This document shows positions 1 to 64,000 of a stretch of DNA of 64,000 bases, piece after piece. How positions within the stretch are numbered: position 1 is the stretch's first letter; each line of letters starts with the position of its first letter. Location of the stretch: positions 310,001 to 374,000 of the forward strand of contig PUDQ02000105.1 of the NCBI GenBank assembly GCA_002964805.2, given 5' to 3'. This DNA is from Trametes villosa. Lineage: Eukaryota; Basidiomycota; Agaricomycetes; Polyporales; Polyporaceae. The notes beneath the pieces were generated by a model that made no database searches, was not told where the DNA came from, and was given only the letters and a program-made list of their open reading frames with translations. Both the position numbers and the translations under genes were made by a program.

Positions 1-3000
1 ATCCACCCGAGCGGCCGTTCGAAATTCGAAGTTCGCGCTCGGCTCGCTCGACGAGACGCACCGGATGACGACGGTCGGTCGCCGGTCAGCCGGCCACCTT
101 CCTCTCGAGTGAGTGCTCGCATTCTTGTCTGGCCTGGGCCGGGCGCGAGCCCGCTCGTACCCGCAGAACGCAGAACGGAGGATCGCCCGGGTCAAACCTT
201 GGAATTACGGCCTCACAGTCCTCTCCGCCCGCACCCGACGTCGTGTGCAAAGTCCACTCGAGCCCAAGTCACCGCAGGGCCAGGCCGCGCACTGGGGAGT
301 GCTCACGTACGCAGTGCAGGTCAGTTCCACGTTCGCCTCGGACCGACAAATTCCACCACGGTCATCTCCCCCTCGAGCCTCCGACCTCCTGAGTCCCGAG
401 TCTCTTTCTTCTCGCCAATCCGCCGGACCTCTTCTGCCCCAGCCTTGTCCTTGTTCTCCGCCTCAACGTGCGCCAGGCACCGTCCCCGGTTTCCTACAGC
501 TGGCTTGGTCACTTTGCTCAGGTGCGCACGGCCGCCCCTGATTCCGAATCCACACCGATCGCGATCGCCTCCCCCTCCAGCTTCAGCGCGCAGAGGATAT
601 TAAAAAGGGGCCACGAGGCGAGGCGCGCTCCCGCGCACGCCGCGAGGGGCGTTGTTTGCGCGAGTGGCGCCCCCGTTACGAGGGGCAGCCACAAATACTA
701 CAACGAACGCGGGCCCGCAGGGGCTCGCCAGGCACGCCCGCAGGCGTGATTGGGGGCGCCGAGGGGCGCCGGTGATGTCGATGGGGTGGCGCGCGATTGC
801 ATGAGCTGCGACGTCTTGCGACGCTCGTTTTGCATTCAAGGGTTGGTTTGTCTATACTCAGCTGGAAGGACAGCACAACGAGTACTTGTGTTGCACATTG
901 TACTGCTCGTGGGCGCTAATCCCAACGCCGTTGACGCCCATCGCCTGTACTACGTCAGTTCTACCAACGCCAGGGTCAGACTCATAACGACATTCCGCCG
1001 CGCAGCGTCGATTGCACTAATCTGCAGACATTTCGGCGCGCATCTGAACGATTCACGCTGATGGACGATGGGCGCGCTGCGCCGTATTACGCCACGCGAC
1101 CGCAAGGCACACTTCATCTCACCGCCTGAGCGCGAACCTGAGCCAGAGCCGAATCCTGCCACGCTTCCGACTTCGTGCGCTAGTCCGGTACGAGCCTCCC
1201 CTCCTTTCCTTCCCGCTCCTCCCCCATTAACTTTGATCAAAGCCTATCCACGTCTCCCGGGTCCAGTCTCGACGCTCCAGCACGCGCAGGGCCTCGCCCG
1301 TGCGCCGCGTCCCATGGCCCGCCGTGCGTTCCCAGCAGCGCGCCTCCGAAGCGGCCTCACGCTCGGAGGAACGGGTCTTCGGGCAGGACAGCCGGGCCCT
1401 CCGCACCCCAGTCTCCGCGCCGCACCTTCGCCCGCTTCGACCGCCTTCGCTCCCCGCATGCGCGATGGGGGCGCGGGTTCTGCGCCACGTCTGGGCAGGA
1501 GCAAGTCCACCGTCGCCGTACGGTCCTGGAACGTGACGTCGGGCTCGTGTGCACGATCGCAGTCCCTCCCGCTCGTTCTCCCGTCCCGGAGGCGAGGTAT
1601 GTTCTGCGTAAGTAACAGGCGGGACGTCTGCCGACGCACAAGCTTCTATGCACACTCGAGCAGATTCCGCTCGCCTGCGAGCAGCCGGCGTATTCGACGA
1701 CGTCGCGCCCGTCTTCGCGTCCGGAACGCACGGCGAAGCGCGCGTATGGACCCCGAGTGTCCGGCCCTCCGAGCGTCCGAGCCTCGACCGCACACTGCAC
1801 GCGACAGAACTCTCCCCGTCCCACTCGGCAGCGCATCGCGCTCGGGCGGGGGGGCATCTTTGGGGGGCACTGGGCAGGGCCGTGATCTGGGTTCTGGGGG
1901 CGACCGCTTCGCCCGCCTTCCGCCTCCCGAGGGCCGAAGGGAAGCGCAAGGTGAGTGTCGCCGAACTTAGCGACGTATATACTCACGCTGTGCTTCTTTC
2001 TGCTGCTGCGATGACGCACCGCGCGCCCGCGCAGCTGTCGTACGAGGCTACCCGCCGTCACGGTACTAATGAATGCATAGAGTTGCAATGGCGATGAACG
2101 TGGGCGGACATCGCAGCATGCGGCTGTCGACTTGGACGGTTGGCGGGCTCCGGACTTCGAGGAGTGCGCATAGGCGACAGGCGGCGGCGGGAGGCGCTGA
2201 GGCGCACACCCCGGAACGAGAGCTCGGCGGGCGCGTTCCACGGAGTGCTCGTTCACCGACATCGGGTAGCGCGAGGCGTTGAGTTTGACTGACTGGCGTC
2301 CGTCCGTCCGATGCGTCAAAATCATGTCCTGCATCCATTGTTCACGTTCATACACATGTAGCACCCCCGAGCCCGCTGTCGTGCATTTTGACGACGCCAG
2401 CGCGAGTGCGTGACAGCCCGGGCGGCATTCGGGCCTCGTTCACACGCAGGCAGGACGTGCCGGGCGAGCAGAGAGGCGGCTCGCTGCTCGCGTCATTAGA
2501 AGGTCTTCTAGCTACTCGGCTACAGGCAGGCACCCCGACACGGGTGATTGGCCTCTAGCCGTCGACGTCACCGGGGACGATGCGAGAGCGGAGAGAAGGT
2601 TGGCTGTTACTTCGAAGGGATGCGAGTAACTCGCGGAAGTGTGTTCGCGCCGTGCGGTGAGGCTTTCCGGTGGGATGGTGTTCGCTCGGCCTGACGGACG
2701 CGTGTCGGAGTAGGCTCAAGCAGTGCACGACGCTGAAACGGGGTGGGCGGCGGCGCGATGACAGTGACAGGGTCGGATTCTTTGCTGAGGCCACTCCGAC
2801 AATGTTCACAAGCCCGTCGAGGAGTAGGAGATTCCGAGCACAGCGGGCAACGCCAGGTCGCTGACAGTAGACCGCTAGGCTGGAGTTGGCAGAGAGCAGG
2901 AGGCCGCGTGCGCCCACATTTAATTTTGCACATGGTCGATCGTGTTGTTCGGTTCGGCGTGGCAGCCGTACTCCTAGGACACGACGTCATGCCACGGCGG

Positions 3001-6000
3001 CGGCAGCGCACGGCGCATCAGGGCGGGATGCCAGAAACAGGTTCCCTGCGCAGTGCGCATGCTCCGCCCGCCCGCTAGCACAAACGCGAGCAACTGAGGT
3101 CCAGGAGAGGGGCAGCCGGGCGCAGGCCTCACTGAATGGGCATCAGCTGGCCACAGCAGCGGCGGGCGCCTGCAAACGACCTAAGCCAAACAAGGCCACA
3201 GTGACTCCCATCTGCGGATCTCTCTGATTGCCGCCGGCTAGCCAACGTGGGGCCCCGCCCCTGCATTCCTTTTCGGGCGAGTATACCGGACATGAGTCGG
3301 GCCACCGCCTCTCGTGCCACCCGCGTCCATCCGCCTCCCGCCTCCCGCGGCGCCGTCCCACGCGATCGAGCATCGCCCGTTGTCGTCTGCGGTCAAGCTA
3401 ATGACCGTTTTCTCAACCTCATGGATACACCATTCAGTTCGTCTGAGTAACGAGGCCTTCAAGATGCCACGAGCAACGCATATACACAGTCAATGACAGG
3501 TTTCTAATGCCTAACACCGACAGGTATCCCGGAGAGCGCATCAGCATTGTATTCAGCACAACACCAGAAGCCATGCTGCGCGCGCGGCCACGTCTCCGAC
3601 CCCGGGATCCCGCCCTCATCTCAGCAGACCCTCTGCTCGTCGTCAGCACCGATACGCAGCCTTGAGTCAGCGTCCCCGTCGGCCCACCCCGTCGTCCGCA
3701 CGCCCCTTCACGCCGCGCGAGCCCGCCCTCCGCACGCAGCACGCATTTCGTCTCCCGCGGCCGGCCCCAGAACACAGAACGTGTTTCGAATCACGGCGCG
3801 CGCCCCCGCCCGCACCCGCTGCGTGCCCGCTTGCCCAATCTTGGCCGCCTCCTCACGCGCCCTTTCCCCATCCGCGCCCCCACCAAATCCCTCCCCCCAA
3901 TCTGGATCTGGATGGAATATCTTCCAGCATTTCCAGCGTATTTTCGCCGATTTCCTTTGGGTGGGAGCTTATCCCCTCTGTCACGCCCGAATCACGCCCC
4001 AAGACGGGCCTAGCGCGCCCCTGGACCCTGCACTGCACAGTGCACATCCCAAGTCATCCCCCCTTCCAGGCTCACACCCCTGCACTCGCGTCGATGGCCG
4101 CACCGATCGCGCTCGGCTGCTGCAGCGACGACGTCGCCCCGCCCACAGGCGCGTCCAAGCTGTGCATCAGCCATATTAAATGTGGCGCATCCTGACAGCG
4201 ATCCATGTCGGCGCTCGTCGCTCGACGCTCGTCGCCGACTCGGGCACCGAGCCCGCCGCCGTCGTCGGTCAAACGAGCTATAGCACCCCGTCGGGCGCAT
4301 ACAGCGAGCGCCGGCCGCTTCTAAGCCGCGGGCACGTCGATGGAGAGCGGCCGCTAGCGCGTGCGGAGCGCGTTCATGGCAGGATGCATGGTTGTACGCA
4401 CCGCGGGCGGATCGATGCCGCCCCGCCCGCTGTGCGCCGTGGTCGGTCGCGAGGAGACGACGCAGTATTCGTGGCCTGCGTCGCCGTCCTCGAGCTCGGC
4501 CGCGCTTCTAGCGCACTACGCAGGGTCGCCCCATCTGTCCCCCTCGTACTTTCCTCAGAGTATCCCCTCCCTCGGATGCAAATCGAGGTGATCTGCGCTG
4601 CGGCGTACGGCAGCCAACGCCGCACTCGCACATACTGTATGCCCAGTCACTTTCCGCACCGAGCTGCAATGTCGCACTGTAGTCTGCAGGCGGGCCTTCT
4701 GGCGCGGGCCCGCCTGATGGGTGATAGCCTCGTGGTGCGGCGCCAAGGCTGCAGGGGCTCCGGGGCGGCGGTAGCCTTCCCAGGCTGCTTAGTATCATGT
4801 CTGAAAGTGGGCATGTCGGGCGCTGCGCTGTTAGGCGTTCGTAAGTCGGGATGGTGCGAAGTCAATGTTGGGTTCTTGGCGGCCACACAGACATACGCGT
4901 TTGGTAAGTCCTGCATCTGGAATCTGTATGTTGTGTTTTGACCATGCGCTCATAGTGAGCGTGCATCCTTTCTTGAGGCCTAGCTGTACAACGAGGCCCG
5001 CTTGAAGTTCGCGCACAACCCAATATTCATTCAATCCACTATCTCCCAGCGACCCGGACCTTCAGCTCGAAGCCCCGCCCTGAGCGCGGCGCACGCCTTG
5101 GCGCCCGCGCGTGACGCTCCTCAGCTGGCACTCGCCAAGGCACGCGCGCCCGGCCGCGCAGGTGAGACTTCTCCCGCCTCGAGGCTCGCTCGCAACGCTC
5201 CCACGTCCACTCTATCAACGCGATCTGGCCCCGCGCGCAGCGCTGATTTGCTCGCGCGTCCCAAGCGCCCGCGCGACCAGGTCACCACGGGCCTGGTAGA
5301 GGAAATTGACCCGATGTGGGCGGGGACGGTGAGTCCGAGCCCGTTTTCTGATCCTCCAAAAGTGCTAAAATATCATAACAACCAGTGACCACCACCAACA
5401 TAACCAGCTGAGCCTGATGGCATGCCCGGGCCAACACTCGGGCACTGACTCAAGTCGCTCGGTCACGCAGGTCGCACGCAGCAACACACCCGACGCCCGA
5501 AAGGGTCCGCCGCACAGAGCCCGACGCAGACGGCTCGATATGTGCGCTATCGCGATCCCGTCACGCCCGAAATGGGATGGCTCCTCCTAGCACCGGCGCC
5601 GAGGCCGCTGCCCAGTGGCAGAACGCCAGAATGCCACGCGCGATAAGGTAAAAAGCTCCCGGGGCGGTGATGGGACTGTGCAAGGTACGGTATGTACTTG
5701 CGGCCGTGCCGCAGCGGTCGCTGTTGCGGTCGAGCAGCTCAACATGATCTACAGACTTCCAATCTACATGCCAGTGCGCGTCGGGTGTGGCGCGTTTCCG
5801 GACGCTGTGGCCGCCACTACCGCACAACAGAACGCGAGGCTCGAGCCTCGAACAGGCTCACTCAGGCTCACTCGCGAGTCGCGCCGAATATTTCGTCCGG
5901 ACGCAACGAACGTGCCTCACTATGCCTCACTGCGCACAATATTCCCGCCGCGGTACGTGTTCCTCTTGGCCGCACCCACAGCCCGTCGAGCGATGAATCG

Positions 6001-8629
6001 CCATCTGCGTCCGCTGACATGGGCTATCGCATCCCCGGCAGGAGCGGACAAGGCTAGAACCCGCGCGGGGGCAATTGCGATGAGCCGTCCCCGATCCTGA
6101 CGGCATCACTCCCCACGCTGAGGCACTAACGTCCAGGTTCCAAGTTCCAACCGCAGCCCACGGGCCGCGTCCATGGACCAAGTTGGCAAGTTCCACCGCT
6201 CGATCTCGCGCCGTGGCCCACTCGCACTCCGAGAGGCGCGATAGCGCCAGGATCGGGGCCTGTTGCAACTTGTCGCTCGCACTGCTCCCGCGCGCGCCCT
6301 CTGGGCACGCAAGCTGCAGCAGGTGATTGCTCTGCGTCCGCGCCCATGCCCTCATTGGACGGATCCTCGCACCCACCCGGCGGCATGCCCAAACCTGCCC
6401 TCCAGGGCACCCGCGCGCAATTAAACAAATTGGCTCGCGATCTCTCGGCGCGCTCGCGCGACGAAATCGGGATTCCGCGCGCCTGCGCCCCCTGCGCAAC
6501 TCCTTCCAGCGACTCGTCAGACGTTGCGAGTCGCGACGGCGCGCGTCCCTGAACTTGCACCTGCGGCGATTGTCCCTCGAATCGGGCTCGTCGGGGGAAG
6601 TGCGCCCGGGGCGGGGGGCCGCGACGGGTTCGCTAGGCTAGTGGTGGTGGCTTGGCAAGTGTTGTCACAGTCTACTCTCGCTGGTACTGTATCCCCGCCC
6701 GAGTGAGGCGGGCTGGAGAGCTCCCGGTGGTGGCTGCGCGCGATGGCGCTGCCGCAACGGCTACACCAGAGGCCGATGTCAATGGCGTGATGTCTTTAAC
6801 CTCTGAGGGAGGGGCGAGCGCTGTCTGGTACGTGTTTTGATAATGTGGGTCCTTGTGTTTTCGTCGGCTCGGCTAGTGTTGCTGATTGCGATTCTTCTAG
6901 GAGTGTACAGTTACTGCTGGAGGGAATGCATGCGCCATCTCTCGGTAACATGCGCTCGGTCAACGTTCGCTCGGAGTACTCAACCAGTGAATCTCCTTGA
7001 CGGCGGGCGACACACTCGATTCCCCGCTCATCGATAATGGCATCATCGACTTGAACAGGGCCGGCTTCTCTGTACACATCTTACCACCAACTGCCACACT
7101 CCGATCTTCCAGTGACACTGAGCGGAAGGCGACAGTTCCCACCGCGCAAGAGCTTGGCTCGCTCTGGTGGGTACCACTTGTCACATCATCTCCGCCACCA
7201 TCTGTGGTGTTGACATATACCTTCAATAGAAGCTCTATGGCCGACTTCGTGACGGCGACCCGTTGTTGCGAACGCGCCGACAGGTGCTGTCTCCTGTCGT
7301 CTGGCGAGACAAATGTACAGCGAAGCCTCCTCAACTTCGGGCTTGCTCCTACTTTCATGGGCACTGGGCGTGGGGAGCGCGAACCCGCTGTGGCGTCGCC
7401 GGTGCACTGAGGTTCTATTGCGCAATATCGCCTGTCCCTTCGAGGACATGTGTTGTCCACAAGGAGTTCGCCAAGGCACCGCGAGGCACTCCATCGACAC
7501 CTTCTAGTTCTGCGGAAACCGCGCTTCCAGCTTCCAGGGTGATCGTCGCTCTTCTTGTTGCGCCTCTCTTCCGCCGCCTCCCGCCGCCGTCTTCGCTACC
7601 GATGCTGACGGCATGCGGGACAGAGTCTATCCAGCGTGACACCTCCCGAGCCCCCTGCGAACCCGTCGTCCTCCAGAAGAGGCATCCTGACATGTATCTC
7701 GCGCCGACAGGTGCAGGCGCACCTCGCAACGCCCCCGCCCACCTGTCCGGATACGTGCCATCGTCGCCCTCTGCTGCCCTGCCCATTCCGCCGAAGGTTC
7801 GCCATCGTCATCGGGCAGCCTGCCGAGCATGCCGTCGCCGCTAGAAGCCCCGGACGCCAGACTCCGACGCGCTTCTCCAGCTCCTCCTGGGACCCGGACG
7901 ATCTCCCAGCTGCGTCTGCGCGCCGCCTAGAAAGCCCCAGCCCTGCGCCCCGCTCAGGCCGCGGATAGCGACTGCATTGTATACAATGTCGCCCTTCTCG
8001 CCGCGTGCCCCTGGCCTCGTCACGCCGCCCACCCGCTGCCCAGGTGCGCGCCTGCCCGCGTGCGCTATCGTCACGGCGCATCCTACAGCCCCCGCGCGCT
8101 TCTGGAACGGCGCGCAGGCTTCCATGCGCTCCCGCGAACGTTGGCGTCGCCGCGCGCGGTGACAGTTTGTGTCATGATGCATGATGCACGCCCACCGCGC
8201 GCGGACGCAGTCTGTGGCACGACGGCTGAGTTGCAACTCTCCTCGCCGCCCTTCGCACGCACCGCCTGCTTCTTGTCACCCGTGCGAGGGCGCGCGACGT
8301 CATCGGGCCTCTGCGCAGAGCCGTCGAGGCACGCTGCCGTCCCGCCGAGGTGCCAGGCCAGCCACGACAATCGCGCAGGTACGCCCAGAATGTCCCCGCC
8401 CTGTCTGTCACGCTTCTGGCGGTTGAAAACAGATCTCGCTTGCCACAACCTCGGTCCCGGACATAGAACACTAGAAGACACAACAGGATCAACTGTTCGC
8501 GCATCAACGCCTGGGACGTAACACGAGAGTGCATCCAAGAAAAGAACCACGCACAGCAGGAATACACATACGCCGAAAGCAAACAATAACCACAACGGTC
8601 CTCACGCCCACCGCCGACTTCCCGCTCCG
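1..8629. other. GC-rich region without a supported gene
   Basis: Open frames of up to 335 codons occur here on both strands, but they are rich in Arg, Pro, Ser and Ala and overlap one another in several frames. None shows a motif, domain or chain of exons joined by fungal-type splice sites. I read the stretch as intergenic or as strongly decayed sequence. A real gene with very short exons could have been missed. Confidence 0.5.
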
Positions 8630-9115
8630 TCACGCCGCCCCCTTCCTCTTCTTCTCCGCCTTCCGTACCTCCTTCTCCCACCGCTTGTACGCATCTTTGA
8701 ACGCGCGCGTTTCAAAGTGCTCCTTGGAGAATCCGCACGCCTCCTGCAGCAGCGGCGCCAGGTCGTGCGACGTGCACAACACAAAGTCGCGGCTACCCCC
8801 ACCCCCACCACCTCCATCCCCACGCTCGCCCTTCGTCCGCCGAGCAGCGACAAGCGCAGCCATGCGCTTCTCCAGAAATAACACCAGCGTCTTCGACTCC
8901 GAGCCGCTCCCGGTATCTTTGGGGACAGTTGCACCCTCACGTAGATCCGCCAGGGTGCAAGCGCGTGCACGTTTCGCCTGCGCGTCGGTCAAGTACGGTG
9001 GGCCTAGGAAATGAGGGTACACGGACGCGTCCAGACGTCGTGCAGCATCCGTGCGCGCCGCGAACGTCCGCAGGTCGTGGCACAGGAACGCAAGCCGCTG
9101 ACGGAGTTCGGCCAT
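8630..9115 (-). CDS. hypothetical protein, possibly a 5'-truncated gene
   Basis: The frame encodes about 161 residues and ends with a lysine-rich tail (KAEKKRKGAA). It has a Gly-run linker near residue 110 and charged, amphipathic stretches, including a final helix-like segment rich in Lys and Glu. Base and residue use look like real coding sequence, unlike the overlapping frames. I do not recognise a family. The frame stays open upstream of the first ATG as far as a possible splice acceptor (CAG near 9,142), so this may be the last exon of a longer gene. The repeated MYND-array flank begins about 150 bp upstream, so the 5' part may have been lost when the array formed. Confidence 0.5.
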   Translation of the reverse strand: MAELRQRLAFLCHDLRTFAARTDAARRLDASVYPHFLGPPYLTDAQAKRARACTLADLREGATVPKDTGSGSESKTLVLFLEKRMAALVAARRTKGERGDGGGGGGGSRDFVLCTSHDLAPLLQEACGFSKEHFETRAFKDAYKRWEKEVRKAEKKRKGAA

Positions 9116-9284
9116 GTCCGCGTCGTCCTCGCGACCTTCCTGCTGACCAGTGGTGCGCTTGCTACTGCTTGCGGTTATAGCCTAAATGCCATACGACGTC
9201 ATCAGAATACGATGTTTAAGTCACGAAGCTTAGGCAGCGCCACAATGGCGTTCAGTAGAAGTTAGGAACGCAAGAAAGGCTCAC

Positions 9285-9817
9285 TTTGTCGCTGCGAGCT
9301 TGCCGTTTCGCCGGCTCGCTCGGTGATGCCTCTCCGGCGATTGTCATAGGTGTTTACCGGGGAGTCAAGTAGAACGCAATGGAAGCTGTAATTCCCCTCT
9401 CACATCCACCGTGTTGGGGAAATCCAACCCTGGGAAGATCCCACAGCCTCGCTACGGCTCCGGCTTGCGACATCATACTATGACCACACATGACTCCTTG
9501 TGTTGCGCGTGTTTCTCCGTGTGGACGTCCATTGTTGCTCTCTTTCCAACAGAAGTATATTGGCTAGCTCAGGTATGGCAGACAGCAAGGATGTGCGCCG
9601 AAGACGTCTTCGTTAGATGCCTGGGACGGCGCCAAATATCCAATCAAGTTCCAACCACGGCCTCCACTCACTCCCACCAGGCTAGCGCTTGGGCGCTTCT
9701 GAGCGCTTTTGACACATTTTCGTTACACCGACAGTTAGCGCGCGGCCAAGTTTAGGGCTTTCGTGCTGACTGCGACCACGACCAACACCTGCATCAGGCA
9801 CCTGGCTTCAGTATTGC
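9285..9817. repeat. MYND-array flank, uninterrupted copy (empty-site reference)
   Basis: This is the upstream flank of MYND copy 1. Its left part matches 11,100-11,566, and its right part (from GTTTCT at 9,511) matches 42,225-42,370 upstream of MYND copy 2. A shared landmark is the 3' block CGCCGAAGACGTCTTC. Because it is continuous here, it serves as the paralogous empty site for the 30.7-kb element and for the fold-back element in the other copy. No separate gene is seen. Confidence 0.8.
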
Positions 9818-10892
9818 ATGCCCACTGCTTCAAGACCTCCCGAAAAGCTTATGGACACTCTCTTGCCTCGCTGTAGTGCCTGCCACACGGCGGAATATCA
9901 GTTGAAGGGCAAGCTGAAAAGATGCGCGGGATGTGCAGCAACGATGTATTGTAGCAAGGAGTGCCAAAAGAAAGCGTGGCCTCAACACAAGTCAGTGTCC
10001 ATCCATTGTAGTCGCTCAACATACTCATTCACAGTCTCTACACAGACTAACATGCCGTGCAGAGTGGAACTCGGACCCAGCGTTCAGCGTCCCGGGAGCC
10101 GACGGCCAGTCCATCGGACACCCTCCTGAATCGGTGGCCGCCATCGAGTCTGCCTCGCTCGACTGGGCAGAAGCTCACCTACACGAGCTCCGGGTTATAG
10201 CGACGGCGAGCGTGTACCTGCACGGCGGCTTCTCCCAGCACTTCTCTGGCCCCGACTCGACCCGCGTGCTCGTATTCGTCCTACAACCGCTCCCGAACTG
10301 CATGTCCTCCATCCTGAGCCGCTCGCTAGCCGACAGCCCGGGGAAAGGCTTCCACCTCCTCCACATCGGATCCATGTCCAGGACCGAGTTCCTCGCGGAC
10401 TCGCACGCAAACGGCGTGGACGGCGCCGCTCTCTGGGCCGCGGCACACGCCAGCTGCCGGCAGGTCGAGGCGAACGTGCACGCCCTCGACCCCGGGCTGC
10501 GGCGCGGGCTCGTGCGCGCGATCCCTGCGATCTTCAACGTCACGCACTCCCCGAACATGCGCTTCCAGTCCATCCTCCTCTTCCCGCAGTCGGCGGAGCG
10601 CCAACGCGCCCTCGACGCGGAGGCGCGCGCCGTGTTCGAAGACGTCCGGTCGCTGTGTATCACCGTCATGGCCCGGGGCCTCGTCCTCCGCGTCCAAACC
10701 GAGGGCAAGGCCGAACCGGATCCTTGCCCTGACGTGGGCGTCATGGTTCGTCGGAAGAAGAAGCGGTGGGAGTGGGAGGAGGTCCCCGACTGGGATTGGG
10801 GGCGTGCAACTGCCGACTCGACCTTCCCGAAGACGTCCTGGAAAACCGAGCTCCATCCTCACGAGCTGTGGAAGCGTTTCCACGACTTCTGA
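9818..10892 (+). CDS. MYND-type zinc finger protein, array copy 1
   Basis: Two exons (9818-9990 and 10046-10892) give 339 residues. Residues about 19-60 form a MYND zinc finger: CSAC, CAGC, YCSKEC, then WPQHK with the last Cys of the finger supplied by exon 2 (LTC). MYND fingers usually bind proline-rich partners, and the rest of the protein is of unknown function. The C-terminal half is shared with the paralogs, with landmarks HGGFSQHFSG, GFHLL-IGSM, ALFNVTHSP-like and VRRKKKRWEWE. The intron lies at the same place in all four paralogs, inside the codon after His of the finger. It is the first member of a tandem array whose later members lie beyond the large insertion. Intact, with no sign of decay. 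Confidence 0.9.
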
Positions 10893-11560
10893 ACCCGGCG
10901 GGTAGGCGGTCATATACGGGGGCGGTATGCGGTGCACGTCACCTCGGTCGTCTCGGTATTCGCTCACGTAGTATCATGAAGAACCGGCCATGCTGCGGCA
11001 TTCATTGGGGACCGCTACATTCAAGGATGCGCATGTTCGCTCCCAACGCTTCACGTTCAAGCACTCCGTCTTGGTTTCCTCACGGTCAACGCAAGCCCTA
11101 AGAGGCTCACCTGGCCGCTCCGAGCTTTTCGTTTCGCCGGTTCACTTGATGCTGTCTCTTTAGTATTTATCATAGTCGCACCTTCCCTAGGGGAGTGGAG
11201 CAGAGTGTAATGATACTGCAACCTCTCATCGCCCTCAGGTTCAGGGAATTTCACCCTGGGAACTGGCCACAGCGCTATGGCTCCGAGTTCTGACATAAAC
11301 ATCAGCAAAATACAACATCTGTCTGGGCTTCTGGAGTGTCTGGAGTGGGCGCTTAAAAGGGTAGCTGGGTGTCTGGAGGCTCCTGGAAGTGTCTGGATGC
11401 TCCTGGGAGCTCCTGGAAAAGAGTCTCCAGGAGAATCCAGGAGCTTCCAGTCATCCAGACGTTCCAGCTACCCTTTTAAGCGCCCGTTCCAGACACTCCA
11501 GAAGCCCAGACAGATGTTGTATTTTGCTGATGAATACACACGACTCCCTGCGTTGTGTGT
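10893..11560. repeat. MYND-array flank, left half of the interrupted copy
   Basis: The first about 200 bp are the 3' flank of MYND copy 1; the motif ATACGGGGGCGGTATG is shared with copy 2. From about 11,100 the sequence is a direct repeat of 9,285-9,510, i.e. the upstream flank of the next array unit. It carries a 227-bp fold-back insertion at 11,303-11,529. It stops at GTTTCT (11,561-11,566), where the 30.7-kb element begins. Confidence 0.75.
11303..11529. mobile_element. fold-back (MITE-like) element
   Basis: The element is nearly one long inverted repeat. The left arm starts CAGCAAAATACAACATCTG and the right arm is its complement, with about 64 of the first 66 positions pairing (arms include GGGCGCTTAAAAGGGTAGC). 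The centre holds short degenerate repeats of the type CTCCTGG and GTCTGGA. A dinucleotide AT is present on each side. The uninterrupted paralog at 9,461-9,510 lacks it, which supports insertion. It has no coding capacity, so it would depend on a transposase elsewhere. The close match of the arms suggests a recent insertion. Confidence 0.8.
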
Positions 11561-11566
11561 GTTTCT
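11561..11566. repeat. target site duplication, left copy
   Basis: GTTTCT, identical to 42,225-42,230 on the other side of the large element. It is present once in the uninterrupted paralog at 9,511-9,516. Confidence 0.8.
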
Positions 11567-11595
11567 TATGAGAGACTCTATCGGACAAAAATCCC
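11567..11595 (+). repeat. terminal inverted repeat, left
   Basis: Reads TATGA-GAGAC, then TCTATCGGACAAAAATCCC. The complement of the right end reads TATGA-AGCAA, then TCTATCGGACAAAAACCC. Apart from the five-base spacer and one transition the two ends are identical over 28 bp. Confidence 0.85.
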
Positions 11596-11840
11596 GGCGA
11601 GCTGAGTGAGCGGACAGCATCGTGCCGCCCGGGCCGTCATCGTGACGAGGCGCCGAGTTTAGACTGCCCGCGCCACACGATCGAGCCTTCCGCAACGTCG
11701 CCCGTCATCGTGCCGCACCGTGCTGGACTGTACATACTCGTCTGGTGCGTTCGTTCGTTCATCGTGATCCTCCCTGGGACTCAGACACCCTCCCCAGAAT
11801 ATACACGGTCGTCATGATGCTGGGCCCGTCATGACTGCCG
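11596..11840 (+). repeat. subterminal repeat cluster, left end
   Basis: Short copies of a CATCGTG-centred motif: GCATCGTGCCG (near 11,617), TCATCGTGACG (near 11,638), TCATCGTGCCG (near 11,707), TCATCGTGATC (near 11,759), and weaker TCATGATGC and TCATGACTG forms near 11,811 and 11,829. Such subterminal repeats commonly bind transposase. They end just before the HECT-like gene, whose promoter they may overlap. Confidence 0.65.
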
Positions 11841-11971
11841 CTCGGCGCGCAGCGCCTGGACTGCTGCCAGTGCCTGCCGCATACGCCGCTGGACAAGTTC
11901 AGCTACGCCCAAGGAAAATCCCCCTGCAACTCTCCTCTGCCCGCACTTCACCTCTCTGCTCTTCCACGACC

Positions 11972-14900
11972 ATGTCGGACTACCTCCCAAAGCGCGACGA
12001 CTGCCAGTATCCTGGCTGCACCGCGTGCGCTTGCTTTGTATACCTGATTGACAATGTTGCCTATTATGTTGGTATTCGCTTCATCTACACTTCTCCACCA
12101 CTGACGCTGTTCATACAGGAAGCTCGGGACGTCCTCCAGCCCTGCGACGTTTGCGAACACCCGTGGTATTCACATCTCGCGCGGCGTCGTGGAGGAGAGG
12201 ATGCCCATGCCGGGATGGAGCGTGGCGGCTGTGCCGTCAATGCGTGCGGCGGTTTCTACTCGGTGCGCTACCTCGAACATCGTCCTTCGCATCCCGTACT
12301 CACGTTTGTTGTAGTCTGATTCTGTTTGGCAGCCGCGCAGCATTTGCGCCTGCGGTGCGCTGTGGGGCGCGCATGAGGCCCTGGGTACACCCCCGGGACC
12401 ACGGGCCATGTAAGAAGGATCATCCCTCTCACTCTCCGTTATCCTGCTGACCCTTCGGTAGCCTGCAAGCGCCACCCCATGCTCATTTTCCACCGCTCGC
12501 TCCTCCGCCCTTCGGAGGTACTCCCCCGGCCCATGCCTCCCCGCCTGTGACAGCTTTTTCTACCGTCCCTGCGCCGGCAGCTGGCTCTGCCAACTCTCGC
12601 CGCCTCAACAGTGCACGGCGGTTCTCTGCCCACCCGTCTACCCCAACCAACATAGCTGCGTCGCTCAATGCCCCGACCATCCGCAACCTCCCGCCTGCTC
12701 TCACGGCGACACAGGCAGCGTTCACCAGTCCCCAGGCTGTATCGCCGGTCGTTCAACCACCTCCGCCGGCAGCAACTCCAATCGCTTCTGTCAGCTCTCA
12801 GACGGCTCCCACTCAGGCTGCAGAGCCCGACACCACGTTCTGTGTTGGGTTCTATCCGTTCGCTGTACGTATTCACTCATTCTGCACACTTCTGCTCTTA
12901 TATCTTCCCTTCTCCAGCCTCGGCCGCCCAACACTGGACCCCCCGATCTCGCCAGCGCCTCCATGCCAACAGGCTCCACGATGTCTTGGCACGGCGACCA
13001 GCTTTCCGCGGTACAACACGCGCTGAAGGTCGCCAAGCTGGTGTTCGAGGTCACGTTTCCAGGCTCGACCTCGAGGACCGAGCCTGTATGGCGGTCGTTC
13101 AACGACCAGGTCGTTGACTATTGCCGCCGTCAAGATATCAGCATCCCACTTCGCACCAACGTCTCCTCACAGCCCGATGGCCCATCCACTCTCCGGTGGC
13201 AGGTCTTACGGCCGGGCCGGTCTTACACTACAAACGGCACCCGAACGGTCAAGTACGAGAGCTTCAGTGACCTGACGGCAACCAGCTTCACGTTGGCTGC
13301 GCTTACGGCCAAGCCCCTTGGCAACGTCACGCCGAACCACGTAGGAAGTGAAAAATTTATCTTTATTGGTGCGTCCAAGCAGCAATCCCCATCCGCCCGC
13401 CCTTGCTGACATGTAGTTTGGCCGCAGCGCCCCGTTATGGCAGCCTACGCGCGCCCATCCTCCCACTCCTTTACGCTCATCAGGCTCCAGCTCTTGAGCA
13501 TCCCAACGAACCCCATCGTTGCTTTCCTCTTCGAACACTAGCTCATCCTCTGCGTCACCGCGAGGTGAACTGTTTCACGTCGTGCATCTTCCCATCCCAG
13601 ACCAACGCACCCGAGCCTGGGCCAGCTCCTGTGCTGCCCACCTCAGCCGATGCAGAAGAGCCGGAGGCCACCCCTTCTGACGATGATGCGGCCAGCACCT
13701 CCTCTGATGAGAGCGTGAGTGAAAGCATCTCTCGGACACTATTACCTGGCTGATGTTGGACCTTACCGCAGGGCCTTGCAGATGTTCCGCCTCCCCCGAT
13801 CAGCAGTGCTACCTCCGTTGGTCGCATCCCTGGAGCCGCTGCAGCGAACTCTCCTGTCGTTCAGCATATCGCCGCTTCAATGGCTCCGCGTGCACCTGCC
13901 CGTGGAGCATCCACACGGGCCAGGTCTGACTCTCTTCGTGTAAGTGTGTCAATCTTGTATGTATTGTCGCTACTAACCGTGCACAGGACGCTCTTCCTGG
14001 ACCCTCTCCTCAACGCCCCCGGGTCAACACACCCATTTGGCATGCTGACAACCAGGTATGCATGTGCTCACGGGCCTCGTCTATGAATGAGTTGATTGAT
14101 ATACTATTCCAGATGCCCGCCAACGTTTTCGTTGCGTCCCCATATATTCCCATTCAACCGTCCGAGATTCAGTCTTGGCGTGCAGCTGTCACCGCAGCTA
14201 ACCGTCCACGGCCAGGCCAGACCCCAGCCGATTTCAGAGGTCCCACAGCAGAGGCAGTCGGGAGGGCGCTGCTATTTTACCTTACATGGCAGTTAAGCCC
14301 TGCGCGTCGAGACGACTCCGCGTTTGCCTCTGCACTGCAGGATGAGGTACCAGGCACCTCATGCAAGCTCGTCCCTTTGAACGCGCTCTTTGGTGAGGAG
14401 CGGCAGTTCCACGTGTATGTGCTCCTCAGCCCCTGGCTATCATGACACTGTCAGACTCATGACGTTTTCCAGAGATGCAGGGTACGGTTCCGGTGTTGAA
14501 CGTGCCGTCTTGGAGGCTGCCATCCAGCACATGGTAGCACAGGCGCCGTTCTGGACGGAGGCTGGCGCCTTCAAGACCCTCAGCTTCCATAGCTCGAGGG
14601 ACGGTGGCCTCGATGGTCGTGAAACCGCTCTCAGGGCGTTCGGCTTCCTCTGTTATCTCCACATCATCAATGTGGGTGTAGGCCCCTCCCCCGTATCTCC
14701 GTTCCTGCTCTACGCCACCCTTGCTGGGCACTCCGACATGCTCATCGACAAGGCGTTCATCGAGGACCTCGACTCAGACGCCTACGGGAGCCTCAGGCCT
14801 TGGCACGAGTGGACTCTTTCTGGAGCCGCACTTCCCGATCGACTGCAAAGTCAAGGCGGAAGTCCATTGGCGACGCTACTCATCGCGGCTGAGATCAATG

Positions 14901-15862
14901 TATGTCCTGAACCAGCTCTCCTACGTGTCTGCGTTCTAAGGCTGATCATCTACAGGTCACGGTTTTGGAAGGGCGTTGTCTTCCAGAACTCGAGCGCCAG
15001 GGCGTCGAGAGGTCCCTGGTCAACCAGATCCTGCTCGGTTTTCCAGAGCCGACACGTCATCCTGACTTTTGTGCCTTCCGTGCCGGCTTCGACTTCCACC
15101 CCAGCCACGACGTGAGCACGTCTCATCCAGTTCTTTCCGAGGTATGTCACCGCGTTCAGCATCCACCACTATCGACTCCGCGCTCCGTTTCCAGACTCAC
15201 TTATCATGCAGGTGTTTCACCGCCGCACCAAGGGGTTGCTAGCTGCGCTATACAACCGCCACATCCAAAATGTCGAAGACTTCATCGACTCACACCTGAC
15301 CTTCGCCAGCAGCAATGCCGGTCCTGAGTGTACCCAACAGGAGCACCGCTTCCGTTCCTACTTGGAACGTTACCTACGCGGCCCTGGTCATCCTGACCAT
15401 CCCCACCTGCATGGTCTTGTGTTACCCGAGACCATCACAGCTGACAAGGCCAACGCAGTTCTCCGAGCCTCCCTTCTCCTCCGCGCAATGACGGGCTCGT
15501 CCCTCATGCCACTCGGCACTTCATGGCGTCTCAAGGTATGTTCAATGGTAGCAATTTCTTGTGCAACGGGATACTGATGAATTCACAGTTCACCTTCCTT
15601 CATTGCGAGCTTGACACCAACGGGAGCACAGAGGGCCTTGATTGCGCGGTCTGTCTGGCCTTCCCCTCTGCTCATACAGATGCTCATATGTTTGTTTTCT
15701 TAGCCGGCGCCCATAAAGTTCCAAGCTTGCTTCAAGACTGCTCGTGTTACATTAGATCCGGCCCTCCACAACCTGCTACTCGAGGAGTGCGAAGGGGCGA
15801 CTCTGTTTGATGTTTGGCTTCATGCTACGATACTTTACTCCGATGGCTTCAACCGCCCTTGA
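11972..15862 (+). CDS. HECT-like E3 ubiquitin ligase with Cys-rich N terminus
   Basis: Fifteen exons (11972-12037, 12119-12262, 12333-12409, 12462-12864, 12918-13368, 13417-13517, 13601-13714, 13772-13939, 13987-14055, 14113-14414, 14473-14899, 14956-15141, 15212-15535, 15589-15648, 15704-15862) give 1,016 aa; every phase fits. Residues 1-95 hold a Cys/His-rich module (YPGCTACACF, CDVCEHPWYSH, GGCAVNACGGFYS, ICACG). A Pro/Ser linker and a middle domain (WHGDQLSAVQ) follow, then an acidic Ser-rich linker. From about residue 530 the C-terminal part is HECT-like: GYGSGVERAV, ALRAFG, SPFLLYA, RAMTGSSLMPLG, then FQACFKTA with the presumed catalytic Cys973 about 43 residues before the end (canonical TCF becomes ACF). 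The intron before exon 7 has a weak donor. Activity as an E3 is inferred only. Confidence 0.8.
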
Positions 15863-18000
15863 TCGTAGCTCCCTCCCCCCAAAAAATAGTACCTGTACTA
15901 CACCCCCTCTCTACTCTCGCAATGACACCTTTAGAGCCTGCTCCATGATCTGGGAGCTGCATCAGTTGCGGGCACACTCAATGACCTGCCGGTGCAGCAT
16001 GTACCCCTCTGCAACGTTGCACGCGCAGCACGTACCACGGCTCGTGGCAGGTGGCCACGTACTCGCGCGACATTGCGAGCACGTCCTCGTGCCCACCCAC
16101 TCGTCCTCTACTTTAACAACATCGTGGTGCATGTCTCCGCCGCGTAGTCTGACGCTGTGTCCCCGAGCCCGGTTGGGAACTATCTACCAGCCCTCTGTCT
16201 CCTGGCATCTGAACGACATGGTCTGTATACTGCACCATCTGCAGCATGGCCGGCAGTACGTACATAGACACCGTGAGGGTGCTAATGCGGTTCCGAGAGG
16301 CCTGACTTCCGGGGGACTTCTCCGCCGCACTTCGATGTCTCCGCCATGCTTTGAAATCCTCCCCATTCCTACCATTGGCTACGTTCGCGAACCCGAGTAC
16401 AACTCTCCTGCGTCTGCGCGCAGGGCACCGCCCACGGCCGATGCTACTACACCTCCCGAGACGTCCTGTGCACGCTGCGCGAGGCGTGCGCCATGACCCT
16501 CAGGCAACGCGCACCATGCGCTAGTTGGTGTCCAAGGATGCATGACACCACTGTGCCTCGTCTGACATCCCGGCCGACACGGCCTGATCTCGGGCAACGA
16601 CATGGGATATAGTGTAGCTAACAACCTCGTCACGGCACGGAGACGGCGCACATGCGCGATGCACGAGACGGCAGCGCAAGCAGAGGCGGGAACACCGCGG
16701 CGAGGCGTCCACAGAGTGGCGGCAGACGGAGCGCTATCCGCCTGCGCCTCTGCCCCTCGTCCCAATCACGAGGGCACCGGCTCCGCGCACTACAAGCAGG
16801 CGTGAGCGGCCTTGCAGGAGGTACATCGCCTGGGTGCATCACCCGTGCGAACGCAACCTCCAGGCGGGGGCCGAAGACTTGGAGCAGGCGGCGGCCGGTG
16901 GCGTAGGTGATTGTGGGTACACCGAGACAGCTGGACGGCGGCTGACACGGCTGGCGGTCTGTGGGCTTCACGGGGCTGGCTGTTGGCTGGTGCCACAGTG
17001 AGGGGGTTCGTGTGCGCTTGGGGAGCTTGCAGGGACGTCGAAATGTCTCACTGGCATATGCGTGCAGGAGGCGCAAAGACACCCCGCACTGTCGGACAGC
17101 TGTTAATGGTCCTCGCAGGGTGGCCGTCTGCGCATCTTCAGAGGCGAGGCGCTTTGCGGGCATCCCTGGGGCCTGAGACCTTGCATGTTGACATTGTCCG
17201 GCTGTGTGTACAAGCGCACGCGGGCATCGGGGCTTGGGGAGGATGCTCAGGGCGTGTCGACACGTGCGCAGACGTCTACTAGAACACGCCGGGAAATGGT
17301 AGTGAGTACTCGGATGCCGCACGAGACGACTACAAACTCACCGGCTCCAGCCATCAAGCTGCATGGACGCGTGCGGGACGTCAGCGGGATGTTCGTCTGC
17401 CGCCCCGCACTGTGTCCGCTGCAGCCTCGGTGGTGCTTCCGGGAGCATCAAAACTGCAGCTCAAAATACCGCCGCACCGAGACCTGGCGACAAATGCCTT
17501 GGGCTGCCAAGGATGACACGGGCGTCGTGAGTACAACACGGGAGGAGTTCCAAACAAGGCGCACTCACTCGTAGTGACGCGTACTCGGCATGCACGCGGC
17601 GGCGCGAGGGTGTTCTGCTCATCTTGCATAGGAGGTGGGTTTGGGGCGCCGGGGTTGCAACTCGCGGTGTTGGGCACTAGCGCCGTTCGCGCAGAGCATG
17701 CCTGTAGCAAGTTTTAGAAAGTGTTAGTACGTATCCGCGAGCGTCGTGGGCGCGGCACTTGCTGTAGATAGCCTGCGGGGATCCCAACGAGCACGCTGTG
17801 GTGCGGTGGCTTGCGCGCGTGCAATGCGTCGGGGGCGATGCTGAGAGACTTCGCCCGGCACACAGAGAGGCTGGGAGAGAGGAGGGCATTGCCAGTGGCT
17901 GCGAGCACGGTGATCATGAGTCGCCGCCGCGTGCAAGTGTAGGCGTCCAGGCACAGCCAGGCTTCCCGTTCATCTCGGAAGATGTATCAGTTCAGCATAG
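15863..18000. other. no intact gene; decayed interior of the large element
   Basis: Frames up to 230 codons occur but none forms a convincing exon chain or motif. An 18-mer GAGTCGCCGCCGCGTGCA at about 17,921 recurs near 24,477, suggesting shared repeat ancestry. Otherwise I see nothing to annotate. Confidence 0.5.
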
Positions 18001-18390
18001 GGCTGAGGAATATGTAACCTGAGGCCTCCTTCACACTGGCTACTGTGCCGGCCTCGACCGGTTTCCAAGGTCGAATACACGCATACAAGGCCAGACGCAG
18101 CATCCAGATGAGGACGGCCCAGAAGCACTCACCTTCGTTGCCTTCACAGAGGTGGCGATTAAGGTCATTTCAACTCGGAGTCAGGGGAGGCGGCAGCAAA
18201 GGCGCTGAGGGTGATGGAGGTTCGCCCCGAGGCCTTATATATTAGTAGTGGAGGCGGGCATCCGGCGGGCCCCGCAGGCTTGTGGTCGCATGGGTGTTCA
18301 CCGCTGATGGCGCCCCCAGGCTGGACATAGTGCCGACCACCCATCAGCGGTGCTAGTCAGAAGTTGCAGAGCCGCCGGGACCCTGCAGCA
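18001..18390 (-). pseudogene. 5' relic of a second TET/JBP-family gene
   Basis: This matches the promoter, first exon and first intron of the intact TET/JBP gene at 33,497-35,392. The intron core is nearly identical (CGACCGGTTTCCAAGGTCG, with CGCATAC next to it). The start codon (18,166-18,168), the 36-nt exon 1, the GTGAGT donor (18,131-18,132 side) and a CAG acceptor at 18,003-18,005 are kept. Immediately after the acceptor the reading frame meets a stop and similarity to exon 2 fades. The remainder of the gene is not found further along. The upstream hairpin at 18,299-18,352 is conserved with the intact gene. Confidence 0.7.
18299..18352. promoter_or_regulatory. hairpin upstream of the TET/JBP relic
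   Basis: Perfect 12-bp inverted repeat: CACCGCTGATGG at 18,299-18,310 and CCATCAGCGGTG at 18,341-18,352, with a 30-nt loop. It lies 131-184 nt upstream of the relic start codon. The same hairpin is kept upstream of the intact gene. Confidence 0.6.
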
Positions 18391-21371
18391 AAGCAGGACT
18401 TTGCGCTGGTACTATTCCTCCTTGCGAGGACGTTGTTCCGAGATGCTTTCCCTGCAGGTCCCGAGAGAGATCTAAGGATATCCTGGTCTAGTGTGCGTCG
18501 TTTCTGCCGCTTTGTGTGCTGCTGGTATGCGGAGAAGAGCCCAGCGGTGACAGCAGAGGCCGCGAGAGGTTTTCTGCAAGTGTAGGTCCAAATTCTTTGT
18601 TTGGGGAACAGGCAGGTGACGTCAGACGGGATGAGGCACGCGCGCCTACGGCATCCTTCCGTCCGCCAAGTACTGTCGCTGGGCTCTTATGCTGCTGCTC
18701 TGTGCATACACTCGAGGGGCTCTGCTTGGCTCGTCTCTGACGCCCTCGCGTTGACCGCGTCTCCTTGCTCAGTCTGCCGTTGACACTGAGTGTCAGCCCA
18801 TTCACACTCGTCGCGGGCACATCTCCCGCCCTCGCTCCGGCTCCGGTCGTCCTTGCTTAGTGCACATCTCCAGCGCCCAGCCCGTCTTCTCCGTGCATAC
18901 TGGCGACCATAGAAAGGGGCCGTCCCTGCGGCGCTGAGCCCAACCCGCCCTCGTCCCTTGCAGCTAGCAGCCGACATCTACTCTGGGTCGGCCATGCTCG
19001 CTCACTCTATCCAGGCCAGCACTTGCAATTCACGCGGCTGTCAATTCGGAAGCGCTGAGCGCTGAGCGCCCGCAAGGACGTCCCCACATATGCAGTCAGA
19101 ACTTCTCACCATCAACGCGCCCCACTCCAGGTCGCCTGCGGGCAATAGGTGTGCCCATTCCGCACCTAAATGTTTTTTGCAAACATGCTGCACTGATCTC
19201 CTGCTTAGAACACCATGCACACTGCAGGCACCTTTTCCGTGCCCTCCCCCAACGTCTACCACGACGCCTGCATCGCCGATGCGCGCCATTCATACAATCG
19301 ATGATGCGGCGGAGGTTGTTCCTGCCTCAGGTGTGTTTTCGAACGCCGCAGTCGTGAAATGCGCCCACATCATCGGGTTATCAGCCGACCGGCCTCATGG
19401 ACGCTGTGAGGCCTCTACGTCACTTGCGTCCGCACGCAAAGTGTCCTAGAGGGTGTCATGAATGTCCTGAACGATGTGCGCCACGCAAAACAGCGCTCTG
19501 GCGCTCCGGGAGCAAGCACAGATACCGCCCGCTGAGCGTGCCGGCGCGCGCAAGACCATCGACGACGTCGCGTGCTCGCAGGCACGGCGTCCGCTTCGAG
19601 GACGGCGAGAATGTCAAGATGTTCGTCGGGTTGATGCGCAGGGGGCTGAACGAGAAGAACGCCGCAATGGCGTATCAGGTCGGTGTTTGCGGCCTTTCCA
19701 TGCTTTCGGCAAGACTAACAATGTCGCAAAGTCCCTTGTCGATCTGGTACTTCTGCACCCACGCCCGACCGACCCAGAAGCAGCAATGCTCTCATCCACA
19801 TCCCACGTCCGTGTGCAGGTCGAGCAGGCGCAAATGGACATCATCCGCTATATCCGCCAGGCGCTGGCTCACCATCAAGCAAGACAACGGCTTCGCAGGG
19901 CTCAAGCCCGGGGCGGCAAAAGAAATTGCCACCGGTAAGCCGCTCCTTTGTGTCTCTTCGGGTGTATCCGGAGGTCACGCCCACGTCCATTATAGAACTC
20001 GAGCTCAAGAACTGGAGCTGCTCCTGCCCACAACGTCCTTGTCGACCGCGCGCGGGGGCGCTGGCCGCCTCACCGTCCGGAATGGCCCCGTATCGCGTGC
20101 GGACGAGTCCGACACGGTCAGCATGCACTCGCTCCCCTGCACCGATGCTCCCAGCACGCCCCTCGCATGTCATCGCGTACACCAACAGCCGCCCCCCTGA
20201 TGCAAGACACGACGCGAGCCGAGCCGAGATAAAATCCGCTGTTTTTGGGCGGTTTCATGGGCAGATCCAGACGAACACATGCCGCCCGCCGCCCGCCCGG
20301 CCTCGCGCTCGGGCATACAAGCAGCCAGCGCCGCCCGCAATCCCCGTACGCTCAGCAGAGCACGGACGTCTGGAGAGGCGCTGTCCATGCGGCCGGCCTG
20401 CCTGCGCCGCAAACCAGCGCAAAGTGCATCCGCACGGCCGAACACCGTCGCAGTTCGCGTGCCAAACGCTGCGGCGTGTGCGCCCGCATCAGGGCGCACA
20501 CGCACACCCAGTGAGTCCCGCCACGATCCGCGCTGAAAAGGTTTCACCGTTTTGGTGTCGGGCGCGCCCACACAGACACGGTGTGCAGTGTGCATGGACG
20601 AGCCACGATGTGTGCCCCCCGCGAGTCCTGGGTGTCGTCCCCCGGCGCACGTCCCATAAAGCGCACGCCGCCGACCTTCCCACCCGTGCTGCCCATCGAC
20701 ACACCGTCTCCCCAGACCACCCTCGATGATGCCCGCCGTTTTTCCGGAATGTGCACACACTTTGAGTTTTGGTTGTCCGCGCGCGTCGTGCCTGCGCTGT
20801 CACCCGGCCCAACCACGCCCACCCATCCGGACGCCCTCACGGCCCGGCGTGCCCACACCCGACATCGAAGCACATCCTTGCCGCGCTGCACTTCTCATTA
20901 GCATCGCTCTCGCGGGCCTCAGGGGTCGATGAAGAACGTGTCGGAGGGCATACACACAGCAAATGTTGCTGAATTTGGGCGTAATCTCGGGGCGGGACGC
21001 GCGGTCGTGCGTACCTGCACATGTAAACCTCCGCGATTGAGCAGATGTTGGCCACGGCCGTCCACAATCATACTCACCGTGCTAATGCATCCCGGTTCAT
21101 AGGCGTGTATGCGTATGTTTGCGAAGTGGTTGGGGCCGACATCGGGCGGCGGCGGGGGCGTGGGGGGCAGAGCCGACACATCCCACTACCAGGGCCGTGT
21201 GTGAGTGTCCCAAGCGCAGTGCAGGCGGCGGCGGCGTGTTGTGTGCGGACGCCCGGCAGGTTTGTGTCCAGGGGTGCCCCCATTCCGCCATCATCAAGGA
21301 CTATGTGTCCCGTGCATCGTCATTACATGCGAGATGTCTCCGATATACATCACAGTTACACACGATGAATA
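18391..21371. other. no intact gene, apart from one coding-like fragment
   Basis: Apart from the fragment at 19,572-19,936 described separately, frames here are Pro/Arg-rich and not supported. No repeat or RNA gene was recognised. Confidence 0.45.
19572..19936 (+). CDS. coding-like fragment of unknown family
   Basis: Two exon-like blocks join in frame: one ends NEKNAAMAYQ at about 19,680, then a 53-nt intron-like stretch (GTCGGT ... CTAAC ... AAAG), then SLVDLVLLHPRPTDPEA and, further on, QMDIIRYIRQALAHHQ before a GTAAGC donor at 19,935. The residue use looks like real protein. No start or end can be fixed and no domain is recognised. It may be part of a decayed cargo gene or a gene with additional short exons upstream (a possible upstream exon ends at the CAG at 19,580). 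Confidence 0.3.
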
Positions 21372-23579
21372 TTACAGAACCACCATAGGTACAGCGATAG
21401 AGTGTCGTCCCTGAAAAAGCTCGATTGCATCGACTAGTGGGGTAAGCTTCCATGCCGCCGCCGCTACAGCCACAGGAGAGACATCTTGTCCTTCAACCTT
21501 CAGCTCTTCATTGAACAGCAGCGGAACTTGAGCAAGGAGCGAAGCTTCAGCTGTATTGAGGCGGATATCTTCATATCCCCGAAGTCGTTGACTCTCTATC
21601 CAGTGGTTGAATGCCACTACCTGCCATCGTTACATGATGTTAGTTTATGCTCTACGGTCACCGGTCGCATGCAAACACCCACCTTCTGAACGGCGGTGCG
21701 GTAGTTCTTGTAGGATCTGGGAAGGAGCCCTGGAATCCAGAGCAGGATGTCGCCCATCGTTATTGTCAGGGCACCTGGATCGACCGTCACTGATGTTTTC
21801 TTGCCGACCCCCAGATCGCGTGCAACGTAGGTGGCTGCGAGGACTTGTGAGATGCGGCAGTACGCTGAGTGGTACTTCGATGTGTCGTGAATGTATAGAA
21901 GGCGAGCATGCCGCGCTGAGTATCTCAACGTCAGATACTGGGCAACGGGGCTGTTCGGTTCGCGAGCCTGTGGCAGCGTAGGTTGTGGTTCGAGCGTTGA
22001 CCTTGTAGTCGCCGCACTCTAAAAAATTTGTGATCAGTTAGATCGTCCAGTTACATCGCAGTAACACCGAGATCGTACCGTATGAGAAGTATAAATATAT
22101 ACCGCGAAGACCTGCACACCTAGCCCTATGTCCTGGGCACGACGCAGCGCTTGGCTCTCCTCGGCATCATTGTCGGTCGGACTGACCAGAGTACCCGTGT
22201 TCGTGATGGCACAAGACCACAGACCATGCTCCCGAAAGCCACGCAGAGGGTCTGAGAATGAGGAGTTCGTGATGGTGAGGGGCGCCCTTGAAGTGCCGAC
22301 GTAGAGTGCTTCAGAGCCAGGTGTATGACTGGCGAGTGCCGTCAGAACTTGCTGGACTTGACTGTGAGAAACCGCCAGCACAGACGATAAGAGGGTCGAA
22401 AGCGGTGGCGTCGACTGACGTCTAGGCAAGAGGCCTTGCAGTTCGACCTGAATGAAAGAATCGCAGGGAGGGCCATCCCCTACCCTCAGACCAAGAAAGA
22501 CCATATGCATGGTTGGGTAGCCCTGTAGGGCGTGAACAGATGAGATTGACAGACACCTAAACTGCCTCGTAATGAGCAACCTACCTCGGCGGCGGCTTCG
22601 GTGTGCGTTGTTGATATAGCTCTGACTGGGGGAGGGACGGGTGTGGGTGCGTTGGCGACCGCAGATGCGAATGAGTCTCCAAGGTGGATCCGCGGTCGTC
22701 TGAACACAGGCTGGGGCGCCAGGGCCGGTGCACTAGTGTTTGCCAACGGGACTTGAACATCTGCTACTTCAAGTGAGCGAAGGAGTGCAGGGTATACCAT
22801 AGGGCATACCGTCGTTGTTGCACATGCCTGGCAGCGGTGCCACCGCTGCTGCCATCGCTGCTGACAGAGGGCCCAACGGAGCTCCCAGGTTGTTCTCTTG
22901 ATTGGCGGGTGGCGAGCTCGGAGTGCTTGCTGCATGCTCCCCAGCGTGCTCGTTTGAGAAGAGAGAAGGAACACCTGCCCTCCGTAAGTATATAGCAGCT
23001 ACAGTTAGGACATGGCCGTACTGGTGCTGGGGTCAGGACAAATCACAAATGAGTCCCAATATCCTGGCGCATCCAAACTTGCCGTGGAAATGTCGAAGTC
23101 GAGCGTGCTCTCTAGCTCAGAGTCTATAGAGAGTACGAGTACACCTCTGTCAGCCTTCACGTTTATGCATTTGGGTTCACATATCCTTACTCGGGGTGAG
23201 TGGCGAACTGAAGAATCCGCTGTATGAGGACATTGCCGACGCATGCTCGGTCCGCGTTGGGGTCGTAGGGGAGTTTTCGGTGGAGTATAGCATGTTCGCA
23301 GGGTATGATGCGTGACCTGCTGAGCTATAAAATGGGATGTACCGTTCTTCAATGTCTAGGATTAGCGGACAGAGTGAGCTCTGACTAGGCGAACAACTCA
23401 CCATATTCATCTCTGGGCCCGGGACCGCTATCCATCGCCGTCGTAACACTCGCATGATTGCGCGGCTCCTGGAGAAGTTCTGGCTCGCCCTCTTCTTGTA
23501 AGAGCGACCGAGGAGAAGGCTGGTCTTGTGCATTAGCGGTCGAAGGAGTTCCGCCCAAGCTGGGAGAAACCGCCGGCAT
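21372..23579 (-). CDS. unknown cargo protein A (583 aa)
   Basis: Eight exons (23402-23579, 23191-23355, 23022-23123, 22810-22929, 22585-22766, 22103-22522, 21683-22018, 21372-21620 on the minus strand) splice to 583 aa with all phases matching. The first 260 residues are low in order, rich in Pro, Ser, Thr and Glu. The C-terminal 300 residues look folded: a block with TMHMVFLGLRVGDGPPCDSF, a block LYIHDTSKYHSAYCRISQVL, and a helical end with NHWIESQRLRGYEDIRLN. I recognise no family, catalytic motif or signal. It is intact, so it was probably under selection recently. It sits within the large element between two regions of decayed sequence. Confidence 0.75.
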
Positions 23580-25313
23580 GATATGGTAGTATAGCGGGAT
23601 AGCGCTCAGATAGAGCTGACGATTAGCTGTAGAGTAGCTTTAATGGCTGGAAGGAGTTATAATGCATCAAGAGACTCACTTCATACGTATTGTAGGAATA
23701 TTACGGAGCAGTAGGGTGATGGTAAAACATAGCCAAGGTTCGTTCTCTGCCTGCACCGTGCACGGTCAGTAGAAATTCTAGGTCACGTGGCTTGACGATG
23801 CCATGGGTGTCTAACACTGTACTCAACGCCTCGCCTGCCTTGGCTCTTGTCTCGCGCTCTTTGTGCTGGATTTTACTACTAGACTAATCTTTATCGGTGA
23901 GCGACATCTGATGAAGTTGCACGGCACAAGAACCGCATTCGCATTGCACACACATCCTATTCTGAAAACAAATGCGCGAACCGCCTTGGGTCTACCGATG
24001 TGGCCCTCCGTCCCTTGCGTCCACCCTGCGCTTTGTCTGTAACACAGCGCCAGCACAGCCCGCTTGCGCCGTCACTCGACGTCCCGTGTGCAGTACAAAC
24101 ATGTCTCTGCGCTAACTGCTCTCAAAGAGCTTCGGCCAGCGAGAGCTCGTCATCCGGTCTTTAGGTACGCTGTAATCCAGGGCTCGTGCGCAGGCCGACT
24201 TGACTCATTCTCACATTCTTGCTCAGGTCTCTCAGGAGTCCGCAACTGTCGGAAGCATGCGCCCTGCCCACGGTGTACCGGCCCCTGCTGCGGTCGCATG
24301 TGCACGGCACATGCAGGCTGCACGACCTCTGACAATCGTGCTCAGGCTACCAGAGTCTGAGCTGTTCTTCTTTCGCTGAGGCTCTGAGGAGCCTTCATTG
24401 ACTCCGCGAACTTACGGGGGATGGGTGATCGCTAGGCTTGTGAGTGTGAAGCAGGACGCGAAGGACTTCAAGGCGAGTCGCCGCCGCGTGCATAGTGCGG
24501 CAGCACGGGTTCGCCACACGTCTGATCGCCACACGTCTCTCCGTGTCCTCGCCCATCCTGTGCTGCAGCTATCCAGGCTCATAGGTGTGCATGTACATTT
24601 CCGTGCACACCATCTCCACGCGCATCCTCCTCACCTGCCGATTCCTCCAGCGCCGGTCTAGGAATGTGTCACATTGTTGTCTAGATCTGACGAGGGCATC
24701 TCACTCACAGTCTGCTCGGTGGTCTGCATGGCTGCAAAGGTGCGGTAGCACGGCCGAGCGCGGCGAATGATCTGTGTACGCCCATGCATCACACCTGGGA
24801 GCAATGTACGGTGGTCTTGGTCGATCAACCCGCGTGCTTGCGTGGGCTCGCGTTGTCGCACACGCCCACGTTCAGCTCCTCTTTCGCGTTTGTGTGCACC
24901 TTGTGGATGCCGACGGAACCGGTGTTCTCCTTGCCTCAAACACGCAGCTCTCTATTTAATAAGTCTGGCGCAGTGCCGAAGCACAAAGTCAGTATGTAAA
25001 GGCTTACCAGTGTCAGTTACACAAGCCTCCCGGTGTGCCAACCTCTCCTGCCCCTTGCCTCTTTCTATGCTCCTGCAACTCCGCGATCCCGTGCACGGGC
25101 CGACAACAACACCTGCAGAGAGAGGTGGGCGGTGCCTGGAGCAAGCATGCGGGATAGAGGTGCACGCCGTGCGGCTGGGGGGACAGATCTGAATTCAGAT
25201 TGAGCAGACGTTGATGTGGGCCTGCTGAGGATAGCAGACATACAGTCTAGAATGTTGGCAATATACAGACAGCATAGAGGACGATGTGTGAGAGATTAAC
25301 GAGGAGGAGGAGA
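23580..25313. other. no supported gene
   Basis: The first about 250 bp form the presumed promoter of unknown gene A; this part is AT-richer than its surroundings. The rest shows no exon chain. I see nothing further. Confidence 0.5.
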
Positions 25314-25573
25314 GGACCCCAGCCCCAGGCGCGCTCAGCGCGAGCCCCTGGGAAACTCCGGCGGTCAAAAGGCGCCCATGGGGCGTTCAAGCCGAGGCAA
25401 CTTGTAACTTAAAAATCCACCGGAATATGCCCTCTAGAAGGATTGTGAACATGTAGTAAAATTGGGAGGCACTCCACGCAACACTCTATACACCTGGCCT
25501 GCCTTAGTAATTAATGCGGCCACTGTTTTGTGGCCCCCTTGACGAACAGCTGCTTCGGCGTCAATGCCGGCTT
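25314..25573 (+). repeat. dispersed direct repeat, copy 1
   Basis: About 260 bp matching 32,678-32,937 in the same orientation, 7.36 kb away. The best conserved core contains TGGCCTGCCTTAGTAATTAA followed by TGCGGCCACTGTT, and an upstream block GAGCCCCTGGGAAA. No coding content and no obvious TG...CA ends, so it is not clearly an LTR. Confidence 0.75.
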
Positions 25574-27946
25574 CTAGCGCTCGTCCTCATCGAGATCGCT
25601 GTGCACTCCGCGGTTGGCTGTCCGCCCCTTGCCTCTTCTCTTTCCTTCCCCTTCGCGGCGATGCCCTCCCCACCATCCCCGACGTCTCCTTTCCGCAGGC
25701 AGCACCGCACTCGGTGCAGACAACCGTCCGCTCAGTCGAGAAGAGGTGAGTCTACTTGGATAGCGCCCGCGAGCTGATTTTCCTGCTGCAGCCAGTGCGA
25801 TCCTCCAAGGCCCGTTCGGCGCGCTGTACTGCGCGACCGCATGTCCAGCAAGCCGTCGACACAGCAAGTCACTTTCCCGGGGCTGCAACTTTTGTTCCGG
25901 CCCCGTCGCTTGTCTTCTTGTCTTCTCTACCCGCAGGAAGTCGTACGGCATGCTCGGCACGGTGCGAACGCGCATTCCACGACCCGCCTTTGGACAACGT
26001 CGCCACCCGCTCCTGGCGTCGAATCCACGTGTTTCCCGCTCCAAGCGTTGTGGCGGGCTCCGACTCGACTCCACCACCTCGCGCTGCGCCCGAAAGCGCG
26101 TGAAGGTGAACTGGGGAGGGGTCTTTTGCGGGCTGAGGGAAGCGGGTGAGTGCGAAAACATGCGCCATTAGCAGACGGCTCACCGTGTCCCAGCTCGTAT
26201 CACGAACTTTCCGCCGCCGGGCAGCAAGATCCCCTCCACGGCGTGGGCGCACGCGCATCGCAGTCGGCTCGCCCGTCCTCCCTCAAAGCGCGGCGCGTTT
26301 TTGCTCGCGTGACGAGGCGGCGCGCATCCTGCGTTCTGTACCAGTAGCGGCCGCCTTCGAGGCGTCGAGGCGCCGAGGCGTCTGCGCGCGAAGATGTGCG
26401 GTCGGCCACTCTACGGTGGGGCTCCTCGCCCCTCCGCACCCTCTCCGTCTCGGCTGCTTCTCGGAACACACGGGAGCGCACGAAGATGCGGCGACATGGA
26501 CTGTCCATGGAAAGGTGCGTGTTTGCCTCATATCCAGCTCTCGACGCCCGGCGGAGCGGCCACGGTGATACTGATTGTCTGCCAAGTCTCTCTTCGTCAC
26601 TCCAGCCGTCCGCCGTTGGGGGCGTGGGCTCTGCGAGACATTTCGACGCGACGGCGGTCAATGCACGCCAGAGGGGCTCCCGGCCATTGGAACGAGGCAT
26701 CGGAGGAATCTAACATTGCGAGTACGTTCATACTATCTTGCCTGCAGAGACTGAGTACTGACACCTTCGTAGCCTGCCGCGGCGGGGCTCTCTTCGACTC
26801 GCGCTTTGCAGCCGCTGTGCCAGCGCCGCAGGTACAGGCGTCGTCCCCGTCGATTCTGGCGGTCAGCTGCCGGTCTCCCGGGGTGTGCAGCGGGCACCGC
26901 GTTTGCGCGCACGGCCCGGGGACAAGGGGGCGAGCCTTGCACGGATGGCCCACCGGTGGACGGGGCAGGGCGGGTCGCTCGCGGGGTCTGTCGTGGCTGT
27001 GCGCGGTTCGACGCGACTGCTCCGTGCGGCGGACGCTGCTGCACGGAACGACGGTAAACAGGGACGCAGGGGCGCTGGAGCAGCACCACGGCGGCGCGGT
27101 TTGCGTACAGGCGCGCTCGTCGTGGCCGGTGCATGCGCGGCATGTCGCGCAAGAGCTCTCCGACGCGCGTTTCGCAGCTGCGCGAGCCCCGCACGCACAG
27201 GCGTCGATTTCAGCGATTCTGGGGGCTCGGCACGCGGGATGGACGGGCATGTGGCGAGTGCTACGCCTGTCCGGGGACGAGGTGAGTCTCGCGCGGCCGC
27301 TACCTCGTCGGACAGGCCGCCGCTCGCCTCGCACCTGCTTCAACACGTCCGGGCTGCCCGCGGCTCCGGGCGACTGCTCTAGCACGCGACTGCGCTGACG
27401 CAACTCGCGTGTTCGTGCGTCGGCGTCTTGGGAGGGAGCAGTGGGTCACTCGGGCGCGGACGACGCGGTGGCGCGGCGGTGATCGTTCCAGCACGTACTG
27501 TACATCGTCGCGGGTGTTCCGGGCGTGGTGTCCGTGGTCGGGTCGAGTAGTCATGAATAAATTTGATTTCCGTACATGTCCGCCGATGCACGCTGTTTCC
27601 TCCCTGCCTCCTACAAACACTCCCCACGAGCCACCCACCGTGTCCCTGCCCCCTACGATACGCCCGAAGGCATTGTTTATTTCTCTATACGTCCTCAGAT
27701 GCCGTGTACAGATCAGGCACCCCGCCCGCCTCCGTCTCGTCTCGCAAACAAACGATATTCCGCCCGCACGCTCCCCGTCCCCTCGGCCGTGCCCTTCTCG
27801 CTCGTGCGCACTCACCGGCGCCCGCATGGACGCGGTCGAAGCCCATCCCTGACACCTGTGCCGTCCTGGTACGATGATCGGTCATGTCTGCGAATGTGTA
27901 CACAGAGCTCGAGGCAGTAGTAGATGTATTTGCGTTGATACAATGA
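25574..27946. other. no supported gene; holds a decayed tandem repeat
   Basis: Long GC-rich frames overlap on both strands at 25.6-27.4 kb without motifs. A roughly 366-bp unit is duplicated (see 26,635-27,241). From 27,540 to 27,946 the sequence is probably the 3' flank of unknown gene B. Confidence 0.45.
26635..27241 (+). repeat. diverged tandem duplication, period about 366 bp
   Basis: The block at 26,789-26,875 (CTCTTCGACTCGCGCTTTGC ... CAGGCGTCG ... CGATTCTGG) is repeated at 27,155-27,241 (CTCTCCGACGCGCGTTTCGC ... CAGGCGTCG ... CGATTCTGG). A second landmark, TTCGACGCGACKGC, recurs with the same offset at about 26,642 and 27,008. Confidence 0.6.
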
Positions 27947-30667
27947 TCACGATCGACGAGCGTGTTCAGCTATAAGTCTCAGATCGGCGCTCAGACGCAC
28001 ACGCTTCCGAGGAGGTCCAGTACTACCAACGTCCAGCCCAGTCTCTGATACCTTCTGCGGAACCAAGCCCGCCTCCTCGAGTGTGCGCTTGGCGCCCCTT
28101 GTCATTGTCATGGACTCCTGCGTCGGACGTGTCCACACCTTCTTCTGCCGCTTGCTGGTGGATGATCTTTTGACCTTCAACGGACGCTTCACGAGATTCA
28201 ATTTGGGTGCCCAACCCCCTCGATGGGATGCTCGGTTGCTTGCGATCTTTGAAGCACCGGGCTTGTGTCTTCCCAGGTCGATGCGGAGGCGCTTCGCAGC
28301 CTGGCGGTTGACGGCAGTCTGGGGTGCATCGCGAGCCCAGCGACACACCAGGAGGCTGCGCCGGAATCAGAAAAAAAATGCGTGCAAATCACGATAACTC
28401 ACATTGGGTTCTTCTTGCCTGCTCGCCCGCGCGACTGTGTGTATCCTGCTGTAGCACAATACTCCAGGGGACCAATAGCAACATCGTTGGTCGTGGTGAT
28501 GATGTGCTTCAACGTGCCCGTACGTTTTGCTTCCGCACTGTGCGTCCAGTCGTGCCACTCGGTAAGCTTCTGGCCCTGCTCAACTTGATTGGAAATCAAG
28601 ACGCCCTTCGTCCTGCACTCAACATAAATACAGTCGACCACGACTATGTACACAGGGACTCACCAGGCGGCCGGAGGGACTAAGCCCTTTGGGAAGGGGC
28701 TCATGATTGACCACATTGCGTCCTGCGACTGAGCCTTGTAGAGGAAGGTCTCTAGCCGCACTTCACGCATCAGTCGGAACTTGGCGGGGCCTGGGGTTGA
28801 GGGCGCATACTTGCTACGCAGCTGCAAGGTCTCTGGAAGGAACAAGCCGCCGCCTAACGGATGGTACATGATCAGCTTGAGGTTTGTGTTACGGTTGGAA
28901 GTGCCATCGAGAAAACCTGTAATAATTGTCAGTTGGCAGGGACTGTTGCGACTGTTTGGTTCCACGCACCGAGGTGGACATATGCAGCTGTAAGTGGATC
29001 GAGCCTTCGTAGCTCTGCCGTCCACGTTACCAGGTTCTTCTTCTTCGCTGGACCCATGCTCAAACCGCAGTACGTCAGGTCCCACATATACGACCGCGGA
29101 AGACACCACGATTCCCAGAATTCCGCTCCAAAGATCAGGTGACCGAGATTCTTCGGCTTGCTCAAGGCTGGGCGTATGTAGGTAGGCTCAAAGACGTCGT
29201 ACAGGCCGGAAGAACTGTTGCGGACCAGGACCTTCTTAGGCGACTCGGAGAGCTCCTGCTCTGCGCGTCGGATCGCTTCCTGAGTACAAGGTTGGGCGTC
29301 AGCTCTCCGGAATACTTAAGACTGAAAGGATTGACAATATACATACCTGGTACAAAAGCCAGACATATTTCATGCGCTGCGGCACCGGGACTTGGGATTT
29401 GCCATGAACGTGAAGCCAGCATGCAAAGAGTAAGCGCTCAGCCTCCGTGGGCGCCAGGACGAACCCCTTGTAGCACTTTTCTAACATCTCTCTAGGAAGG
29501 AAGACTCATAGTGAGCGCTGTAGTTCAGCGGGGAGCAATGCGAGCATACCGGAACTCCGAGGAATGTGCCTGGTGTGCAAGTGTCCAGAACGCTTCAATG
29601 AAGCGGCCCACACGAGAAGGACATCGCAAAAACTCCCCCCACGTGAGGAACGGACTAAGACCTGCAGTAGACGAAGGTAATGAGCCTAATAGTGAGATGC
29701 AAGTAGACATATCTCAGACCTACCTGCCATGAAGAACAGCTCCTCACTCGTGTAACTCCCGACGCCTCCGACATGATCTCGAATCTTGTGGATGGCCAAG
29801 GCAAGGGAGGTGAATCGTTGCTTCCCCTCAGCCTTGACGAGGCCCGCCATGTACTCCAAGAAGTCGTCATACTCAGAGTACACATCGATGTGCCGTACGG
29901 GGAGTTGCTCCACCGAGTGATGGACCCAATAAGGCTGTATTGGCGGCGCGTCACAAACACTACGCCAAGAACATCCTGCGTCCAACTCACGGTGTACAGG
30001 TTGTCCTTCGTCACGAATGCTACCACGTATGTGTCAAAGTCCAGGGCGATGCCGACGCGGAACCCCCGAACCTTGAGTTATAGATGCAGGGCGTAAATTT
30101 ATGATAGGTGGGGTAACGCTGATGTGGAAGGTCATACCGAGCTTTCAACATTTTTGATGGATGTATGCCACTGGTTCTTGGTATATACCTGGGCAACGGT
30201 GTGAGTCTGCAGACGGATCTGGAAGAATGCTTCAGACATGTCTCCAAGCATAATGTGAGCATGCATACCTGGAGCTTCATTCTACTCAGATCCAGAACAA
30301 CCGTGCGTGGCGTTGAATATACTTTGAGCAGTCGTATTGTCTCGAGCGATGCCAGCGGCCTGTTCTGGATTCGCGGATACACGTACTCCTGAGCCCCGGA
30401 TGTACCGCGTCGTATCTTTGACCACTTGTCCACGACGTAGACGTCCCCACGCGCAGCCCGCTTAAGCTCATCTGCCTTCAGGTATTCGAGATACTTGGTT
30501 TCCCGAAGTGTCTCAACCTCCTTCTGGGCGGCGAGCCGCTCTGAGTCTGTAGCATCGACCCAGATGTTCTTTAGGTTAAGCTCAGGTTTGGTACCGTCGC
30601 TCCTCAGTTGATCGAGCCAGCGAGATATAGTGTAAGCACTTGCCACTGCTTCGCGATACTCAGGCAT
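27947..30667 (-). CDS. unknown cargo protein B (726 aa), basic C terminus
   Basis: Ten exons (30269-30667, 30138-30188, 29991-30071, 29724-29934, 29550-29661, 29347-29491, 28970-29279, 28664-28916, 28403-28612, 27947-28355) splice in phase to 726 aa. The start is the ATG of MPEYREAV; the frame is open further upstream, so an earlier start near 30,817 is possible. The protein is acidic to neutral for 560 residues, with aromatic-rich segments such as AEFWESWCLPRSYMWDLTYC and LKLIMYHPLGGGLFLPE. It ends with about 130 Lys/Arg-rich residues containing PRKRVRL-type nuclear signals, so a nuclear, perhaps DNA-binding, role is plausible. I recognise no domain. It is intact. Confidence 0.75.
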
Positions 30668-30908
30668 AGATGTAGTGGGCAGATGAGAGGTAGCACAAGG
30701 CAACACGACTTGAGGTTCAAGTTGGACGCGGCGGGACGCGATTCCGCAGATGATCACGTGCAGGACAGCTGCCTCCGTCTGCCGTCCCACGATTGTCTCT
30801 GCTTGAACTTCGACCAACTACCAGCTCGACCGCCCGGGCTACTCAAACATCGCGTGCAGACCTCACATATCCACCAACGATTCTATAACCCGGAGCGCAA
30901 GATGAAGG

Positions 30909-31349
30909 TCACTCTACCGGCGCGGTCTGCTTCCGCGGTCTCCCCCCTGTTCCGGGGGTACAAGAAGGAGCGCGGCGCTTGACACCACATCCTTCTCCTC
31001 GGAGTGCTGGTTTGATTGCGGCGACTAGGGCTTCATGAACTCGAACGGCTTTATCACTGGTCGCTCGATGGCCGCTCGATGGAGAGAGGAGAACATCAAC
31101 AAGGGCGGCGGCGAGGTCATTTCCAATGATGACATCCGGGAGGAGGGCGTACGATTGTGCACAAGAGCTGCAGTCTGGCATACGTACATCATACCTCGAG
31201 CCCCTCTCAGCCTCCCCAGCCTCAAGTGCCGCGCGCTGTATTCCCTCTGTGAAACCGACTGTGCGTTCAGAGCACGGGCGGTAAGTCTCTCTCGCGCCTG
31301 CCGCTGCTCTAGTGTCTCTAGTGTCTCCGCGCCCGGCGCCCATCCCCAC
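30909..31349 (-). CDS. possible small gene or exon, unknown
   Basis: An open frame whose last about 90 residues look coding (LPDVIIGNDLAAALVDVLL, then HEALVAAIKPAL, then a basic Pro/Arg-rich end). The N-terminal half is low complexity and probably reads through intron-like sequence near 31,180. It lies 240 bp upstream of unknown gene B on the same strand and might be an upstream exon set of that gene. No family recognised. Confidence 0.3.
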   Translation of the reverse strand: MGMGAGRGDTRDTRAAAGARETYRPCSERTVGFTEGIQRAALEAGEAERGSRYDVRMPDCSSCAQSYALLPDVIIGNDLAAALVDVLLSPSSGHRATSDKAVRVHEALVAAIKPALRGEGCGVKRRAPSCTPGTGGRPRKQTAPVE

Positions 31350-33496
31350 TGGTGCTCTCGACGCCCCATCCCAAAAAGACGCTCAGGGATCACTCGGCAT
31401 ACTTTCAGGACGAGGCGTGCATGGGCACCAACACACCGCTCCCGTCCTTCGCGCAGTACGTGAAATACGCCCCCGCCGTGGATTAGGCCCATCTCATTAA
31501 CCTTTCAGCTCACCCGCCGCTTCCATTGTCCATGCCCGCCCCAGAACTACTCCTACGTCGCCTGCGGTGTGCTCAGAAGGCTGGCGCATATCGTCTGCGG
31601 GCATGAACGACGCGAGTGGCGCACTCCTCCACACCTACGACCCCGCCGCGCACGAAGACGCCGCTCGCACTCATCCCTCTTTCCCTCGCCCTCCCCCACC
31701 AGCGCCACCGGCGTGTGGAATTGCTTCATAGCCGCGCACCCGGGTGACTATATTCGCTCTGCAGGTACGCTTGCAACTGCCCCGACCGCGATGTCCGATG
31801 CTCACGTCCAATCTACACCAATCTACAGAGGGCTTCCCCCCACAAAACCTTCGACCACGGCTCGAACACGCATGATGCCGGTAGCAAGACGTCTGCACAA
31901 TATGTGTGGGGCCACATGGATGTGTGTGAAAGCTAGCACTGTGAGATGACGAAGCATGGAAGTGGCAAAGTTGGGACGTCCCGTATACAGGTGCGCCCGA
32001 TCTCGCTTCGCGCCGTCAGCACAACCAGCCGCCCCGCCTCCACGCGCTCAAGGCGCAGGCGTCGTCGACTCCGCTCCGCACGGGGAACACGAACACGACA
32101 GGCTTTGGCATTCCCAAGTCGACCATTCGGAGAGGGCATACCCCGCGGGCGGCGGTTGGGCGAATGTGCACGAGCACGACTCTCCCGCCGCGCCCTTTCT
32201 CAAGGGCCGTGTGCCACCAAGGTGCATATGGGACCACGTTGTGTTACAGATCGCAAAGACGTCGTGCACACGATGTGCTGGGCGCTGGGACGTGTCGCAC
32301 ACACACCGTGATCCACCAGGTACGTCCCCGCCTGTCGGAACGTCGCGCAACGCTCACTAACAGACTCCCGTCCTCCGTGCACGCCCGTCTCGTGCTCAAA
32401 CGCTCCGGTGACGCGTGACACTCGCCTCATCGACGGGCGTGCGCACTCAGACAGTTAGTGGCGGCGCTCGCGCAGTGTACAACTCGCTTTCGCCGGCCGA
32501 ACGAAACTCGCGCTATCGTGCGCGGCGGCGCGCCTGACCATTCCATTCGCGCCGTGTGCTAGCTGCCAGTCATATTTACGTGGTGTACGCGGTGCTGTGG
32601 GGTATGAACTGTCCGGAGCGGGGATTGTACAGACCTTGTAGGGAGAGGCGGACCATCGCAAGCCTGAAGAGCAGCCGACCCCAGTGGCAGGCGCTCATCG
32701 CTGCCATGAGCCCCTGGGAAACCCCGGCCGTGAACAGGCGCCCATTGGGCATGCAAGCCGAGGGAACATGTTACTTAAAAATCCGCTGGAACATGCCCTC
32801 TAGAGGGATTCTGATTGTGTATTAAAATAAGTAGGCACCCCATGCAACACGCTGTACACTTGGCCTGCCTTAGTAATTAATGCGGCCACTGTTATGAAGC
32901 TGCCTTGACAAACATTGGCTTCAGCGTCAATGTCGGCTATCCGAGCGGCAGTGCGCGTCGTCCGCTGAATCTGGATTCTCGCGACGGGCCTCGTGAAGAA
33001 ACAGCTGCAGAGTGCGGTTGGGCAGACGGTACGCGCTGCACTCAAGTACGTCGTGGTCCAGCTGCTCGCGGTGCGCGACCAGATGGCGCAGGCGAGTGAG
33101 GACATCGGGCGGCGCGACGGCCCTGTGCTCCGCATGCAGCTCGCCGCACGCAAGCAGGAGCGCGAGTGCACAAAGGCGGACTCAGGGAGGAGCGCGGCGC
33201 GCACATCAAGGTAGTCATGCAGATGGGTGACGAGCTCCTGTCGAACGCACCCCGATGGCTAGGTGAACCGCACCCAAGAGCGTGTGCAGGCAGCGAAGAC
33301 GGCGAGGAGCGGCGCAGCGAGGCATACTAGGCGGGGGGCGTTGCAAGACAGCCGCAATGCACGCGGCCCTGCGAGTCTCTCAGATCTGGCTATGTATGCT
33401 TGGGGGCTATCTGACATTGTGGAGGTACTTACCAGTTGGCGCAGTAGGGCGGCGGTGTGAAAGAGGGAAGATAGAGCTTTGATTTGTCCCTGTAAA
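31350..33496. other. no intact gene; contains repeat copy 2 and a short coding-like relic
   Basis: After the second dispersed repeat copy (32,678-32,937), a plus-strand stretch at about 32,993-33,214 reads as an amphipathic helix-like protein segment (ALKYVVVQLLAVRDQMAQ) and ends in a stop. It has no supported start and may be a gene relic. The rest shows nothing. Confidence 0.45.
32678..32937 (+). repeat. dispersed direct repeat, copy 2
   Basis: Matches 25,314-25,573 in the same orientation. The two copies bracket unknown gene B and its surroundings (7.1 kb between them), which could mark a nested element or a duplication by recombination. Confidence 0.75.
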
Positions 33497-35392
33497 TCAC
33501 GGAGAGCTACACAATTCTGACCAAGTACTAAACATATCTACACCGCTGAGCCAACGCTCCCTCCCTGTGCGAACATACTCGCATCCACTTGCCCCAAAGT
33601 CCTTCTCAGACTGAAATCCGCATTCAACCCAACGGAAGAGTCCACCTGCGGAATATTGGGTGAGTGAGTAACGCTTTTCGTTTGGGCCAACCGTGGTGTT
33701 CGAGTGGCGGATGAGAGCGGAGGGGATGAGGATCGTCGCCCCAGGCGGGAACTCGATGACCAACTTCGCATCCCATAGGATGATGTGCCCGCCGAGTGTG
33801 GGCTCGTAGTCACCTAGCGCCGTCACAGCGCACCAGCCCGCGGGCAGGTTTTGATGGTCGGCATGGACATAGGTCTCCGTTCGTGGCCCTAGATTGAATG
33901 TCATGCTTGCGAATGCGGAGTTGTCAAAGTTTCGCAGGAGGGTCCGATCGTGGTCGAGTACAGCCTCGAGAGTCGTCGAGTAGTAGTCATACAAGCGAGG
34001 GGCATAGACGCGGAAAGTCACTGCAATTGCCCCACAGTCAGCGGAAAATACGCGGGTCATATCAGCCGCTCTGGCATCCTCACTGTCTCCGAATTCAGCA
34101 ATCCTCTGTATACCAGAATTGGACAGGAGGTCGATCCGGACTTGCTCCTTCACCTTCGAGCCCGAGTAGGATGTGTTGCAAGGTTCCTGGATATTGGAGA
34201 TTGTCAGCGGTATGGATTATGAACTGGGTGTTTGGGCCCATACCTTCTGCCCTCCGCCGAACGATATCCCGCTAGCGAAGACTGCAAAGCATCCGCGCCG
34301 ATGCTTTAGGTCCTTCCCCTTCTTGTTGAGCTTAGCCCGGGCTTCATCCAGAGCCTTTTGTGCCTCTTCCAGAGCGCCAGCCCACGAGTCACCCTTCGGA
34401 GTCCCAGCGCATACCGCGAAGACTACTCCGTCGCTATCGAGCACAGGCAAGACGTCACTGAAAAGCACAGGCAAGACGTCACTGAAAAGCAACTCAGTTG
34501 CACAGCACAACAACGAGACCGCTTTGCGCATCCGCACCGCCCGTTCCACTCCACGTAACGTAGGCCCATGGCAAGGGCTTCATCCTTGGTAAGCGGAGCT
34601 TCATCGCTCTTGGTAGCGTCATAGCGGCGAGCAGTGAACGCCTTGGGTGTAACGGGTAGACCGCCAGGACCCGCCGCACCGTCGCGCGCTGTCACCGGGG
34701 ATGTACCGCGGACATTGACTGAGGTTTGGATGGGGATCCCGCGCTGTCGATATTTTTCGGCCACGCGCTTAACCTTTCGAGTAGTCCCGCTCGCGGCGTC
34801 TGCCTTGTTGCGCTTGATGTTGCGTAAAGCCTTTGAGCGGTCCTTGGAACGACGCTTCTCGATACCTTTGGCGTGACGCGGCGACGGCTGTGAGGCGCTG
34901 CTCGAAGTATCAACGGATACATCGGGGGCGTCAATACCTAGATTGCAATCCGCGCGAATGCTGAGTGGCTGAGCAACGACGCAGGAAGAGAGAGGCCATA
35001 CGTTGGGGTCGAGGGTTGACGGCATGATTCGCATCGGCACCGCCAGAGTCAGACTCCTCATTGTCGTCTTGCACGTCAGCGACGACCCCCCCATCGTCTT
35101 TCTCCCCAGCCAGGAGGGCATTGATAGCCGCTTCGGCAGCGTTGTCGAAAAGGGTCTTGAGGTTGAGGGAGGGCGGCAGTTGGACGCATCCGATAGCGCC
35201 CCCTGTGAGTAGTATTTCAGTGTAGTGTAGGGCTGCGGGAAAAGCAGGCCACCGCGCTGGCTACCGCGTAGGCCTCGACCGGTTTCCAAGGTCGGATACG
35301 CGCATACGAGGCCTGACGCGGCAGCTAGAGGAGAACGGCCCAATAGAGTACTCACCGTTGGGGGTCTCTACACAGGTGGCGGCCGAGGACAT
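33497..35392 (-). CDS. TET/JBP-like 2-oxoglutarate/Fe(II) dioxygenase
   Basis: Five exons (35356-35392, 35002-35232, 34538-34937, 34244-34457, 33497-34186) give 523 aa. The N-terminal third is acidic, then strongly basic (KRRSKDRSKALRNIKRNK), followed by LRYVEWNGR and LDSDGVVFAVCAG, which are landmarks of the mushroom TET/JBP expansion. The catalytic domain is C-terminal: HADHQN gives His402 and Asp404, ALIRHSN gives His455, and Arg466 in KRYSLTQYSAGGLFRW would bind 2-oxoglutarate. TET/JBP enzymes oxidise 5-methylpyrimidines in DNA. In mushrooms this family is expanded and linked to transposons (Iyer and colleagues, KDZ elements). Here it lies in a different-looking element. All iron and cosubstrate ligands are present, so it may be active. 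Confidence 0.85.
34441..34488 (-). repeat. 24-bp tandem duplication of a 3' splice site
   Basis: Two exact 24-bp units cover the acceptor of intron 3 of the TET/JBP gene. Each unit has its own TTTTCAG acceptor, so splicing at 34,457/34,458 or 34,481/34,482 keeps the frame and differs by eight residues (a second DVLPVL-containing unit). Confidence 0.85.
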
Positions 35393-35552
35393 CTCTAGCC
35401 CGACGTAGATGGGGATGGGGGCCGCGGCAGTGGGTCGAGCTCAAAGGCAGCCAGAGTAGCGAGAGCGTCGAGGGCGACTGCGTTTGGCCCCGGGCTTTAT
35501 GATACAGGCGGGCGTCTGGAAGAATCCCAGGTTGTGGGTGCATGGGTGTTCG

Positions 35553-35604
35553 CCGCTGATGGCGCGCCCCAGGCTGGGCATAGTAGGGGACCACCCATCA
35601 GCGG
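35553..35604. promoter_or_regulatory. hairpin upstream of the TET/JBP-like gene
   Basis: CCGCTGATGG at 35,553-35,562 and CCATCAGCGG at 35,595-35,604, about 160-210 nt upstream of the start codon. It is conserved with the relic copy at 18,299-18,352, along with the loop text CCCCAGGCTGG and CATAGT. Confidence 0.6.
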
Positions 35605-38600
35605 GGCAGGTCGGAAGCCGGGGAGCCGCCAGGGAGCTTGCGTGTGGGGTAGTAGCTATGCTTGCGTGGTGTATATCTTCCCTATCACTACTATATGCCG
35701 AACTGAGTGTCCGCGGCAAGCACCCGGCCACGCAGTTGGCTTGGAGACTTGGCCGTACTCAAGTCACTGGAAGCTTCGGCGGCGCCGGTGCCGTCCGGGG
35801 TGAGTGGTGCAGACGTCGAGTGCTTCGTTGACCGCTGAGTGTAGACCCCCACGCGGAGCGTGCAGGCGGATGCAGCGAGTACATATGTCTGCATCCTTCT
35901 GCATGCCGGTGTGCACTTTCGGTGCACGGTTGCGTCGTGTTGCATTTCGATGCACTCGATTGGGACAATTGCTTGTATGTATTTGTACACCGTGGTCCCG
36001 TCGAGCCGGCCACTCGCACCCTTCGCACAAACTCCCCCAGCATCATCGTCGCAGACGTCCACCTCCTTGCGGCCACCTGGTCCGTCTTCCTCTTCACGTA
36101 TCAGTAACCGTACCGGTTCTGTTTCCTACAGCTCTCCTACTACGACTAACCTGGTTATTCGAACAGCTTGCTGACTGGCCGGGAGACCAGGTGAACGTGC
36201 GCTGCACGAGCATTGCTTCACGTTACGCGGGAACGAACATCATACGTGTCTGGCGCGATACTCATGGCTCTCTCATCGAAGAGCGTGCATTTCCCACCCA
36301 CCCGTTTCTTTCGGCGCGCACTCATCCGGGCCGGGTTGGACACAGACTACAGCCCGCCCCGCGCTGATGCAGAGACGCAGCACGCAGCACTGAGTGCTCC
36401 AGGGCCGGTTGCGTCTTCCAACAAACCGCTCACGCGGATTCGGTACGTACCGCGCTCGTCGCTTGCGATCTCTGACATGTGGCTGACCGCCTGTTGACTC
36501 GGTCCTGCAAATCGCTCGGTAGTATCAGCACGCGCACGCGTCGTGAGGCGTCAGGTCCACTCTTGGCGGATGTATGAGCGAGCGCGAGCGGGGGCGGCGG
36601 GGCGGTTGCGTGCGCACGGACTGAAGCGCGTCGCGAGCAAAGGCTGAAGAGCGCGGCTGCGCTCGAGCTCCGCCGCATTAGGCGCTCGCGCCAGTCTCAA
36701 TCCGCAAAGTCCACCGCGCGCCGCAACAGCTCTTTCACTCAAGTCAGTCAGCCACGCACCCCCGCCGCCGGACACTCCCTCGATCTTCCACACTCCCCTT
36801 GCCCTCCCAAAGCTCACTTCTGAGGATTCGCGGCCGCCCTGCGATGCTGCCGGTGCAAGACTCTTAGCATTCGGCACGCGCCGGCGGATGCTCTCCGCTC
36901 GGCTGTTGGGCGGGATGCTGGTTCTTACTCTCTGCGTGATTCAGGCGTGCTGCACGAGATGCGAGCCAAGAAAACGCGAGTACCTACTCATCTTGCTCGC
37001 GACGGGCGCGGCGGAGGCGGTTCGGTATGTACCAAGTCGTCGTTTACGGATGCCCGGCGGTCGGCTGATTTGCTGTTAGATGGCTGATCACAGGCTGATA
37101 CCGCAAGGAGCGAGACGGTCACCCGGCATCCGAAGGATGCAGAGGAAGACAGGGCGGGCGGGAGTAGAACGCAGCGAGAGGAGTGTCGCGGCGGCGCGAC
37201 ACTTTGCAGATTCTCGGTGCGTCAGGATAGGCGCCCGTTGTGGCTGAACACGCGAAGACGTGTCCGACTCGCTCATTGCGTCCACGGCCGCAACTTCAGT
37301 AGCTTACCGTCAAGTCCTGCGTCTCCCTCCACGGTAGCCCTCGTTTTCCGAACATTTCGCAGCCGCACACAGCCTGTCCGATATCGTCGACGTACTGCGC
37401 TCCCACCGGTGCTCTGACCTGTCCCGGAACACACGTGTCGCGCACGGCAGGGCTTGGGACGTACCTCCACAGCGAGCAGCAGCGGGAGAGAGGCCTGGGG
37501 GTACTACGGTCGAAGAGGTACGTACGGTTTGAGGCATGGCGGCGGTCAGCATCTTACTCACCTTTCTGACTCGCCTGCAGAAAGCACGAGTGCAACGAGA
37601 CACTCCCGGGAACTGCCGCAAGAGGTAGATCGCGCGGGCGAGACGTGGAAGACGGCGCAGACGCGAGCCCACGTCGCGTCGCGTCGGGAACAGGCGCCCA
37701 TCGCCGCTCGACGTGCAGAGACGCGCCCGCGTTGCTCATCGCGTCCCCGGCCCCCACATCAGCAACCTACCGGCGGGCTCTGCTTGTCCTGCCGCGGCCG
37801 CTTCCGTTTTCCCAACATGTCGCAGCCGCTACCGGCTTCTCCGCCATCGTGATGGGACTGCCCTGCAACCAGTGAGGTTCTCACCTGGCTCGGGATGCTC
37901 GGATTGCGCACGGAAGGGCCCGGGAAGTACCTTGGCGGCGTGTTGTAGCGGTAGAGACTTGGGAAGGCGAGGAGGTACGTACAGTCTCGGGCCTGGCGGC
38001 GGTTGGCATCTTACTGACGTTTCTGACTTACTGCCAGGATGCACAAGCGCGGCCAGAAAGTCGCGTGGGCGAGATGGATCGTCGAAGGCGGCGCGGACTC
38101 GACTTTACGTCGTGTCGCGTTGCGTCGAAATGGGCGCCCATTCCGGGGCGGGTGCGCGAAGTCCGTCAGAGGCTTCCGGCTCTGTTTGCGAGCGCGGGAG
38201 AGCGTCTTCATGCTCTCCGAGATGTTCGCCGACCCGGATTGCGGGCGATCTGGCCGTACGAGCTCGGCACGGGGCTGCTCGGACGTCGAGGAGAAGCCCA
38301 GGGACGGCGATCGTCGCGATGTCGGAGGGCACGCGTCGACGGCGCGAGCAGCCGGGGGGCCTCTTTCCGCAGGGCCATCTCGTGCACAGGGAGGTACGCA
38401 CCGCCTGGCATTCGCGGCCTTAGACTCCCTGCTGACGCGGTGGGCTTGCAGACGGCGGACTTGCGGTTGGACGGTGCAGAGCAGCGCGGAGAAGGGCACA
38501 GCGCGAGGCAGCGATGGGGACGACCGACGGTGGACATGGAGCGGAGGAGAGCCTCGGCGGCGCGCAGAGGACTGGCTCATCCGCGCAAGGTCTGTAAGTA

Positions 38601-38961
38601 AGCGCTCGTCTGAGCGGAGAGCGTGACGGCGGTTTCTGGGAGCTCTTGCGGCGCAATCGTGCCCTGTGTTGTAGCCCAGTGTCTTCCGATATGCTAGCTG
38701 CGAATGCGAGAGCGTCTGCACTCCCCGTGTCCTCTGAGTGCGAGCTCGAGTGTCTCCTCCCCGAGTGTCCGAATCTCCCGCAGAGTCCCCAGTCTCCCCC
38801 ACGTCTCCCGCCGGCTCGCCTGCGCCCGCACAGCCGCACCCGCTCACCGCACCCGCGAAGGTCTGCCTAAGCTCCGCTTCTGCCTTCGCACTTCGCATCG
38901 CAGCCCACACACGCGCCCGCAGTTCGCAGCCCAACGAAATACATTCTCTGTCTATGTACAT
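35605..38961. other. no supported gene; holds an intron-like tandem repeat
   Basis: Beyond the TET/JBP promoter, GC-rich frames overlap on both strands without motifs. The main structure is the degenerate repeat at 36,440-38,455 described separately. Confidence 0.45.
36440..38455 (+). repeat. degenerate tandem repeat with an intron-like core
   Basis: Five units recur at about 36,442, 37,024, 37,516, 37,978 and 38,387. Each has GGTACGTA or similar, then a CTGAC branch-point-like motif and, in the last three, a CAG 40-60 nt later. The units at 37,516 and 37,978 are clearly related over about 180 bp (GGCGGCGGT, GCATCTTACT, TTTCTGACT, GGCGCCCATC/T). This looks like repeated exon-intron modules that have decayed. 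Confidence 0.5.
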
Positions 38962-39560
38962 CGCCGGGATGCTCCATCTTCCATCCGCCAAAGAGGCCAC
39001 CGACAAGCTCAGCCTGTCGGTCATCATCGAAACCGACCTCGAGAAGCTGATCCCGGATCTTCGATCGGGGCAGCCGGCGAGGGCCTTGTCTGTTTCACCA
39101 ACGCCACAGAGTTGAGCATCGGGCTGCGAACACGGATGGCTGCTGGATGCTGTGCTTACCTGATGCCAGGAAGTCAATAATCGAGAACTAGGTGTCCTCG
39201 CCCTGGAGCGAGTGCTCGACCATCATGCAGCGCAGCTGGTCCTGCTCCGGGAAGTTCTCCACCTTCCCGTCGCGGAGCTGGCGCATGAGCGTAGACTTGC
39301 CGGATCCGTTCGCGCCGAGGATGCCGTAGCGACGGCCACGGAAGAGGCGCAGAGGGGTGTGAGAAAGGAGCAACAGGGCGCCGTATGCCAGGGAGAAGAG
39401 GGCATCACAGGGCAGTTCTGCTTGCTCGGAAGAGTCGTTCTGGGAGCTCGCGTGCTTGGCCTCCTCAACACCCAGGAAGTGCGAGGGGACATGGGCGGCA
39501 AACTTGGTGGAGTCGGTGAGGCCTCCAGCGATCCGGCCAGGAAGGGCGAGTGAGCAGGCG
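38962..39560 (-). pseudogene. decayed ABC-F ATPase fragment (eEF3/New1-like)
   Basis: The frame contains LSLAYGALLLLSHTPLRLFR and the Walker A stretch YGILGANGSGKSTLMRQL, then VEHSLQGEDT and a TAG stop at 39,188-39,190. Past the stop the frame still reads like the family (FSIIDFLAS), followed by an intron-like GTAAGC...ACAG (39,072-39,142), then DKALAGC. After a frameshift the same strand gives DQLLEVGFDDDRQAE and GGWKM, which corresponds to the ABC signature region (usually LSGGWKM; here FGGWKM). ABC-F proteins of the eEF3/New1 type act on fungal ribosomes. The fragment is truncated on both sides, with one nonsense codon, one frameshift and an altered signature, so it is a non-functional gene fragment carried by the element. 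Confidence 0.75.
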
Positions 39561-39969
39561 CGGCTGCGAGCAGGAGGCTGCGGCGCGTGCAGTAGCCAAG
39601 CCGCGAAGCGCGCGCAACGGGGGAAGGACTCCAGTCGGTACGGCAGGCGCGATTGAGGCGGACAGCACTCGTGGACGAAGGGAGTGGCATGCGCTGCAGA
39701 CGGGTCCGGCTGCAGTGCATGCGCTGCAGGCGCCGGGCACGTCCGACACTATCCTCTGTCGCGGACGTATCAGCTGAAGCCTGAGCGCTGAGAGCGGGGC
39801 GCGCGCAGACAGCTCGGGCTCGCCGACTTACCGTCAAATTCATGACACAGCTGGGAGCGCACGCCGTCGCGATGGCGGGCGAGCGTCGTGCTGGCCGGAC
39901 ACTGCTGGGGGACGACAAGGAGCACCGCACGATATCGCGCTTCTGGGTTGTAAGAGCGCACGATATAGA

Positions 39970-41777
39970 TTATCCGTGCAAGGGGGTATGTAAACAGAGC
40001 TCGAGCGCGTGGATCCAAACAGCCTGCCGGACAGACATGTCTCGAGACGAAACATCGACCGCACGAGCAAGCTCCCGATCGAGCACCTGCACCTGGGCGG
40101 CTGTGAGCGGACACCCGGGCTCATCGCAAGTCACCTCGGAAAGACGGTCCGGCGCTGTAGGGGGAGCAAACGGATTCTGAGGGTTGGCGTCGGCAGCGTT
40201 GTTCTCCTGGAAATGTGCCATCAGATCGCGGTTCTCCAGAGCCTCCCAATCAACGCCATATTCTGCAAGGTCCTCCACCGCCGGCTCTCTGTGGAGGAAC
40301 TCCTCGATTCCCTGCGCGCCGTGCTCCAGCATGCCAAACATGAACATGTCTCGTGGACTCCGTGATTGGCCACTAGGCAGGGCCAGCAGGTGTGCGTTCC
40401 ACGTCTCCGCCCATTCGAGCGCGTCCTCGTTGATGGCGGGAAGGAAGAGATGATGGAGCAGCCAGATGTGAGCGGGGATGGTGGCGTCGAGCTGGTGGTG
40501 ACGTTCGAGCTCCATGAAGAAGATCTTCCATTTGCGACCAAACCCGCCGGTGACGTCATACCAAAGCCGCTCGATGCGCGTATTGTGAACGCTCCTGCGC
40601 CGCCGACCTGAGGAGTCAGAAGTGCCCCAAGAGCATGACATTGAGCAAGGTACATACCGCCCCCAGATGTATGACCCACGGCCGAGGCCGCGGTGTTCTT
40701 CCATCCAACGCGCCACTCCTAGATTCTCCGTGCCGTGGTCACCCCGCACGCGACTGGGTGTGCCGTGTTGGCGGACAGCGTCCAAGAACAGCGCCAAGAC
40801 GGTGGCGGCGCGGTTGTTGTTGTGAATGCGGATGCCGAGGACGTAGCGCGAGTAGCCGTCGACGAAACAATGTATCACCAGCTTCCAGTGGATTAAACCT
40901 ACAATATGCGGGTTAGCCGTCGCACTTAGCCCGGGGTGAACGACGCACCATGTTGCCCATCGTGGTGCACTAGGGACAGCGGGCCAGGTACCCAGTAAGT
41001 GCGTCTCACGATGCGACGTCGCGTTCCGAACGTCGCCGGGAGGCCGCGTACGCGCGTGTACGACTCTTTGATACGGCTTCTCGGGACATTGTGACCTTGG
41101 GATTTGAGGTGGCCGCGGATCATCTTCTGACCGAAGTTCGGGAAGACCTCCAATATATGGCTGAGAGCGGCGTCCAGATCTGCGTCTGACATGGTAGACA
41201 CGGGCCTCGAAGACGACGTGTACCGAACGGAGGCCGTGCCATCCTCACCTACGACATTGAGACGGACGGGGACACCGGGAGTCGACAAATGGAGCTCGAG
41301 CGCGCGTCGTCGGACCGTACGGGAATGGCACTTGAGGACCTTGCCGAGTTGTGTAGGTCCGCGAAGATGGAGCGCATACTGGAGGAAGTTCGGGTTGATC
41401 TCCACTCTCGGACGGCCTCGCCGCCCTGTCTTGACGCGAGTACTGACTACCAGGGGCGTGCGGGAAGAGGATGAGGATGCTTCCTCCTGGCTGGCGCTAT
41501 CGAGAGCGGCGACCATGTCCGCGAGGCTCGACCTGAGGAGTGCGTACTCCTCAGCTGGGAAAGAGTGCTCGTGCTAGGGAGCTATCTTCAATACACTGCC
41601 TAGGGTGTTGCACGGAGGACATACCACGGCGGCGGCCTCACCCAACGCCAACACCTGCACCCTCACCTCCGCTAACCTGCCGGCCTGTCCGTGAGACGTC
41701 TGGATGGTGGCCCGGACTGAGTCCGCGAGCCGATGGTAGGCCGCACGCAGATTGTCCACCGGGTGTGCTTCAGCCAT
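39970..41777 (-). CDS. retroviral-type (rve-like) DDE integrase, candidate transposase
   Basis: Four exons (41642-41777, 40949-41554, 40658-40898, 39970-40594) give 535 aa in phase. The N terminus is helical (AEEYALLRSSLADMV), followed by GRRGRPRVEI and a helix-turn-helix-like region (LGKVLKCHSRTVRRRALEL). The integrase core follows: VHHDGQHG (Asp244), FVDGYSRYVLG, RVRGDHGTEN (Asp301) and HNTRIERLW (Glu336), a spacing close to D,D-35-E. Then come WLLHHLFLP and YGVDWEAL. This family is common in Agaricomycetes. The gene is intact with all three acidic residues, starts about 450 bp from the right terminus of the large element and runs inward. It is the best candidate for the mobilising enzyme; the alternative is that it is a passenger. 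Confidence 0.85.
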
Positions 41778-42196
41778 AGAGAGCAGAGACGGAGCAATGG
41801 CAGCGGGGCGAGTAATAGTGGGAGGGTCGAGTCGGAGGACGCAGCTGGCGGTCTACTAGCGCCTGTGGTGGTTTAGAGAGGCTGACATGCCCACAGAGCA
41901 CGTCATCGTGACCGGGGCATAGTAGCGGAACTAGGAGTCATGATGATGAGCATCGTGCCGTTCCCAGCATGAGAATCTCCCTAGGCGAGCAGGCGAGGTT
42001 CACAATGACGCTGGAGTCGGGATCTACCAGGATGCATGGTGACGGGGACGTGTATACAGCAGTATGAGCGCCGGTCATCGTGCCACATCGTGAATGGGCG
42101 CCCGTCTCGACGAACGGCGGCCTGTCACGATGCCGCCGGACAATGCGGTCGGCGGCACGATGCCTCATAAGGATTACACGCCGATTCCGAGATGTT
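41778..42196 (-). repeat. subterminal repeat cluster, right end
   Basis: CATCGTG-centred motifs in both orientations: TCATCGTGACC (near 41,906), GCATCGTGCCG (near 41,951), TCATCGTGCC followed by ACATCGTGAA (near 42,075-42,093), TCACGATGCCG (near 42,125) and GCACGATGCC (near 42,157). Read from the right terminus, the order GCATCGTGCCGCC then GCATCGTGAC mirrors the left end. This region should also contain the integrase promoter. Confidence 0.65.
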
Positions 42197-42224
42197 GGGT
42201 TTTTGTCCGATAGATTGCTTCATA
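42197..42224 (-). repeat. terminal inverted repeat, right
   Basis: Complement of the left terminus: ends ...TCATA at 42,224, immediately followed by the second GTTTCT. Confidence 0.85.
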
Positions 42225-42230
42225 GTTTCT
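42225..42230. repeat. target site duplication, right copy
   Basis: GTTTCT. From here the sequence continues as the array flank (CCGTGTGGATGTC), matching 9,511 onward, up to MYND copy 2. No gene in the 300 bp between. Confidence 0.8.
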
Positions 42231-42525
42231 CCGTGTGGATGTCTGTTGTCACTCTTAGGCTCTTTCTAACAGAGGTATACTAGTAAACGCCAGGTCAGAT
42301 GCGGCACACAGCAACTTGAATGATGCGCGCCGAAGACGTCTTCATTATATACCTGGGACGGCGCTAAACATTGCCAACCAAAGCGCGCTTTTTTCAAGTT
42401 TTTGACACATTTTCGCAACATTTTCGGTACACCGACTCCCGCGGGCGGCCAGGTGTCGGCATGTCAACCACAACCACGGCTAGCACCTAAGCTACATAGG
42501 CACTCGTCTGTGTCCTTAGTATTTC

Positions 42526-43600
42526 ATGCCTCCCCCCGCAAAATCTGCTGAGGAGTACTATGCGGATACTGTCTCGCCTCGATGCAGCGCCTGTCGCAAG
42601 ACAGAGTATCAGGTGAAGGGCAAGATGAAGCGATGTGCTGGGTGTTCAGCAGCAATTTATTGCAGCAAGGAGTGCCAGAAAAAAGACTGGCCTCAACACA
42701 GGTCGGTACTCATCTACTGCGCTCGCAGATTATGCCGCTTATTGAGAGTGCCCACACAGGCTGTCCTGTCGTGCCGAGTGGACCGACCAGACCTTTGGCG
42801 CCCCCACGACCGATGTCCGGTTCATGGGACATCCTCCCGACTCGGTGGCCGCTATCGAAGCCGCCGCACTTGACTGGCTGGACGTCCACACGCACGGCTT
42901 CAAGGTCATAGCGACGGCGACCGTGTATATGCACGGCGGCTTCTCGCAGCACTTCTCCGGGCTCGAGTCCACGCGCGCACTCGTATTCGTCATACAGCCG
43001 CTGCCGAACTTCTTCACCTCCTTTCTCAGCGGCTCCACCTCCGACAGCCCGGCAAAAGGCTTCCACCTCCTCAACATAGGCTCGATGACCAAGACCGAGT
43101 TCCTCACAGGCTCGTACACAGACGGCGGGGACGGCGAGGCCCTCTGGGACCAGGCGCACGCAGCCTGCCGACAGGTCGAGGCGACGATCCGTGGCCTCAT
43201 GCCCCTCATGCCGCCCGAATTCGCTCGCGTAATCCCCGCCCTTTTCAACGTCACGCACTCCCCGAACATGCACTTCCAGGCCGTCGTTCTCCTCCCGCAG
43301 GTGGCCAACCGCCCGCGCGGGCTCGACGCGGAGACACGCGCTGTGCTCGAAGACATCCGGTCGCTGTGTATCATCCTCATGGCCAAGGGCCTCGTTCTCC
43401 GCCCCCAGACCGACGAGCAGTCTGACCCGAATCCTGCGTCGGACGTGGGCGTCATGGTCCGTCGGAAGAAGAGGCGATGGGAGTGGGAGGCGGTCCCCGG
43501 GTGGGATTGGGGGCATGCGACTGCCGACGGGATCATCCCGAACACAACGTGGAAGACTGGTCTTCATCCGCAAGAGCTGTGGAGGCGTTTCCACTCCTGA
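42526..43600 (+). CDS. MYND-type zinc finger protein, array copy 2
   Basis: Two exons (42526-42701, 42760-43600), 338 aa. The MYND finger covers residues about 20-62 (CSAC, CAGC, YCSKEC, WPQHR with LSC from exon 2). The body is closely related to copy 3 and, less so, copy 1 (HGGFSQHFSG, VIPALFNVTHSP, RWEWEAVPGWDWG). Its upstream flank was contiguous with the downstream flank of copy 1 before the large element inserted. Role unknown; MYND fingers mediate protein-protein contacts. Confidence 0.9.
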
Positions 43601-44680
43601 ATCCTGTCAGCCGGCGGAAATATACGGGGGCGGTATGCAGCGCGCGACTTCTCCTCTGTCCTCTCGGTATTCGCTTATATACTATCATGCAGATTCGACT
43701 ATGATGTGGAGTTCCACCAGGGCACGGGTAGGCCGGCAGCAGGTGCAAAGGGCACTCGAAATTTGTAGATTCATACCCTACCTCCACGCGCAATATCGCG
43801 CATACGTGTCTACGCCTGTGCGCGTGCCGCGCACTAAAGAAGTGCACGTAGTTATCAGATCTCACAAAACAGCTCATCAATGCCCAGAACATTGCCTGTA
43901 TGTCCGTGGTGTTTTTCCGCGTTGACTGCTGATGATGCCCTTGTTCCACCGTCACCACTCCTGCTAGGTTCAACTCACCTCAAGTTGCTACATCCAGCAG
44001 GATCATGGTCATGCACGGCGCGCCCCATCTTCGTTAGCTGAGCGCCTGATCTTCTTAGCAACCCACACTTCGCGAAGTGGTAAGTGAGCCTGTAGTATAT
44101 CCACACGCGGAGTTTCGTCTTTTCCGCATGAGCCTGGGCGGGTTTTTTTTGTTGAGTTCCAGTACTTACTCGAGAGTCGACTTGACCATCAACCTTAATG
44201 CATTGGTACCTAATTGGTACCTGGCAGCGACCGTGACAGTGCTCGGCTGACCCGGCACCTCTCTTGGGTACCGTTAGATACCTCCCAGCGGTTTGGGGTC
44301 CATGCTCGCACCATCGGGTCGTATTCCGATGTTTTCCCATGTGTGGATCAACGGTGTCGGTGAGAGAAAGCTGTTGTGCAGTGTGCACAGGTAACCCACG
44401 AGCGCTTAATCGCGGGACTTCTGTATTGCTCTCCCCCATTCTCAGTGGCCTCACAGAATTTCTCTAGGTGCGGGCCGCAGAAGACATGATACGGGACATC
44501 GCGGACGGCGCTAGCTACTTGTGTTTCAAGAAGTTTCAACCACGACGACTCGGCTAACTGAGCGCTTCCGACATAATTACGTTACACCGACCGCTGGCGG
44601 CCAAGCTGAGGGCTTTCAAGTGTCGACCACGACCACGATCAACACCTGGACTAATCACCTGCCAGTGCCACTAGTATCTC
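43601..44680. other. array spacer between MYND copies 2 and 3
   Basis: The proximal 3' flank carries the conserved ATATACGGGGGCGGTATG. Blocks such as ACCCTACCTCCAC with AATATCGCGCAT, and CTCCTGCTAGGTTCAAC, recur in the next spacer, as expected of tandem duplication. No gene seen. Confidence 0.6.
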
Positions 44681-45754
44681 ATGCCTCCCGCCACAAAACC
44701 CGCTGAAGAGCGTGTGGATACTAGTATCTCGCCTCGATGCAGCGCCTGCCGCAAGGCGGAATATGAGTTGAAGGGCAAGATGAAACGATGTGCTGGGTGT
44801 TCCGCAGCGATATATTGCAGCAAGGAGTGCCAGAAAAAAGAATGGCCTCAACATAAGTCAGTGCTTTCTAGTGCGTTTGCACACTGCGCTTACTCCAAGT
44901 CTCCACACAGGCTATCATGTCGAGCGCAGTGGACCGACCGAACATTTGGCCCAGTCACCGATGGCCTGTCAATGGGACACCCCCCGGAGTCGGTGGCCGC
45001 CATCGAAGCCGCCACGCTCGACTGGTTGGACGCCCACGAGTACGAGCTGAAGATCATAGCTACGGCCACCGTGTATCTGCACGGCGGCTTCTCGCAGCAT
45101 TTCTCCGGCCTCGAATCTACCCGCGCACTTGCATTCGTCATACAGCCGCTGCCGAGCCTCTTGACCTCCATCCTAAGCGGCTCTTCCGACGACAGCCCGG
45201 CGAAAGGCTTCCACCTCCTCAACATAGGCTCAATGTCCAAGGCCGAGTTCCTCACAGGCTCGCTCACAAGCCCCACGGACGATGCAGCCCTCTGGGACCG
45301 GACACACGCAGGCTGCCGGAAGGTCGAGGCGACGATCCGTGGCCTCGTCCCCCATATGCCGCCCGGGTTCGTTCGCGTGATCCCCGCCCTCTTCAACGTC
45401 ACGCACTCCCCGACCATGCGCTTTCAGGCCGTCATCCTCCTCCCGCAGGTGGCCGACCGCACCCGCGGGCTCGACGCAGAGACGTCCGCCGTGTTTGAAG
45501 ACATCCGGTCGCTATGTATCGCCCTCATGGCCAAGGGGCTCGTCCTCCGCGTCCGAACCGAGGAGGTGTCTGAGCCGAATCCTTCGCCCGACGTGGGCGT
45601 CATGGTCCGTCGGAAGAAGAAGCGGTGGGAGTGGGAGGCGGTCCCCGGCTGGGATTGGGGGCATGCAACTGCCACCGACGTGTTGACCTCGAGCATACCC
45701 TGGAAGACCAAACTCCAGCCGGACGACCTCTGGAGGCGTTTTTACTCCATGTAA
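44681..45754 (+). CDS. MYND-type zinc finger protein, array copy 3
   Basis: Two exons (44681-44856, 44911-45754), 339 aa, with a complete MYND finger (CSAC, CAGC, YCSKEC, HKLSC). The intron is 54 nt, a multiple of three, and has no in-frame stop. The unspliced frame is therefore fully open and would add 18 residues inside the finger, moving the last Cys away from its partners. Splicing is favoured because it restores the spacing seen in the paralogs. The body carries HGGFSQHFSG, VIPALFNVTHSP and RWEWEAVPGWDWG. Confidence 0.9.
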   Translation: MPPATKPAEERVDTSISPRCSACRKAEYELKGKMKRCAGCSAAIYCSKECQKKEWPQHKSVLSSAFAHCAYSKSPHRLSCRAQWTDRTFGPVTDGLSMGHPPESVAAIEAATLDWLDAHEYELKIIATATVYLHGGFSQHFSGLESTRALAFVIQPLPSLLTSILSGSSDDSPAKGFHLLNIGSMSKAEFLTGSLTSPTDDAALWDRTHAGCRKVEATIRGLVPHMPPGFVRVIPALFNVTHSPTMRFQAVILLPQVADRTRGLDAETSAVFEDIRSLCIALMAKGLVLRVRTEEVSEPNPSPDVGVMVRRKKKRWEWEAVPGWDWGHATATDVLTSSIPWKTKLQPDDLWRRFYSM

Positions 45755-46501
45755 TTCCAGTCGGTACGCCATGTTATTCAGGGGTGGTATGTCTCGTTAT
45801 TCACTCACGTACTATCATGTAGATTCGGCCATGTTGTAGCGTCCAATGGGGACAATTGATGATTGCAACTACGACGCTAGGTACCGAACGCGCTACATGT
45901 AGGGATGCGCATACTCGCTATCGACGCTTCGGGTTTGGGCCCTACGTCTTGATTGCCTGACGACCAACGCAATCCCCTGGATATACAGGAGCCAGCGCTG
46001 TTACCAGCGTTTTGCTATCACGACTGGTGTTTTCGATGGGAAAGTCTTGTTCGAACTTCGCAGAGTGTACGTGAGACGTGCGCGAGCGGGAGTGGACCCG
46101 GGCCCGGGCAGGCCGGAACTGTACACCCACCAATATGCAGTAGATACATTGGCACAGGGTGTTCGGATACCGGCGGGGACCTTAGTCTCCTACCCTACCT
46201 CCACTCGCGATAATATCGCGCATGCGTGAGTACCCCTTCAAGCACACCAAAGAAGGGCACGTTCATTACTAATACTCCTGCTAGGTTCAACGCACCTTTT
46301 AAAAGTTCGTGCATTCACCAGGCTGGTCATACACGACACGCGGGCAATCGTCGCTAACTACTCGCCGGCTAAGTACCAAATATGACGCTTGCCGAGCGCG
46401 TCTGACATACTTACGTCTCACTGACCGCTGGCAGCCTCGCTCAGGACCGTCTCGTCCACGACCGTGGCCGCGACCCCCACCGTGACTTCCCCGACTATCT
46501 C
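45755..46501. other. array spacer between MYND copies 3 and 4
   Basis: A diverged copy of the preceding spacer, about 330 bp shorter. No gene, and no in-frame ATG upstream of copy 4. Confidence 0.6.
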
Positions 46502-47622
46502 ACGCCTCCTGCTACAACGCTCGCCAAATATCCTGTGGATAGCACCGTCATACCTCGGTGCAGTTTTTGCTTCACAGCAGAATACCGGGCCCAGGGCAAG
46601 CTGAAACGATGCGCCGGATGTTTGGCGGTGACGTATTGCAGCAAGGAATGCCAGAGGAAGGCGTGGCCTCAGCACAAGTGAGCGCTTCATCACTCAAACT
46701 CACAAGTCATGACCATGACTTCAAGTGCATTCTTCTCGCCCGTTGTGCTGATCAAAAGTCTTCCCTTAGGATAGCATGCCGTGCGGAGTGAACGGCCGAC
46801 ACTCGCAGAACATTTGGCACCCCGACAGCCCACGCCGTTCCACTCACACGCTACCCTCCCGGCTCGGTGGCCGCGCTCGAGTCCGCGCTCGTCGAATGGA
46901 TGGACGTGCACCTGGAAGCACTCAAGATCGTAGCAACGGCTATCGTGTGCGAGCCCATGTACGGCGGCTGGTCCAACCACTTCACCCCCGACTCCTCGCG
47001 TGACCTCCTCTTCGTCATGCAGCCGCTGCCCACGCTCGTGACTGCCCTCCTCAGCGGTTCCACTCCCTCCCCAGGGACGGGCTTTTACATCGCCCAGATG
47101 ACCTCTACTTCCAAGGCCGAGTTCCTCACGGGCACGTACGAAGACGGTGCGGATGGCGCAGCCGCTCTTTGGGACAACGCGCACCAAGACTGCCGCCTCC
47201 TGGAGACACTCGCCCGGCGCACTATAAACCCCACGTACGACCCCGCCCTCGTTCGCGCGATCCCCGTCGTATACAACATCAAGCACTCGCCGGTCATGCG
47301 ATGGCAGCCCATGCTCCTCCTCCCGCAGCCCCCTGCCCGCGCGGACCCGCTCAGCCCCGAGATGCAGGCCGTGTTCGCAGACGTCAGGGTGCTGTGTCTC
47401 GCCCTCATGGGCCTGGGCCTCGTCCTGCGCTCTCAGGTCCCGGAGGCGAACTTCTGGCCTGACGTTGGTACGATGGTCCGTCGTGGGAGGAGGAAGCAGT
47501 GGGAGTGGGAGCCTGTCCGCGACTGGGATTGGAGGCGTTCGCTCGACGCGATCCTTTTGGGGACGGAGCGGAAGACTGAGATGCACCCTGTCCAATTGTG
47601 GGCGCATTTCTACTTCACTTGA
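46502..47622 (+). pseudogene. MYND array copy 4, decayed
   Basis: Alignment with copies 2 and 3 places the start at 46,502, but the codon is ACG instead of ATG, and no upstream in-frame ATG follows the nearest stop. Exon 1 (46502-46677, the same 176 nt as copies 2 and 3) keeps the first finger ligands (CSFC, CAGC, YCSKEC). With the orthologous acceptor at 46,769, exon 2 soon meets TGA at 46,789-46,791 where the paralogs have TGG. An acceptor at 46,808 would skip that stop and restore the frame, but would delete the last zinc-binding Cys. The remaining about 255 codons are open and well conserved, so loss is recent or the product starts at a non-AUG codon or at the ATG near 46,899. Confidence 0.75.
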
Positions 47623-48436
47623 AATCGGTGGTTTCAACAACATGGAGAGATGCGGTTATATGTAGCTTCGCACCTCTCTGGGCCGACAGTATATTCATCA
47701 TCTTCTATGAATTTGTTCATTTTCCATCCAATTGCTGGTCTGGGACATGCATCGCTCAGACTACACCAAATGCCGCTCGTCAAAGAGCTGCATATAATCA
47801 ACGGATGTCACACAACAGCTCGTGCGCACCCTGACCTTTGCGGGAAAAGCGATCCACCAAGACGTCCGACAAATCATGACACCATGACACTGAGAAAACA
47901 TCGCCCAGTAAAGCTCGCACACACTCTCCGCCCCAGCGGGCCAGGGTCACAAGCCCAAGGCACCCTGCGGAATTGACACTGACAGATGCAATCCTTAAGC
48001 TCGCGCCTACGCCAGAAGCTACGCCACCAGCGCGTACCCGTGGCATGAGCGGGTGATGGGGCAACGTAGCGGCGCCGATGACCTGCAGAGTAGCCAAGGA
48101 TCACGCACTCGATAATTGAAATGGCGGGGACAATCTTCCAGCGAAGCCGGGCCTGCGGCAGCGTCGACAGATGGGCATTCTGCGAATCTTGTCTGCGCCG
48201 CGCACGGCTGATGTTGCGTGCACGATGACGCCGTCCTTGGAAGGCGAATGACGCGCGTGACGATGCGTCTGCAGAGGCGAATTGACGAATAGCGATCGGG
48301 CGAACCGAGGGGCCCGGTGCCTCAAACTTCAGGGCGAAGGCAGGGCGCCTGCACATCAGTTGCCAGCAGATATAACATCAAATGGAAAATCGACAAAAGT
48401 ACAACGCCTCGGGCAGGCACAGACGAATACAACGGT
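47623..48436. other. no gene; convergent 3' flanks
   Basis: Lies between the ends of MYND copy 4 (plus) and SmB (minus). Small frames only; presumably both terminators. Confidence 0.6.
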
Positions 48437-49204
48437 TTACTGCGGAGGGGGCTGGAAGCTGCAAAGCACAACGCATCAGATAGTGCGATCGGTGGAGAAT
48501 ATGGCAAAGACGTACCCAGGTGGGGGACCGCCGAAGCCAGGGGGAGGGGGGAAGGGCATGCCCGGAGGGCCTCCAGGGAAGCCAGGCGGGCGGAAGCCAG
48601 GCGGGGGGCCGCCCATGCCGGGAGGCGCGAACGGCATAGGTGGGCGCGCGATTCCTCCGGGCGCACCTATACACCATGTGGGTCAGTGCAAGGGGACCAG
48701 GTATACACGGGCAAAGAACGCACCGGGAGGCATCATTGGCATACCACGACCTGCCGGAGCTCCTCGTCCAGGTCCGAACGGCAGCTAACGCACTGTGATC
48801 AGGGCCGCGCACGATAGAAAACAACCAATGCGACGTACGACATTCTTCTTGTCCTCATCCGTGACCGGCGGGGGGCCCTCCACGCTCAAGCTGACGACAG
48901 TCTCACCGCGCAGGATGACCAGGCCGAGCGTCCGCTTGATCTCCTGAATCGGGCCCGCCTCCGTCTCGCCGGGCTTCTTCTTGGGCCGGACGCGGCGGAA
49001 CTCCTCGCACTCCGCGAGGACGAGGTTCATGTGGCGGTCGAACGCGAGCATCTGCCCGACGAACGCGCGGCCGTCGTTGATCGTGACTTTGAGCCTCCAG
49101 TTGATGAGGCTCAGCATTTTGCCACCCTTGGACTTGGGCGGAGGCTGCGCGCATCGCGTTCAGTATCTAGGGCCCTCGAAGTAGATGTAACGGGTACTTA
49201 CCAT
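48437..49204 (-). CDS. small nuclear ribonucleoprotein SmB
   Basis: Five exons (49202-49204, 48839-49144, 48724-48784, 48516-48666, 48437-48458) give 180 aa. Sm motif 1 is RAFVGQMLAFDRHMNLVL and Sm motif 2 is LGLVILRGETVVSLSVEG, followed by the diagnostic PPP. The tail is the Gly/Pro/Met-rich SmB/N tail (GPGRGAPAGRGMPMMPPG, ending GFQPPPQ). SmB is part of the heptameric Sm ring on U1, U2, U4 and U5 snRNAs in the nucleus. The first exon is only the ATG: the intron (GTAAGT...GCGCAG, 57 nt) follows it directly. The length is a little below that of animal SmB, typical for fungi. Confidence 0.93.
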
Positions 49205-49792
49205 GGTGGGCAGAGGTTTTTGGGGACGGAGGAGACGATGGGCTGCACGCTGCAGACGACGAGCGCGAGGTTGCAGGTGCGCCAAATACAACCAAACACA
49301 ACCCGAAGTGCTTCATCGGGCGCTTGACGAATTCATTGCAGCTGGCTCGCTCACTCGAACACCTTGACAATTTACTACTGCTGCGGCTCTTTGGTAGTGC
49401 TAGAATCTCTGAATAGCGCAAGGTCTATCAAAAAGTGTATTGCAATATGCCGCAATTTTTGGGACGCATATATGCTGGTACGATTACAGTATGTGCAAGC
49501 CTGAAGCATCTCTCGGAAACACGTTCCTCGGCGTCGTATTGCGCGAGCAAAGTGTTGCACCTGACCAGGTGCTCCGCAATCCCCCCTCTCTACTTCTCTG
49601 ACTCGGACTTCATCGGCCTGAACAGTACTTTCGGACGACAGCGACTGGCTGACTGACCCCAGCGGCATACTAACCGCTCCATTTCTGCATCTATATAGCC
49701 TCACTGACGCAACAGAGCTTGCGTCGTAGCCCCTGTTCGTTCGACATCTGACACGCGCACTAATCGAGAATACCACAACGACTTTCGGCGTC
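49205..49792. other. divergent promoter region, SmB and NMO copy 1
   Basis: The two genes are divergently transcribed from this 588-bp gap, so it should hold both promoters. I see no unusual element. Confidence 0.6.
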
Positions 49793-51128
49793 ATGCAGGC
49801 TGTGAAGACTAAGTTGACCGACCTGCTGGGTATGTTTGAGCTACCGATGTACCATCGCGCGAACTTGCAACTAATTGCACTCGTTGCGGCAGGGATTTGC
49901 GTCCCAGTAGTGTCTGCGTCCATGGTATACGCCACCTCTGCTAAGCTCGCTGTAAGCCTTCCTGTGAAAATATCGTTAATGAGGCCTATACTGACCGTCC
50001 CGAGAACAGGTAGAGGTATCCCGGGGCGGAGGCTTCGGGTTCTACGGGATATGCATGTATCTCTCGATCGTCGCGCTAGCTGCACCACAACTTACCGTCT
50101 CACTGCACAGCTTCGGTCGCAGTGACACCTGACAAGCTCCGTGAGGAGCTTTCGCAAGCACGCGCCAGCGTACCCGACCTCGGCGACGAGCCGCTCCCCA
50201 TCGGATGCGGCTTCATAGGCTGGATGATGGACGCCAAGGAGGACGAGTACAAGCCACTCATCAACATTGCCCTCGAAAGCGGCGTACGCGCGATCTGGCT
50301 GTCTTTCGGCAACAACCTCGAACGCTGGATCCAGTACATCCGCGGCTTGCCTGTCTATTCCGTGCACAAGCCCTTCATCTTCGCCCAAGTCACATCAGTC
50401 GAAGAGGCACTCCAGGCGGTGAACGATTGGAAGGTCGACGTGCTCGTTGTCCAAGGTAACCACCTGTAGGGCACTCAATGATCAGCATATACTGATACTG
50501 GCTGCTCTCAGGTAACGAGTCCGGCGGACACGGGCGATCCACCGCGCCCAGCACAATGGTCCTCCTCTCCGAAGTCCTCGCCGCCCTCCCCCAATCCACC
50601 GCCCCACCCGTCCTCGCCGCAGGCGGACTCGCCACCGGCGCGCACGTCGCCGCCTACCTCACCGCGGGCGCGTCCGGCGCGGTCCTCGGCACGCGCTTCC
50701 TGCTCACGCCCGAGAGCACGTACTCGGACGCGCAGAAGCGCGTGCTCCTCAGCGCGCGCGCGCACGCCGCGGTGCGCTCGCTCGCGTTCGACGACGCGCG
50801 CGGCACGAACGCGTGGCCTGCGGGTATCGACGGGCGCGGGATCCGTAATAGGATCGTTGAGGACGTCGAGGCGGGCGTCGACCTCGCGACGGTGCGGGAG
50901 CGCTTCCGCGCGGCGGCGCAGGCCGGGGACCCGGATTATCTGCTTGTGTGGTCCGGGCTGGGGGTGTCGCTCATGAATGAGATCAAACCGGCAAAGGTCG
51001 GTGCTTGCAGGTTTTCGTTGAAGTGGGCCAGAGCTGACGTCTTCGCACGACTTCGGTAGGATGTTGTCGAGGAGCTGCATGCGGAAATCCTACAGGCCCT
51101 CCAGCGTGCCCAGCAGCTCCTGGCCTGA
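49793..51128 (+). CDS. nitronate monooxygenase (2-nitropropane dioxygenase family), copy 1
   Basis: Six exons (49793-49829, 49893-49951, 50010-50052, 50111-50455, 50512-50996, 51060-51128) give 345 aa. The family is an FMN-binding TIM barrel that oxidises alkyl nitronates. Seen here: CVPVVSASM near the N terminus, GGGFGFYG, PLPIGCGFIGWM, QGNESGGHGR (family EAGGHxG flavin-site loop), PVLAAGGLATG and GAVLGTRFLL. Intron 3 (50,053-50,110) begins GCATGT, a GC-AG intron; no GT donor gives an open frame, and the exon size (43 nt) equals that in copy 2. The next gene is its tandem paralog. Confidence 0.88.
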
Positions 51129-51675
51129 ACTAGGCACACCTCTAATTTCACTGTTATAAATCAAATCTCCAAATTCGCCCTTCTCTTCCTCCCTTTTCCT
51201 TCCACGCATGAACAAGCCAAACTTCTCTGTTATCTTCTTTCCAAGCTGGACGCAACTTGAGGCATCGTGCTGATGATCTCAAAGTATCGCCCCCCATTTC
51301 GTCAAGAGTATCAAGCCCTCGCCAACAACATGTCCATGAGCGTCTGGCGCGTATGCCGCTAATCTACATGAGGCTACGTCAACCTTCGAAGTTGGAACGC
51401 TGCATCGATGCGCAGCGTCCCCCCTCAGATTTTGCAATACTTCCGTGCCACTGACTCAAGCTGAGCCGCTCCTCGCCGTGGTGGCTCGCTTCGTTGGGTT
51501 TCAAAAGGGATAGTATCGGCCTTTTGGTCATAACGCCCTGATCCGCGGAACGCACTCATGAGAAGCGTCGGTATATAGCCTGGCGTGTACCTCAAGCATC
51601 AGGTCGCACGGCGACTTCTGCAAGCATCCGGGTCACCCCTTCCAGCTTCACATCCAGAACGCACACGCAAACACG
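51129..51675. other. spacer between the NMO paralogs
   Basis: 547 bp, holding the terminator of copy 1 and the promoter of copy 2. No other feature seen. Confidence 0.6.
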
Positions 51676-53155
51676 ATGCAAACCGTCAACACCAGCCTCA
51701 CCCGCCTACTAGGTTAGTTATGCTTCCCGCGCAGCACACCTCCACGCGTCCACATGATCACAATTCCTCTAACCTTACGCTTGACCCGACAGGCATACGA
51801 GTTCCGGTCGTATCCGCGGCAATGGCATTCGCGACGAACGCGCAGCTCGCGGTATGCCACCCGCTCCTGCGTAACACGTAACAACAAGCACTGACCCCCC
51901 GTGGCCCGCGCCCAGGTCGAAGTGAGCCGCGCGGGAGGGTTTGGGTTCATCGGAGAAGGTACGCTTCCCCCTCCCTCAATCGCCGCACCGTCAAACTAAC
52001 CTTACGCCTTCCCCCCTCCCCGCCGCGCCGCGCGGACCTCACCCGCATCCCGCGTCCCGCATCCAGCGTTCGCGACGCCCGACTCGCTCCGGGCGGACCT
52101 CGCCTTCGCAGACGCGAGCTTCCCCGCGCGCCGTGCGGCGCCCCTCCCGATCGGCCTCGGCTTCATCGGCTGGCTGCTCGACGCGGACGAGGCGCAGGCG
52201 CGCGCGTTGCTCGACATTGCGATTGAGCACCGCGTGCAGGCGCTCTGGCTCGCGTTCGGCACCGACCTCGCGCGCTGGGTGGACTACATCCGCACGTCCC
52301 CCGCGAACACGAATGCTGGGGAGTACAGGCCGCTCATCTTCGTGCAGGCGACGTCGCTCGCGGAGGCGCTCGTCGCGGCGAATGAGTGGAAGGTGGACGT
52401 GGTCATCGCGCAAGGTACGCCCGAGCGCTGGGCTCCGGGACGCGCTCCCGGTCGAGTCGCCCATACTAAACTTTACCTTCCCGCCGCTCGCTCCATGTAC
52501 GAAACGCGAAACACGTCCACCTTCCAGGGAACGAAGCCGGCGGTCACGGGGGCCGCGCCGCGCCCAGCACGATGGTCCTCCTCTCCGAGGTCATCGACGC
52601 GCTGCCGAAGGAGGGCGCGCCGCCCGTGCTCGCGGCCGGGGGGATCTCGAACGGCACGCAGGCCGCAGCGTACCTCACCGCGGGCGCCGCCGGGGTCGTG
52701 CTCGGGACGCGCTTCGCGCTCACGCGCGAGAGCCCGTACCCGGCCCTCCACAAGGCCGCGATCGCGGGCGCGCGCGGCGCGGACACGGTGCGCACGAACG
52801 CGCTCGACTACGCGTGGAACATCTACGCGTGGCCGGAGTGGATCGACGGGCGCGGGATCCGCACCGGGATCGTGGACGACGTCGCGGCGGGCGTGGACCA
52901 CAAGACGGTGCAGGAACGCTGCGCGAAGGCGACGGCGGCGGGCGACGCGGGCTACATCGTGACGTGGTGCGGGCAGGGCGTGTCGCTCGTCGCGGAGGAG
53001 AAGCCAGCGAAGGTGCGCACCGAGCGTGTCCCTAACGTCTGTTTGGGCGAGGCGGCGTGATTGACAATGCCGCTTGGCCTCAACAGGAAGTCGTGGAGGA
53101 GCTGCACGCGGACATCGTACGCTCGCTCCAGCGGGGCCAGCAGCTTCTGTCGTAA
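51676..53155 (+). CDS. nitronate monooxygenase (2-nitropropane dioxygenase family), copy 2
   Basis: Six exons (51676-51712, 51793-51851, 51916-51958, 52067-52414, 52528-53012, 53087-53155) give 346 aa. Exon sizes and intron phases equal those of copy 1, except exon 4 which is one codon longer, so the pair arose by tandem duplication. Motifs: RVPVVSAAM, GGFGFIGEG, PLPIGLGFIGWL, QGNEAGGHGG, PVLAAGGISNG and GVVLGTRFAL. It is markedly richer in GC at third positions than copy 1. All introns are GT-AG here. Probable FMN-dependent nitronate detoxification, cytosolic. Confidence 0.9.
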
Positions 53156-54071
53156 CGCCTGGGGCCTGCCCGCCGGAGCACACGGCCCCGGGTCTGCCTG
53201 TCCATACTGAACTTGTCTCGCGCGCAAATACAGGAACACATAACTCTCTTATCCGCACGAAATCCCCTCACGCCCTCTGTCACGCCCCCGATTGGGAGCG
53301 GATCGCAGAGGCGAGGGCCCTCTCAGGGACCGAGAGTTTCGCAGCAGCTGGAGCGCGGCGTGCGGCGCGCCATCCGACTCCCGGAGGGCTCTCTGACGTC
53401 GCGTCTCTTCCGGGAGGGCGCGTCCCACGGGAGCGGGTTGGGACTAGGCTCATTACGTCCCCGCGCCGTCCGCATTCGTGTGTGCACCCGCAGAAACTCC
53501 CGGCGGTTCCAGGAAAGGGCCTGTCGCCGCGCTTCGACTCCCGCGGACGCGCCGACTCGCCCTTCACGGCGACGGGCTAGCCAAATGGACGCGTGCCAGC
53601 TGGCTATCCGCGGTCGCACCTGCCGCCTTCGCCCATTGAGTGCCACCGGCGAGTGATCCGTACTACAGCTGCGAGACGCATCGGGGCGGGCATCGTCCAC
53701 ATAAAACGCTGCATCCCACTCGCGTGACACCGACATCGCGCGAGTGCGGCACTGCGATCCGAACGGTGCGCCCCCTGACCTCGGCGACCTGGCGGTGGCC
53801 CCGCCTGTCTTCCAAGCACACACGCAACCATCAACACACTCAAGACGCCGTCGTTCACAAGCCACCACATCCAGGGCCCTCGGGCTCCGGGCCCGCCCTC
53901 CGAGTGCCGAACGCTGAGAACCTTGCGAAACAGACGAGGCCAGCTGACCTCTCGCCGAGGGATGTGAACGGATTCTATTCTGATGCGTGACAGGCGTATT
54001 GACTTCTAACATACTCGTACAACATCGTACCATACTTGCTGGGGCTCGAGCTTGAGAACGGAACGGACGGA
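53156..54071. other. no gene; convergent 3' flanks
   Basis: Between NMO copy 2 (plus) and pyruvate carboxylase (minus). Frames here are Arg/Pro-rich shadows on both strands; nothing supported. Confidence 0.55.
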
Positions 54072-57000
54072 CTAGTGCACAATCTCCACAACCAAGTCGC
54101 CCTGGTTGATCGAGTCCCCTACAAACGCCGACGTCAGTACCTGAGGCGAATCCCCGTTCCCTGGAAGGGCACCCACCTTCGTGGACGACGACGCGCTTGA
54201 TGTGGCCAGACACTGGTGCCGTGACGGAGGACTCCATCTGTGAAGAGAGCATGCGTAAACCTTCTGCTTCCCAAGAGTGATATGCGCGAGCTATTCACCT
54301 TCATCGCGCTCATGACTGCAGGTCACACACAATCGTTCAGCGCTGATTCTTTAACGCATGGCGCAACTAGCCAACTCACCGCAAATGGGGTCGCCCTTCT
54401 TGATCTCGGCGCCCTCCTTGACGCGCACCTCGATGACCACACCAGACATCGGCGCACCGACCGAGCCGGGGTCGTTCGTCGAACGCTCACGCGAGACGGT
54501 CTCGACCGCGGAGTTCTTGTCCTCGACGGAGAGCGCGCGGACCTGCAAAACGGTGAGAAGACGTCTGACAAAAGCCCATTACACCACGCACCTCGCCGTT
54601 GACCTCGAACCAGACGTCGCGCTGCGCGCGGCCCTCGATGACGGGGCCGACGGCCATGAGGCGCACGATGAGCGTCTTGCCCTTCTCGATCTCGATCATC
54701 ATCTCCTTGCCAATGTCCGGGCGGCCGAGGAAGTAGCGCGTCGGGATCACGCTCAGGTCGCCGTACTTCTCCACGAACGCCTGGTAGTCCTCGAACACCT
54801 TCGGGTACATCACGTACGACGTCACGTCCGAGTCCGTGATGTGCTTCCCGAACTTGCTGCGCAGCTCCGCCTTGACCTTCTTGAAGTCCACCGGCGCGAG
54901 GTTCGTCCCCGGCCGGCCCTCGATCTTGGGCTTGTTGCGGATGATCTTGCTCCGGAGCGGCTCGGGGAAGCCGCCGACGGGCTGCCCGAGGTAGCCCTGG
55001 AAGAACTCGACGACCGACGAGGGGAAGTCGAGCTGGTCGGCGCGGTCCAGGACGTCCTGCTTCGACAGGTTGTTCGAGACCATGTACTGCGCGAAGTCGC
55101 CGACGACCTTCGACGAAGGCGTGACCTTGATGATGTCTCCGCACTGCAAACACAAATGTTAGCAGCCCGCTGAAAGTCGGTGAGGTAAGAAGACGCACCA
55201 GGTCGTTGGCCTCGATGTACTTCTTCTTGACCTCCGACCACTGGGTACCAAGACCGAGCTGCGCGGCCTGGAACTACACGCACCCACAAGCGTTAAACCG
55301 ATGTACGCAATCGAGAGGACTGAAGGGCATACCATGAGGTTCGTGTACTGGCCTCCGGGCATCTCGTGGTCGAACACACTCGAGTCGGACGCGCGGACGT
55401 TGGCCTCGAAGCACTGGTAGAGCAGGCGGACCTGGCTCCAGTACATGTTGAGCGCCTGGATGTCCTCGTAGCGGATACCGGTGCCGAGGTGGGTCTGCTC
55501 CAGCGCGCTGCACACAGCACCCATGGGGGGCTGCGACGTGAGGCCGGACATGCCTGGAACATCAGATTAGTACGTGGGATTGAGATATTACTGCTGGTTG
55601 AATGACTCACTGTCGATAGCGACGTCGACGACATCGGCACCTGCGGCGGCGGCAGCGATCATGCTCGCAGTGGAGATACCAGCGGTGTCGTGAGAGTGCA
55701 CGTGGATGGGCAGGTCGGGGTACTTCTTGCGGATAGCACCAATGAGGCTAGCGAACAGCCATTAGTACGAAGTCGGGCAACGCATATAGCAGATGCTTAC
55801 ATCTTTGCGGCCTCAGGCTTGAGCAGGCCAGCCATGTCCTTGATACCCAGGACGTGGATGCCCTCAGCAACGAGCTGGTCGACGAAGTCGAGGTAGTACT
55901 GGAGGGTGTACTTCGTCCTCTTGGGGTTGGCGACGTCACCGGTGTAGCAGACGACGGCTTCGCAAACACCGCCGGCCTTCTTGGCAGCGTCGATACCGAG
56001 CTTCATCTGTAGGAATCGTTAGTTGAAAATTCCCAAATTCGTATTGTAAATGGTACGGACGTTCTCTATACAAAGAAGTCAGCACAGGGATCTAACCAAA
56101 GGTGGCTCGACATGCCAACGTACCGATGTAGTTCAGCGAGTCGAAGACACGGAAGATATCGAGACCGTTCTCGACGGCCTTCTTCGAGAAGTCGTAGATG
56201 GCGTTGTCACTGGTGGCCGTATTAGCATCCCAATAGTCAACACGAATAAAGTTGACTTACGGGTAGCTGGTGTAGCCGACGCCGTTGGCACCACGGACGA
56301 GCGCCTGGAAGGGAATGTTGGGCACAAGCTTGCGCAGGGTGCGCTGCAAACATATTGTCAGCTAACCTTGCCCGATTCCAAGAACCAAAGCAACATACCA
56401 GGCGCTCCCAGGGGTCCTCGTACAAGAACCGCATCGCGACATCGAATGTCGCGCCGCCCCAGCACTCCAGACTGTACGAGTTCGCGAGCGCCCAGCTCGT
56501 CTCCTTCGCGATGTTCGCCATATCGATCGTCCGGAGCCTCGTCGCCAGGAGCGACTGGTGCGCGTCGCGCCACGTCGTGTCCATGATGAGCACGCCCGGG
56601 TACTCGCGCACGGCCTTCGCGAACGCCTCCGGGCCCTTCTCGACGATGATGTTGCGCCAGCCGAGCTCGCACGGCACGGACGTGTCGAGAGGCGGCCCGT
56701 TCGGGTCGTCGCGGTTCGCGAGCTTGGGGATGACGATCTCGTCCCGCAGGCCGGGCTCGCCCTGCTGGCCCTTGATGGAGGAGCCGTTGACGGCGAGGTC
56801 GCCGAGGTACGAGAGCAGCTTCTGGGCACGGTTTTGGCTCTGGACGAGCTTGAAGAGCTCTTGCGTGTCGTCGATGAACTAGGCGCATCTAGTCAGCATA
56901 CTGACAATGCATAGGTACAGACTGGATAAACTCACAGTAGTCCAGGTCTTGCCGCCGATGAAGACGTCGTGGGTCAACAGGCGGAACAGGAAGGGGATGT

Positions 57001-58855
57001 TGGTCTAGGCGAATGTTAGGCTATGAAGCAGCTCAGAGGACTGCCATAGAACCGACCTTCACGCCGCGAATACGGAACTCGACGAGCGCACGCAACATCT
57101 TGCGGCGAGCGACCTCGTATGTCGTGCCGCTAACAGTGCACTTCACGAGCAAGCTGTCGTAGTGAGGCTAAGAGCATACAATGAGCCTCTGAAATTCCAA
57201 ACAAGAGTATTAAACCTTACCGTGATCTGCGCGCCGGCGAAACCGGAGCTAGCGTCGAGACGCACGCCATTTCCACCCGCGCTGCGGTAGACCTCAATCT
57301 TACCGGTGTCGGGCTGGAAGTTCTGCGACGCGTCCTCGGTGGTGATACGACACTGGATGGCGAAACCACGCTTGGTGATCGCCTCCTGGGTGAGACCGAG
57401 CTGGGGGAGAGTAGCACCCGCAGCGATCTGAATCTGGGCGGCGACGATGTCGATGCCAGTAATCTCCTCTGCATGCGGAGATGTGTGAGTATATGCTCGC
57501 AATCAGGCAAGGAAATGCTTACCAGTGATGGTGTGCTCGACCTGGATACGGGGGTTGATCTCAATGAAGTAATGCCTGCCCATCTGGTCGACCAAGAACT
57601 CGGCGGTACCGGCATTCCTGTAGCCGACAGCCCTTGCGAGCTTGATAGCGTCCGCGAGGATCGCCCTGCGGACCTCCTCGGGGAGATGGGTCGCGGGTGC
57701 GACCTCGACGACCTTCTGGTGACGACGCTGGACAGAGCAGTCACGCTCGAACAGGTGCACCGTGTTACCCGCCGCGTCCGCGAGGAGCTGCACCTCGATG
57801 TGGCGGGGGCGCTCGAGGAAACGCTCGATGAAGACGGTGCCATCGCCGAACGCAGACTTCGCCTCGCTGACGGCGCGCTGGAAGGAGTCCTTGAAGTCGG
57901 ACTGCTCCCTAACGACACGCATTCCACGACCGCCTCCGCCCATCGCGGCCTTTATAATAACTTAAAATGACGTGAGTAAGGTGGCGGGGAACGTGTATGC
58001 GGCGGGGACATACCTGGGAGGCCGTATTCCTTGATAAACGCGTCCGCGTCTTCCCACTTCTCGACTGGCCCGGGGGTACCGGGGACGACGGGCACGCCAA
58101 CCTTCATGGCTGCGCGAACGGTCAGACAATCGGAAGTAATGCGTTGACTGTGCCGCACTCACCAAGCGTACGCGCCTTGGTCTTGTCACCGAGCTGGTCG
58201 ATGACCTCGGGGGCGGGGCCGACGAACGCGAGGCCGGCCTGCTCGACCTTCCGCGCGAACTCGGCGTTCTCAGAGAGGAAACCGTATCTGCAGAGAAACG
58301 CGTCCGACTTTGAGGATCATCAATGAAGTTGGTCCGAACGGCTGGACGTGCTTACCCGGGGTGGATCATGTCCACGCCGTGCTCGAGGGCGATGCGAATG
58401 ATGTCGTCCTGGGCGAGGTAGGCACCGACGGGGGTAAGTCCCTTGCCGACCTGGTACGCCTCATCTGCCTGTATGCGCCCAGATCACTGTTAGCGAGATG
58501 TGCGGCGCGTAAAGCGCGTATATGCACACCTTTTGACGATGGGCCGACAGGCGGTCCTCATAAGAGTAGATCGCGACGGTGTGCATCGCGAGCTCGTGGG
58601 CCGTACGGAATACACGAATGGCAATTTCCTGCGCGAGTCCGATGAGCACACCAATCAACCGTACGGACGCGATGATGCACATACACCGCGGTTCGCGACG
58701 AGAATCTTCGTCAGGGGGCCGGAGTGGCCCGCCGCCTTGCGACGCATGGTCTGGATGGAGTGCACCGGGGTGCCCGGCGCGCTCGGGGTGACCGCGAACA
58801 TGGCGGCGAGGCGCGGGGGGTGGAGGGTGGAGGAGGACGTGTTGGGCTCCGCCAT
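54072..58855 (-). CDS. PYC: pyruvate carboxylase
   Basis: Twenty-two exons give 1,200 aa, within the family's length; phases fit throughout (exons from the 5' end: 58685-58855, 58530-58628, 58356-58468, 58163-58287, 58014-58109, 57523-57960, 57221-57468, 57057-57167, 56936-57004, 56399-56878, 56261-56343, 56124-56209, 56061-56065, 55801-56006, 55611-55747, 55333-55553, 55199-55273, 54592-55143, 54380-54542, 54299-54315, 54177-54237, 54072-54118). It carboxylates pyruvate to oxaloacetate with ATP and biotin. Biotin carboxylase: [42 protein letters not shown]. Carboxyltransferase: [22 protein letters not shown]. Biotin carrier: AMKM with Lys1165. There is no clear mitochondrial presequence, as in other fungi where the enzyme is cytosolic. 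Exon 13 is only 5 nt and exon 20 only 17 nt. Confidence 0.95.
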
Positions 58856-59470
58856 GGCGCGATCTCTCTCAGGTACAGGTGGTATGCCCCGGTTGTGCTA
58901 CGAACGCGAGCTCGCTGTGGGCGACGATGAGGACGATGGAGGAGAGAGAGGAAGAGGAGCGGAGGCAGATGTGGGGGGTCGGGCGGGCTAGAGCGAATGG
59001 AGACGCGTAGATAGCGGGCGGGGGATATCAAGATCGCGCTGGTGATCTCATAGATCTGGTGTGATCACTTCCCTCCGCGTCTGCTTCCGAGCCTAAATTC
59101 CGCACGGAGCGGTGCTCGCCCAGGCTTATGTCCCCTCCAGCCGGCGTTACTGCGGCCACCCGCCGCATGTCCACCGCACAAGTTCTGCGATAAGTGCGCC
59201 TGCTCTCGCGGGTGTCGCGTACGTCGCAGACCGTGGTGACCGACCGCACGCCCGCGACCGCAGCAGCGCGATGCGCACCCCATCGCACGTTCTCTCGCGC
59301 GCCCAGCCTTCGGGCCCTTCCCGGTCGTTATCGCCCGCCTGGTGGCACGGGCCAAGATCGACGGTCGATGCGCGTATCCAGCCCAAGAATGAAAAATGTC
59401 TATTGGACGCTTCCAACTCGAACAGACACCACGCCGCGCCCCAGCGATGCACGGAATGCAGCGCCGCGCA
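58856..59470. other. promoter region of pyruvate carboxylase
   Basis: 615 bp upstream of the PYC start and downstream of the GDP-mannose transporter stop (both genes on the minus strand). No further feature recognised. Confidence 0.55.
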
Positions 59471-61094
59471 TCACGACGCCCGATTCGCCAGTGGGATGAC
59501 GCTCGGTTGGCTCGCCGACTCTGCCTTCTTTTGGTTATTTTTCGCGACCGCGTACACCAGGCCCGCGAAGAAACCGACCCCGACTGCGGTGACCGACCCG
59601 AACGTAACCTTGTCGCCGAAAAAGATCATACCCGACGCCGCGACGGGTAGCTTGTTCAGGGCGCCGACCATACTGAAGGGTGACGTCAGACGATCCGCGG
59701 GTTGTAGAAAATGGAGGTGCGTGCCTGTATGTTGTGCTACTCGTCGCGCGGATGCACCACGCCGTGGTGTATGAGATTCCGACAGCGGCGGCGCCAGAGA
59801 ACGCGATAGCGAACAGCAAAAAGTTACGCGTCTCGGGCGGGCTACCCAAAACGGCGTCAGCTTCGGCACCCCGAACGACGATATTCGTACATACAAGTTG
59901 CGTTCCAAGTTATCATAGCCCCAGTTCTCAGCAACAATCGACGCTACGGCCAAAACGGGGATGGACAGCAAGTTGTTGTAGAACATGGTGTCCCAATCCG
60001 AGAACCCGGTCAGCTTGATCCTCTTGCGCATCGTCAGGACCTGCAACCCGCTACGATCAGCCACACCGCGGGGAGACGGACGAATAAAACGCCGTACGTA
60101 TGCAGCACTGGTGGCGCAGTTCAGGAACATCCAGAAGTATCCGATGTTCATCTTCGAGACCACTCCGCTCACGGAAGCGAGCCCGTACGCTGCTTCCGCG
60201 ACAGCGGGATCGCCGAGCGCCAGGGCGTCGCTGATATCCGCCCAAGCCGCAATTACCGAAGAGACCACCTTCAGGGCAATAGGAACATCAGTCAGGGAGC
60301 ACAGTGGTTCTAGACCGTCACTGACCATTAGAATGAAGGATACGAGGGTAAGACCCGTAACGCGGCCACCGAACCAGATAACTTCACCATAGGCCTGTGC
60401 AGTAGTTAGCACGCGTTCAAGGCGCGCATACTCGAGAAGGCGCTTACAATAAGGATGATTGTCAGGTTCTTGAAGATGGTATATACAGGGATGCTCAGGT
60501 ATTGCTAGAAACGCCCGCAGTCTGTAAGCATCTATCTCACGCATATACTCCACCCCGCAGGGGTGTACTCACCAAACTCTTCGAGCCGGTATAGATGACC
60601 CCAACCAGCATGACGCTGATTGGCCACCACGCCTTCGCGTCCTTGGTGTCGAAGTCACGGAACGAGATCACCCCGAGCTTCTTCACGGTGAACACGCATG
60701 CGACGCAGACGGACGACTGCATGCACAGCAGGAGGAAGTTCATGTTGAAGTGCGTGCCCGACACGACGAACTGCGGGACCGGCGGGTGTCCTTGTCAGTA
60801 TCCGTGGCATGGCGCAAGGCACCGTCCATGCGGGGTACGCGCGGGGACTGACCTTGTTCACAACGGTCATTAGAATGGAGGCTATACAGTAACACACGAT
60901 GGGCGCGACTAGATAGTAGACATTTATAGGTTAGCTCTACCCACGTAGACTACATAAGACGTGAAGTGCTCTCGATACGTACCTGTGGACGCAGCAGCAT
61001 GCCCGGAGTTGCCAGACCCAGTCGCCAGAGCCTTCTTAATCTCCACAACGTCGTCGTCCTCCTTGCCATGGTGTACAGAGCCTTTGTCCGCCAT
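59471..61094 (-). CDS. VRG4: GDP-mannose transporter (Golgi nucleotide-sugar transporter)
   Basis: Eight exons (60983-61094, 60853-60908, 60573-60770, 60448-60504, 60098-60394, 59895-60040, 59725-59841, 59471-59672) give 394 aa. A short polar cytosolic N terminus is followed by about ten hydrophobic segments, starting [22 protein letters not shown]-mannose transporter signatures are present: [28 protein letters not shown] and, near residue 330, the GDP-mannose-binding SMVGALNK. It exchanges GDP-mannose for GMP across the Golgi membrane for mannosylation. The intron before the GALNK exon (59,673-59,724) starts with GC, a GC-AG intron. The tail ends with Lys/Asn-rich KNNQKKAES, which is cytosolic. 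Confidence 0.93.
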
Positions 61095-63644
61095 TGCAGC
61101 GAGTTCGTTTGACAGCGAAGTCTACAAGCACCAGATGTTACCGAAAGCCAGAAGAACTGCGAGTGTCCGCTTCGAGGATAGTGTCAATGTACAGGTATGA
61201 CAAGAGACCCCAAGACGTGAGAGCTGCGTTCGTGCACACAGAACGGATAAAGAGCGGAAGGAATGCGGAGAACGAGGACGCAGAAGGAGGAACAGACGAG
61301 AGAGGCGTGCGCCGCGCGCTTGGTTGGCGCGGTTTCGGAAAGCATGAGAAGCGCATAAGCGCCCATAATATCCGTACCGAACTCGCGGCCAGCGTGGTAA
61401 TATGAGATTGGAACTCGGAGAATCGAGATACAGTAACAGCAAGCGTTTGCACCCCTGCAATCGTAGCGTATGTAGCGAAGCGAAGGGTCTCGCAGGCAAG
61501 TATAGTGGGGCCCGGGGTAGACGGCTTCCATTTGGAAGCAACGGCTGCAAGGTAACAGTGCATGAGCTTGAAGGACTGGGAAGCAAAGGAGATGAACTCG
61601 ACGCACAGAGGCAAACAGCTGGCCTCGCGTGCGCATCTGCGCAGGCCCCGTATGGGGTGGAGGAGTCGTCCGATAGGCAGGGATGGTGAGGCCAGGAGTG
61701 GACGGCCTCACGCCTTGGACCGGCGGCTGACGGGCAGTACTAGTGCATCAGCAAGGGCAGAGCGAAAGAGTGGACCGCGGCGTACTGCATCGGAGTCAGC
61801 CGACACCGCGAGCGCATCTGCGCAATGAGAGGTAGAGAAATGAGACTCGATAGCAGGTCGCCGTTCCCTAAATAGTAGCGGTAGCCACGACTATCCGCAG
61901 CCATAATGGGTGAGATACGAGCAATGAGGGAGCGACGAGTAGACGTACCGCCAACGTCCTATGGTGGCCGCGGGTTCGTGTCCCAGGTGCGAGCTGGGGA
62001 GGCATCTCCGTGGAGATGCCCCGAGCCGTCGGTGACGGCTCGGCACCCGCCCATTGACCAGGCTTGCGCTACTGGTGTTTGGCGGCGCCCCAGCTGGAGT
62101 GGCTTCCCTCCTGGGGAAGGGGCGGCTGCATCGTATCACGGTCAGCGAACAACGGACACAGGCCTGGAGGAAGGCTGGGGAGCTTACTACTAGCGCCCTC
62201 AACCACAAATGAAGCATGCTCCGGGGAGACGAGTCCGCAGGGAAGGCTTGGGAGCGGGGAGGAAGCAAAGCATAGAGAGCAACCCTGCGAGAGCGGTGGA
62301 AAGCAGATGCGAGCCGGGAGGGGTGGGGCACTCGGCGGGAGGAGGGGAAGGGAATTTGAAAGTGCTTGGAGAGCACAGTCGGGAAGAGGAAGGGGGGAGA
62401 GAGTGCCTAGAGAGTACGATCGGGCGGGGGCACTCCTTTATACGCCTCGAAAGCAGCACCAGTGTACGCCGCTGGCTGGCAGAGACACGATCGACGTCAG
62501 CCTCGCGTGCAAACAAGTGAACCGAACAGTGCCGCTAATTGGCTTACCTTGAGTGTTTTGGTATGTCTTCTCCGAATTCGAATGGTGCTGTTGGGTTTTA
62601 GCCCGCGCCATCTCACTGCCGCTGTGCCGCCAGTTAAGAAGTGCATAGTCAAAAACTCATATGTGTAAAGTAGTGTAAGAAAAATCGGTACGTGCGGCAA
62701 TTCACTTCACTTGACTGGGTATGCATAGGCTGCGGGAAGGAGTTGTTGAGTCGGCGCTGCGTTGATGAGCGGCAGACCCACTTCACGATCGGTGCATAAT
62801 TTCATTGAGGACATCTGCAAATGGAGCCGCCTAATGTTGATGAGAGCTGTCGAGGAGAAGAAAAACATAACGAGCGGACAGACAGCACAAGAACAAAAAG
62901 CCGGCCAGTCCGACAGAGAACCCGAGCACATCGAGCGAAGTGGGAGACCACCGAGAAAAAATAGATGAGATTGAACGCCGCGAAGTATGCATGTAATATG
63001 GCACACGATCCAATATTGCTAAACACAAAGAAACACACAAAGAAAAAAGAGTCACAAAGCAAGCGGAAACGCGAACGCGCGCCATCGGAGGCGCGGTGGA
63101 GGGAGGGGGGCGATAAAGAACACACACGAGCTCCGGCGTACGCGGATATTAACGAGGGTAGGGTAACAGGTACGGGTAAGGGGCCGACCACAGAAGCGAA
63201 GAGTGCGAGAGAGGAGGGGAGGGAGACGGGGGCAGCATATATGGTGCAGCGGGAATAGGGAGGGTAAGGTGTACATGTAGTATAAGGGTGCAGCAGCAGC
63301 GGGCGTGGGCGCGGACGTGAGAGGCATGGCATGGCGCGGGCGGGTCGTGGGGATCGGGCGCGGGATCCGGGGCGTGACGTGCGTGCGGGGCGAGCGTGCG
63401 GACCGCGGCGCGCAGGCTCGACTGCGGGCCATATACGGTCGGGATAGGTGGGTAAGGGCGGGAGCGAGGTGGGGATGAGAGGGGAAAGGCGCCGATGGAG
63501 ACCGGGAGAGGAAGAGGAAGAGCGGGCACGGATATCGATATATGATGAAGCGACTACACCGGAGACCAGGACGAGACCAAACAAGAAGGGTACAGATGAG
63601 ATGAGCGCCGACAAGCCGGGTCGGACAGCGGGGGTATACGGGCC
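61095..63644. other. long upstream region of the transporter gene, no supported gene
   Basis: 2.5 kb between the transporter start and the 3' end of the next minus-strand gene. Frames are low complexity. The hydrophobic-looking minus frame at 62,802-63,614 has no conserved features and is most likely the 3' UTR and flank. Two adjacent perfect hairpins are at 62,001-62,043. Confidence 0.5.
62001..62043. repeat. two adjacent perfect hairpins
   Basis: First: GGCATCTCC, 2-nt loop, GGAGATGCC (62,001-62,020). Second: CCGAGCCGTC, loop GGT, GACGGCTCGG (62,021-62,043). They abut with no gap, about 0.9 kb upstream of the GDP-mannose transporter start. Function unknown. Confidence 0.6.
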
Positions 63645-64000
63645 TCAGAGGGCCTTTTCGCTGAGCTCGGCCATCTCGACGCCTGACGTGCGCTCGACCA
63701 TGGGGATGTCGTGTTCCGATATCGGCTTCTGGTTGTACGCGTATCCCTCCTGGCCGTCGTTGCCGATCGTCATGGGCGTGACCGGGCGCGAGGACGAGGG
63801 TCCGGTCGACGACGTTGCGGTCACGGTCGACACGATCTGCGTCTGCGGGTAGTACGACCGCCGGTGCATCTTCTTGAAGTCATACGGGGTAAACCTGATG
63901 ATCAGACGCGACCGCATCAGTTAAAGTCGGGGTCGGGCGAGATAGAGTTGACCGGAGAAGCAGAGAAGACGGGTGACGTACTGCTCTTCCATCTGTCGCA
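63645..64000 (-). CDS. 3' end of an unidentified gene (partial)
   Basis: Two exons are visible: the end of one at 63,982-64,000 (RQMEEQ with the split codon) and the last exon 63645-63894, joined across an 87-nt intron (GTACGT...ATCAG). The last exon encodes FTPYDFKKMHRRSYYPQTQ followed by a Ser/Thr/Pro-rich tail that ends EMAELSEKAL. The tail looks disordered, as in cytosolic C termini of membrane or signalling proteins. The start and most of the gene are outside the window, so no family can be given. Confidence 0.7.

Follow-up and report, generated by a model that had tools for sequence, protein, structure and literature searches.

A 30.7-kb inserted block in Trametes villosa that fits the IS3EU superfamily of DNA transposons and carries a TET/JBP-like gene

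What is the large block that interrupts a tandem array in the polypore Trametes villosa, and does it belong to a known class of mobile element? The block lies in a window of 64,000 nucleotides (the whole stretch of DNA analyzed here), and an initial annotation had read it as a single, precisely inserted TIR transposon that carries an integrase, a HECT-like protein, and a TET/JBP-like dioxygenase and that matches no known description.

Boundaries of the block and evidence for insertion

The block is one inserted unit of 30,658 bp, at positions 11,567 to 42,224 of the window. Its edges are marked by the following features.

11561-11566: left target-site duplication, GTTTCT
11567-11594, + strand: left terminal inverted repeat, TATGA-N6-CTATCGGACAAAAA
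11618-11766: left subterminal CATCGTG repeats, four copies, possible transposase-binding sites
41904-42162: right subterminal CATCGTG/CACGATG repeats, six copies
42197-42224, - strand: right terminal inverted repeat
42225-42230: right target-site duplication, GTTTCT

The two inverted arms are 82% complementary over 28 bp and share TATGA and the 14-bp core CTATCGGACAAAAA without a mismatch, and GTTTCT stands as a direct, perfect 6-bp duplication on both sides of the block. Among the 603,877 pairs of identical hexamers separated by over 5 kb in the window, the GTTTCT pair has the best inverted-end match (23/30). Since the runner-up reaches 21/30, the in-window statistics of the ends alone are only suggestive. 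The decisive local evidence for insertion is an uninterrupted paralogous site at position 9,511, to which the two flanks, joined at a single GTTTCT, align with no gap where they meet. CATCGTG/CACGATG motifs occur four times in the left 750 bp, six times in the right 750 bp, and eight times in the other 29 kb of the block, compared to seven in the 33.3 kb outside it. The interrupted array, whose copies we take to be MYND, has one copy at 10.1 kb and others at 42.8, 45.0, and 46.8 kb. The ends, the GTTTCT duplication, and the empty paralogous site thus bear out the reading of the block as a single large TIR transposon, and the subterminal repeats and the split array were present as annotated.

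Genes and repeats within the block

Three genes were modeled by hand in the block.

11972-15862, + strand: "HECT-like" gene, 14-exon model, 1,040 amino acids, no stop; HECT identity unconfirmed
33497-35392, - strand: TET/JBP-family oxygenase gene, 5-exon model, 489 amino acids, HxD and H ligands
39970-41777, - strand: DDE transposase gene, 4-exon model, 547 amino acids, no stop, Pfam rva_4, D256/D313/E348

One frame of the transposase gene matched Pfam rva_4 (1.2e-46), and D256, D313, and E348 are invariant columns of a 21-row alignment, with 34 residues between D313 and E348. The closest database protein, T. sanguinea ACG7TL_002586 (67%), matched the NCBIfam models IS481 (1.8e-11) and IS3 (1.4e-7), both below the models' curated cut-offs, and an HHCC zinc motif is absent from the window's transposase. 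A structure model of the T. sanguinea homolog (55-row alignment, pLDDT 83) matched retroviral intasomes, TnsB, and IstA with E values of 5e-6 to 1e-4; the TM-scores over the whole query were low (0.16 to 0.26) because only the core aligns. The gene therefore does encode a DDE integrase or transposase, and its description as "retroviral-type" holds for the fold but not for the sequence, given the IS481/IS3 matches of the closest homolog and the absence of HHCC. Homologs passing an E value of 0.001 numbered 344 among 7,990 proteins scored. The best matches among the 120 of them that were listed came from Trametes and Ganoderma, and the named proteins in that list presumably all belong to mushroom-forming fungi.

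The gene next to the left end points inward. Its HECT name rests on motifs that we take to be characteristic (GG..RE, TGSS..P, ACFKT, and a terminal GF), and we could not substantiate it: Pfam HECT had no match in four HECT-like proteins, the PF00632 profile had none in the window's HECT-like protein (C102) at E ≤ 10, and a profile search of PDB gave none either. Ubiquitin-ligase activity is no more than possible. An AlphaFold model of the P. ljubarskyi homolog P0001 (three-row alignment, pLDDT 28) was uninformative on the fold. Of 7,993 candidates scored, three were homologs, two in P. ljubarskyi (54% and 48%) and one in T. sanguinea (40%); these came from a single-sequence search, whereas a wider search with the HECT-like alignment returned nothing. 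In T. sanguinea, the locus tags of the HECT-like and transposase genes are six apart (002580 and 002586), and in P. ljubarskyi, the HECT-like P0001 and the transposase P0077 lie on contigs of equal length (303,782), taken as one contig. This supports linkage of the two genes in both species, where they are known without element ends.

Within the T. villosa genome, the sole related HECT-like locus besides that of the window is C122:123058-124178 (34 and 42%; one piece contains stops). This locus is on the inner side of a TATGA..GGACAAAA terminus at 119847, and a weak N-terminal HECT-like match is found 0.7 kb from this terminus. A TET-like gene follows 7 to 8 kb beyond the HECT-like gene, in the same relative orientation as in the window. 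Read along C122:119001-139000, the order is the terminus TATGACGGTGGTTATTGGACAAAA, the decayed HECT-like gene, and the TET-like gene. Neither a transposase nor a confirmed right end was found at this locus, and C122:133295 was rejected as a right end, with 16/28 positions matching and a 4/6 duplication.

The TET-like gene is on the transposase strand, between the transposase and the opposed HECT-like gene. The window's copy alone matched neither Pfam Tet_JBP nor any PDB chain, and a 20-row profile of the family retrieved no relevant chain from PDB. Among 20 family members of the genome, however, 11 matched Tet_JBP (PF12851; E ≤ 5, best 1.1e-4) and 9 matched 2OG-FeII_Oxy_3 (best 0.0016), and the H, D, and H ligands (HxD plus H) are invariant in the family alignment. 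It is through these relatives that the presence of a TET/JBP-like dioxygenase gene in the block is supported. At least 34 TET-like rows occur in the genome, of which two, at C45:99 kb, were left out when neighbors were counted. At 7 of the 32 loci so counted, a KDZ transposase match lies within 7 kb (72 KDZ positions, from 116 rows). The window's contig holds no KDZ match, and a nested KDZ element as the carrier of the TET-like gene was rejected on that basis. Not one of the 32 loci other than the window's is within 780 kb of an rva_4 locus, and 33 of the 34 rows are not beside an rva_4 transposase. A tree of the family does not place the window copy. A 24-bp tandem duplication at 34410-34470 repeats the splice acceptor of the gene's third intron. 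In addition, 18036-18386 is 67.5% identical to 35257-35641, which corresponds to the first intron and the upstream part of the TET-like gene; because the latter covers the gene's 5' part, 18036-18386 may be what is left of a further TET-like gene, or a promoter common to both.

Much of the block's interior recurs elsewhere. Counted from searches with 16,000-39,900, and with the window's own matches and those of the TET family excluded, at least 12,384 bp of the block (40.4%) were found at other places in the genome, in these stretches.

16280-18731: dispersed-repeat stretches (relatives on C60, C24, C3, C5, and others)
19542-20131: dispersed stretch, 93 to 95% identical to C140
24020-25600: dispersed-repeat stretches (C118, C1, C85)
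27527-33333: long dispersed stretch, 89% and 77% identical to C85:30531-35350
35779-39534: dispersed stretch, 77 to 85% identical to C87:589202-592784

In the left 4.4 kb, the first 640 bp were searched as DNA and gave one short match. With 40% or more of its length repeated in dispersed form, the block probably owes part of its size to nested debris; this step is inferred, as nowhere in the block could the ends of a nested element itself be identified. An LTR retrotransposon at 25.3 to 32.9 kb was considered and rejected, as the direct repeats of about 270 bp have no clear boundary and no 5-bp duplication. The stretch shared with C87 includes a piece of an elongation-factor-3/New1-type ABC-F gene at 39191-39748 on the - strand (81 residues matched, 1.6e-24), and a 265-amino-acid open segment in the stretch shared with C85 (30023-30817, - strand) matched no Pfam family. 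Positions 37219-37571 and 37681-38028, in a dispersed stretch, form a direct duplication with 70% identity.

The same terminus elsewhere in the genome

A search of the 46.7-Mb genome for TATGA-N11-GGACAAAA gave 16 matches, compared to one for the reversed control pattern. Twelve of the 16 termini form six pairs, the window block included, each with a perfect 6-bp duplication. The occurrences outside the block are as follows.

C1:6508127-6555945: large unit, 47,819 bp, duplication GCTCCG
C6:2635-80077: large unit, 77,443 bp, duplication ATGTCG
Three short copies of 958, 961, and 962 bp: duplications GCATCA, AGACGT, and CGCCTC
C3:3319527, C3:4172884, C122:119847, and C1:6555980: termini for which no partner was found

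A lack of other loci with these termini and matching target duplications would have spoken against the annotated transposon; five further pairs were found. That a single genome holds three large units with defined ends is what stands out most in the analysis. Between the three short copies, 938 to 946 of 958 positions are identical, which points to fairly recent movement. Their interior resembles the 77-kb unit only across the first 24 to 39 bp, and they can therefore not be called deletion products of that unit.

A protein search of the genome identified 17 transposase-matching pieces in six loci, including the window. Each of the three large units holds one transposase locus, which lies 8 kb from the nearer end in the C1 unit, 13 kb in the C6 unit, and 0.45 kb in the window. 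A further locus, on C3, begins 530 bp inside an unpaired terminus, and those at C1:6500 kb and C27:182 kb have no exact terminus nearby. A scan for TIRs and duplications around the C3, C6, and C27 transposase loci gave no convincing pair; the C6 right end was beyond the stretch scanned and was identified by the terminus pattern.

The C1 and C6 units are known mainly from their ends and transposases, C6 having been read over its first 50 kb and C1 over short loci. Genome searches gave no TET-like and no HECT-like match in either unit, and ten C6 segments matched no Pfam family. The annotated pairing of an integrase with a HECT-like gene at opposite ends of 10- to 50-kb blocks was overstated: it was found again only as linked genes in two other species, and the other two large units have no HECT-like gene. 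If the contents are cargo, they vary from unit to unit.

A true HECT domain, nearest to HUWE1/TOM1, was found within the 77.4-kb unit at C6:68166-69119 (- strand). Its gene lies toward the end opposite the unit's transposase and is convergent with it, a position and orientation that may be coincidence; two pieces of the C6 HECT have no detectable relation to the window's HECT-like protein. On C1, two TATGA..GGACAAAA termini in the same orientation lie 35 bp apart (6555945 and 6555980), and the 47.8-kb unit seems to have landed within the end of another such element.

Class assignment and competing explanations

According to the available text of PMC10045372, TA..TA termini are a constant feature of complete IS3EU families, and 6-bp duplications a usual one. 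Here, the termini read TATGA..TCATA, all six pairs carry 6-bp duplications, and the DDE transposase is IS3/IS481 related, by the profile matches of its closest homolog, and has no HHCC motif. On the published description of ends, duplications, and transposase, the block fits the IS3EU superfamily. It shares all these traits with IS3EU/GingerRoot as described there. The bounded units of T. villosa reach 30.7, 47.8, and 77.4 kb. IS3EU has also been annotated in Ganoderma, as stated in the available text of PMC8955403.

TET-carrying IS3EU elements are themselves on record. In the text available for PMC12730594 (Kojima 2025), they are reported from seven rust species (Pucciniales) and from Tuber indicum, with TET always between the transposase and an opposed alpha-kinase, and TET is proposed to counter silencing of the fungal transposons that carry it. 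The same text reports TET in Polyporales only with Kyakuja. Like those elements, the block has 6-bp duplications, TA ends, and a TET gene between the transposase and an opposed third gene, and as in three of the published families, TET has the transposase orientation. Unlike in them, the third gene encodes a HECT-like protein and not an alpha-kinase; the genome has three alpha-kinase matches, none of them in the bounded units. The rust elements end in TAYGG..CCRTA with TIRs longer than 30 bp, compared to TATGA here, and the TET ligand is HxD here and HxE in the truffle-type PE class (PMC12730594). KDZ (Kyakuja/Zisupton) elements of Agaricomycetes resemble the block in carrying a TET/JBP gene but differ in having an unrelated transposase and duplications of 7 to 8 bp (PMC12730594). 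The block is as unusual as the initial annotation held, but its class is known, and it represents no new transposon class: the statement that no matching description exists is contradicted by what is available of PMC10045372 and PMC12730594. As far as the latter paper goes, what is new is a TET-carrying IS3EU in this host group and its partner gene. Our searches of the open-licence literature found no paper on giant or cargo-carrying IS3EU elements or on HECT-associated transposons in Polyporales or Agaricomycetes, and those on TET/JBP transposons of Agaricomycetes and on cargo-mobilizing basidiomycete transposases found none.

Starships use a tyrosine recombinase. The block is like them a giant fungal element with cargo but has a DDE transposase, TIRs, and 6-bp duplications. 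Its terminal genes are the HECT-like gene, without a Pfam family, and the rva_4 transposase; no tyrosine-recombinase captain is among them, and a Starship was rejected. The initial annotation had cited Starships as elements of ascomycetes, where they are known, and the available text of PMC13066641 now adds eight in Tremella, a basidiomycete. A Polinton was provisionally set aside: the 18 segments scanned with Pfam, out of 244 stop-free segments of at least 75 amino acids, contained no Polinton/Maverick polymerase, packaging ATPase, or capsid, and HHCC is absent.

We propose that the transposase would bind the termini and the subterminal CATCGTG repeats and join the two ends to the target strands at positions 6 bp apart, and that repair of the 6-bp stagger would leave the 6-bp duplication. 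By analogy with Kojima's proposal, the TET/JBP-family oxygenase probably oxidizes 5-methylcytosine on the element and so counters silencing. The HECT-like protein is probably an accessory transposition or host-interaction protein, and dispersed repeats nested in the element probably account for much of the rest of its length.

We consider it probable that the block represents, in complete form, a giant IS3EU-superfamily DNA transposon in which the TET-like and HECT-like proteins act in this way. The terminus recurs with perfect 6-bp duplications at five other places, two of these units hold related transposases, the gene order is that of the published TET-carrying IS3EU, and C122 repeats the terminus together with HECT-like and TET-like genes. 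On the other side, the inverted-end match is only slightly above the best chance pair, the 47.8- and 77.4-kb units lack both accompanying genes and have their transposases 8 and 13 kb inside, 33 of the 34 TET-like rows are away from rva_4, the window's TET copy misses Tet_JBP, no alpha-kinase lies in the bounded units, and the C122 right end is unconfirmed. A rival reading is a short IS3EU core of transposase and HECT-like gene, inflated by later insertions, one of which brought in the TET-like gene as something other than the element's own machinery. TET-like genes are indeed a dispersed family (at least 34 rows, with a KDZ match within 7 kb at 7 of 32 loci), at least 40% of the block recurs, and 18036-18386 resembles the 5' part of the TET gene. 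We nevertheless find this reading unlikely: the window's contig has no KDZ match, the TET-like gene sits between two recurring stretches and yet no ends were seen in its own flanks, order and orientation are those of the published TET-carrying IS3EU, and the second HECT-like locus, on C122, also has a TET-like gene 7 to 8 kb away.

Very improbable, in our judgment, is a new giant integrase-based class outside IS3EU, which the initial annotation had put forward. Units of 30.7, 47.8, and 77.4 kb and a fold nearest to retroviral intasomes would agree with it, but IS3EU as published accounts for the ends, the duplication length, and the transposase, and for the same reason both a Starship and a new integrase class were set aside. 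Least credible of all is that ends and hexamer coincide by chance and that the block is nothing more than repeat-rich sequence or an assembly error. One other hexamer pair of the 603,877 does reach 21/30, but such a coincidence would leave unexplained why the paralogous site at 9,511 is empty, why the terminus recurs with perfect duplications at five other places, and how a stop-free transposase model comes to lie 0.45 kb from one end.

Returning to the giant IS3EU element, we tentatively suggest, as a possibility that may well prove too broad, that mushroom-forming fungi host a giant IS3EU lineage of 30 to 77 kb that moves whole, with exchangeable cargo between conserved termini, as a DDE counterpart of Starships. 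In the focal lineage, a TET-type demethylase and a new third protein would be coupled to transposition; the copies of 0.96 kb would be short non-autonomous relatives using the same machinery. If the units move whole, a simple TIR/DDE system suffices in basidiomycetes to mobilize tens of kilobases, which would make structural variation and gene transfer testable there as Starships did in ascomycetes. If true, the proposal would also extend TET-carrying IS3EU to a polypore, with the published gene order and a different partner gene, and allow a test of whether silencing is countered by demethylation that a transposon encodes.

Two further features were observed outside the block. In the left flank, 34 bp from the block, a fold-back at 11300-11532 has 69-nucleotide arms that are 97% complementary and looks like a small inserted inverted-repeat element. 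In the right flank, 50509-50972 and 52525-52988 form a direct duplication with 74% identity.
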